NCBI GenBank assembly: GCA_008690995.1
Contig: VRMN01000031.1
Location: forward strand, 1 to 50,952
From: Porphyridium purpureum
Lineage: Eukaryota > Rhodophyta > Bangiophyceae > Porphyridiales > Porphyridiaceae
Length of the DNA: 50,952 nucleotides
Reading direction: 5' to 3'
Position numbers and translations under genes: made by a program. This document shows positions 1 to 50,952 of this stretch, piece by piece. Under the pieces are notes generated by a model. The model was not told the DNA's origin. It ran no database searches and saw nothing but the letters and a program-made list of their open reading frames with translations. Position 1 is the first letter of the stretch, and each line of letters starts with the position of its first letter.

Positions 1-76
1 GGGGGGAAGAGAGGGAGAGGGAGAGAGGGGGAGCTGGGGAAGGAGGGAGAGCGGAAGCGGGGAAGAGGCGGGCGCG
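1..76 (+). promoter_or_regulatory. Purine-rich leader of eS26
   Basis: From the window edge to about base 66 the plus strand is almost all G and A. It runs directly into the eS26 start codon, so it is probably the 5' untranslated leader or core promoter. The promoter proper lies outside the window. A similar GA tract occurs at 3183-3219 upstream of the acyl-CoA ligase. Confidence 0.4.
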
Positions 77-412
77 ATGACGGTGAAGAGGCGCAACCAC
101 GGGAGGAACCGGCACGGCCGCAACCACACGCGCATGGTGAACTGCGACGGGTGCGGCTGCAAGCCGCCGAAGGACAAGGCGATCAAGCGCTTCACGGTGC
201 GCAACATCGTGGACAAGTCCAGTCTGCGCGACCTGGAGGAGGCGTGCATCATCGCAAGCTACGAGCTCCCAAAGATGTACAACAAGGTGCAGTACTGCGT
301 CTCGTGCGCCGTCCACCGCAAGACCGTCCGCCCGCGCTCCGCAGAGGACCGCAAGATCCGCCACACCGGCCGCCCGCAGCTGCAGGACAAGTACCGCAGG
401 GACGACAACTAG
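77..412 (+). CDS. RPS26: 40S ribosomal protein eS26
   Basis: This 111-residue protein is a component of the small ribosomal subunit, at the platform near the mRNA exit channel. The start is the first in-frame ATG after a purine-rich leader, and the frame closes with TAG. The family pattern is clear: a basic N-terminus (MTVKRRNHGRN), a zinc-binding set with C23, C26 and C28 followed by KPPKDKAIKRF, the RNIVD segment, and the second cysteine pair YCVSC (C74, C77) leading into AVHRKTVRPRS. These are the hallmark blocks of eukaryotic eS26. The C-terminal tail (RPQLQDKYRRDDN) is not the proline-rich tail of animals but has a normal length. It is a single exon here. The next gene, PRP4, starts about 450 bases downstream on the same strand. 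Confidence 0.97.
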   Translation: MTVKRRNHGRNRHGRNHTRMVNCDGCGCKPPKDKAIKRFTVRNIVDKSSLRDLEEACIIASYELPKMYNKVQYCVSCAVHRKTVRPRSAEDRKIRHTGRPQLQDKYRRDDN

Positions 413-861
413 CCGCGCCGCGTGTCTCTGCGTTCCTTCCGGCTCACACGACACGGCGCGTCCCGCGCGTCTGCGGCCGCCGAGCTGCTAGGCTGCGGCA
501 AGGTCTGGCGGCGCGCGCATGTGCGTCCTGGGCGTCCGGTAGCGTTTCCGGTGGCTTCCAAGGCTGGAGCGTCGAGCGTTGGTGCTTGGGCACTACACAA
601 GCGCCGCACGAACGGCGGTCTGCACAGATGTATGCGCGGCGGGCCGAACAGCGTGCGCACCGAACCGCCTCAAGGCAGAAGACAAAAGATAAATGGTCGG
701 AGGTGCAGCGCGGCAGCGGTCGCTCGAGGTCTGCCATTCGGAATGTCGTTCGGCGTTAGGATTCAAGTGAGAAGTGGGAGTAAAACAGAGACACTCGTTT
801 TGTGCATCGTACAGGATTCTTGACTTTCACCCCGCGCGTCCCGCACCATTCCGTGCCGAGC
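413..861. other. Intergenic region between eS26 and PRP4
   Basis: This 449-bp stretch must hold the eS26 3' end and the PRP4 promoter. Several GC-rich open frames cross it on both strands but none shows family similarity or a convincing start. A GTACAGG sequence near 808 is one base off the GTACAGT motif found elsewhere in the window. No TATA box was recognised. Confidence 0.4.
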
Positions 862-2526
862 ATGCAAACCTCAAACTCTGATTCGGTCGACAGGACCGGT
901 ATCTTGACGCGTAGCGCACGCTCACGCTCACGGCATGCCATGCAGGGTGATCCTGGCGGCTCCCAGGAGCCGCTCTTTGGGACGGCGTCGCGCCTCGCAG
1001 CCCAGCGCCTGGCGGACAGCGAACGCGCGCGTCGCATCGCTGCCATTGGGCGCGCGTTGCACTTGCCCGCGAGAGATGAGCAGATACAAGCAGAGCTGCG
1101 TGCGTTGAACGAGCCAGAGTGCTTCGAAAGTGAGGATGCGCATGACCGCAGGGAACGGCTGCGCTATGCTCTCGCACTGAAGGCCTTTACCGTCGAATCA
1201 AGCGATTTCGGAGGAAGCGCGAGTGACAAAGATGGCGCAGGACAAGCAGGAATTGAGTCGCCGCCAGCGCATAAGAAATCCAAGCCCTTCACCGCGCTGC
1301 CGGTAGAAGTCGAGTCTTTCGCGAGTGCAGACACGGCCATTGCCAGCGAATTGAGGGCGGTTCGACAGCGAATCCTGAGCTCTTCACTTCGCGCATCACA
1401 CGCGCGATTGCGCCGCGAGCATCGAGAGTACACGGAAAGTTCGCCGGAGACCAGACTTGCGCAGCGAGCGACGAGCACGAATTGCATTGAGCACGCGGCA
1501 GGTCTGCGCCTGCATCAGAGCCGGCACGCTCACGAGCGGCCAACGAGCCAGACACGCCTGGTCCGTGCGACGCACGCAGCTGGCGGGAGCGAATACATGC
1601 TCATCTCGGCGTCGTACGGTGGAGACCTCGCATTGTGGAGCCCGTACACAGGACAGCAGATTGGTCAGCGGGTTCATGTGCACACGTCGCGTGTGACAGG
1701 CCTGGAGTATTCGAGTGAGCACGGCCTGGTGGCAAGTTGCTCATCCGACGGGTCTGCATGTGTGTGGACTTTGGATGTCGACACAGGATTGCAACGCCGC
1801 CAGGATTTGTCTGTACACGGTACCGAAGCCACCCATGGCCGCCCAGCTTTGCTCGATATCGTACTCCATCCGCATGTCCCGCTTGCACTTGTGGCGTGTG
1901 CAGGGGCAAACACGTGGCGCGCGCATAACATTGAACGGCCCGACGAGGCCACCTTTCTGTACGAGCAATCTGGTCACGCTCATCACGTTACGGCGCTAGC
2001 TTGTCATCCTGACGGTTCGCTCATCGTGAGTGGTGGTGCAGATGGAGCTCTCCTGCTGTGGGACCTTCGGAGTGGCAAGAACATTGCGCGTTTCGAAGGT
2101 GTGCACTCGGAACCAATTACATCTGTTGATTTTGATCCGCGCGGCACACATTTTGCCAGCGGGGCGAAAGACAATCTTGTCAAAATTTTTGACGTGAGAA
2201 AGCTGCGGTGGTACCATACCCTCGCCGCGCATCCTTCGGTGATTTCATGCGTCCGATACCAGCCGGCTCCCGGACACGAAGGCGGCACACTTATTAGCAG
2301 TAGCTTTGACCGGACCTGCCGAGTATTCGCAAGTCGGCGCGGTTGCGTGCAGGTCAATAGCCTTGATGCACACCTCGATAAGGTCACCAGCTGCGACATT
2401 TCTGAGGATGGAACTATGGTTGTTACGGGCTGCTACGACAAGAGCTGGAAGGTTTGGACTGGGGCCGACGCGCAGCGAGGTTCGTGGGGGCCAAGCATGT
2501 CACTGAAACCCGAAAAGTTACGATGA
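862..2526 (+). CDS. PRP4: U4/U6 small nuclear ribonucleoprotein PRP4 (WD40 splicing factor)
   Basis: The product (554 residues from the ATG at 862) is a core protein of the U4/U6 snRNP and of the tri-snRNP in the nucleus. The frame is open about 20 codons further upstream but has no ATG there, so 862 is chosen. Residues about 72-100 (DEQIQAELRALNEPE, then DRRERLR) match the splicing-factor motif shared by PRP4 and PRP18. Residues about 230-545 form a WD40 propeller of about seven blades, with repeat ends such as LALWS, ACVWTL, LLLWDL, KIFDVR and WKVWTG. SFM motif plus C-terminal WD40 is the diagnostic PRP4 architecture. The N-terminal 70 residues are charged and low in complexity. It is a single exon, which is notable for a gene whose product removes introns. 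Confidence 0.93.
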   Translation: MQTSNSDSVDRTGILTRSARSRSRHAMQGDPGGSQEPLFGTASRLAAQRLADSERARRIAAIGRALHLPARDEQIQAELRALNEPECFESEDAHDRRERLRYALALKAFTVESSDFGGSASDKDGAGQAGIESPPAHKKSKPFTALPVEVESFASADTAIASELRAVRQRILSSSLRASHARLRREHREYTESSPETRLAQRATSTNCIEHAAGLRLHQSRHAHERPTSQTRLVRATHAAGGSEYMLISASYGGDLALWSPYTGQQIGQRVHVHTSRVTGLEYSSEHGLVASCSSDGSACVWTLDVDTGLQRRQDLSVHGTEATHGRPALLDIVLHPHVPLALVACAGANTWRAHNIERPDEATFLYEQSGHAHHVTALACHPDGSLIVSGGADGALLLWDLRSGKNIARFEGVHSEPITSVDFDPRGTHFASGAKDNLVKIFDVRKLRWYHTLAAHPSVISCVRYQPAPGHEGGTLISSSFDRTCRVFASRRGCVQVNSLDAHLDKVTSCDISEDGTMVVTGCYDKSWKVWTGADAQRGSWGPSMSLKPEKLR

Positions 2527-3615
2527 CGGCCCGGTCTACACGGGAACAAGGAAAATTGCAAGGCTTGTGTCCGCCATGACCGCCAATGGAGACGTCAACG
2601 TGGCATGTCTCAGAAGGAAGGAAAAGTCGAGCAACGGCTGTGCGGATGATGGACGTGAGCACCAAATGCCAGGAAGTTTGAAAGTTCGCACGGGCTGCTC
2701 ATGCGACTAAAACTGCGGAACCTGTCCACGGAGCGCTCACGGCGCGAGGCACGCAAGCTACCGCGCGGGCGTACGTTGCGCGTGGAAGTATCTTGCCATG
2801 AACTCGTGCTTGAGACGAGCGGTGAGACGGATAACTGCCTTTCCTGATGTGCGAGGCACTGTGCTTCGGGACGACTTTGGCCGACCATTCTGCTCATTGC
2901 TCCTCGTTCTAACATATTTTTGTTGCAATTCACCGTGTGACCGCCACCACTGTCCTTTCCAGCGAAGCGCCAGTTCCATGTACGATCTGAACCTCGCACG
3001 CTCTCTCCGCCTGACCCAGACAGTTCGTGTTTCGGAACTACGAGCAGACGGTTTATTGGTTGCGAAGCACCCGTATCGAATCTCATGCCAGCATCTTGTA
3101 CCAGCAGCACATCGGCGTTCGTGAGTTCCTTTCCGCTCGAGTCGCGAAATCCGGTAACGCCTGCCAACTGCTCTCGGGCTCGAGTGACAGGGAAAGAGAA
3201 AGAGAGAGAGAGAGATAAAGGCGCAGACGAGAGCCAACCGATCTGTGTGTGGTTGGAGACACAGTGTGCGCGCGCTGCTTCTTGTTGTGGAAGCGCGCGC
3301 AGAGCGTGCGTGTGCGTGCTTCGCAGGCGCTTCGCAGCTGCGAGCGCGCTGATGGCGCACGCCGCGCGCGAACCGCGTGGGTCGCGCACTGTACTCGCGC
3401 CGGCGTTCGGTACAGTCGCACCAGCAACGAGTGGCCAACGGACCGGGCGAGCGCGGCAGCGGCCAGCGCACGCGCGGAGTGGTCATCGCGGAAGGCCTGC
3501 TGTCGAGGAACGCCGCAGCATGTGCGGGCAGTATCCACACGCCCCCTCCGCCCGCTCTCCGCTGACCATCTGCTTCGCACGCGCGGCGCACACGCGCGTG
3601 GAGCGTCTTTCGAGT
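2527..3615. other. Intergenic region with the acyl-CoA ligase promoter
   Basis: About 1.1 kb lies between the PRP4 stop and the start chosen for the ligase. It holds a (GA)n microsatellite at about 3183-3219 and a symmetrical pair of motifs, ACTGTAC at 3388-3394 and GTACAGT at 3410-3416, separated by 15 bases of GC-rich sequence. Long minus-strand frames (2610-3389 and 2758-3591) run through it, but they are low-complexity shadows of GC-rich DNA. Confidence 0.45.
3388..3416. promoter_or_regulatory. Inverted ACTGTAC/GTACAGT pair upstream of the ligase
   Basis: ACTGTAC (3388-3394) and GTACAGT (3410-3416) are exact reverse complements, 15 bases apart. CGCGC-type sequence lies next to each copy. 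The pair is about 200 bp upstream of the chosen start. A second inverted pair of the same heptamer lies upstream of the E2 gene. A dimeric transcription-factor site is an inference. Confidence 0.4.
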
Positions 3616-5364
3616 ATGCCCCGGGCGACGTGCGGCTTAAACTCGCTTGGACAACGCGGCCTGCGCACGTCGTGGACAGCGGCAGACGCCTTTTCAGGTC
3701 ACCTGGGTCCGATGTTTGTGGGAGCCCCTGCGCTTCGCCAGAGAGTGGGCAGCATGGTATTGTGCTCGCATTCAGACGGCACCAATAGCGCCGGCCCACT
3801 CATTATCCAGCGAGCCCGCGAGCGCAACTCTCAAAGCGCGGCGATTCGCTCTCGCGGATTGCTGCTGACGTATGGAGAACTGCTGGAGCATGCCACGACC
3901 TTGTGTGGTGTGCTTACAGGCTTGCAGCCGCAGACGGACGACGACCGACCGCGCATCGCCTTCTGCTTACCTTACACGAGTGCCTACGTTATTTCACAGT
4001 GGGCCACATGGTTGGCGGGTGGGATCGCCGTCCCTCTGCACAACGCGCATCCGAGCAAGGAACTCGGATTTATCATTGACGATAGCGACCCGTGCATTGT
4101 GCTCTGCTCGAAAGAGACGCGAGAAACGATCCAGCCCCTTTGCGACGAACGGAATATTACATTCCTTGAAATCAGCTCTGATGACGCGCGTCTCACAGAT
4201 CGTGGGCCATCATCGCAAGGGCCTGTGTCTGGTCGATTGGCTTGGCAAGGTCCTCCAGCTCATGCAGATGACGCCTGTTTGCTGATCTACACCTCTGGAA
4301 CAACCGGAAGGCCCAAGGGTGTCGTGTGGACGCACGCAATGTTAGAGTTCTGGGCAGAGGCCATGACAGCAAAGTGGGCTTGGACGCCGAACGATCGAAT
4401 CACAAACTACTTGCCTTTGCATCACGTCCACGGCATTTTGAACATAACGTTCACGGCGCTGTGGAATGGCGCACTTTTGAGCATGGAGGAGAAGTTCAGC
4501 GTACGCCACGCATGGGCTCAGCTGCAGAGCGAAGAAAATAGCGAGGCCCCTACTCTTTTTATGGCTGTCCCAACAATCTATGCCTACATGATTTCCTTTT
4601 ACGAACAGCAGCCACCTGAGATTCAAGAGACCATGCGCCAAGGTGCGGCGCGCCTGCGGCTGTATGTAAGTGGAAGTGCCGCGCTGCAAGCGACCTACTT
4701 TAATGCGTGGCGGAACATCAGCGGGCAGAATATTTTAGAAAGATATGGAATGTCTGAAGTTGGGATGCCGCTGACGAACCCACATGAGGTCGATTCGCGA
4801 CGGGAGGGCTGGGTGGGACTGCCTATGTCGCCTGACATTGAGTTCAAAGTTGTGAGTGATGACAGCGATACTGCTGCGTCCTCGGAAGGGAAGTCTGAGG
4901 TCGGCGAGCTCAGGCTGCGCGGCCCGGGAATCTTCAAGCGGTATTGGAGGCGAGAAGACGCCACGGTCCGTAGTTTCGACGCGGAAGGCTACTTTTTGAC
5001 AGGAGATGTGGTGGAGCGCGCAGATGATGGCTGGTTCCGAATCCTTGGCAGAAGCAGTGTCGACATTATCAAGTCGGGCGGATTCAAGATTTCTGCGCTT
5101 GAAATTGAGCGTGAGTTGCTCGATCATCCTAGCATCGCACAAGTCGCGGTGGTTGGAATCCCTCACGACAGTCTCGGCGAGAGTATAGCTGCCATGCTTG
5201 TCCTGAGAGATGGTATCTCTGATCTGAGTGTCTCAGAGCTTGGTGCATGGGCACGTGAAAGGCTTGCGGATTACAAGGTGCCGAAGCAGGTTAAAATTGT
5301 TCCTGAAATTCCGAGAAACGCTATGGGCAAGATTGAGAAGAAAAAGGTTATCTCGCAGATGTAA
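3616..5364 (+). CDS. Malonyl-CoA synthetase-like acyl-CoA ligase (ACSF3/AAE13 type)
   Basis: This is an ATP-dependent acyl-CoA synthetase of the ANL superfamily, which activates an acid through an acyl-AMP to its CoA ester. From the ATG at 3616 it has 582 residues, close to human ACSF3 (576). The frame stays open up to 3085, but that extension crosses a GA microsatellite and arginine-rich low complexity. The first residues after 3616 (MPRATCGLNSLGQRGLRTSW) are basic with no acid, as in a mitochondrial targeting peptide. Motifs: P-loop YTSGTTGRPKG at about 225-235, RYGMSEVGMPLTNP at about 375-388, TGDVVERADDGW at about 461, the hinge GRSSVDIIKSGG, and the C-terminal lysine region NAMGKIEKKK at about 565. 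The RYGM-E-GM-L block favours the malonyl/methylmalonyl-CoA synthetase branch. Substrate is inferred, not shown. Confidence 0.82.
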   Translation: MPRATCGLNSLGQRGLRTSWTAADAFSGHLGPMFVGAPALRQRVGSMVLCSHSDGTNSAGPLIIQRARERNSQSAAIRSRGLLLTYGELLEHATTLCGVLTGLQPQTDDDRPRIAFCLPYTSAYVISQWATWLAGGIAVPLHNAHPSKELGFIIDDSDPCIVLCSKETRETIQPLCDERNITFLEISSDDARLTDRGPSSQGPVSGRLAWQGPPAHADDACLLIYTSGTTGRPKGVVWTHAMLEFWAEAMTAKWAWTPNDRITNYLPLHHVHGILNITFTALWNGALLSMEEKFSVRHAWAQLQSEENSEAPTLFMAVPTIYAYMISFYEQQPPEIQETMRQGAARLRLYVSGSAALQATYFNAWRNISGQNILERYGMSEVGMPLTNPHEVDSRREGWVGLPMSPDIEFKVVSDDSDTAASSEGKSEVGELRLRGPGIFKRYWRREDATVRSFDAEGYFLTGDVVERADDGWFRILGRSSVDIIKSGGFKISALEIERELLDHPSIAQVAVVGIPHDSLGESIAAMLVLRDGISDLSVSELGAWARERLADYKVPKQVKIVPEIPRNAMGKIEKKKVISQM

Positions 5365-6353
5365 GCACCTCTCACGTCGCGTCTAGGGAGGATTTCGACG
5401 TTCAATCTTCTGTTTCCTGCTCGGCGAGAGCTCCACTGCCGCGATTGCCGCTGATTCCTAAGGTCACGGGGAACCCAAGCAGGCTCGCTGTCGTCCATGC
5501 GACGGGTTTGACACTGTTGCGACTGTTGTGCGACAGAAAAGGACGCCATCGTCGCTTTAGCTGAAGCCGACGCATCGATCCGAGTCATGGCGCAGAAGAG
5601 CTCAGGGTCTGAGACTGTATTTCGTTCTACACCACTGGACAAGCGCAACGCCTCGACTGCATTTCGCACAGAGTCATGCTAGCTCCTACCGGTCAAATAC
5701 AAAGACATCGTCGATATAGTGAAGCCAGTGCCCATTTTGAAGCAAGCCCCATTTTGGGCAGACCGTGCGGATCTTTGTGGGATCTAGTCGGCCGAGACGA
5801 AGCTTGGCTTGACAGATATGGCTTGCATGCCTAGCCGGACATTATTCCATTGACTTGGAATAGTCTCGAGCTGCCTTCGGAATCTTGAGGTCATTTGAGA
5901 ATTCCGTGGCACACCCTTGCTCACAGTGTATTGGTTTGACAATCGCGATTTGTTTGACCCTTTAAACTTCCTGTCTGCGACGGTCGTATCCTCTTTCGCA
6001 AGTAGTTCAAGTCCTTGCCATACGCTGCCAAGCCGCGACACACTTCGTTTCTCAGAAAATATTGGCAGCGCAGTTCCTTGTCGTGCAGCCAAAGCTCCTG
6101 TGACAGCACGCGCCTCTGGATACTGGCTCTTGCCGTCAGCACGCCCGCAGACTGACAAGTCTGCAACCACGCCAACAGAACGTGGCGGTCGCTCTATCCG
6201 CGTCCCTGCGTGCGCACGAGACTAGACACATGTATGTACGCGTGAGTACGCTGGAGACCGACGGTAAGGCCGTGTTATGTGTGCGTGAGCCCACAGAAGG
6301 TTGGACTCCAAAGGCGGTAAAGCCCTTCGCGCGCATACAAAATTAAACTGCCT
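5365..6353. other. Gene-poor stretch downstream of the ligase
   Basis: About 1 kb with only short overlapping frames on both strands. A minus-strand frame at 5921-6175 (84 codons, containing RNEVCRGLAAYGKDLNYLRKR) has protein-like composition but no recognisable family. I see no RNA gene, repeat or strong promoter here. Confidence 0.3.
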
Positions 6354-7440
6354 CTAATTAAATGCAGAAGCAGTTGACATGAAATTAGACGCAAGCGTGG
6401 CAAGGGATCGAGACACACACTGGGACATTGCACACCTGTGGACTTTTCTCAGCCATAGAAAATCGGTATTGGTCGCGGCTACCTTGCTTGTACGCGATGT
6501 CAATATTCGCGCATTTGAGCATATGATCCGGCACAAGCACGTCCAAAGTGGCTAAATCAAGCTGGTACCAAGTCTTCCGAGCCTGTGTGAATGCATTTTT
6601 GAACGCTAGCAACTTCTGATATTGCCTTTCCACTTCGTGGCGCTTGTACCATACTATTTCGTACAAGCCTTGAATGGTATCAAACTCCGGCAGGTACGCT
6701 GACCAGTCCTGAAACTCCAACGTCTCATTCTGAAAGAAAATTTCAAGCACGTTTTCTGTGTGTACTCGTGCTTTGGCCTGCGAAAACGTCAGGTACGATC
6801 TCATCATTTGACGATAGCATTCCAGCGCACTGTAATTATGGAGCATAGAAACATAGTCGGCAACCGCCAAAGGGTCCCTCGATTTGACAAACATCCTTTT
6901 GCAGAAAGAGCACCCCAAAACAGGCATCCACTAGAACCCAAGCGTCGCGACCTAAGGGTCGAAGATTGTTTGCGCGTTGAAGTCACGTCTTCTGGAGATC
7001 ACTCAGCCTACCCAGGTGGAGCTTCTTTTCGTCACTGAACACAGCTATGGCCCGATTGGACCGCTCGAAGTGATCGCGTGAGGCAAAGCAAGTCAACACT
7101 TTTGAACTCGGAAAAGAATGTCCGTCGCGGACGAGCTTGTATCTTCACGTATTAAGGCATCAGGACCACTGCCTTTCTACTTGTCAACAAATCTTGGACT
7201 GGTGCTGCGCTGAAATAAGCAGTCCAACCTGGACTTGACGGACCGTGCGCAAATTTCAAAGCTAGGGGATGTCTCACATCTTCGTTTAAGCCGCCTCCGT
7301 AAACTTTACGTAATTCGAATCACCGCAATTCAGTCCTTGCATTCTCTGCTTGGGTGTTTCATGTCCGCATGGATCGCAATCCTCTTAGGTGGCTCATGCG
7401 TCTGAAAAAAGTCACGAAATGTTGTTTTGCGTTCTGACGG
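6354..7440 (-). pseudogene. Decayed Tc1/mariner-type transposase
   Basis: On the minus strand the fragment VFSDEKKLHLG (about 7010-7050) matches the first catalytic block of Tc1/mariner DDE transposases. In a second frame SGCLFWGALSAKG (about 6890-6930) matches the GGGSxMxWGAxSxxG block. An ATG-started frame of 180 codons (6385-6927) then carries the C-terminal half: FQDWSAYLPEFDTIQGLY lines up with the family's LDWPAYSPDLNPIENLW, and FKNAFTQARKTW and a terminal I-YKQGS-Y follow. The third catalytic glutamate (PIEN) is replaced by TIQG, and at least two frame changes separate the blocks, so it cannot be an active enzyme. The inverted repeats were not found. N-terminal DNA-binding sequence may extend toward 7440. 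Confidence 0.62.
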
Positions 7441-8619
7441 AATTTGTGCTGCGGTCTGCTCTGTACGAACTGGAAACCATGCCGGTAATTCTAGAGTACA
7501 ACTTCACTCATTCTACTCCTCGTTCTTCAATCAAAATTGCCGTCAAGAGCCGATGACGATTCTCGTAAATTTCGACCCAACAGATCAGCATTATGCCCCA
7601 ATTATATTGAGGGTTATCACTGTACCATAGAGGCTAGCGGTCGGGCAGCACATTGTTTATTGGTCCGCCATAGTATTGGGGTTATGGCTTTTGGGTAAGG
7701 AGGGTCCCGAAGAGAGCACTTGCTCGGTGTTTTGTCCGTGTTTGTGTCTTTAAAAAAATTCAGCTTGGGTAAAGTTTCAGGTCAGCCAGAGGCTGTCGTC
7801 TGCAGGTATACCATACTTTATCCTACCGCTGGTGGCTTGGCACAACCCGATAAGAGCGGTAATTAAACGCAAGTCGTGATCAGGGCCAAGCTTGAACATG
7901 GTATTGAGCTCGCATGTACAAGTCAGAGGTGTAACGATTGAAAAGGGTTGGCCGTTAGCCGCAACGAGCAAGTCACAGGTGACTTCCGGCTTCAAGGTGT
8001 ATCACCAGTGAAAGTCACTGTGCATATTCTGCGGCGATCAATGAAGACGCAGTATGGCGTATGAGACGCGCCGTGACCCTCGGTCGTGGACGCTCACTTC
8101 ACTTTCCAGTTGAGTCGACACATGCGATCCAAGTAAAGTGGGCTGCTTTTGGTCATCTACGACTGTCTTCATATCTTCGGTTGTTGACACAGATTTACTT
8201 TTTGCTTGTTCGCATTCATGCCCATACTGTGGTCTTCAGACCTTTATCACTCAAGTAAACTCTTATCTTCTTTTCTTTATTCGCTCGTAGTCGATCGGCA
8301 TGCTCCGATCCTTATCTAGCCGTAGGACGGCCTCGATTTGACCTATGGTTCTATTGAAGGTCATCTTGGTACAGTGACCATTGTACCAAGTCAATTAATA
8401 AATGTATAATTGACATATACCAATGAGCAGGCCTTGAACAAGTGAACGAGGTACAGCACTTGGGCAAACTGTTGATATACGAGCTAGCATTACGGCAACA
8501 AAACTACCAGAGCAAACTTCCAAGAAGAAATACGAGGAGCGCCTTTAGGATTTCACGCGCCAGTCTTTTCTGTCATGAAAGCCTAATGAATGCCGACCGC
8601 GACGATTTCGACACCCCTT
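7441..8619. other. Gene-poor AT-richer stretch
   Basis: No supported coding region. A heptamer ACTGTAC occurs at 7619-7625. A 9-bp perfect inverted repeat occurs at 8365-8390. The open frames (7427-7630, 7777-7995, 8061-8258, 8442-8633) are short and show no family signature. Confidence 0.3.
8365..8390. repeat. Short perfect inverted repeat with GTACAGT in one arm
   Basis: CTTGGTACA (8365-8373) is followed, after eight bases, by its exact reverse complement TGTACCAAG (8382-8390). The left arm and loop contain GTACAGT (8369-8375). It could form a small hairpin or be a palindromic protein site. No T-run follows it, so it is not an obvious terminator. Confidence 0.35.
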
Positions 8620-8866
8620 TTAATGCTCCATAAACTCGCGTAGCGGCCGAATATATTCGGCTCCTTGTTCCAGATGAGCAGGAGATTCGGTTCCCGTTGT
8701 GGCAATCGGGCCTTTATGATGGCGCGCCTGTGAAAAGCAAACACTGTGGGAAGCCATACTTGAGGTAATTCGATGAATTTGTCTACATTGCATAATCAGT
8801 TCGTAAATAGATGTACAAATGTAGAGCAAAGATATGTAATCATAGAACAGTAGTCATGGATCGTAC
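8620..8866 (-). repeat. Old LTR fragment related to the E1 LTR
   Basis: ATTCGGCTCCTTGTTCCAGA (from about 8655) differs by one base from a stretch of the E1 LTR near 14240. GTACAAATGTAG near 8813 matches the E1 LTR at about 14388. The two blocks have the same order and similar spacing in both places, so this is a diverged copy of the outer part of an E1-family LTR in the same orientation. It may be the remnant of the missing second LTR of E1, separated from it by the later solo LTR insertion, but that is inference. Confidence 0.5.
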
Positions 8867-9816
8867 TGTCACGAACCGTGCTGGCCCTTGACACAGCGGC
8901 ACACCCAACACCAAGCCAAGGAGCTCACGCACGCACACAAGCTGGACAATCCACGCAACCAAGAGGAAGCATAAGACACCCACAGTCCCTTGGCCCTGCG
9001 ACAGGCAGGAAATCCGGAACCGACGACGCTCACGCACGCTGCTCACACGCAAACAGCCAAGACCACCGACACACTGGACCAACGCAACCAACCAAGGGCG
9101 CGCTCACGGAAGACACGCGCAACGGGGAAACCAGGCGTCCGCTGCCCAACCGGGATCCCGTTCGGCCACACCTTACATTGATCCGCGACCCGGGGAAGTA
9201 TTGTGGGCAGCCGGGTTTAGCCGGAGGTTACCTTTCGGCTTCAAACGGCAAATCACTCCTTTATCCGCCCCCGCCCACTTACCGCCCCCGGATCCGCTTC
9301 CGAATAAGGACCGTCCTGTGACGCCTTACTCCGGGGCATCCGCGAACCTTCCCCGCTAAATCACCCGCTCGCTCGCTCCCACTCTACCCTCGCTGTACCT
9401 TCGATGCACTTTTAGGTCGCCACGGTCACTCAAGGTCTGGACACACGATCTCGAATATACCAGTTTTTACCTAGATGCCTCCTACCTCCTTCCGTCTCCC
9501 GACCCCCTTTTCCTCCTTGGCTGCCGATCCGCGCGTCCTTCTATACCCATCGTGACCACTTTACCTCCTTAGGTACAAGGCCTTGCTGTCGCTGAGTCTA
9601 GAATTTTCTAGAAGGTTCCAGCCACCTCCTGGCTGTACATCCATTCCACACTGGGGTGGCCATTGCGCGTCTGGTCCCTAAGGGAAGGAGCTTTCAGGCC
9701 TACCACGCGCCCCCATGTACACGTACGGTACAGTGGGTCCGGCGCGACAAGGTATCCGGCCACGGGCTACGGCTATTTTTTATCAAATCCTCAGCATACG
9801 GGCTACTCCCGTGACA
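8867..9816 (-). mobile_element. Solo LTR, family SL (copy 1, about 950 bp)
   Basis: The sequence begins TGTCACGAACCGTG and ends CTACTCCCGTGACA, a TG...CA unit with TGTCACG/CGTGACA terminal inverted repeats. It is the reverse complement of the repeat at 49707-50750 along its length. A TATA-like box read on the minus strand (GGTATAGAAGG, about 9540-9550) matches the position of GGGTATAAAAAG in the other copy. No primer-binding site or coding region is attached on either side, so it is a solo LTR left by an LTR retroelement. Flanking target duplication is imperfect at best (GTAC against GTGC). It has fewer internal tandem units than copy 2. Confidence 0.75.
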
Positions 9817-10029
9817 GTGCTTTACTGCCGGCTTGCCTCACAGCACTTCCACGCGAGAGGAGCAACGAGAAGATGCCACGCTCAACATGCATGTTTCCAA
9901 AATACAGTTCAAGTTTCGGCATATTCTTAACTTTCAAAAGTTTTTGACAAGCTAATTCTGTGCCTGAGGGAAAATTGTTATTTTGCCCCCTCCCCTGGTC
10001 AGGAAATCAGCATATACTTTAGTAGCTAA
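9817..10029. other. Spacer between solo LTR and E1
   Basis: About 210 bp with no gene. It includes a pyrimidine tract (about 9987-9997) which on the minus strand is a purine run and could be the polypurine tract of E1. No E1 LTR follows it directly. Confidence 0.3.
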
Positions 10030-13000
10030 TATGTATTCGTCTGAAATGCCGCCGCTCAGCACATAGCCTCAAGCAATGAATTTTTGATCATCAACCTGTT
10101 CTGATTGGTCGCGGACAATGCGATTTTCGCACAAATTTATTGATTCTTGATTGCTCCCATGCAGTTGCAATGGAACTTTTCCAAGTTTGATCCCAAGCGA
10201 ACAAAGTAAATGTCGAAACCATAGTGCTTCTTTGCATGCATCCGACAGTGCCATATTTTCGGCTTCAGTTGTCGATAATGCAACCGTTGGTTGCAGTTTG
10301 GATTTCCAAGAAACTGCTCCCCCGTTCAAAACAAATGCAAATCCAGTGGTTGATCTCCGTGTCGATCTGTCTCCAGCATAGTCTGCATCTGCATATCCCT
10401 GAATATTTTTCTCTGAAGTTGCAGAGTAAAGTAGACCGTAATCTACACTTCCTTTAAGGTACCTGAGTATCCCTTCGGCAACTTGCTAGCGGGATTCATC
10501 TGAACAGGACATATATCTTGCAAGGACTCCCACTGAAAAGGAAGTATGTGACCGAGTGCATGTACTCAACTACGTCAAGGCTCCCAAGGCTTCCATGTAT
10601 GGAAAACCAGAATTTCCGGGAGGCCCTGGTTCCAGTGGCAAACTTTTGTCTATAGGTGTATTTCGTGGACTGCATGCATCCATTCAAAACGGTCCGAGAA
10701 TTTTCTCTGTATTTTGTCTTTGAGACAATCTTATTGTCCCATTAATTCGATTGTAATTAATTTCATATCCAGCAAATGTTTGCCTCGAGACTTCTCCCAA
10801 GTTAAGGATTTTAAAATTTTGGGCGAGAAAAGTTTCGAGTTCTGTGCCACAATTTTCGTCTCCGATTACCAACAAATCATCGACATAAATTAGCACGTAA
10901 GGTCCTTCTGCTGACTTTGCAAAGATACATGGATCTGCTTGTAATGCAGAGTATCCCGTTTCGTACAGCACCTTGCAGAGTGCTTCATTCCAGGCTCTGG
11001 ACGCCTGCTTCAAACCGTAGATTGCCTTTCGCAGTTTTAAAACTTTGTTTTCTCCGAAATCGAATCCATCAGGTTGTTGCATGAAGATTTCTTCTTGCAA
11101 AATCCCATTGAGGAATGCCGTTGTGACATCGAATAGAAATGCATGCAGTCGTCTTGCAGCGCAAATCGAATGAATTGTTCGAATCGTGTTGTGGCGAACC
11201 ACCGGACTGAATGTGTCATCGAAGTCCACCCCGGGTCTCTGTGAAAATCCTTTAGCGACCAATCGGCACTTGTACCGATCAATGCTGCCAGTCACATCAA
11301 ATTTTACTTTGAAGATCCATTTGCATTTGACAGTATTTTTGTCTTTGGGTTTGTCGACAACAATCCATGTGTCGCTGTCGATCAAAGACTTCAGCTCTTC
11401 ATTTAAAGCAAGTCTCCATTGAGTTGCATGTTCTCCGGACAAGGCTTCTGTTAGAGAATCAGGCTCAACAGTTGCACCTGTAACAGTATTAATTCTGTCA
11501 ACCATTTGGTCAACTTCACGAGACGGAAAATACGCTGAATCCTCATTTACGCAACCACTCGCATCACTAAGATTATCATTAAAATCTTCAACTTCAGAAT
11601 AATTTGATTCCGAGAATTCGTGAATTTCCGGAGTCAAAGCTGCATTGTCTTGACTCGTACCGGAAACTTGTGGAAAATTATCTGACTCCATCGGCGGTCG
11701 AACTTGATCAACCGTCTCACCAAATGCCTGATGATCGCGATGTAGATCGTCCTCAACCAAGTCAATGCCCATTTGGGATTCGTTGAACTGAACATTTCTA
11801 GTTTCGATTATTTGCCCATCACTAAGCAAAACTTGGCAGTTTGTAAGGACTTGTCCATATCCAATCATGCATCCTTCTTCAACTCGAGGATCAAGTTTCG
11901 AGCGAAATGGGTTTTCAACGTGAACAAATGCTCTGCAACCAAAAATTCTCAGATCGCTAGGATCAGGTTGGGTTCCAAAAGCAAGTTCGAAGGGTGTTTT
12001 TCCGCGACGATTGGCAGTGCGATTTCGCAAGTAATTCGCGGTTTCGAGCGCTTTTCCCCAATATTCAAGTGGGAGATTAGCATCGAAAAGAAGACATCGA
12101 ACCTTTTCGAGGAGTGTCCTATTCATGCGCTCGGCTATTCCATTATTTTCTGGAGTGTAAGGAGCTGTCGGACACCAGTCAATTCCTTTCATTTCAAACC
12201 AATTTTGGACTTGACGACTGGCATATTCACTTCCTCGATCTGAGCGAACTGATTTGATTTTCGATCCCAATTGATTTTCCAGCCATAGAATTCCAGCAAT
12301 CAGCATTGACTTTGCTTTGGATTTCCGAGTCATTACGTATACATTGCTGAGGCTGCTGAATTCATCGATTATGGTCAAAAAATACTTTTCACCATCGCAG
12401 CTTTCTGGTTCAATGGGACCACAGATATCAGTATGCAGAACTTCTCCTGCAACCACGGACTTCGAATTTTCTCTGTCCTTCGCGAATGAGTTTCGCGTGC
12501 CTTTGGCTGGCTTGCAAATTAGGCAATCAAAATCGTCTTCTGGTAAAATATTACTCGGTAGTCCCAAAACATTTTTTGGAGTTTCCCGCATACCAAATTT
12601 TCCGGGATGTCCCAGACGACGATGGAGCAAATCATATGAAGTCGCTCGCACATTTGCGATGCGTGCATAAGATTGATTTAGTAGGTCGAATCCGACATTT
12701 CGGTATCCTTCCGCTACAACTTGATCTTTCACAGTCGATTGACCTTGATTTTTGTCATGCCAAAATTCAGCCCCGTTGTCCGCAGCTTGAAGGGTGGACA
12801 AAATATTCACGTGAGCTGTTGGAATGTGAAGGTCACCTTCAAGCATTAGTGGCTTAATGACTCCATTCACATTTGGTTTCAGCATGACATCTCTTTTGAG
12901 AGTCACTGTGTAGACATGGTTATCAGCCATCACGACATCCTGATGACATTCGTATTTACGAATGAAAAGTGAAGAATCCCATGTGCAATGACGATTGGCA

Positions 13001-14111
13001 CCTGAATCAAACAACCAATTATGAACTTTTGCATTGGAAGGAAGTGAGAGTGAGCCAATTCGTGGAAGGCCAGTAGAGGAGACATTGTGATAAACAGAAG
13101 GGAACTTTTTATCGAAATGCCTCTGAGCCACCTCTGGCTTTTTCATCATCCTCTGGAACGCATTCCATGACATAAAGCCGTCCTCATTCACTTCACTCGC
13201 GCGCGCGCCGGCCAATTTTGGCTTCGGCTTCGGCTTCTCAGAGGGCTCAGCTTTCTGAGCACCCTCGGCCACTTTTGCCTGAGCCGCATTGCGCTCGTCA
13301 TTTTTCTTCTTGAAACACTGTTTCACATAGTGGTTGTCTTTTCCACAGTACTCGCAGTGTTTCTTTTTGATGGTCTTTTGCAGACGCATCGCATTTGCGA
13401 TCGTCACAGGAAGACTGTCATCTTTTACGGGGCCTCGCTTGCGCGCACCAAAGCTCGCCATGTGGATTTCCACATCTAGCAGGCGGTAGCGCAAGTCGGT
13501 GAAGCCCACGCGCGAGTGCAGTAGCACTTCACGCGCATTGGCGTACTCACTTTTGAGTCCGCGCAACACGCAATGAACCATGTGCTCATCGCTCACATCC
13601 TCACCGGCAGAGCTGAGCTGACCCCGAAGGGCATCGACACGGTCCAGAAAGTCGCTTATTTTCTCATTCTGGCCTTGCGCCAGAGTCTCAAGCTGGGTCC
13701 GGAATGTGAAGATATGCGTGCGGGCCTGCGCCTCGTTCGCCTTCTTGAACTCTGCCCAGATAACAGCACTTGTGCTGTCAGACATACCGCTGAGGAAACG
13801 GCTTTCGACGATTGAGCATAGCAGAAATTTAGCCGCTAGCTCTTTCTGTTCCCACTCCGCTGCACCAGCACGACTTGGCGTCACCGGGCGGGGCTGGTCA
13901 CCTGCCACGATGGACCAAAGTCCGGCAACCTGCAATAGCAGCATTGCACGCGTGGACCACTCGCGATAATTGCGGCCGTTGTACTTCGCCACGCTCGCGA
14001 TGAGCGGAGCGGCGCTCCTTAGCGAGTCGTCCATCCTTGGTAGTCCGTTGACCTTAACCGTCTCTCACCCTCAACACCAACACAACGCGTTCGTCAAAGC
14101 AGTAGCAACGA

Positions 14112-14125
14112 CTAGGCTCATAACC
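14112..14125 (-). promoter_or_regulatory. E1 primer-binding site (initiator tRNA half)
   Basis: On the minus strand GGTTATGAGCCTAG directly follows the LTR. It is complementary to the anticodon arm of initiator tRNA-Met (…CTCATAACC…), the half-tRNA primer type known from Drosophila copia and yeast Ty5. The ATG inside it opens a short frame of 16 codons upstream of the gag start at 14034. Confidence 0.65.
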
Positions 14126-14470
14126 TTTTAGGATTTTACGCGCATTCCTTAACTTCTACGGAAGTCTCAACAATCCTGGGGCCGACGATTCCGACGCCTT
14201 GTTTTATACGCAGTGACCTCGCTGAGGCGCCGAAATTATTCGGCTCCATGTTCCAGATCAACAAGAGCTATGATGTCCGCTACGCCTGCTGTGCGACTGC
14301 AGAAACCCTAACATGTAGGAACCCTAATTGAACTTAATCAATAATTTGTCTAAAGGGGAAAACGAATGGAATTGCACACGGGTGTACAAATGTAGGGTAG
14401 AGTGCACAATCAATGTGAGCACATAATAGTAATTATACATCGCAATGTAATGCAGAATTACATCACAACA
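14126..14470 (-). repeat. 5' LTR of E1
   Basis: Read on the minus strand it begins TGTTGTGATG at 14470 and ends just before the primer-binding site at 14125. A TATA box (GTATAAAAC) lies at about 14203-14212. Its outer edge abuts E2 reverse-transcriptase sequence, marking the insertion point. Confidence 0.7.
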
Positions 14471-17400
14471 CACTTGAACCGATCAATATGTCCGTTGACA
14501 TCATATTTGATCTTAAAAACCCATTTGCATTTGACAGGAATTCGATCGTGTGGACGATCGACGAGCTCCCACGTGCAGTTGCCAGTGAGAGATTCCAATT
14601 CTCTATTCAGAGCTTCCAGCCATTGCTCAGAGAAGTCACCCTTTAGTGCTTCTTCGACTGACCGAGGTTCAGAAACGGTGGAAATTATTCCAACGAATTG
14701 ATTTGCGACATATCCACTGTCTTGACTTTCGTCATCCTCAGTATTCCCAAAGTTTCCATTTGGAGCTTTTTGGAACCCTAAATCTTTCGAATTATTCTGA
14801 ACGTTTTCCAGAAAATTTTCGTCGATTTCATTTGAAATAGTATATTCCTGACTGCGATCATCCATTTGTCGAGTGGAATCTGTTTCAAAATTTTTTGACG
14901 CGATTTGAGATTTTTCATCAAACGACTTCGAGAAATCTTTTGGAAACAACTCTTCGACAATTTTATCGAAGTTGGAAAAATATTCCGAATCGTGGATTTC
15001 ATGTTCATGAACATCTATTCCAACGACAGACTCATCGAAAGTGACATTTCGACTTTCAACGACCGTGCCATCCGATAGAAGAATGCGATAAACGGAATGG
15101 ACATTTCCATAACCGACCAAGCATCCAATTGCAGATCTTGTTTCTAGTTTTCCTCGCAATTGCTTAGGAATATGAACAAACGCTCTCGATCCGTAGATTC
15201 TGAGATTGCTGAGATCTGGCCTTTGCCTGAATGCAATTTCTATCGGCGTTTTCCCGCGATTATTAGAAATGCGATTTCGCAAATAATTCGCAGTCAACAA
15301 AGCATTACTCCAATTTTCCAAAGGTAGATTACTATCAAACAATAAGCTTCGAACCTTTTCGAGTAATGTCCGATTCATGCGTTCAGCCATACCATTAAGT
15401 TCTGGCGTGTAAGCAGAGGTATTTTCCCAAGTAATTCCAGAGTCTTGGAGATGCCTTTGCACATAAAGGCTTGCGAATTCGCCACCTTTGTCGGACCGAA
15501 CTCTTTTTGCCTTTGCACCAAGAGTCGTTTCGAGATATTTAAGTGTGCGCAGTAACATTTCACCCGCTTCACTTTTTCGCTCGAGCAAGTGGACGACACT
15601 CAAACTTGAGCATTCGTCGACGACAACTAGAAAATATCGATGGTCGTCAAAACTCGAAGGAGTGAGTGGTCCGCATACATCAGTATGAAGGACTTCTCCC
15701 GGAACCGCCGAAATGGAATTCAATTTCCGCTTCTTAAAGGGAGTTCGTGTTCCCTTTGCCTTTTGGCAAATCACACAATGGTATTCATCCGGAACTTTTA
15801 AGTCCGCAGGAATTCCCTTTGCACAATTTTGCGTATTTTTCAGACCAGCAAGTCCAGGATGACCAAGTCGACGGTGAAATAGCTCAAACTTATTTGAAGC
15901 TCTGATTGCATTTATTCTAGCGGCGGATAGTTTGATCATTATATCACCATCCCAAACCGCCAGGACGGGCCCATCTGACCCAAAATGCAAAACAGATGAA
16001 CTATCATCGTGTTTGAAGACACAGCCCTTTCTCGCTGCGACCTTTGTCGAAAGGAGATTTATGGGTGTGCTTTTGATCAACAAAACATTTTCAAGACGCA
16101 AGTCATTAAACTTGTCTTGAATAATTATTTTGAGCATGACATCACCCATCAATGAAACTTCAACATGTTCCCCGTTGGCAACAGTAACAAGTGATTCATC
16201 AGAAGGTCTTTCATTCATTAGAATAGACCTATCCCAAGTGATATGTCTGTCCGATCCAGAATCGAACATCCATTTGTGCGACTAGTGCTTGTAGGGTACA
16301 ACAGAGACACAAATGGCATAGATGGAAGTGGTGGTTTTATTGATTGGTGCAGAGGTTGCTACGGGGCTAAGCATGCGGATATCCAGAGAAGGGCCTTTTG
16401 GCACCACGCCCCTTCCCGCAACGCTATTCGCGTAGGCCTCCCACGACATCCAACCTGGCTCAATGGCTGCCTTTGCCGCCGGAGCCGGTGGTTTCGTCAC
16501 CTTGGTTTTTACCTGAACCACATTCACCCGCGCATTCGGCTTTCCGATGCCGCGTTTCACTGCCTCCGGGTCTGCTGCGCCACTCGCACCAGCAGCCTTG
16601 TCGCGCAAGTCATTCTTGCGCTTAAAGCAACGCTTCGTCTCGTGCCCAACCTTGTGGCAGTAGCCACACTTCAGGTTCTCCTTGACGAGTGCCGTCTTCA
16701 CGACACCCGCTGAGCGATCACGCTGCTGTTGCTGCGGACGCTGGGACACCGCCATTGCGATGGGCGGGGGCTCATCTGCCAACGTGCGCTCGAGCGCTTT
16801 TCCGGCCTCCAGCTGGAGCAGTTGCAGCCGAGCTGCGGAGACCGTGGGCGCCGAATGCAGCAGGTAGTCCTTCGACCCCTGAAACTCTTTGCGGAGCCCG
16901 ATCACCAGATAACGCACGACATGGTCCTCGGGAACTTGCTCACCGATCGAGACAAGCTTGTCCCACAGACCGATTCCGCGATCCAAGTACTCGGCCATTG
17001 CCTCGTTCTTGTTCTGGACAATGCGCTCCAGCGCCATGCGAAACGCGAACTTCTGCGCCGACAGTTGATCGTGCGCATAATTCGCCACCGCGGACCAACC
17101 GTCCGCCGACGACTTATCGCGGACGAGACGGTCGTACCTGTTCTCCAAGACCCCGGACAGAAAGAACTGTCCCGCCAGGTCCGCATCGTCCCACTCTTCT
17201 GCCGTCATCCCGGCAGTTGCACGCGACGACGACGATGGGCGAACGACCATCCCCGCAACGACGGGCCACAGCTTCACCACACGCAACGCGAGCTTCGTGC
17301 GGCGTGCCCAAATGTCGTAATTCTCGCTGTTCAACTTTTCCACGCCGTTCGCAAGCCCGGACAGCTTCGACGCATCAAACGTAAACGCCATGGCGGCTGG

Positions 17401-17686
17401 GCTCATAAGTTATTAACCTGTTGGAACATCTTATGTATCGCGGAGTTTTCGTGACTTGTCACTAACACAGTTGCATGTCCCCTTCGTCGCTCTTGCAACT
17501 AACCTTACCTTCGCAATCTGGGGACTCCGAGCGCCGGCCCTCGCCGAGCTCTTTATAAACGCAATCATACTGCTTTCATTTGTGAGATTGCCAACTGTAC
17601 CTACAGGGCAAAAACTCTAATTTACTGTGAGTTGAAGAAATACAGAAAGTTGGAGCCGGAGCATTCCTCATGGCATTACTACTGTA
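14471..17686 (-). mobile_element. E2: Ty1/copia retroelement of the E3 family, broken
   Basis: This is a minus-strand fossil. Its 5' LTR remnant is at 17419-17686, then gag (about 16282-17406, with zinc knuckle CGYCHKVGHETKRC), then protease, integrase and the beginning of reverse transcriptase (about 14471-16269). Protein sequence is nearly identical to E3, so it is a recent member of the same family. Its left part ends where E1 has inserted, and the remainder is not found beyond E1. The outer part of its LTR is cut by the Tc1 element at 17687. It has few internal breaks. Confidence 0.88.
17419..17686 (-). repeat. Partial 5' LTR of E2
   Basis: It matches the E3 LTR in reverse complement (for example GCCAACTGTACCTACAGG against GGAGGTACAGTTGGC). 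It carries the TATA box (TTTATAAAGAGC on the minus strand, about 17552). The outermost 40 or so bases are missing because the Tc1 element begins there. Confidence 0.75.
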
Positions 17687-19235
17687 CAGTTCTGGCCAAA
17701 TTAATTGTCCCACAGGATAATGTGAAACTCTTTGTGAATAAGCCGGCTTCTCGACCAGGACGTCGTGCTCTTTGATTGCTCGAAACGAATCCGCGGCACG
17801 GGAAAGCGGTAAGGGCTTAGAAAGGCATCGTAGAACAGTGAGACACCTGTGAGAAGGGCCGCAGAAAAGAAATACAATGAAACAGGTTGATGAGGACAAA
17901 CACGCTTATGAGAAGAGATTTAATTGTAGTAACGAAACTAGTACTTGGTTTGACGGCCACCGGCGTCGATGCAAGCTTGCAGGCGACGGGGCATGCTCTC
18001 GAAAAGTGCCTCAACATACTTTGGCGCTTCCGTTCGCCAGCAGTCATAGATAACTGGAAGCATGTCATCGAGGCGCATAAACTGGCGTCCTTGCCAATGC
18101 ACACGGCGAGAAACGATCGCCCACAGATTCTCAACTGGATTCAAGTCCGGCGACCGCGCTGGCCAATCAAGTAGTGCGATTCCGACCGTGTCAAACAGCT
18201 CGCGCGTGCTCAGCGCTGCATGTCCGGGCGCATTATCTTGCTGAAATATGAATGGACAATCCGGCTGATCAAGGCGCCAAGGCAGTTCCAGTGCCCAGGG
18301 CATCATGACGTTCAGCATAACCTGGCGACATCGTTCGGCATTCAGCGAACTTTGAGCACGATGCAACGTACTCAGTCCGTGCCACGACATGGCACCCCAA
18401 AACATCGCTGATCCTCCGCCACTGTGGCGACGCATGGTTGGCGCGGGCTAAGAGCCTCGCATGCGCTGATAAGTCTTGTTGTACCCGTGTGGCCCGTCCA
18501 GCCGAAAGATCTTTTCATCCGAGAAGATGACATTCTTCCAAAACGATGGCGGCTTGTGGACGTATTCTCGAGCAAATGCAAGCCGCTTGACTCGGTTCGT
18601 TTCCGAAATGAAGAACTTTCGCCTCTGTGCGATAATACGAATCTCTGGTGATCTCTGCAGGATACGACGAACAGTTCTCGCACTGCACGCAAGCTGCAGC
18701 TCCGTCACTGCCTGTGCAGACGTCAACCTATCCGTAATGACGTGCCGAATCAGGCGACGCTCCAATTTCGGCGATATTGTCCGCGCCGGTCCGTGCTTCT
18801 TGAAAACCCTTTTCTTGCCTCGATTCTTCAGAAATCTCTCCACAGTCTTGTGCGATGGTCGGGTCTTGTCTGGTCGCGGACGAAGACGTGCTGCAATGGC
18901 CCGCGGCGTCAGACAGAGCCGGTGCAGAGCGTCAATCTGCCCTTTCTCGAAGTCGGAGAGCCGTGGTGCCATGTTTCCGATGCTTGCGGTTGCTGGACTT
19001 GGTCGCGATCGTATGCCCGAGTGCAGTAGATGCGTTAGTCTTCTTTCACAAGTCTTGAACCCCTTCATGGCCTCATGGGGTCCCGCAAAAGCGCGCGCCT
19101 ACCTCTGACCTGAGGAACAAAAATATGTTTTAAAAGGTATAAACATTGATTTTATATGAAAACGCTCGTTTTTATTATAAAACTGGAGTTCAGACCTTGA
19201 AATTGCACCTGGGACAACCATCTTGGCCAGGAGTG
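17687..19235 (-). mobile_element. Tc1/mariner DNA transposon with TIRs
   Basis: The ends are imperfect inverted repeats: CAGTTCTGGCCAAATTAATT from 17687, and CACTCCTGGCCAAGATGGTT read inward from 19235; about 22 of the first 30 bases agree. Both ends are flanked by TA (17685-17686 and 19236-19237), the family's target duplication. The element is about 1.55 kb and holds one transposase on the minus strand. Its left flank is the E2 LTR, but the right flank is E4-type retroelement sequence rather than the rest of that LTR, so the element sits at a rearrangement breakpoint. Confidence 0.82.
17938..18972 (-). pseudogene. Tc1-type DD34E transposase, one internal stop
   Basis: From the ATG at 18972 (MAPRLSDFEKGQ) the frame encodes about 344 residues, the usual length for Tc1 transposases. 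It has an N-terminal paired helix-turn-helix region (RLSDFEKGQIDALHRL…SHKTVERFLKNRG), then FSDEKIFRLDGPHGYN (first D), GGGSAMFWGAMSWHG, FQQDNAPGHAAL (second D) and SPDLNPVENLW (E), with 34 residues between the second D and the E. All three catalytic acids are present. A single in-frame TAG near 18445, just before MRRHSGGGS, interrupts it; the frame is otherwise continuous. This suggests recent loss of function. It is a plain DNA transposon, carried on the opposite strand to the E4-type fragment at its right. Confidence 0.85.
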
Positions 19236-19237
19236 TA

Positions 19238-20040
19238 TGCGCCGCTTTACCCTTGAACGACAAGGTGGAAGGGTCTGGCATTGACGCTCGCTCGTCGCGG
19301 AAAGACGAGTCGCAGGATGGTACACAAAATGCGGGGGCGCTCACGCTACGGGAGGAGAATACGGCTGCGACGAACGAGGGACACGTAGTGGATCCTACAA
19401 TCGAGGTGCAAGGCTCCAATGCACAAGCTCGTCGCAATTGGTCGCATGTCATGGACACGACATTGCGCACCGGGTATGAAAGGCTCAGGCCAAAGTGGGC
19501 ACGCATTCGCGCGGAGAATGAAGATATGTTGGAAGGAATTAGCGCAAAGGACCTACGGTTGCACGCACAGGCCATTGGGCTGCTCGGTGATCAAGCGACC
19601 GGCCTCGGCATACACCGTCGGGGCCGCAAAGCAGCCGACAAGCGAGCGCATGAAGGGCTTCGCGAAGCGCTATCGGCACGTGCAACAGTTCTCGAACAAG
19701 TGTATTCCAGTACGGAAGCCACCGCAAGGGATGAACGTTCGAGGACCCAACCATGTATCTTCGATGTCTCCGTAGCTAAAGTGGTGCCCTTCGCCGAACA
19801 AATCAAGACGCATGCAGGGTACATGGCGTTCGCCAATGAAGTCAATAAGCTTGTGAGCAGCGGCGCCTTTCCTTTTTCAAAAGCCTTGAGCCGTCGCGCG
19901 GCTTCTAATATCCGTGGAGCACAATTTGTTCGCTTGAAGCCATTGCTTGCAATGAAGAACTCAGAAATGCCGCAGTCACACCACGTCTTAAAATGTCGAC
20001 TTGTCGCACAAGGGTGCCGGATCGAGGACGCCGCCGGCCG
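19238..20040 (+). mobile_element. E4b: plus-strand fragment of the E4 copia lineage, broken
   Basis: The plus-strand frame across 19223-20033 repeats, in diverged form, the region between integrase and reverse transcriptase of E4 on the minus strand. Shared blocks are AIGLLGDQATGLG against AMGLLGENEKGLG, and GAQFVRLKPLLAMKN against GARFVKIKPLMVAKN. It ends at the start of reverse transcriptase (LKCRLVAQG). It lies head-on to E4 with the junction near 20040. It is a fossil piece with no LTR attached. Confidence 0.72.
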
Positions 20041-23000
20041 GCGCGCGCCACGACATGGCATGCGTACTCGGTGCTATCTAAAATCCATTTGTTTCCCTCC
20101 TTGTAGATATTTGTACCCAGATATCTTACGGGGTCTTGTTTGGTGCTCTGCGATGATAGCTGAGCCTCCTTTGACACTCGAAAGGAGGAGCGTAGCTCAT
20201 TCATAGCTGTTTGGATAGACTCGTGCGGGCCGAGAATCGCGCCATCATCGACGTACAAAACCAAAAATACCACTCGACCCTCCTTGTCGCGCCTAAGGTA
20301 TACATTCTTGTCGGACGGGACTTCGCGCCAGCCGCGGCGTCTCGCTTCATCGCGCGCAAAGTTTGAGAAGTCAAAGCCGCTCCTCGGCATGCCGTAAAGC
20401 GCCAGTGGCAGAGGCACGACTGGCTCATGCAGTTTACCGATACGTTGAAGTTGGGCACTCGGAATGGCGCCTTGCCTGAGCAGTGGCACGGATGACACAA
20501 CCCTGCGCAACTATCCGGCATTTTAGGACTTGATGTTCTGGGGGTGCCTACGCATTCTTCGCAACCATAAGTGGTTTGATTTTCACGAAACGTGCCCCGG
20601 GCACCCGCGCGGCCATCTCGTGGCTAGTCACTTTGCCAAAGGGCAACGCCCCGGCAGACAGGAGTGTTTTCAGCTCCTTTTGGAATGCGAGCCGGCCGCG
20701 CTCAGAGCGCATAGCTTCGTTAAACTGAAGAACTTCTGCAACCAACGATTCCACAATACGCGTTGCTGTCGGGAGGGACGCGGTCGAATCGTTCGTGACA
20801 GCCATTGTGCTGTCATCGGTGCCTGCGAAGGGTGGATTCAGTCGATCGCTTGTGGCAATCAGTTTAGGTATCGGAGATGCTGGGCGAATGAGCGTGCTGA
20901 TCTTCTCGCGCGTGCGCGCGTCCCCAGCCGCTTTTCCACGCCGGTCTTTCCCAAGTCCTTTTTCGTTTTCGCCTAGCAGTCCCATGGCCGCAGCGTGAGA
21001 GCGCAGTTCCTTGCTCCCAATGCCGCTTAGTATGCCATCGCTGCCGTGTCCAATCGCTGACCACTGCGGGCCCATGGCCTCGTAACCCGCTTGCAGAGCT
21101 GCACTCTCTTTCTCGCTGCAAGTCCTGTAGACCTTTCGTGCCTTTTGGCCTCGTGTCTGGTGTTCCTTTGGAGAGCCATCGCTTGTATTGGGAATTGTAT
21201 GGTTCCACTTCGGGGTATCTCGAAGCAATGTACCCCACTGGTTGTTATGTTCCCATATTGGGTACTTCTTCGTCGCTGGTTTCCACTCCCCAATCCACCT
21301 TGCAGAAGATGGGCGAAAGTCGTCGAATGGAATGACTGGAAGATTGAAAGGATTTCTGCTTGCATCAGGCTCCGGGATTCGTATTCCCATCATGACTGCT
21401 GAGTTGCCATGAGATGCAAATTTCGCCACGTCATCGTTTCTGGCAAATACCCCGCGGCCAAAGGGGGGAATCTCGCGGCGCCACGAAATTCCATAGCGCG
21501 CTTCATAAGGCGTGTTTCCTGTAGGGCCGGGCCAAAGCAGGTTACGGGCGGTTGCCCAATACGCTGCGGCGAATGAAAACCAGTCTGGTTCCAAGCCTGC
21601 GGTGAGCAGAAGAGTGCGCACACCCGCATTCAAATCTCGATGCGTACGCTCGTGCGTAGCGTGTGTGTTGGGGCTTTAGGCCAGGCCGGATTCGTGGGCC
21701 ACTAAATTCGCAAGGAGGGCGACATCAAACGAGCCAGCAAACTCGCTGCCGCCGTCACTCTTGACTATGCGGGGCCACCCGCGTCCACGTTGGACTTCCA
21801 GGAAGGCGGTGAGAGCTGAGTCTGCTGTCTTTTTTGCGAGCGGTATGACATCGTACCAACCCGTGGAACTGTCTCGGTGCGTGTAAAGCCCCCTAGTACC
21901 GCACCGGCCTGTCATGGCTGGGTCTAAGAGATCCACGGAAACGGTGTCATTGAAAGCCTCGTAGAATCCCCTCTGAGTGCGGCGCGGAGCGCGCAATTTG
22001 TATAGCTTAGCAGAAGCGCAGGTGTCACAATCGGCTCGGGCCGGAAGGTGTAACACATCATGGTCTGGCTTTGGAAGGGAGTCTAAACCGACTTATGGTG
22101 TGATATCATGAATTGTTACCGAGCATGTGGTCTCTTCCTCGCCAGGTTACTCGGTGCTCCCCCGCTTTTCCTCGTCAACTACCATGTGGCACTCCACCGT
22201 CACTGTAGAAGCCTTGTCGGTACACTGCGCTTCATCGCTTGCTAATTCAGGGGCTACAAATGAATGCTCGCCCACTTTCAGAATTGCTTGATGATGGTTG
22301 AGCCAGTCGAGGCCCAGAATAGTATCATGATGCCCATGATGTACGCACGCATTCGTATATCTTGCTCCAACGCCTGGTTCGGAAAGAAACGTGCGTACGT
22401 AGCCAAGCACGGGCTCCCTGCGACCATTTGCTAGCCGTAGCTGTGGTGATCTCGGGCCTCCAGTCTTGATCCTCAGGCCTATGCGCTCGCACAGATCTAA
22501 CGATAGAAATGTCGCGGTGGCGCCAGTGTCCACCACCGCGCTGATTGGTAATCCGTCAATGAGCGCCGCCATTTTCAAAAGCTTGTGAGCGGGCATGTCG
22601 ACCGTTCTCAGCTGGAATTCCAACATTCCTAGTTCATGTTGGTTGAGGCATTCGTTTGCCCAATGACCCCGTTCGCCACATCGTCGGCAGCGATCGCGTG
22701 ATTCATTTACATGCGATCCTGTCGGTTTCGCCCCGCCCTGCCGCCGATCACCCGGTGTAGTGCTACTTTGTTGCTGGCGCTTGCTGCGCACCGCTTTCTT
22801 CTTTCCCAGCCCCTGCGCGCGCCTGCGCTGGAACCCGTCATGCTCGACGCCGCGCAAGTCCATGGGCGCGAAGCCGCTGCTACTTCCGTGATGCGGGGAT
22901 GGGGCCGCTGCTTGTCTATATACCGGGTCAACACTCAGCGCAGCGTGCACCGCCGACTCATATGTTGTTGGCGCCTTCAGCCGTACCTGAATTTGGACTT

Positions 23001-23978
23001 TTGGCGCTAGTCCACGGACAAAGCGATCGAATTTCTCGCCATCGACCACGGCACTAATCTGCAATAAACAGTCGGCGAAATCGCTGGCGTATTCTGATAC
23101 AGGGCGATTGCGCTGCGAGCATGCCGCGAGATGATCCCGAGCTTGCCTTTCCGGCTCGGCTGGCTCAAATTGCTGTCGTACAGCGACAAGAAAAGCGGCG
23201 AAAGACTGGGGTCTCGGATCCAGAATTGACCACCACAGGCGGGCAGATCCCCCGAGAAATGTCGCAGCGGTACGGATGGCTCGAAGTTCCGCATCCTGAT
23301 CCCACATGCGATTCGCGGCTTGATACTCGTCACACAGTGCCTGATGCACTCGGTCTTGAGCCGCGTCCGTCCAGCTGCGGACGGCGAGTGCATTTCTTTC
23401 GCCGAGATATTGAAAGAGCGGCGCACCGCGAACCGAGGACAATGCGTCTCAGCAGGCACTGTTACTCGCCACGACGAGTTCCCGTGCGGCTTCGCGATAA
23501 GCATCGGAGTCTTCGCGCGCGCGGCGAGCTTCATCTATCGCAGCTTTGAGTTGCTGTTCAGCCTGATCCCGGAACCTGGCAAACTCTGCCGCCATCGCAG
23601 CCCTGAGTTGTTCAATACTCTGCGGAGTGTTGCTACTGTGTGCTTGTGCTGCAGCCTGGGCTGCCTGCTCCGCAAGCATGGCATGCTGTTGTTGTTGAAG
23701 GAGCCGAGCTCCGCGTTCCTGTTCTGATCTTGTTGGGGTCCTTGACCCGGAGCCTTCCATCGTGTGCCGCGCTTGCCGCCGACACAGTTGTCTCGAAGTG
23801 GGTCTCTGGGTTTGCTTGGCTCCTGCTGCCTTGCAGCCGCCGGTCCTTCCTTTCTACGCCGCTGCACAGGCGCGCGTATGAAGCTTCAGTCGTATCTGAT
23901 AGAGCTACGCAGCTCCCTGGCATTCAGTGCCTCGACACGATGAACGATGTCATGGCCTGCACTTCGAGCAACCGCCGT

Positions 23979-24140
23979 CTACGGCTTATAGTTGCTCGCA
24001 AGTGGGTCGATCGTCTTGACCCAATGCTCGAACCTTCCCACCACGTGGATAAGGCGAAGGCCACCAATGCTTGTCGAAAAGGTGAGGATAGCAATGAGGA
24101 TCAGAACTGCAGCCGCAACGATGTTGGCGGCTGGGCTCAT
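23979..24140 (-). other. Leader frame of E4 with a hydrophobic segment
   Basis: The frame opens with the ATG that lies inside the primer-binding site and runs 53 codons to a stop. It begins MSPAANIVAAAVL and continues with a run of I, L, A and T, forming one predicted membrane-spanning helix at about residues 6-24, then a basic, soluble tail ending NYKP. The first five codons match the gag start of E2, then the sequence departs from it. Its role, if any, is unknown, and it may be a chance frame in a fossil. Confidence 0.4.
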
Positions 24141-24145
24141 AACCC

Positions 24146-24481
24146 GTTTATTGGTTCTTAGGTGTACCGTGGGCGGCTAGATGAAAGCTTCAGCAAAAAC
24201 TCAGTAGAACTTATGCCTTTTACTTTCGAACACCAACTAGCTCTTACTCTCTACATCATGGCGCAGCACTCTTCGTGCTGCAGCCGCGGATGGGTACTTA
24301 TACTGGTACGGCGACGCCGGCAAGGCGGCGACGACGGCGGCGGATTCTCGGACAGCTTACATCAGGCATCGTGAGCGGTGGAAACAGCCTCAAGCGAAGT
24401 GTACTACGAGTACAGCGCGATTCTCCCACGATTACTACTGTACCAGGGGAGGGAATCTAGGGAAACCCTAGATTCATAACA
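24146..24481 (-). repeat. LTR of E4
   Basis: On the minus strand it begins TGTTATGAATCTAGGG. Its first 45 or so bases match the E3 LTR start closely (TGTTATGAATCCAGGG). It has ACTGTAC at 24437-24443 and a weak TATA (CAGTATAAGTA, about 24296-24306). It ends at the primer-binding site GGGTTATGAGCCCAG (24131-24145). Confidence 0.72.
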
Positions 24482-25216
24482 CCTCACACTCTTCGAATGA
24501 GAGCTTCATGACTGGTTGTTTGAGCAGCTGGTCGTCATTGGAAAATATCCACTTCTCATTCCGAGATGTCATTGCTTTCACAAAGTCGTGATTGCGGACG
24601 TGCACGTTTTCACCGTGACCCTCAACCAAGTATCTTGTTCACTTCTACTGTGAATGGAGTCACCAAGCCGTTCAGGATTAATGGTCTTCTTAACATTTGA
24701 TCAGCTGACGTGAGTATTTATTCTTTCCACACGTCAGGCAGCGAAACACGCGGCTGACATTCGGAGTCTTTAAAAGTATAATCGATTGTTTTGCAAATGC
24801 ACCACGTCCAGCGGAAGGTTTCCATAATAATGCATGTGACCAAGGTATAAGTGAAATACAGCCTTGAATCGCAAGCAAGAAAGTTACCAAGCGTAAGCGA
24901 CTTGATCAGCAGTCAGAATCCAGAGACATTCGGGATCCAGAAAGTTGAAAAGACAATTTAAAGCTTCACTGATATATTGTGTGAAATGATAGTTTGGTAG
25001 TTTCGTTTGCAATCAAGCAAGAAGTACGCAAAATTTAATCATTAGAGAAAAAAGAAAATGTTGGTCTAAAGTAGCAGAAATTATGCGCATTGAAACTTGC
25101 GAACCAACTGAATCCATCACGCAGCAGTGGTGACGTGTCTGTTTTGACCATAACTTACATATACTGCAATGTCAGGCATTTCTGCATGATCCTTCAAAAA
25201 TTCTTCGCCAACGTTG
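24482..25216. mobile_element. Old copia debris, left of E3
   Basis: On the plus strand, 24580-24690 encodes VVIADVHVFTVTLNQ and then NGVTKPFRINGLL, matching the protease-region segment of E1 (DVVMADNHVYTVTL, VNGVIKPLMLEG). On the minus strand, about 24700-24890 resembles a gag-pre-integrase domain (FRCLTCGKNKYSR). So this is a mosaic of at least two old copia relics in opposite orientations, heavily broken. E3 has inserted at its right edge. Confidence 0.55.
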
Positions 25217-25221
25217 ATTTC

Positions 25222-25528
25222 TGTTATGAATCCAGGGTTTCGGTAGATTCCCTCCCCAGGTAAAGTAGTAATACCATGGGGAATGTTTCAGCTCCAACTT
25301 TCTGTATTTCTCCAACTTATAGTAAATTAGGGTTTTTGCCCTGGAGGTACAGTTGGCAATCTCACTAGTGAAAGCACTACGATTGCCTATATAAAGAGCT
25401 TAGCGATGGCCGAGGCTCGGAGTCCCCGGATGACGAAGGTAAGGTTAGTTGCAAGGGCGACGAAGGGGACACGCAACTGCGTTAGTGACAAGTCACAAAG
25501 ACTCCCCGATACATCAGACCTTTTAATA
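25222..25528 (+). repeat. 5' LTR of E3
   Basis: It begins TGTTATGAATCCAGGG and ends CCTTTTAATA. A TATA box (TATATAAA) lies at about 25388-25395 and GTACAGT at 25347-25353, about 40 bp upstream of it. The duplicated 5-bp target site precedes it. Confidence 0.93.
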
Positions 25529-25542
25529 GGTTATGAGCCTAG
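25529..25542 (+). promoter_or_regulatory. E3 primer-binding site overlapping the gag-pol start codon
   Basis: GGTTATGAGCCTAG directly follows the LTR. It is complementary to the anticodon stem-loop of initiator tRNA-Met, as in Drosophila copia. The ATG at 25533-25535 inside it is the first codon of the gag-pol frame, so the tRNA anticodon CAU would pair with the start codon during priming. A second in-frame ATG follows five codons later (25548) and could also be used. Confidence 0.7.
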
Positions 25543-28500
25543 ACGCGATGGCGTTTACGTTTGATGCGTCGAAGCTGTCCGCGCTTGCGAACGGCGTGGA
25601 AAAGTTCAATGGCGAGAATTACGACATTTGGGCACGCCGCACGAAGCTCGCGTTGCGTGTGGTGAAGCTGTGGCCCGTCGTTGCGGGGATGGTCGTTCGC
25701 CCATCGTCGTCGTCGCGTGCAACTGCCGGGATGACGGCAGAAGAGTGGGACGATGCGGACCTGGCGGGACAGTTCTTTCTGTCCGGGGTCTTGGAGAACA
25801 GGTACGACCGTCTCGTCCGCGATAAGTCGTCGGCGGACGGTTGGTCCGCGGTGGCGAATTATGCGCACGATCAACTGTCGGCGCAGAAGTTCGCGTTTCG
25901 CATGGCGCTGGAGCGCATTGTCCAGAACAAGAACGAGGCAATGGCCGAGTACTTGGATCGCGGAATCGGTCTGTGGGACAAGCTTGTCTCGATCGGTGAG
26001 CAAGTTCCCGAGGACCATGTCGTGCGTTATCTGGTGATCGGGCTCCGCAAAGAGTTTCAGGGGTCGAAGGACTACCTGCTGCATTCGGCGCCCACGGTCT
26101 CCGCAGCTCGGCTGCAACTGCTCCAGCTGGAGGCCGGAAAAGCGCTCGAGCGCACGTTGGCAGATGAGCCCCCGCCCATCGCAATGGCGGTGTCCCAGCG
26201 TCCGCAGCAACAGCAGCGTGATCGCTCAGCGGGTGTCGTGAAGACGGCACTCGTCAAGGAGAACCTGAAGTGTGGCTACTGCCACAAGGTTGGGCACGAG
26301 ACGAAGCGTTGCTTTAAGCGCAAGAATGACTTGCGCGACAAGGCTGCTGGTGCGAGTGGCGCAGCAGACCCGGAGGCAGTGAAACGCGGCATCGGAAAGC
26401 CGAATGCGCGGGTGAATGTGGTTCAGGTAAAAACCAAGGTGACGAAACCACCGGCTCCGGCGGCAAAGGCAGCCATTGAGCCAGGTTGGATGTCGTGGGA
26501 GGCCTACGCGAATAGCGTTGCGGGAAGGGGCGTGGTGCCAAAAGGCCCTTCTCTGGATATCCGCATGATTAGCCCCCCAGCGACCCCTGCACCAATCAAT
26601 AAAGCCACCACTTCCATCTATGCCATCTGTGTCTCTGTTGTGCCCCACAAGCACAAGTCGCACAAATGGATGTTCGATTCTGGATCGGACAGACATATCA
26701 CTTGGGATAGGTCTATTCTAATGAATGAAAGACCTTCTGATGAATCACTTGTTACTGTTGCCAACGGGGAACATGTTGAAGTTTCATTGATGGGTGATGT
26801 CATGCTCAAAACAATTATTCAAGACAAGTTTAATGACTTGCGTCTTGAAAATGTTTTGTTGATCGAAAGCACACCCATAAATCTCCTTTCGACAAAGGTC
26901 GCAGCGAGAAAGGGCTGTGTCTTCAAACACGATGATAGTTCATCTGTTTTGCATTTTGGGTCAGATGGGCCCGTCCTAGCGGTTGGGGATGGTGATTTAA
27001 TGATCAAACTATCCGCCGCTAGAATAAATGCAATCACAGCTTCAAATAAGTTTGAGCTATTTCACCGTCGACTTGGTCATCCTGGACTTGCTGGTCTGAA
27101 AAATACGCAAAATTGTGTACAGGGAATTCCCGCGGACTTAAAAGTTCCGGATGAATACCATTGTGTGATTTGCCAAAAGGCAAAGGGAACACGAACTCCC
27201 TTTAAGAAGCGGAAATTGAATTCCATTTCGGCGGTTCCGGGAGAAGTCCTTCATACTGATGTATGCGGACCACTCACTCCTTCGAGTTTTGACGACCATC
27301 GATATTTTCTAGTTGTCGTCGACGAATGCTCAAGTTTGAGTGTCGTCCACTTGCTCGAGCGAAAAAGTGAAGCGGGTGAAATGTTACTGCGCACACTTAA
27401 ATATCTCGAAACGACTCTTGGTGCAAAGGCAAAAAGAGTTCGGTCCGACAAAGGTGGCGAATTCGCAAGCCTTTATGTGCAAAGGCATCTCCAAGACTCT
27501 GGAATTACTTGGGAAAATACCTCTGCTTACACGCCAGAACTTAATGGTATGGCTGAACGCATGAATCGGACATTACTCGAAAAGGTTCGAAGCTTATTGT
27601 TTGATAGTAATCTACCTTTGGAAAATTGGAGTAATGCTTTGTTGACTGCGAATTATTTGCGAAATCGCATTTCAAATAATCGCGGGAAAACGCCGATAGA
27701 AATTGCATTCAGGCAAAGGCCAGATCTCAGCAATCTCAGAATCTACGGATCGAGAGCGTTTGTTCATATTCCTAAGCAATTGCGAGGAAAACTAGAAACA
27801 AGATCTGCAATTGGATGCTTGGTCGGTTATGGAAATGTCCATTCCGTTTATCGCATTCTTCTATCGGATGGCACGGTCGTTGAAAGTCGAAATGTCACTT
27901 TCGATGAGTCTGTCGTTGGAATAGATGTTCATGAACATGAAATCCACGATTCGGAATATTTTTCCAACTTCGATAAAATTGTCGAAGAGTTGTTTCCAAA
28001 AGATTTCTCGAAGTCGTTTGATGAAAAGTCTCAAATCGCGTCAAAAAATTTTGAAACAGATTCCACTCGACAAATGGATGATCGCAGTCAGGAATATTCT
28101 ATTTCAAATGAAATCGGAGAAACGTTTCTGGAAAAAGTTCAGAATAATTCGAAAGATTTAGGGTTCCAAAAAGCTCCAAATGGAAACTTTGGGAATACTG
28201 AGGATGACGAAAGTCAAGACAGTGGATATGTCGCAAATCAATTCGTTGGAATAATTTCCACCGTTTCTGAACCTCGGTCAGTCGAAGAAGCACTAAAGGG
28301 TGACTTCTCTGAGCAATGGCTGGAAGCTCTGAATAGAGAATTGGAATCTCTCACTGGCAACTGCACGTGGGAGCTCGTCGATCGTCCACAGGACCGAATT
28401 CCTGTCAGATGCAAATGGGTTTTTAAGATCAAATATAATGTCAACGGACAAATTGATCGGTTCAAGTGTCGACTTGTCGCAAAAGGTTTCACTCAGAAAC

Positions 28501-29810
28501 CTGGTTTGGACTACGACGAAGTGTTCAGCCCTGTTGTGCGACACAACACTATTCGAACGGTCCTGGCAGTAGCAGCTGCAAGAAAGTTGAAAATTCGACT
28601 TTTCGATGTGGTGACTGCGTTTCTCAATGGAGAACTTCATGAAGAAATTTTCATGGAACAGCCTCCTGGATTCGTACATGAAGGAGGAAAAGTCCTGAAA
28701 CTGCGTAAAGCAATCTATGGATTGAAGCAGGCATCTCGAGCTTGGAATCAAGTTCTTGTGCAAGCACTTAAAGAAATCAATTTTTCCGAAAGTACGGCAG
28801 ATCCTTGTCTGTTTTCTAAGGGTCCAAATGGTCCGTATATCATGATTTACGTCGATGACTTGGTCTTCATAGGTGAAGACGAAGTTACTTCAAATGAAGT
28901 GCTTCTGCATTTGCAAGGCAAGTTTGAAGTCAGGGATCTTGGGCAAGTGGTCAAGCAAAAATTTGCCGGCTACACTCTTGATTATGATCAAAGGAATGGC
29001 ATTATCAGACTTAATCAAAGCTTGTATGTCCAAACCATCCTGGAAAGGTTCGGAATGGAATCGGCGAATCCAAGGAAGCTTCCCATGGAAAAGGATACGA
29101 AGTGGTATACTGCTACTGCAGAACCATGCAAGATGCCTTACATGGAACTCGTGGGAGCACTAATGTATTTGTGCACTTGCACGCGTCCGGATATTTCCTT
29201 CGCCGTGGGAGTGCTTGCACGATCAATGGCAAATGCCAATGAATCCCATTGGAATGCGGCAAAGGGAGTGCTGCGATATCTTAAAGGAACCATAAATTAT
29301 GGTCTCCAATTTAGCTCAAATGGCAACTCCGACCTAATTGGTTACGTTGATTCAGACTATGCTAGTGATCTTCGAACGCGAAGGTCAACCACCGGATATG
29401 CTTTCACGATCAATGGATCAGTTGTCTCCTGGAAATCCAGGCTACAACCAACTGTGGCGCTGTCCACAACCGAAGCAGAGTACATGGCTCTCTCGGATGC
29501 ATGTAAAGAAGCCCAGTGGTTTCAATATCTCATGGAATTCCTAGGATTCAAGTCGAAATCGATTCCAATGTTTTGTGACAATGATGCTGCACTGAAACTG
29601 AGTGAGAACCCGATTGTGCACGAAAGGTCGAAGCACATTGACGTGAGAAAGCACTATGCTCGCGAATGTCAGCAACGGGGAATAGTCAAGGCTATTTACA
29701 TTCGCACATCAGATCAGGCAGCAGATTTCCTAACCAAAGTGGTTCCTCGAGAAATGTTTTTGAAATGCAAAACCTTATTGGGTGTTGCTTGTCTTGAAAA
29801 TTCGAGATAG
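25533..29810 (+). CDS. E3 gag-pol polyprotein
   Basis: 1,425 residues in one frame. Domains by approximate residue: gag of the copia UBN2 type 1-240; CCHC zinc knuckle CGYCHKVGHETKRC near 248-261; aspartic protease with DSGSDRH near 384; gag-pre-integrase HRRLGHPG near 510; integrase core with HTDVCGP (near 573), RSDKGGEFA and ELNGMAERMNR; reverse transcriptase from CKWVFKIKY to the YVDDLVFIG active site near 1105; RNase H with YVDSDYASD and LSTTEAEYMAL near 1310, ending CLENSR. A single gag-pol frame is normal for Ty1/copia. It differs from E2 by few residues. Confidence 0.95.
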   Translation: MSLDAMAFTFDASKLSALANGVEKFNGENYDIWARRTKLALRVVKLWPVVAGMVVRPSSSSRATAGMTAEEWDDADLAGQFFLSGVLENRYDRLVRDKSSADGWSAVANYAHDQLSAQKFAFRMALERIVQNKNEAMAEYLDRGIGLWDKLVSIGEQVPEDHVVRYLVIGLRKEFQGSKDYLLHSAPTVSAARLQLLQLEAGKALERTLADEPPPIAMAVSQRPQQQQRDRSAGVVKTALVKENLKCGYCHKVGHETKRCFKRKNDLRDKAAGASGAADPEAVKRGIGKPNARVNVVQVKTKVTKPPAPAAKAAIEPGWMSWEAYANSVAGRGVVPKGPSLDIRMISPPATPAPINKATTSIYAICVSVVPHKHKSHKWMFDSGSDRHITWDRSILMNERPSDESLVTVANGEHVEVSLMGDVMLKTIIQDKFNDLRLENVLLIESTPINLLSTKVAARKGCVFKHDDSSSVLHFGSDGPVLAVGDGDLMIKLSAARINAITASNKFELFHRRLGHPGLAGLKNTQNCVQGIPADLKVPDEYHCVICQKAKGTRTPFKKRKLNSISAVPGEVLHTDVCGPLTPSSFDDHRYFLVVVDECSSLSVVHLLERKSEAGEMLLRTLKYLETTLGAKAKRVRSDKGGEFASLYVQRHLQDSGITWENTSAYTPELNGMAERMNRTLLEKVRSLLFDSNLPLENWSNALLTANYLRNRISNNRGKTPIEIAFRQRPDLSNLRIYGSRAFVHIPKQLRGKLETRSAIGCLVGYGNVHSVYRILLSDGTVVESRNVTFDESVVGIDVHEHEIHDSEYFSNFDKIVEELFPKDFSKSFDEKSQIASKNFETDSTRQMDDRSQEYSISNEIGETFLEKVQNNSKDLGFQKAPNGNFGNTEDDESQDSGYVANQFVGIISTVSEPRSVEEALKGDFSEQWLEALNRELESLTGNCTWELVDRPQDRIPVRCKWVFKIKYNVNGQIDRFKCRLVAKGFTQKPGLDYDEVFSPVVRHNTIRTVLAVAAARKLKIRLFDVVTAFLNGELHEEIFMEQPPGFVHEGGKVLKLRKAIYGLKQASRAWNQVLVQALKEINFSESTADPCLFSKGPNGPYIMIYVDDLVFIGEDEVTSNEVLLHLQGKFEVRDLGQVVKQKFAGYTLDYDQRNGIIRLNQSLYVQTILERFGMESANPRKLPMEKDTKWYTATAEPCKMPYMELVGALMYLCTCTRPDISFAVGVLARSMANANESHWNAAKGVLRYLKGTINYGLQFSSNGNSDLIGYVDSDYASDLRTRRSTTGYAFTINGSVVSWKSRLQPTVALSTTEAEYMALSDACKEAQWFQYLMEFLGFKSKSIPMFCDNDAALKLSENPIVHERSKHIDVRKHYARECQQRGIVKAIYIRTSDQAADFLTKVVPREMFLKCKTLLGVACLENSR

Positions 29811-29849
29811 AGGTGGAAGGCATGACGAAAAGTTGTCGCTGCGTGGGAG

Positions 29850-30156
29850 TGTTATGAATCCAGGGTTTCGGTAGATTCCCTCCCCAGGTAAAGTAGTAAT
29901 ACCATGGGGAATGTTTCAGCTCCAACTTTCTGTATTTCTCCAACTTATAGTAAATTAGGGTTTTTGCCCTGGAGGTACAGTTGGCAATCTCACTAGTGAA
30001 AGCACTACGATTGCCTATATAAAGAGCTTAGCGATGGCCGAGGCTCGGAGTCCCCGGATGACGAAGGTAAGGTTAGTTGCAAGGGCGACGAAGGGGACAC
30101 GCAACTGCGTTAGTGACAAGTCACAAAGACTCCCCGATACATCAGACCTTTTAATA
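29850..30156 (+). repeat. 3' LTR of E3
   Basis: 307 bp, identical by eye to the 5' LTR. It is preceded by a purine-rich tract ending GCGTGGGAG and followed by the ATTTC target duplication. GTACAGT is at 29975-29981. Confidence 0.93.
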
Positions 30157-30161
30157 ATTTC

Positions 30162-33100
30162 GACCGCAGGGAGTCTACTGTTCCGAAATCATCATCTTTA
30201 ATGCCAAACATGAAAGCTTGTCGCTTCTACTGCGGCGATGATGGGTTTGCAAGCCCTTACGTCAAGGATTGGTTTGTCGAGAGAGCGCTTGATGAAAGTC
30301 TTCGAAGTACGTTCAACTAGCCGCAAAGTCAACGAGAAAAAATGAGCACTTCTATGACTGTCCTTGGAAAGACTCCTTCAATGCCGTTGCTCAATCCAAA
30401 ATTCGCCTCTTCAAAAAATAAGACGGTACTGGAAGGTGCAATTTCTAGTCGAAGAACTGAGAAATTCCTTTCATAAACTTCTATTCAATTTCCTCTTTGA
30501 ATTAAATCTGCCCTCATCACCTTGCGCATGGTTGGCCAGAAATCAAGTTTTTGCGTCAAGAAATCATTCCATTCAAATCGTGAACCACCAGCTGCACGGA
30601 GATATTGGGTAATGCACACGCTCAAGAAATTAAGACATGGTCAAAGTTCACGTCATGATGCGCTAGTATTCGTCCAGCGCTGTTCATACTGCTGTTGTCA
30701 AACAAAAAATAACTTTCAAAAAAGGCTTGTCTCCGTCAAAGCGATCTCTGCTTTGACAACATTGTTGCTTAAGCTCAAAGTCTAATTGACGGCAATGCGT
30801 CCTGTTAATTGTCTAGAAATACAAAGGATTCAACTGATTCGACTCTCAACTAACCGGCATATCGAAAATGAGTAATTTTGAATTTGAGATATAAATGATT
30901 GAAAAGCTCTCGACTACTCACAAAAACTTTCAAAGTAACCCCTTTCGAGGCGGAATGCCCATTTTGTTTACGAATTGAAGACAACTTTTGACGAATAAAT
31001 CGCATGTGATTCTGAACGGATTAGTATTTGTAAATCAAATAATGCACAAGAGAATCACTGTAAAGAAAGAGACGATACTAACTAAGAATGTTTACTTTCA
31101 TTGGGAAGTGCAGATGTAAATAATTTGCTGAGTCAGTAACTTTCTTTGAACTCATCTTTGCCGAAAACGAAACAACCGGTCGTTGCAACATACGTCTGGT
31201 TCAGAAGAATAAGACAGGGTTCGATTCCTGATAAACTTTCAAAATACTGCTGCGCTAGGAAACCTTCATTGATTCAGTTTCTTGAATCTATAGCTGATGA
31301 ACCGCTCAACAGGTTTGTCAATTTTTTAAAAGTCGTGGTAATATTGCCGAAATTCTTGAAACGGAGTTCTACACAATTGCCGGTGACCTAGGCTTTTGAG
31401 ATCAAGCAGCGTCTGGGCCGTTCGGAAACGAAACAATAGGAAATTCATTCTTTTACAACTTCCGAGAACTGAAGTAAGGCATTTACTGAAAATTATATCG
31501 ACCTGAATACGAAGCATAACGCACAGGTCTCATCATTTGTACAAGTTTGTCATTGTACCATATATTGCAAGGTATCTCGATGATCTTCCGTTTCTGAAAA
31601 AAATTTTGTTGTGAAGAATGACGAATTCTTAGATGTGGAAACTTGAGATGCATTTTGTCATAGTCGAAAGACAAGTTCTTTCAAAAGTTCAAAAAAAATC
31701 CTGTTAAATTGAGCGGTGACAAAAATTTAGCCACCGTTAAAATACATATGAATTGAAGAATTCATATTCATGCAATTTGCGCATCTCTGGAGGTTTGTTA
31801 AGCAAAGAAGCGCCTCGAAAAAGCTTCGGTATTCTGTGTATGCGAGCCCTGCACGCATAATATGGAGGACACATACAATAACGTGACATTGGCTCTGAGG
31901 TTATTCGCTGCACTAAACATGTATCATTCAGATGGACCTCTTTCGTACGGTAAGGAAAGAGTTCTCCGATGTCCCAGCAAATCGTTCCACTTTGCCTACT
32001 TCCTGTCGTGGCGCACTAGAAATATGTTCTGTAACGTGCAGATCTGCAATAATTCGGAGATCAGTGAACTAGGACTTCAGGAATTTCTTTCTTTATCTTC
32101 AATCCAGAGAGCGTTTCAAAAATCGAAACTGCAAGGATTATTTGTTTTATGATCAACGACGGAAGCTTATTATACGGCATCGTCAGACGCTAGCAAAGAA
32201 GTTATTGGGTTTCGGCAACTTATCATTCGGACACGGATTTGTATGAGTTCCCTCGCAGGTGTGTTGTGAAGTAGAAGTGTCCACAAATCGTGCGAAAACG
32301 CAGTCGTCCTTGAAGATCCAACGAATATCGAATAAGGATTTTTTGATTCATCGATAGTATGATTTAAATGGCTCTATAGCAGCCGATTGTGACGCCATTA
32401 GGAATCGAGTATTAATTTTTGCTCAGAAAGGCAGTGAAAGACATTTTTTCTTCTCCAGAAGAAGGAAGTCGTTTGATGTCTTCTTGAAGCCAAAGAATCC
32501 TCTGATCTGGACTTATTTGAAAGATAAGAATTTTTTGATACTTCGAATTATTTTTACAGGATGTATGCAAAGTATTGCACACGTTCTTCGTTTTGCCCAC
32601 GAAAACTTTAGAGCGTTGCGATCGAGTGCAGCATTTTGCTGCAAAGCAAAAAAGCTTTGTGCGTACACGTATTCTCTGTGCACTGTTATAATTTTAGTAT
32701 CATACGAAAAACATTAAATTGAATTATATCTCATACGCAACATGTCTGAAAAGTTCGAACTAGAATATCTTACAAGTCGAAGCTTCTGCTTCGAGTACGA
32801 TCCCAAGGGTGTATTAGTCATTCTTGGAAATTGCATGTTATCCCACTGAGCTGGTATAATTTTATGAATTATTTGGGCAGTTTGGTAGAATTAGCGATTC
32901 TATAGCAGCACGCAGGTATCTTTGTCGAAGAAATCCTGTGTTGACGTAGAAGGAATTTAAAACAGTGCAGGCGTGATGCAGTGAATGGACAGGTTCTTTT
33001 GCCTGGTTTGGCGACATTTCATAATTTTTTTGGCCGCGTGGGAGTGTGTATTTGTTATTCGACTTTGTTTAAAGTCGAATAATGTAACCCAAAGTGGTTG

Positions 33101-33740
33101 GTACTAAGAACACAGCATGGACCGAATACGGCGGCCTGGTAAAACTGATTACGAAGGAAGATTCCAGAGAGCAAAAATGCACGGGCTGGTTTGGGTGAAG
33201 TGTTGATTGCCGCTATCCCGATTTTCTCTTATTTTTCTTTCGTATGTTTGACTTTGCCTGCGCTCGCGATAGAGAGAAAGTGCTTCCTCAAAAACTTAGC
33301 AGTTGCTAATTTCAGCGAAGCAAACTTTCATTCAGACTGCTGCCCATTGTGAATCATGACGATGATGTCGCAAATTGAGACAAGTACGGTGGCACTCCAG
33401 CTCAAACTTTAGTGCCACAAAATCAATGAATTTTGGTTTTGGATGTAGGTTTCAATCAGAGCTGTCAGAGTCACATGGGGCAGCTCGAATTCCAAGCTTC
33501 ATTTCTTGGCCGCGTGACATTGCCGGTTGCAAGTTTAAGCTTATCGGCCGTTAACGGCCGGTACTTCGGTTGGATTCATGTTGGCAGGTGGTGACGCAAC
33601 TCTTCTGCTGCTTTACACTCAGTTCCACGAGACCGCTCTTTGTAAATCTTTTTATTCATAGGTCAAGCACCTCTATTTCAGAAGTACAAAAAGATTACGA
33701 ATTTGCTCTAGTCTTAACATCCGTTCATTAGAGGGAAGTC
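30162..33740 (+). mobile_element. Old copia relic right of E3, heavily broken
   Basis: AT-rich and without a long frame. At about 32140-32220 the plus strand encodes a degraded RNase H block (STTEAYYTASSDASKE) preceded by SKLQG, matching the [17 protein letters not shown] region of E1 and E3. At about 33030-33045 GCCGCGTGGGAG followed by TGTGTATTTGTTATTCG resembles the polypurine tract and LTR start of E3 (GCTGCGTGGGAG, TGTTATGAATCC). So an ancient copia copy appears to end near 33043, with a decayed LTR beyond. The piece between 30162 and 31850 has no recognisable domain. No host gene was seen here. Confidence 0.55.
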
Positions 33741-36700
33741 TATCTCAGCGGGGCTTCAACAGTTGAGAAGGTTTTTCATCCTCCAATGATCTTGGCAGAA
33801 CTGGTCGTTCCATGGCCACAGAGCGGAGCGCCTCTTTGTGCGGCAGACTTGCAGGTTTAAAGTGAGAGTTCGGCCGCAAAGGACTGCTGAAGGGCCTGAA
33901 AGCTAGCCTGCCTTTTACTCCAGGCTCAGCTGTATCAACGTGTGCTAATACATGGTTTATTGAGTAATGAGGCTTTGATGCTTTTTCGATACAATTGCCA
34001 CAAGTGCTGTGGCCTCGCTCTGCCATTTTCGGGGCCGTCTCGTCACACGGCATCCGGGCGTCACCTCTGCATCTGCGCAGTGTTCAGTAGATATTGCAAA
34101 TGCTTCATTGGCACCACCTTTCCCGACCAGCAGCTCGCTGGCGTCCTCCGTCAACCGAGCTCCAGTGGCCTATAGATAATCTGTATCCTAGAGCAAATCC
34201 ATGCGCGCTTCATACAGCACCAACTCAAGGTCCTTCTGGACCACACCAAATGTCATGGCCACCACGCGAAGTGAACCACGCTTTGGCGCACTTGTTCCAC
34301 CAGCGAAACGGTTTACGCAGTTGCTTCTCGCTGGCTTCAGGCGAGAAGTAGCCACCATGCGATTTCATAAGCAGGTTTGTCATGTTCCACGTATAACCAC
34401 GGCCTCGATGATGCACCCCTCTGCAGTCGCCGGGACCTGCTAAAACCTGCTCGACACGCTACCGCGCGTGCCTTGCCCTACGCTAGGGTAGAGCATTTAA
34501 ATGAGCTCGGTGCGCTGATCAATTAGTCGGCTGTGCCACATCAGCACCACGAGCCGAATTATTTTGCTTACTATTGTGCTCACCCACTGTACCCGATGCT
34601 ATCCGTGTTGGGATGGTTGAACGGTCTAAGCGTCATCATGACTCTGTGAACTACTACCTCGACAGCCGAAGAAGTTGACCACGGGAGTGAGCTAGCGTAG
34701 ATATGCAGCTCCGCCTCTTCATCGCCGCTGTCGCGCTTGGCTTCATCGACGGCGACGCAGACGACCTTGGGGACCCGGCAGTCACCCGTTATGAGGCTTC
34801 ATCGCTTGCACGGGTCGCATTGCCAGCCACCGTTGCTTTCGTCGGCGCTTCTGTGTTACCTACTGAAATTTGCCTCCTTCGCACTGGCCTTTCCGAGCCT
34901 GTTTCTTGTGCTTTTGTTTATATAACCCTCGATAGCTGCTGGACCTCAGCAGCGCTCCGACCTGGACTGTTCGTTAGCCCATTCCATGGACCCAAGCTCC
35001 ATGAGATCTGGGCTGCTATGGATCGTTGACTAGGTGCAGCGAACCTCCTGGCGTCCGTCCCGGTTAACATCGAATCTACGTCTGTGATCTTTTCCACAGC
35101 CTTCGAGAAAGCGCACTTCTCGAAGCACCAACACCGAGAACTGCATCACGGTCGCGCATTTTCAGTCGCCTGTCGTCACCAAAAATCGACCCACTTGCAG
35201 ACTCTGCTGTCCGAATGCTGATGTCTGCCCGACGAACGCAGACTTCTAAATAGCGTCGATGCTTCATGCGCAAGTGCTGTGAATCACTCTCCGCTCGCTT
35301 CACGCATGCTTGGATAAGACAGGCAATTAAGCAACTTTTATTCTCGGTGACCAAATACGCAAGGTCCATTCATTGCAACCGTCATTACTGCGCAATCCAA
35401 TTTCTAAATGCGACGATTTTGTCTGTGGCACTTGTGTGCAATGCTGGCCGCAGCTCCGGTAGCACACGGGGAGGACAGGCGGTCGTTCATTGTCAACGCT
35501 TCAGCAAACGATGATGAAAACCAGCAAAACCAAACTTTCTCCTATGCACACCGGTCTGTACGTTTGCACTTCCAGTACAACTGGGTTGTGTAGTCCAACG
35601 CCTTCTTTCTAATGTGGCATGCGTCATATGGGACCTCGAACGACCAGCCCTTTTCTTCAATGCGTCTCCTTCCAGAGTTCCTTCGACCGCGTTACTACGC
35701 ACCTCAGGAGGGGTCCGCATCGTGCTTGACAGCGCATCTGGGAGCACACTTGACGCATTCTTGTCGAGTTCGCCCATTGTACACATGGGCTTTAAACCAG
35801 CATGCTTGTGCTCGACACCACCTTGGCCCTTCAAAACAGGCGTCATCCTGCAAATGAAATCTTTACATGGAGCGTCTGGTGTCCCGCGGGTACTCCTGCA
35901 CCATTCAACCACATCGCAGGAATTATTTGTGTATAAGCGAGTCTTTATTAACCAACCTGTCGGCAAGTAAACCAGGATCACTTTTTATCCAACGGATCTA
36001 GACCGCGATAAACGCTGCAGAGGACAGCCGCTGTTAGATAGACTTTTGCTCCCGCCAAAGTCGCTCTCCAGGCTGCTGTGCACCTGTCTTACAGGCATAT
36101 GCACATCCTTTTGTTGTACCACACGTTTGCGCCAACACTTGTTGTTCAGAAATCTCTCACCAACGGAAGTGTCCACGCCACTCAAGTTTAGAAACAACAC
36201 ACATACTTTTGCTCTCAAGGTACAAAAGACGAAAGCAGGCTCCCTCTATCCTTGCTCGCTGCCGGGCTAGTTCCCTCCTACACCGCCGCGCTCCGCTTCT
36301 CGCAATATATCTAACTCTTTCGCTGGACTCACCGCACACGACGCCGGTCGCTCCCGTACAGCACAGCGATGAACGATCATCACCTCGGCGAAATTTACGG
36401 TGCGCCCCGTACCACATAACCAAGACTTCTGCCCCAACAGCACCTTATCGCAATACTAGCCGCAAGGACAGTGTAAAGACTGACTTCGATGACGAAAAAC
36501 AACACTTCACCTGTAGGGACTTAGGATCTAAACCTCTTTCCTTCGAAGCGTTGCTAGAAGCCGACCATTCCTCGCCCTGGTGACGGCTTTTGCCACGCTA
36601 TCTAAATGAGCAGCCCGTTCGCAGCTCCGAGAGCGCGCGGGTACCTAGAGTGGCCGCTCCGACTCCACATTCCAACGAGTCACGGCTAGCGCCGGCGGAA

Positions 36701-37276
36701 ACATCACAGCCGACCCCCGATATCACGCACCGTCGGAAAGGCTGCACAAATTTCTCACACAACGTGTGCGCAGATTGTACGCCATGCCCGTGGTGTTCAG
36801 CTAGCAAGCAGAATGATCTGTCTACCGATTCGCAACCAACTCTTGCTGTCGGTCCAAAAGGGCAATAAGCGAATTGGTCAACTTACGCAGCGCGGCCCCT
36901 TATAAGAAAGCGAATGGTGCTCATCAGCATAGATGAGCTGCGAAGCGAGCCCTTACTCGTACGCATGCTGCTGATCAGCACGGACATACGTATTTGTGTC
37001 ATGCAAACGCGTTGGATAATGGCGGTTTTCGCGCTTCAGTCGCGGCGAATGCATGTGTCAAGCATTTTGCTTGTCTTGCGAAAAGGCAGCCTGCTTTTCC
37101 TTAATGTTAAACCGTGTACGGAAGGCCGGTGAGTCGGTGACATGCACGTTGTGCGCGTAGTACATTTACATCTATATGTGCAGCAAGTGACAATCAATTA
37201 AAAGCACGAGTTGCTTCCTACACGTTTTGAAACTAAAGATAATTTTAGAGCAAAACGATAGAAGGTCGACCGTGCA
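33741..37276. other. Long stretch without a recognised gene
   Basis: Several modest open frames exist. One at 34703-35029 (108 codons, ATG start, MQLRLFIAAVALGF) begins like a signal peptide. One at 35408-35593 (ATG start, MRRFCLWHLCAMLAAAPVAHG) also looks like a signal peptide and is followed by a frame at 35614-35970. A minus-strand frame near 34225-34416 is rich in W and G. None matches a family I know, and none has a clear gene boundary. ACTGTAC occurs at 34586-34592. A gene with introns could be hidden here. Confidence 0.3.
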
Positions 37277-38411
37277 GTGACCGTTGCAGATGCTTTAACG
37301 ATTAAACCTACAACAGGCAAGCATGCATTCAAAGCTTTACAGCGCAAGCAATTGAGCTCGCGGTGCAGGAAAATCATCGGCACGGCGCCAAGCCTCAGCG
37401 AGCGAAAGCTTGGCGTCACTGCTGCACTGGTGGCTGAAGGTCACTCTTTGCAGATGATCGCGGACCAACTGGGAGGATCTCGCTCAGTAGCGATAGTACG
37501 GAACTATTTGAAATGCCCGGAACAGTATGGCAAACGAGGACCCAGTCAGAATGCTAGAAAAATGACACCATACCTGCGCCGAAAGATTGAGAATGTCCTG
37601 AAAACGAAGCCCACATTCTACCGCAGGCCAGGTGCACACAGGCATTTTGTCAGCACGTGCCAAGCCAGTTTCACCGCAAACGGTCCGCCGTGTCATTCGA
37701 AATGAGCACACGTTGAAGAAGTGTAAGAAAACGCCGCATGTGCAGGATCGCCATCGGCAGGCACGTGTAAAATCTGTGCTTGATCACCTCTGAAAATGCG
37801 AGGAATGGCAAGATGTTGCGTTCATAGACGAAAAAAAGTCGAGTTTAGACGGTCCTGATGGCTTGAAGATCTACTCGGCGAGTTTGGAGCATGAGCCACC
37901 TAAATGTTTGAGTCATCTTTGTGGTGGGGGGAGCTTGGCGGTCTGGGGAGCGATAAACGACGACAGAAAACTAGCTCTTTTGTTCACATGAGACTACTAT
38001 TCGGGCGGCCAGACTGCCACAAAATACGTGGAAATGTTGGACAGGTCTCGAGTCATTGTGAAGGCTGAAGAAAAGCTTGGATACTTCAAGTTCATGCACG
38101 ACGGGACTGCCTCCCATAGGGCCCAGGTCACGAAGGACTGGTTGCAACGCAAGTACGTGGAGGTTCAGGATTGGCCTGCGCTTCCGCCAGACTTGAATCC
38201 AATTGAGAATGTATTGGGCCATTTGACACGCCAGGTTTGCGGTGGATGCAAGTAGTAGTCGAATGTGAAAGCGCTACGAGAGGCAATCGAGGATGCGCGG
38301 GAGAAAATGGAGGATTGCCACTTCAGAGATTTGCATGTCGGCATGCCGAAGCGGATCATTGACGAGGCGTTGGTGCAAGGAAGGAAGTGCCACTTTGAGA
38401 ACCTGATTTGA
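37277..38411 (+). pseudogene. Second decayed Tc1-like DD34E transposase
   Basis: The frame at 37277-37705 carries the N-terminal helix-turn-helix region (LSERKLGVTAALVAEGHS, then LQMIADQLGGSRSVAIVRNY). After frame changes, the catalytic part follows: VAFIDEKKSSLDGPDGLKIY (first D, about 37810-37870), GGGSLAVWGAIND (about 37925), FMHDGTASHRAQ (second D, about 38090), and PPDLNPIENVLG (E, about 38190), with 34 residues between second D and E. The C-terminal tail (CHFRDLHVGMPKRIIDEAL…G-KCHFENL) ends near 38411. At least one frame change and two in-frame stops break it. Terminal repeats were not found. It belongs to a different Tc1 lineage from the element at 17687-19235. Confidence 0.78.
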
Positions 38412-39580
38412 TCTTTCTTGTTTCAGGTAAATGCTCGGAACCTTCGCTGTTTTGAAGCGTTTGTCACTTCCTTCTCGCGCCAAACAGTCGACCTTCACCA
38501 ACTGTGGACAAATTTTACCTTTTTTGTTGGATGTGGTTGAAGCCTGTGTGTAGCCGCGACGTAGCTGCTTGCCGAATTGAACCGCGTTTACTGTGTCTGT
38601 ATTATCTTTTTTTTGTATCTGGACGAGCTTGCGGCCCCGCGCGACGCTCCGTATATAGACCTTTTCCGAGGCCGCTGCAGGAATGGAACACAAGCTGCGG
38701 GCGGTGCGTTTGCACCCCACCGGTCTTCGCGAGACTGGTGAAAGCATGACTTCGGATTCTCGCGTCGAAATGTCCCATGCGTATTATCCTTGAAACCCTG
38801 TTTCATTGTTGTGAATCAAGGGTTACGTGAGAGATGAGAAACTATATCCCAGCTGTGCTGGGTTTGCACGGTTGAACTTAATCGACTGGTGCAAGGAACT
38901 AAATCTTAGAACAATACAATATCTTGTTTTGTACTCTTTATCATCTCTGAGACTTTTGTGAACTACTCAAGCTAGCTCGTCGTCGACAAGCTTGTCGTTT
39001 TTATACCCTGTTCGCGGATGAGACCCGCGCATACGTGGCTCCGGTGCATCATATGCAAAGGCCCCCGATTTGCTGGACACGCCCATGCCGTCCGTGACAC
39101 GAGCAAGGACCCTTGCGTGTTGCTAACTTTAGCTCTGCTATAGCCAAGGGGTCAGCGACTTTGACTGTACCCTGGAAGCTTCTTTCATTCATAACGGTTC
39201 ACCGGCGCCACCGGCGCCTTGCACAGACAAAAGAGTGTCCGGACCGATAACCCGGCCACCAGGGTTCCAAACCCGGTCCAGCGGCTAATCGGCTAAAACT
39301 GAAACATCCCCTGCCCGTCGTAACGACTCAATGGTCCGTTTTTCGGACGGTCAACGCTTTCGGTGCAAAATTTGAAGCCAGCCCGTTTCGTCCAGAAAAG
39401 AACGAGTCAAAAGCAACGACATTGCGACAGCAGATATGCTCAGGAACCAAAAGACTGTCACATAATTGGGAGTGAGAGATGAGACGAGGAATTTGAGATT
39501 CCCTCTCGCTTTACTATGCTTGCGATGTTTCGCGCACTGCTCCCCGAATTCACCACCGATTAGTGGCGCACCCGCGCGCG
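38412..39580. other. Gene-poor stretch
   Basis: No convincing frame. The first part may include the terminal repeat of the Tc1-like relic. ACTGTAC lies at 39164-39170, about 420 bp upstream of the small open frame at 39581. Confidence 0.3.
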
Positions 39581-39817
39581 ATGCGTTTTCTGAAGCAGGT
39601 TGTCATTTTGGCATGGGTGTCTGTGCTCGGGTTTGGAGCTATTTTACTCCACGTGTTACGCAGCAAGCTTCAATACGACAAGAGCTTTGGACTGGACCAG
39701 TCGTCAAGTAAAGCGCTCTCGTTTGTTCAAATTCGGAATGAGCTCTTTGATCCGGTCTTTCTGGCGGGACAAGTAGCTTTTGGTCTCCTGCACGGTGTGG
39801 CCATCTTTTCCTCGTAA
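39581..39817 (+). CDS. Possible small membrane protein or first exon, unrecognised
   Basis: From an ATG at 39581 this 78-residue frame begins MRFLKQVVILAWVSVLGFGA, an obvious membrane-spanning or signal-anchor helix (about residues 5-27). A polar middle (KLQYDKSFGLDQSSSKALSF) and a second hydrophobic C-terminal segment (VFLAGQVAFGLLHGVAIF) follow. I do not recognise the family. It could be a complete two-span protein, or the first exon of a longer gene: protein-like frames continue in other phases on the same strand (39840-40065, 40322-40788, 40724-40969, 40858-41061). A 185-codon minus-strand frame (39639-40196) overlaps it and cannot be excluded. Confidence 0.35.
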   Translation: MRFLKQVVILAWVSVLGFGAILLHVLRSKLQYDKSFGLDQSSSKALSFVQIRNELFDPVFLAGQVAFGLLHGVAIFSS

Positions 39818-40321
39818 CGCAAGACTCGTCTACCGGAAGCAGCTGCGGCTCCTTCGCGTGGGTAGCAGGACACCTTGTGCACCCGGCTTGCGTCAGTACG
39901 CTTGCGAAATGGTGCGTTGATGATATTGTTGCTGTTTGGCACCCGATTGTTGTCCAAGCTTCTGCCAATTTGGGCGCGCGTACAATGGTGCGTTGTCTCT
40001 GTTTTGGCTTGGACGGCGAAGCAGCCACGCGACACCGTTCAGCTCTGCACCGGTCGTATCCGTAGCGTTGATTGAGCTCTGGTTCGCTCTGGTGATCTTC
40101 AATCAATAATTGAATGTTCATCATGTCCTTCCTTGTGCACTTCAGCAGCCTTTTCGCAGGCAAGGGCTGGCGCTTTCGCAGTTGAAGAATGAACATGTGG
40201 TTAAGCGCGCTCGTTTCCTGGATTTAATCAGCGGGCCAGTTCTCCACAGTCGGTAACGAGAGCTGGCAAAATGCTCTTCAGCGTACGGTCCTGCTTTCTA
40301 TAGACGACGTGCGCCTTGCAT

Positions 40322-40788
40322 AGGCACACTTTATCATTGCTGCGTTAGTGGTGGTCGTCTTCTTTCTGAACGGCTCGAACGATGGACATGTGCTGCTGGT
40401 CATTCAGCCACGACTTGTCGTCGATGAGGGCAAGAAGCTGGGGTGGATGACAGGCAAAAGCCCGGACGCGGCTAGAAATATTTTCTGTCAACCTTGTCAG
40501 CTCGAGCCAAAAAGCGGGTGCCCAGAATTATTCTTTTCGCGTTTACATAATACGAGTACTGTGCGTTCGGTATGCCGCCGCGTGCACTTTGCAGCTGACA
40601 CGGTGCAAGTTTCGCGTGGCGGCTCACTTGGATATTTCTATGAATCGCGCGGTCCTTCTGTGCCTTATACACTCAGCCTCAGAATATATAGGGGCGTTTG
40701 GACCTCTGACCATTCTGTGAGTCGTGCGACCGCCTCCAGCCCAGTACCGCCAAATGCAAACAATGCACGCAGAGATGCTGCTACGTGA
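40322..40788 (+). CDS. Possible exon of an unrecognised membrane protein
   Basis: The frame opens right after an AG (…CATAG at about 40317-40321), which could be a splice acceptor. It starts with a hydrophobic helix (AHFIIAALVVVVFFLNG), then HVLLVIQPRLVVDEGKKLGW, a cysteine pair CQPC, and a segment GGSLGYFYESRGPSVPYTL. It closes with TGA at 40788. No ATG begins it, so if real it is an internal or terminal exon. Composition is protein-like but I know no family. Frames in other phases (to 41061) may be further exons, or the locus may be a pseudogene. Confidence 0.28.
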
Positions 40789-41283
40789 CTCTGGAGAAAT
40801 GGACGAGGTACGAGTGATCGCAGCGGAACGAATGCTCATGGCGCTCATTCGTGATCATTGGCGTCAGCTGCTGAAAGCCGCCTTTCACGAATTGCACAGA
40901 CATGGCGCGAACATGATAGAAATTCCATTCGTCCAAACTTGGACTCGTGGAAGTGGGATCGCGATTTAGACAATTTAAAAGACTTGCAGCTGGCGTGCTT
41001 CTGCCTTCACGCAGTTGCTGTGCGCGCCCGTGCATGCGCCACCATTGGGAAAGGAATCTGAGCCGAATAAGTGGATCTCTCATAGTGTGTGGATAATCAG
41101 TATCATGGCGATTGGAACCGGTGCTCCCCGCTTCTCACATGCTTGGCGAAAATTTTCCACACATATCCATCTTTTACAATCATTGTTTGTTTGAAGCATC
41201 TGGTGCCCACCCCCCGCGAGCCCTCGCGGCCTGATGCGCTATTCTCTTTCCGCGGAAAGGTCATGCTCTAATTCGGGCATCAT

Positions 41284-42399
41284 TTAAGAAATGTTGAGTT
41301 CCACGCCCCCAGTGTGAAGCGTCGGGAGGGACAGGCCTTGATCCATCAAAAATGGCTGGTACTCTATCGACTCGATCGTCAACGACTCCTCGGACACTGG
41401 TCCTGGGTTTGACGCCATGGCCGAGCTCCAGCCGTCGTCCGCTTCCGCAGTCCCGGACAATTCGTTCGCTCCGCGCGAGTCGTACGCAAAGCAAAACACA
41501 AGTTCTGGTTCTCGATGCGGACTCTCCGACGCCGAGTGGAAAGCGAGGACGCTGTCGTCGTCTATGACCATAGCTCCGCCGCGCAAGGCTGTTGAAGCAC
41601 TTGTCGAACACGCACCATGCGAACCTTGACGAAAGGCCGCATCGGCGCTGGGCCAAAGGTCGCATTTCGTGGAGCTCAACTGCGCTTTCCGTTCTTGCGA
41701 GCACATATCTGAGTCGGGTGCAAACGATTCGCGTGTCGCTGGAAGGGCTTCGTCGCAATGCCCATTGGCGAATGAGCTTGGACATGACGATGTGCTTGAG
41801 GAGCCCGCCGGTGTGCCATCCAACCTACTTGCACTACCACTCAGCGAAGAGGACGAGGAGAGCGTCCCGCTTTGCCTGATTTCATTGCTTGCACTATCCC
41901 GGCCAGGGATCCCGCCTTGGGAGTTTCGGTGGGCGAGGCCGAGCGCGCTGGGTTGGGACGATGTGGCTATTCCAGCGCTCGCTCTTTTTCGAATTGTGTG
42001 CTGAACAGATTGAGGTATCAATCCCGCAGCATGTTTCTCCCTGCTGAGCATGCCTGAGCGCGCACGCACATAAGTGCGCAGCTTCCTACCGCTGTCCAGA
42101 TCCTGTCCCGAGTACACTTCGCAGTCCGGATGTGCCTTTAGGTACCGGTCGACGTTTTTCGAGAGCGGCGATGCGTTGCCGGCAATTTTGCGCTTTTCCA
42201 AACGATTCCAGATGGTGACGTGCTCCCTACTGGCCGAGGCGCGGTCGTCACGCAGCGTTTCCGGCTGTGTGCGGTGCAGCTGCTCGAGGCCTTCGTGCGA
42301 CGCGCTCCGCGAGCACGGCGAGTTGGGGACCTGGTGCAGCGGCGCGTTGCGCTGCGCCGCCGCCGGCAACTCGAAGCCAAGCGCCAAATGCGCACTCAT
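41284..42399 (-). CDS. Protein with a conserved WNR-E-RK-GNASP domain, function unknown
   Basis: 371 residues from the ATG at 42399 (MSAHLALGFELP); the frame is open nine codons upstream but without ATG. Near residues 60-100 is a compact domain: VTIWNRLEKRKIAGNASPL, then KNVDRYLKAHPDCEVYSGQD. I recall this tryptophan/GNA-P/YL-HP-CE pattern from uncharacterised, probably nuclear proteins of several protists, but cannot name it. The rest is low complexity: a serine-rich stretch (about 180-215) and an acidic, phosphorylation-like C-terminus with no membrane segment. This layout, a small ordered domain within a disordered chain, suits a transcriptional regulator, but that is inference. Its upstream region contains three GTACAGT copies. 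Confidence 0.62.
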   Translation of the reverse strand: MSAHLALGFELPAAAQRNAPLHQVPNSPCSRSASHEGLEQLHRTQPETLRDDRASASREHVTIWNRLEKRKIAGNASPLSKNVDRYLKAHPDCEVYSGQDLDSGRKLRTYVRARSGMLSREKHAAGLIPQSVQHTIRKRASAGIATSSQPSALGLAHRNSQGGIPGRDSASNEIRQSGTLSSSSSLSGSASRLDGTPAGSSSTSSCPSSFANGHCDEALPATRESFAPDSDMCSQERKAQLSSTKCDLWPSADAAFRQGSHGACSTSASTALRGGAMVIDDDSVLAFHSASESPHREPELVFCFAYDSRGANELSGTAEADDGWSSAMASNPGPVSEESLTIESIEYQPFLMDQGLSLPTLHTGGVELNIS

Positions 42400-43314
42400 C
42401 TCTGCAGTTCTCTGAACGGTGGCCACCCGCCGGCCGCACAGCGTGTCTGGACGCGTCGCCCACGGCTAGTTCACAGTGCACGTCGAAGCTGCGGCCGCAC
42501 CCGTGCACCCAAGCAGCCAGCCCTTTGTGTCGCCGAACCGACTCGCTCTCCCTCTCCACCCGTCCGTTTGCGCGTACCTGGTGGCGCAGCTTTTTGCCGT
42601 TGGCCTGCGCTGCCGCGCGCCGTGCGGGAGGCGGGTGCCGAGGCGGGCGCCGAGGCGGATATGGCGCTGGCTGGCTGCGTGGCGCGAGCTGCGCGTCGGC
42701 GCGGAAGAAGGCAGAGGCGCCCAAGAGCAGAACGGCGCGCCGCCCAGGCGTATGCGCGCGGGCCCGGAGACGTGCGCGGCGGCGAGTAAGCCGCATGTGC
42801 GCGCGTGCGTTCGCCTCGGCGCGGCGCAGGCGCGGCGGCCGGTGGCGGCGGTACAGTCGCGCCGGCATATCGGCGCGTGTACAGTGCTCATCCGCGCGTG
42901 TACAGTGCTCATGCGCGCGTCCGTGCCAAAACGGGCCGGTTTTGTTATGCGCCGCGGCAGGTTGCGCGAGTCGCGCACGGCGCGCGCGGGTGGCTGTGTC
43001 CCCACACACTCGCGCCACCGCTGAATTCGCGCTTCCGCTGCCATGCGTGGCGGCACTGCCCACGAGCCGTGCCGGCTTGCTCCTGCACCATGGTTGCTGC
43101 CGGGCTCAGCTGTTGAAGTGACTCGGCACATGCCACCGCGCGTTTCAGGGCGTCGCTCGCGTTCATCCCTCGCGTGTGGCCAACGCCGACGTCCGGCTTT
43201 AGGGCTTACGCAGTGCGCCGAGTCTGGCCGATGGCGGCGCACGTGGTCGCGCGGCTTACGCGGCAGGTTGCCTTCAAGGCAGGCCGGGCTACGCGCAGTG
43301 GACCGGTAACGAGG
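42400..43314. other. GC-rich intergenic region with tandem GTACAGT repeats
   Basis: About 0.9 kb of very GC-rich DNA between the start of the WNR-domain gene and the 3' end of the helicase, both on the minus strand. It must contain the WNR gene promoter. Long frames cross it on both strands (for example 42267-43121) but consist of R, A, C and G-rich shadow sequence. The recognisable content is the tandem repeat at 42851-42921. Confidence 0.45.
42851..42921. promoter_or_regulatory. Three GTACAGT copies, two in a 21-bp tandem repeat
   Basis: GTACAGT occurs at 42851-42857, 42879-42885 and 42900-42906. The last two are in a near-exact 21-bp tandem unit (GCGCGTGTACAGTGCTCAT plus two bases; 42874-42894 and 42895-42915). 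The first is followed by CGCGCCGGC, the same GC sequence that flanks the motif upstream of the ligase. The 21-bp period is two helical turns, so the sites face the same side of the DNA. Confidence 0.5.
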
Positions 43315-45804
43315 TCAGGTGCGCGCGCTGGAGCACAAGCTCGAGCAGACGCTGCGTGCCGCGCTTGTCTGGGGAGACCGCCGAGCGCGACAAGCGTGGC
43401 AGCACGCAGGACACCTGCTCGGCCCGCACGCGCAGCGCAGCAGCACGTCTCGCGCAACGCTCAGCGTCGCGCTGCTTGTCATGAACAGGGTGTGCGCTAG
43501 CCCACTCCCGCCACTGCATGCGTCGTAGATGAGCACGCAGCGATCAAATAGATTGGACACTCCGCCACGACTCCCGGTCGCTGTTGCCTTGACACTCGGC
43601 TCCGCAGGCAGCCCCGCGGCGCCGTCCGTCATCCCGGACATGCCCACCGTGCATGCTTTTATCTCGCTGGTGTCGCAGCCAGCCACCCACGGGATCACAG
43701 AGTGCAGCAAGTGCGTCAACCCTTCCACTGCATTCTCAAAGTCAGACGACGCTCTCGCGTAGAATTCGGTGACGAGGCTCATTGGAAAGCCGAGCCATGT
43801 TGCCTTCGTTTCGAATTGGTGCGCAGGAAAATCAACCGCGTGCAGTTTGGAGTCAAATCCCCACGACTCGGTGCCGGACGACACAAAATGCTTCATCTTG
43901 TAGAAATGCGTCGTGGTCTCTGCAATGCTGACGGTTCCAAACCGAAGCAAGCCACCACTGCCACGGCCTCCGATCCAGACTTCGGCGGTCGCATGCAGCC
44001 CAAGCACAGATGTCTCTAGTTTGGGTTCGGTGTAGTAGCGGATGACCTGCGGCTTGATGGCCACCGCACGTCGCGTCGCATGGTCGACCGAGATGATGAG
44101 GTAGCTCTCACGCTGATGGAGAAGCACCGCGCCCTTGTGACACACGCTGGCTGCGCGAGCTGCGTCCACTTCTTCAATGATTTCTTCCGAGCCCCTCTCC
44201 ACAACTGTGTACGTCTCGCGCGACGAGCTGCGCAGGCCGAAGGAGAACGCGTGTCGGCCAAGGCTGTTCTCTGTGGCGTGCTTTGACTCGACCGGCTGCC
44301 ACTGCGTGTGCACCGCGCTCATCTTGAGTGCACTCACGAGCCCCTCTTGTTCAAGTTCGACGAGGAGATTTTGAACGTGCTCGCCGAAAAGATCATTCGC
44401 TACTTGATTGCTGAGGGTGGTTTCGGCAATCAAGCACAACAAGTGATTTCGCGCAATGTTTTGGTTTGCCAAATCGAGCGTCGCGAACTCAGCTGGCGCC
44501 TCGAGCAGCATGTCTGGCTCCGACGCATAGTACTGGTCTGCGGTGACCTCGGTGGCGACCAAGATGGCAAGACTCGGCTTTGTGCGACGCCCGCTGCGAC
44601 CAACCTGCTGCCACATGCTTGAAACAGAGCCGGGAAATCCAAGCATCACGGTAAAGTCCAACCCTCCGACGTCAATGCCCAGCTCCAAGGCTGATGTCGC
44701 GATCACGACCCGGAGCTGATTAGCAAACAACATGCGTTCGGTCTTACGACGCTCTTCCGCTTTGTACCCCGCTCGATAGTTTTGCACAGAGCCTTCCAAC
44801 GCCTCGGCCCGCGGGCCACGGCTTCTCAGCGTCTCAAGAACAAGCTTGTGCAGGACTTCGCCTACCACTCGGGACTTGACAAAGCAGATGCCGCGCAAGT
44901 TCGTGTGCTCCAAAAGGTAGCATAAGATGGAGGCTGCCTCCGGTAATGTCTTTCGTTTCATTGGCTCCCCATCGCGTCGCTGATGCAGCGCCGGATTCCA
45001 AATCACAAACGTGCGTTTGCCAAGAGGCGCTCCATCGAATTCTCGCGACACCAGCTCGACTGGGCGCCCAATCAGCCGTTCAGCGTGCGCACGAGGGTTC
45101 GAAATCGTTCCAGACAAGAGCAGGAAATTGGGAATCAGACCGTACGTTGCACAGACGTGACGGAGCCGCCTGAGAACAAATGCAAAGTGGGTGCCGAACA
45201 TACCCTTGTAAATATGACTCTCATCAACGACCACAAAGCGCAGTCGCGACAGAAAGCCCGCCCACATCGAGTGCTGTGCAAGAATCAGGTGAAGCATGTC
45301 CGGATTCGTCAGAATCACACTCGATGTTTTCCGAATCCGATCTCGATCCTTCTTGTCTGTGTCCCCATCGAACACATCGACTTGGATAGGCGCGACGTCG
45401 ACCATCTTTTTGGCCGTCTTACTCGTGCCCCGCCACAACTCTTTGACCGCGTCTCGAATTTTGAGCAACTGGTCCTGCGCAAGGGCCTTCAAGGGAAACA
45501 CGACAAGAATCCGACCACGTTCTTTCTCCTTTTTCCGTGCCTCGTTCACGAGCAGGCGCATGATGTGAACCATGTACACCAACGATTTACCCGACGCCGT
45601 CGAAGTCGAAAGTGCCACGTCCACATTTGTACGAAGTAGTTCGAGCGCAAGTGCCTGGTGCAGGTAAAAGTATTCGATTCCAAGACCGTCTTTAAGTGCT
45701 TTGCATACTGCTGCACTGTCGAGAACGTGTCCAGCGGGAATAGACCGCGCGCGCCGTGCAGGAAGTATTCGCGTCTCAACTTCGCTTGCGGGGTCATTTT
45801 CCAT
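43315..45804 (-). CDS. HRQ1: Hrq1-type (RecQ4-like) DEAH helicase with DUF1998/MZB domain
   Basis: A superfamily 2 DNA helicase of the Hrq1/MrfA group, nuclear, linked in known members to crosslink repair and genome stability. 829 residues from the ATG at 45804. Motifs: Walker A TASGKS about 69-74, DESH about 194-197, SGTISNP about 231, ATSALELGIDVGGLD about 370-384, and QQVGRSGRR about 399-407. The C-terminal domain (after about 640) ends in a zinc-binding module, IYDACSGGSGLAHTLF then CACGPSRCPACCHAC, as in DUF1998/MZB. The frame is closed just upstream. A 305-codon frame in another phase (45816-46733) abuts it and may encode an N-terminal extension joined by splicing. The C-terminal tail (ARRSPQTSAARSVCSSLCSS) is unusual. 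Confidence 0.88.
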   Translation of the reverse strand: MENDPASEVETRILPARRARSIPAGHVLDSAAVCKALKDGLGIEYFYLHQALALELLRTNVDVALSTSTASGKSLVYMVHIMRLLVNEARKKEKERGRILVVFPLKALAQDQLLKIRDAVKELWRGTSKTAKKMVDVAPIQVDVFDGDTDKKDRDRIRKTSSVILTNPDMLHLILAQHSMWAGFLSRLRFVVVDESHIYKGMFGTHFAFVLRRLRHVCATYGLIPNFLLLSGTISNPRAHAERLIGRPVELVSREFDGAPLGKRTFVIWNPALHQRRDGEPMKRKTLPEAASILCYLLEHTNLRGICFVKSRVVGEVLHKLVLETLRSRGPRAEALEGSVQNYRAGYKAEERRKTERMLFANQLRVVIATSALELGIDVGGLDFTVMLGFPGSVSSMWQQVGRSGRRTKPSLAILVATEVTADQYYASEPDMLLEAPAEFATLDLANQNIARNHLLCLIAETTLSNQVANDLFGEHVQNLLVELEQEGLVSALKMSAVHTQWQPVESKHATENSLGRHAFSFGLRSSSRETYTVVERGSEEIIEEVDAARAASVCHKGAVLLHQRESYLIISVDHATRRAVAIKPQVIRYYTEPKLETSVLGLHATAEVWIGGRGSGGLLRFGTVSIAETTTHFYKMKHFVSSGTESWGFDSKLHAVDFPAHQFETKATWLGFPMSLVTEFYARASSDFENAVEGLTHLLHSVIPWVAGCDTSEIKACTVGMSGMTDGAAGLPAEPSVKATATGSRGGVSNLFDRCVLIYDACSGGSGLAHTLFMTSSATLSVARDVLLRCACGPSRCPACCHACRARRSPQTSAARSVCSSLCSSART

Positions 45805-45815
45805 TTTGAGCTTCT

Positions 45816-46733
45816 TCACAAGTCATGAAAGGCTCCAGAGCAACCCAACGGCCCGCTTTGAGCGTCGGTTTCTTCACAGGCTTCGGCAATCCGATTGATC
45901 CAGAGGCCGTGCAGGTCTTGCACACGTTTCGAAATCAGTTCCTGATAGACCGAGTCTTTGTCATCGCGTGTTGCTGTGATCGCAATGCCAGAAGGCAATG
46001 TCTCTGCAGAGTCACGCTCTGGTTTCGAGACCGGCATCGCTGCTGGACAGTTCAAGGCCGTTCGTTGATCATCCCCCGAATCTAAAACCTCGAGCGGACT
46101 CACACACTCTGATTGATTCCCGTCGTCGTGAATCGGACCGGCGGAACTAGCTCTGTCCTGCCTTGGACTATGTCGTCCATGTTCGGCAACATGTGTGCCC
46201 GGGTTCTGGACGCTGGTCATACGCTCGTGCACGATCTCTATTGGCGTGGCGTCATCGCTCGAGTCCTGCGGTCCGTTGTTGATTCTGCGTCTCTTCGGCG
46301 TCGGCGGTGACGACGCATCAAACCACGTGGTCAGCTCCAGTTCGTCCTCCTCTCGAGCGACCGCTGTGGGCACCATTGGGTCTAAGTCACGAAGCTTTGC
46401 TTGGTTTGAGGCTTGGCTCGCTGAATGGGGCTTCTCTCCAGGCCAAGATCGCGCTATCTCGTCATCGGGTCTCGCGCCCCTTCGCGGGCAATCAGTTCCA
46501 GAAAGGATTCTGCGCACAAACGAGCGTGCATCCTCGGTTTCGCTTTCCTCGCCGTTCTCGGCGGCGATATGAGCCTCATATGCCTGGCGCTGCTGCAGCA
46601 GCATGCTCTGAAATACAAATCTAGTCACGCAATCGCCCTCCCAGCATGAGGGCGGTCTGGCGCCGGAGCCGGAGCCTGAACCAGAGCCTGAACCAGAGCC
46701 AGGCCCGGAACCAGAGTCGGCCGCACCGTCCAT
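45816..46733 (-). CDS. Disordered acidic protein or N-terminal extension of the helicase
   Basis: 305 residues from an ATG at 46733. The N-terminus is a glycine-serine-proline repeat (residues about 8-26), then FVFQSMLLQQRQAYEAHIAAE, acidic runs, a likely nuclear localisation signal PPTPKRRRIN, and a C-terminal helical piece SVYQELISKRVQDLHGLW. It stops four bases before the helicase reading frame opens, in a different phase on the same strand. Hrq1 proteins commonly carry a disordered N-terminal region, so the two may be one gene joined through a small intron near 45820-45900, or a separate short gene. No known domain. Confidence 0.5.
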   Translation of the reverse strand: MDGAADSGSGPGSGSGSGSGSGSGARPPSCWEGDCVTRFVFQSMLLQQRQAYEAHIAAENGEESETEDARSFVRRILSGTDCPRRGARPDDEIARSWPGEKPHSASQASNQAKLRDLDPMVPTAVAREEDELELTTWFDASSPPTPKRRRINNGPQDSSDDATPIEIVHERMTSVQNPGTHVAEHGRHSPRQDRASSAGPIHDDGNQSECVSPLEVLDSGDDQRTALNCPAAMPVSKPERDSAETLPSGIAITATRDDKDSVYQELISKRVQDLHGLWINRIAEACEETDAQSGPLGCSGAFHDL

Positions 46734-46776
46734 TACGGCAGGTTCAGCCGTGCCGCTTCACTTGGGATTCGCGCGC

Positions 46777-47670
46777 ATGAGAAGCTCCGTATCCTTGCTC
46801 ATTCGCACGTCGCCCCGGCCGCTGCTGGCTTCCCGACGTGTGAGAACCGTCTCGGTGCCATTGCGCGTAGCTGTGTCCCAAAGGCTGCGACACACGTCGA
46901 TTGTGGGGCCAACTCAGGCAACCGAGGGCGCGCGACGGAGGCGGAGGCCGGCGTTCATGATGGGGCGAGGCGCGCTGATTGTGTTTGAAGGCCTGGATCG
47001 CAGCGGCAAGTCTACGCAAGCGCAGTTGCTTGCACGCGCGCTGACGGAGGGTGGGAAAGACGTGCTCGCACCCAGTCCTGTTCAGCGACCGCCATCGGAC
47101 GACGCTGCAGGCGTCGAGTACGTGTGGCGCTTCCCGGACCGCAGCACGCACATCGGGCAGACACTGAACACGTACCTGAGCAGCAAGGACGCGGAGCCGC
47201 TGCACCCGCGCGTACAGCATCTCCTGTTCAGCGCCAACCGGTGGGAGCGCGCCGAGGCCATTCGAGCAGCGTTGGTCGCCGGGCGCAGCGTGATCCTCGA
47301 TCGGTACACGTACTCGGGCATCGTGTACTCGTGCTCCCTAGGGCTCGAACTGGACTGGTGCATGCCACCGGACGCAGGCCTGCCGCGTCCCGACGTGGTT
47401 TGCTTTCTCTCTGTGAGCCCTGAGGTTGCCGCGAGACGGGGCGAGTTTGGGCTGGAGCGATACGAGAATACTGAAATGCAGAGGCGCGTGCGTGATAACT
47501 TTGAGCGCCTATTTGCGCACACCGCTGTGAGCGACCACAACATTCACAACTTTGATGCCGACCGAGAGATGCAGGCAGTGCACCGCGATATTGTCGAGCT
47601 GGTGCAACGGGTCATAGCGAACGTGGCCGATTCGCCGTCCACGTCTGTGCTTTCTGTCTGGAGCAGTTAA
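46777..47670 (+). CDS. DTYMK: Thymidylate kinase (dTMP kinase)
   Basis: Phosphorylates dTMP to dTDP with ATP, an essential step of dTTP synthesis. From the ATG at 46777 it has 297 residues. Motifs: P-loop FEGLDRSGKSTQ near residue 70, VILDRYTYSGIVYS (DR motif, dTMP binding) near 170, and the LID region ARRGEFGLERYEN near 218, which closely resembles the human enzyme's RGAFGHERYEN. The first 60 residues (MRSSVSLLIRTSPRPLLASR, then many R and S and no acids) look like a mitochondrial targeting peptide. A second start at 46957 (MMGRGALIVFEGLDRSG) would give a 237-residue cytosolic or nuclear form. It is divergent to the helicase side, with only 43 bases between the opposed outermost ATGs. Confidence 0.93.
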   Translation: MRSSVSLLIRTSPRPLLASRRVRTVSVPLRVAVSQRLRHTSIVGPTQATEGARRRRRPAFMMGRGALIVFEGLDRSGKSTQAQLLARALTEGGKDVLAPSPVQRPPSDDAAGVEYVWRFPDRSTHIGQTLNTYLSSKDAEPLHPRVQHLLFSANRWERAEAIRAALVAGRSVILDRYTYSGIVYSCSLGLELDWCMPPDAGLPRPDVVCFLSVSPEVAARRGEFGLERYENTEMQRRVRDNFERLFAHTAVSDHNIHNFDADREMQAVHRDIVELVQRVIANVADSPSTSVLSVWSS

Positions 47671-48093
47671 TCACACCGGACTGCACTGAGTCGCAACATA
47701 TTTCCACGCCCTCACTCATCTCTACAAAGCTTTGCAGCTCAAAGCATGTGAGTCTTTTTCAGATTTATTGATATTGTAGTTGCTGCTTCGGCGGCGGCTG
47801 TTGCTGCTGGATCTGCCATGGCCACTCCGAGCGGATGCAGCGCGCCGCGAAAACTAGCGCAACACGCAATGCATGCCTTCTGATCATACCTGCTGCGCAC
47901 GCAAGTGTGGCATAAGTGGAAGAATCAGTGACAAACCACATGGACCGGGCACGCATAGGGTTACCCAGCTCGCGCGCGAGGACCTGACCTTTCTGTGCGT
48001 TCAAAAGCAGAACGAAAGAAGCGAACCAAGCGCGACGCAACAAACCACTTGAACCGACGGACATCCATCGCGGCATCTGAGTTGACGTTTGAA
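47671..48093. other. Convergent intergenic region
   Basis: 423 bp between the 3' ends of thymidylate kinase (plus) and the E2 gene (minus). It should hold both polyadenylation regions. A CAG/CTG-type run (glutamine-like, about 47775-47820) is the only low-complexity feature. No gene seen. Confidence 0.4.
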
Positions 48094-48944
48094 TCACAAT
48101 TTTTTCGACCGAGCTTTGCGCACAGGCACGAACCTTCTTTCGTAGGCCTTCCGATCGTAAAGCCGCGCCGCCTCTGGGTTCGCGGGACTTGATGAGTTCG
48201 GGTCGGCCAGGAGCGACTGGATCGACATGAGGATCGTGTTCACGGTGTAGATGGGTCGCCATTTGTCCTGGATGATATCAAGACACAGCGAGCCGTCCTT
48301 GTACACGTTCGGATGAAACACTTCACTGACAAATTGACACCGAGGCGGTCGCTCCGGATAAGCGTCTGTAAATGTCAGGCGCATTGAGAAAATGCCGCCT
48401 TCCCATGCCGAATCTGGCGGGCCGAAAATCGTGGCACTTCACACCAAGTATACAAGCGAAGTTCAAGAATCGAGAAGGAATTAAAGAAGACACAAACCAC
48501 ATCGACGTCAGACTCTGTGCTCTCAAAGGAAACGCAGTCACGTCAGACTGAGAATCGTTTTTGCTCGGCACATCGAATCAGAATTAGCAAGTTCCGAGAG
48601 AACGTACCTCCACACAAAGACGTCTTCGTCGTTCAGCGGCGAGGCGGAGCAGCCCTGCGCATGTCAGAATGGAGCAGAAGAGAGGAAAAGGGAAATGGTA
48701 CAAATGGCGACGACGCCGAACCGGATGAAAAATTAAGTCAGACTCTGCTTTTCCGAAAGTGCACAGTCCGTGCGTGGCCAGTACGCACGTCACGCGCGGC
48801 AATCAAGAAGCGCTCGTGACGGAGCACTTGGGCATTTCTGGGGCAGAAGCGCAGCGCGTCGCGCATGAACGTACCTCTGGCGGCTCGTGGCGCATGAGGC
48901 GCAGGTCGGTCATGAGCCGGAGTGTGGCGGCAGACGGCCCCGCA
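48094..48944 (-). CDS. UBC2: RAD6-type ubiquitin-conjugating enzyme E2 (spliced)
   Basis: E2 enzyme that receives ubiquitin on an active-site cysteine; RAD6 homologues act in DNA damage tolerance, histone H2B ubiquitination and protein turnover. Three exons were read on the minus strand: 48875-48944, 48608-48654 and 48094-48436. Introns (220 and 171 bp) have GTACGT donors and CAG or AAG acceptors, and the phases join exactly. The coding parts give RLMTDLRLMRHEPPE, GCSASPLNDEDVFVW and SATIFGPPDSAWEGGIFS, then the catalytic stretch FHPNVYKDGSLCLDII (active Cys), DKWRPIYTVNTILMSIQSLL and DPNSSSPANPEAA, all diagnostic of RAD6. The C-terminus is basic (RKARSKKL). Exon 48944 begins after a CAG acceptor, so a short first exon with the ATG lies further right and was not found. 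Alternatively an in-frame ATG within this exon is used, giving a shorter N-terminus. Confidence 0.9.
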
Positions 48945-49706
48945 CTGCGGGACTTCTGCGCGGGTGCTCTTCCGCTTGCTGCGCACTGCCTCTGCGCATG
49001 GCGGCACGAACCCTGTCCAGCACCGCGCCAGCCGACTCCTCCTCGCCTGCTCCACGCCGCGCCCCCGCCTGCGCGACACGCGCACCAGCACGAACGCTGA
49101 CTCGGCGATCGATCGCAGCAAGAACTGTACTTTGGGTGTACAGTTATCGCGCTTGCGCCGAGTCGTGCCGGGCGGCGCGAGCGCGTTTTCGAGTCTGGAA
49201 GCCAAGCCACACTGCCGGGTTGCCGCGCAACGAAGGCGCGCGATTGGAGTGAAGGGCCGTCGCTGACCTGAAGCCGGGTCGTTAGTGCACGTGCGCAGAC
49301 GCGAAGTCAATGAGCAACGGGTGGTTTTCCTTCGAGCGTGCAAGGTGATAGAAATGGAAGCCGCTTGCCAGTAGTTCTGCAGATCGAGTGCAGAGGCACG
49401 GGAAATTGAGTTTGAGAAGAAGAGCGTCTACCATAGAGGGGCCACAAGAAGGTCTATCTTCGAGGAATGACTCTGACCAGAGCAAAGGGAGCAGATCCGT
49501 GGTACATCGCGCTGACCTTACTTCCGGGGACTGTACTCTATCGAACCCTGGCCGACGACATTACAAGAAAACAATCATAAGGCAGCGTAGCCCTTCATGT
49601 ACCAGATCTGTTGCCAGTGAGGAAGCAAGGTTCAGCCGCCTACATCGAGTACATCCAAAAGCACTTGCTCATGCGGCTAATGGTAAGCAATCGGGCATCC
49701 AAAGTG
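48945..49706. other. Region upstream of the E2 gene
   Basis: About 760 bp with short GC-rich frames on both strands and no recognised gene. It should hold the missing first exon and the promoter of the E2 gene. It contains the inverted pair at 49124-49144 and an ACTGTAC at 49530-49536. Confidence 0.4.
49124..49144. promoter_or_regulatory. Inverted ACTGTAC/GTACAGT pair upstream of the E2 gene
   Basis: ACTGTAC (49124-49130) and GTACAGT (49138-49144) form an exact palindrome around seven bases (TTTGGGT). The pair is 180 bp upstream of the first E2 exon found. Shortly after it comes ATCGCGC, similar to the CGCGC that follows the motif at other genes. Confidence 0.45.
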
Positions 49707-50105
49707 TGTCACGGGAGTAGCCCGTGTGTTAAGGAAATGATTAAAAATAGCCATAGTCCGTGGCCGGATACCTGGTCGCGCCGGACCCACTGTACTGTAG
49801 GTGTACAAGGGGGCGCGTGGTAGGCCTGAAGGCCCCTTCCCTTAGGGACCAGACGCGCGCTGACCACCCAGTATGGAATGGGTGTACAGCCAGGAGGTGG
49901 CTGGAACCTTCTGGAAGGTTCTAGACTCAGCGACAGCAAGGCACTGCACCTCGGGGGTACAGTGGTCGCGATGGGTATAAAAAGACGCGCGGGTCGGCAA
50001 CCAAGGGGGGGAGAGGGGGGCCGGGAGACAGAAGGAGTAAGGTGGATCTAAGTAAAAACAGGTGTATTCAAGGAAGCGTGTTCGGGCCTTGGGTACCTGT
50101 TGAGG

Positions 50106-50165
50106 AGCGGGGTACAGCGGGAGTACAGCGGGGGTACGGCGGGGGTACGGCGGGAGTACAGCGCG
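50106..50165 (+). repeat. Short tandem repeat in solo LTR copy 2
   Basis: Five or so units of an 11-12-bp sequence (GGGTACAGCGG, with G/A variants) lie in a row, downstream of the TATA box. Confidence 0.7.
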
Positions 50166-50441
50166 AGCGAGCGAGCGGGGGGTTTAACGGGGAAGGTTCG
50201 CGGATGCCCTGGGGTAAGGCGTCATTAGACGGTCCTTGTTCGGAAGTGGATCCGGGGGTGGTACGTGGGCGGGGGCGGATAAAGGAGTGATAGGCCGTTT
50301 GAAGCCGAAAGGTGAGGCAACCTCCTCCGGCTAACCCCGGCTGCCCACAACGCCTCCCCGGGTCCCGGATCACCGTAAGGTGTGGCCGAACGGGATCCCG
50401 GTTGGGCAGCGGACGCCTGGTTCCCCCGTTACGCGCGTCTT

Positions 50442-50575
50442 CCGTGTGTGTGCTTTTGGTTGGCTGTGCCTGCTCCGTGCGTGTGCTCTTGGTTGGCTGT
50501 GTCTTTCCCGTGTGTCTGCTCTTGGTTGGTTCTGTCGGTCCCGTGTGTGAGTGCTCTTGGCTGTTTGCGTGTGAA
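50442..50575 (+). repeat. About 33-bp tandem repeat in solo LTR copy 2
   Basis: Roughly four diverged units, each with the core CGTGTGTNTGCTCTTGGTTG, occur in a row. Copy 1 has fewer units at the matching position, which explains most of the length difference between the copies. Confidence 0.65.
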
Positions 50576-50749
50576 CAGCGTGCGTGAGCGTCGTTGGTTC
50601 CGGGTTTCCTGCCTGCCGCAGGTCCAGTTGGCTGCGGGTGTCTTGTGTTTCCTCTTGGTTGCGTGGATTGTCCAGCTTGTGTGCGTGCGTGTGCCGCTTG
50701 GCTTGCTGTTGGGTGTGCCGCTGTGTCCTGGGCCAGCACGGTTCGTGAC

Positions 50750-50767
50750 ATAATTTCCGGAAATTAT
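50750..50767. other. 18-bp perfect palindrome at the LTR edge
   Basis: ATAATTTCCGGAAATTAT is a perfect palindrome starting on the last base of the solo LTR. It contains TTCCGGAA. It may be part of the promoter of whatever gene begins at the window's right end. Confidence 0.5.
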
Positions 50768-50929
50768 CTTCCAGGATTGCGTGGCATCTGACGTTGGTGC
50801 GAGAGAGGGTGGGGTGTGGACGTGAGATCGGTCTTGATCTTGGACAAACTTGTGTCCACATTCTGATACGTACGGTCACCGAGTGAAGGATTGCGAGAGA
50901 GGATTCAGAGCAGGAACGAAGTCGCAAAG

Positions 50930-50952
50930 ATGGTGCGTGGCAGGAAGACGAC
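50930..50952 (+). CDS. Possible start of a gene running off the window
   Basis: An ATG at 50930 is in good context (GCAAAGATGG) and opens MVRGRKT to the edge. Alternatively ATG is directly followed by GTGCGT, which could be a splice donor. Too little sequence is present to identify it. Confidence 0.2.

Follow-up and report, generated by a model that had tools for sequence, protein, structure and literature searches.

General and pioneer promoter-factor sites include NF-Y/CCAAT, the yeast Reb1, Rap1 and Abf1 sites, and plant Site II. A GTAC core is found in SBP/SQUAMOSA sites, which favor CGTACAA, in copper-response elements, and in apicomplexan AP2-G sites, which lie at promoters. The Myb2 site of Giardia is C[T/A]ACAG. 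Host-factor sites also occur in LTR promoters, as with the heat-shock elements of ONSEN and in mammalian LTRs.

Here we describe the heptamer GTACAGT (ACTGTAC on the other strand) in the red alga Porphyridium purpureum. We analyzed a window (the whole stretch of 50,952 nucleotides), a 200 kb genome sample from another contig, independent of the window, and a 30 kb replicate (contig C43). GTACAGT is the most over-represented heptamer in the 200 kb sample, gathers before genes, often in ordered pairs, and occurs in the promoters of several LTR elements, so it is probably a landing site for a gene-control protein. We consider it likely that a sequence-specific nuclear protein binds this candidate site and acts on promoters across many genes that are otherwise unrelated. 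As with NF-Y/CCAAT, Reb1/Rap1/Abf1, and Site II, one short clustered word lies near many unrelated, often TATA-poor promoters and tolerates either orientation, but the gap preferences of GTACAGT depend on orientation. It is not known to match any general promoter-factor site.

The window contains 21 matches (Table 1). All 20 coordinates in the first-pass annotation were right; the additional match, at 17684, overlaps the one at 17681 within the palindrome ACTGTACAGT. If homologous LTR positions are counted once, about 18 of the 21 are independent. The first-pass annotation had guessed that six would be expected by chance, so the excess is larger than claimed: 100 dinucleotide shuffles gave a mean of 2.74 and a maximum of 7. 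By dinucleotide z, GTACAGT is the top heptamer in the window (21 vs. 2.6) and the first of 8,178 heptamers in the 200 kb sample (61 vs. 10.0). Under a model that knows the 6-mers of the word, the window excess is small (21 vs. 15.7) because the sub-words of GTACAGT are enriched too; the sample gave 61 vs. 46.2. Genome-wide, there are 6,320 copies of GTACAGT and 3,088 of the word read backwards, which is only two-fold rarer. Across 53 sites, the flanks have little in common except for roughly three bases on the 5' side of the core and two on the 3' side, and the fuller form of the candidate site is roughly G[A/G]GGTACAGT[G/T], with weak outer bases.

Table 1. GTACAGT matches in the window and the LTR elements that contain some of them
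Feature	Positions	Strand	Remarks
Divergent pair ACTGTAC-N15-GTACAGT	3388..3416	.	Before AMP-binding (acyl-CoA ligase type) gene, ~200-230 bp from in-frame ATG 3616
Single GTACAGT	7619..7625	-	No recognized gene there
Single GTACAGT	8369..8375	+	No recognized gene there
GTACAGT in old Gypsy-type LTR copy (~8867-9820)	9728..9734	+	Copy 85-87% identical to L013/L028
GTACAGT in Copia LTR segment 17414-17687	17594..17600	-	Homologous to 25347
Palindrome ACTGTACAGT, two overlapping matches	17681..17690	.	Edge of aligned Copia LTR segment
GTACAGT in Copia LTR fragment 24431-24489	24437..24443	-	
Copia element (RVT_2, integrase, gag), 307-bp identical LTRs	25222..30156	+	
GTACAGT, left LTR of Copia element 25222..30156	25347..25353	+	34 bp before TATATAAA
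GTACAGT, right LTR of Copia element 25222..30156	29975..29981	+	Counterpart of 25347 site
Single GTACAGT	34586..34592	-	No recognized gene there
Single GTACAGT	39164..39170	-	No recognized gene there
GTACAGT in three tandem copies, starts 28 and 21 bp apart	42851..42906	+	Before minus-strand frame 41284-42426
Divergent pair ACTGTAC-N7-GTACAGT	49124..49144	.	Favored gap; before minus-strand ubiquitin-conjugating (E2) gene
Single GTACAGT	49530..49536	-	No recognized gene there
Gypsy-type LTR	49707..50751	+	97.7% identical to 1,060-bp LTR in L013; internal region would begin 50752
GTACAGT in Gypsy-type LTR 49707..50751	49789..49795	-	Homologous to 9728
GTACAGT in Gypsy-type LTR 49707..50751	49957..49963	+	12 bp before TATAAAAA

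The sites at 3388 and 3410 fall inside a mechanically open frame (3085-5364). Of the six 90-bp steps across 3085-3624, five have a negative codon bias. The AMP-binding domain starts near 3811, and the in-frame ATG at 3616 would suit a later start. The frame beyond the tandem copies has a BRK-domain match just below the curated cut-off.

In the 200 kb sample, 53 of the 61 sites are noncoding, where noncoding bases make up 37% (p = 1e-15; this and the other p values here are optimistic because clustered sites are not independent). After removing five sites in two retroelements, 48 of 56 are noncoding. In the replicate, 9 of 12 sites are noncoding (p = 0.005), as are 0 of 5 copies of the reversed word. 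With that one open frame as a caveat, the earlier claim that no copy lies in coding sequence holds for the window; as a genome-wide statement, "confined" to noncoding DNA is too strong, as 8 of the 61 sample sites are in predicted coding sequence. In the sample and the replicate, the word is rarer in coding sequence than outside it, contrary to the equal rate that the first-pass annotation named as a refuting result. The eight coding sites match the background from 200 synonymous shuffles (9.3 expected, leaving out the retroelement frame in L009), so we rejected selection against the word in coding sequence. Thus GTACAGT is concentrated upstream rather than excluded from coding sequence. CGCGC, said to be often adjacent, accompanies 8 of the 21 window sites and 14.7% of positions drawn at random from the window, but this link does not extend to the genome sample (10/53 noncoding sites vs. 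19.0% of random noncoding positions).

Using mechanical ORF starts as predicted gene starts, we found the upstream enrichment that the first-pass annotation had proposed checking for. The sample has 34 upstream sites, and 15 of these are at a distance of 100-150 bp from the start (corrected p = 4e-5, assuming independent sites). Counted by gene, 9/70 have a site at 100-150 bp, compared to 1/71 at 0-50, 2/70 at 50-100, and 4/70 at 150-200. Within 300 bp upstream, 18 of 70 genes have GTACAGT and 3 of 70 have the reversed word; the exact word is absent from this interval in the other 52. The replicate, with eight genes, had no peak at 100-150 bp (0/7 upstream sites). Eight sample sites lie within 50 bp after a stop codon, but seven of these are also within 210 bp upstream of the neighboring gene's start, so we rejected a 3'-end signal. 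In host promoters (72 starts, within 400 bp), TATAWA has no peak, with 5 occurrences on the sense strand and 6 on the opposite one.

The genes next to sites are functionally mixed. Of the 20 genes scanned, 17 are from the sample, where 19 genes have a site no more than 350 bp away; the two not scanned are L012:3-293 and the L009 Copia frame. The other three are from C43, and one of them (L036:2498-4177) has no site within 350 bp. A family was found for 17 of the 20, with no shared function, so we rejected the idea of a regulon.

Close pairs are 23- to 32-fold more common genome-wide than expected from density, in each orientation. There are 211 convergent pairs with gaps of 1-20 (9 expected; 3 for the reversed word), 221 divergent pairs with gaps of 1-20 (9 expected; 1 for the reversed word), and 890 tandem pairs with gaps of 0-30 (28 expected; 10 for the reversed word). 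No divergent pair in the whole genome has a gap of 0-3; gap 4 accounts for 4 pairs, gaps 9-13 for 26, and the 11 gaps 5-8 and 14-20 for 191. Such preferences resemble those of proteins bound next to one another on DNA. Together, the pair counts and the gap preferences support the binding of a protein to double-stranded DNA at the candidate site.

The special 21-bp tandem spacing that had been suggested was not supported: among the first 100 tandem pairs listed, 6 have start-to-start distances of 21 bp and 17 have 9 bp. We made a rough test of phasing at 10.5 bp on the first matches listed, with near and far lists that differ in how much of the genome they represent. R was 0.34 for divergent gaps, which 0 of 2,000 jittered sets reached; convergent gaps gave 0.18 (5.7% of jittered sets) and tandem gaps 0.25 (0.25%). 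We dropped identical repeats by hand beforehand (6/50 near-divergent, 6/50 far-divergent, and 7/50 far-convergent), and one repeated near-divergent sequence was retained; the 100 tandem pairs were not deduplicated and include 9-bp satellite-like arrays. Only 3 of the first 50 convergent pairs listed have gaps of 8-12, but genome-wide there is no such trough (43/211), so we keep phasing for divergent pairs only and drop it as a rule for all pair types.

GTACAGT is shared by LTRs that have no detectable similarity to each other. In four LTR families, inspection by eye places the sites before a TATA-like box (pol strand); families 2-4 were located through their motif pairs. Of two families located without using the motif, one lacks GTACAGT even at one mismatch. 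Use by several retroelement families thus stands, as do short distances to TATA (12 bp at 49957 and 34 bp at 25347) and the warning that some LTR copies are not independent: 25347, 29975, and 17594 are homologous within one Copia LTR family, and 9728 and 49789 within one Gypsy-type family. In L013 and L028, the counterpart of 49957 is half of a divergent pair, ACTGTAC-N7-GTACAGT; the left half in the window reads ACTGCAC. As in ONSEN and mammalian LTRs, retroelement promoters hold the host's own putative factor sites near TATA. The differences are that a genome-dominant word is common to dissimilar LTRs and that two families carry pairs at the genome-favored gap (6 or 7).

We suggest that one protein binds each ~10-bp site as a unit and that copies bound side by side would stabilize each other at the right gap. 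The bound protein may recruit the transcription machinery or hold the promoter open, chiefly where no obvious TATA box is present. LTR retroelements, with the same site before their TATA-like box, would use the same protein. Upstream enrichment, pairing, and LTR use all agree with the first-pass proposal of a host transcription-factor site that retroelements also use; the words "transcription factor" are our reading of the sequence.

The main competing explanation, which we consider unlikely, is that an architectural or replication protein (an insulator, a nucleosome-positioning factor, or an origin-binding protein) occupies the word at promoters without activating them. Promoter-proximal sites in unrelated genes would be expected under this explanation as well, and plasmids replicate as nuclear episomes in P. 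purpureum (PMC10866757), so the origin rules of this alga may be unusual. Placement before the TATA-like box of LTRs fits transcription better, as does rarity in convergent spacers, which hold 1 of 30 sites but 19% of bases (56 spacers of 20-1500 bp; p = 0.017).

A signal in the 5' leaders of RNAs, for stability, translation, or processing, is very improbable. Most sites are located where a leader is possible, 50-300 bp ahead of the start codon, and ACTGTAC is somewhat more common on the sense strand within 400 bp upstream (21 vs. 13). But both orientations are present, convergent, divergent, and tandem pairs all show gap preferences, and the site in the examined LTRs, being upstream of the TATA-like box, is probably not transcribed. 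Least probable of all is that transposable elements scattered the word and that it does nothing in host promoters. It is indeed present in several LTR families, and identical copies turn up repeatedly, but 5 of the 53 noncoding sample sites are in the two recognized elements, the other flanks are unlike each other beyond the core, and sites peak before starts.

As for the protein that would bind the candidate site, the shared GTAC core might suggest an SBP protein. However, the CGTACAA-like flank of SBP sites is lacking: C precedes GTAC at just 3 of 53 sites, and GTACAA is not enriched in noncoding sequence (0.28/kb vs. 0.56/kb in coding sequence), and we set an SBP site aside. A search of the genome for SBP-domain proteins gave no match, and all 14 control genomes were equally silent. 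A published census (PMC4827209) lists 0 SBP proteins, 0 AP2/ERF proteins, and 23 two-repeat MYB proteins for P. purpureum. AP2-G sites share the GTAC core and the promoter location, but the zero count of AP2/ERF proteins in that census sets the alga apart. The Giardia Myb2 site has TACAG in common with GTACAGT, a likeness of sequence alone. By elimination and from that census only, C2H2 zinc-finger and MYB-type proteins are the likeliest classes; C2H2 is a reasonable guess at somewhat under an even chance, and MYB a more tentative one.

More speculatively, a red-algal general regulatory factor could bind GTACAGT and largely replace the TATA box. This single protein, stacked in arrays that obey fixed gap rules, would open a large part of the promoters of an intron-poor, compact genome. 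Retroelement families that are unrelated to each other would each have incorporated this array into their LTRs independently. We view this broader idea as possible but doubtful.

If we are correct about the candidate site, it offers a concrete starting point for deciphering how a mesophilic red alga encodes its promoters. GAGGTACAGTG could serve as a probe for pulling down the putative protein, and GTACAGT could be mutated in existing reporter vectors or used as a promoter marker in gene annotation. Because dissimilar LTRs share the word, retroelement capture of a host factor could be tested in an early-branching plastid lineage. The novelty of GTACAGT as a red-algal promoter motif is not established: among the matches listed, no paper named a genome-wide red-algal promoter motif (most subscription papers are outside the literature searched), and the papers listed for the word itself are unrelated by title. 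Two microalgal papers (PMC8305958 and PMC8125830) mention Porphyridium and contain the letters GTACAGT once each.

In the window, GTACAGT or its complement ACTGTAC (the motif) occurs 21 times, versus a mean of 2.74 and a maximum of 7 in shuffled sequences, and it is the top-ranked heptamer by dinucleotide z score. This bears out the excess claimed in the first-pass annotation, as well as its caution that some LTR copies are not independent: 18 sites are left once homologous LTR copies are removed. In an independent sample (20 stretches of 10 kb, evenly spaced along contig C1), the motif occurs 61 times versus 10.0 expected and ranks first of 8,178 heptamers by the same score. A model that includes the 6-mers of GTACAGT predicts 46.2 occurrences; the remaining excess is small because overlapping words are enriched too. 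Across both strands of the genome that we searched (22,164,627 bases in 46 contigs; largest contig seen, 5,717,864), there are 6,320 copies, versus 3,088 of the reversed word, our control. The available part of PMC6811547 gives the published CCMP1328 assembly of Porphyridium purpureum as 52 contigs and 22.1 Mbp, the largest contig being 5.7 Mbp; LTR elements account for 8%, and 9,898 proteins are predicted. The GC content is 54.9% (sample plus window), and 55.5% is stated in the available part of PMC10866757. A phycobilisome linker of this genome is identical at 490/490 residues to LRC2 (PDB 6kgx, chain b8), a structure from P. purpureum.

Genes in the sample were called from codon bias on open frames with an ATG start, and 63% of the 200 kb is coding. 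The motif had been described as confined to non-coding DNA; concentration there holds (53 of 61 sites; 0.716 per kb versus 0.063 per kb of coding sequence), but exclusion does not. Coding sequence is at the background level, with 8 sites versus 9.3 expected from synonymous shuffles, while sequence upstream of genes is enriched. When the 400 bp in front of each of 72 starts are divided into 50-bp bins, the site counts from the start outward are 1, 3, 15, 5, 5, 3, 1, and 1; by gene, 9/70 have a site at 100-150 bp. Among 56 intergenic spacers of 20-1500 bp, tandem spacers contain 17 sites (1.63 per kb), divergent spacers 12 (0.96 per kb), and convergent spacers one (0.19 per kb). In a 30-kb replicate from contig C43, 9/12 sites are noncoding and the 100-150 bp peak is absent: eight starts have 7 upstream sites, all at 50-350 bp. 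The genes behind the sites include those for chorismate synthase, pyruvate kinase, a proteasome subunit, TsaD, ERG2, EMP70, FUN14, and others. Because these functions are mixed, they argue for a general factor rather than a single regulon.

The motif is also paired far more often than its density predicts; the first-pass annotation had noted inverted pairs and tandem copies upstream of host genes. Genome-wide and including retroelement copies, at gaps of 1-20 bp there are 211 convergent pairs (GTACAGT then ACTGTAC; control, 3) and 221 divergent pairs (the reverse order; control, 1), versus 9 expected for each. At gaps of 21-50 bp these numbers are 96 (control, 3) and 183 (control, 2), versus 13.5. 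Tandem pairs at gaps of 0-30 bp number 448 + 442 (controls, 6 and 4; density expectation, 28). Divergent pairs are absent at gaps 0-3, with four at gap 4, 26 at gaps 9-13, and 191 in the 11 gaps 5-8 and 14-20. Convergent pairs number one at gap 0, six at gap 1, seventeen at gap 2, and 43 at gaps 8-12; among the first 50 matches listed, 27 have gaps of 3-6. Among the first 100 tandem matches listed, 17 are at gap 2 and none at 0-1. Thus, the closest common approach is about 5 bp for 5'-5', 2-3 bp for 3'-3', and 2 bp for head to tail. An RNA-level or compositional explanation would not predict such gap rules.

An asymmetric footprint, overhanging the word by about 2.5 bp at its 5' end and by about 1 bp at its 3' end, would yield the 5'-5' and 3'-3' limits. 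For head-to-tail copies it implies about 3.5 bp, and the tandem peak at 2 bp, which comes partly from satellite-like arrays, agrees less well with it. Weakly conserved outer bases coincide with the positions of this proposed footprint. In an alignment of the 53 noncoding sample sites, position -3 is G in 27, position -2 is A in 29 or G in 17, and position -1 is G in 26, with C avoided (3). The first base 3' of the core is G in 31 or T in 14; the second is G in 22 (0.16 bits), and all remaining outer positions have at most 0.16 bits. No single-mismatch variant is as dense as GTACAGT (0.72 per kb), the best being GTACAGC (0.38 per kb). GTACAGC is itself overrepresented in the sample's coding sequence (35 versus 19.1 from synonymous shuffles; 0/200 reach 35).

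Promoter placement (in the sample), the pair rules, and the motif's being common to host and retroelements are established here. We propose that each site would be bound by one protein as a unit, that neighboring bound copies may cooperate where the gap permits, and that the complex would help transcription to assemble at mostly TATA-poor promoters. A three-finger C2H2 protein reads about 9-10 bp. This matches the motif size that we see, and our guess is that such a protein is the factor. In the available part of PMC4827209, C2H2 proteins are 30.2% of P. purpureum factors, with 23 two-repeat MYB proteins and 0 each of AP2/ERF and SBP. Neither the literature matches listed (a part of all matches) nor the available parts of PMC6811547, PMC10866757, and PMC4827209 contained an earlier report of this motif. 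Judged from sequence, GTACAGT is a putative promoter-proximal factor site, and the literature matches listed showed no mapped one for this lineage.

Four LTR families carry the motif. By visual inspection, their sites lie upstream of a TATA-like box in the orientation of pol; in family 3 this box is TATTTAA. An element in L009 is 99% identical to the window's Copia element (family 1). BLASTN found no alignment of at least 40 bases in any of the six pairs among the LTR-bearing stretches L009, L028, L029, and L032, and one internal match of 94 bases between L034 and L031. Family 3 has a chromodomain match that scores under its curated cut-off. Families 2-4 were spotted via their motif pairs, so they give no measure of the motif's frequency among LTRs. 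When LTR pairs were sought in the window and 23 stretches without regard to the motif, three were detected; two are family 1, both with the motif, and the third, from another Gypsy-type family, lacks it even with one mismatch. The proposed use of the motif upstream of TATA in LTRs thus stands for four families, but not for this one.

Locations of LTR families, repeats, and other features (unlabelled coordinates refer to the window; L, numbered stretches of the genome; C, contigs)
Feature	Location	Description	Motif arrangement
Family 1, Copia	25222 and 29850	identical 307-bp LTRs	one site per LTR, 34 bp before TATATAAA
Family 2, Gypsy-type	L013 and L028	1,060-bp LTRs, 99.4% identical; RVT_1 in L028	divergent pair, gap 7
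Family 2 in window	49707-50751; about 8867-9820	one LTR; old copy	
Family 3, Gypsy-type	L029 and L030	identical 320-bp LTRs	divergent pair, gap 6
Pair inside family 3 element	L029:596-615	~170 bp beyond its LTR	convergent, GTACAGT-N6-ACTGTAC
Family 4	L032 and L033	identical 280-bp LTRs; RVT_1 in L034	divergent pair, gap 23
Other Gypsy-type LTR pair	L013:1683-1979 and 6849-7145		none
TTC/GAA block runs	L013:1683-1979 and 6849-7145; 49900-49926 and 9601-9622		
Satellite-like arrays	C1:2124919-2124952; C1:2328201-2328225	9-bp tandem arrays of GTACAGTGT	
Multi-site cluster	C1:31902; C8:862597; C13:215295; C14:973890	54 bp; identical copies, either orientation, on at least 4 contigs	

In the LTRs of two Gypsy-type families, TATAAAA is also preceded by series of TTC/GAA blocks, such as TTCTAGAAGCTTCTAGAGGTTCCAGAACCTTC. 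These resemble the consensus of heat-shock elements. TCTAGAA is enriched in the noncoding sequence of the sample (15 versus 3).
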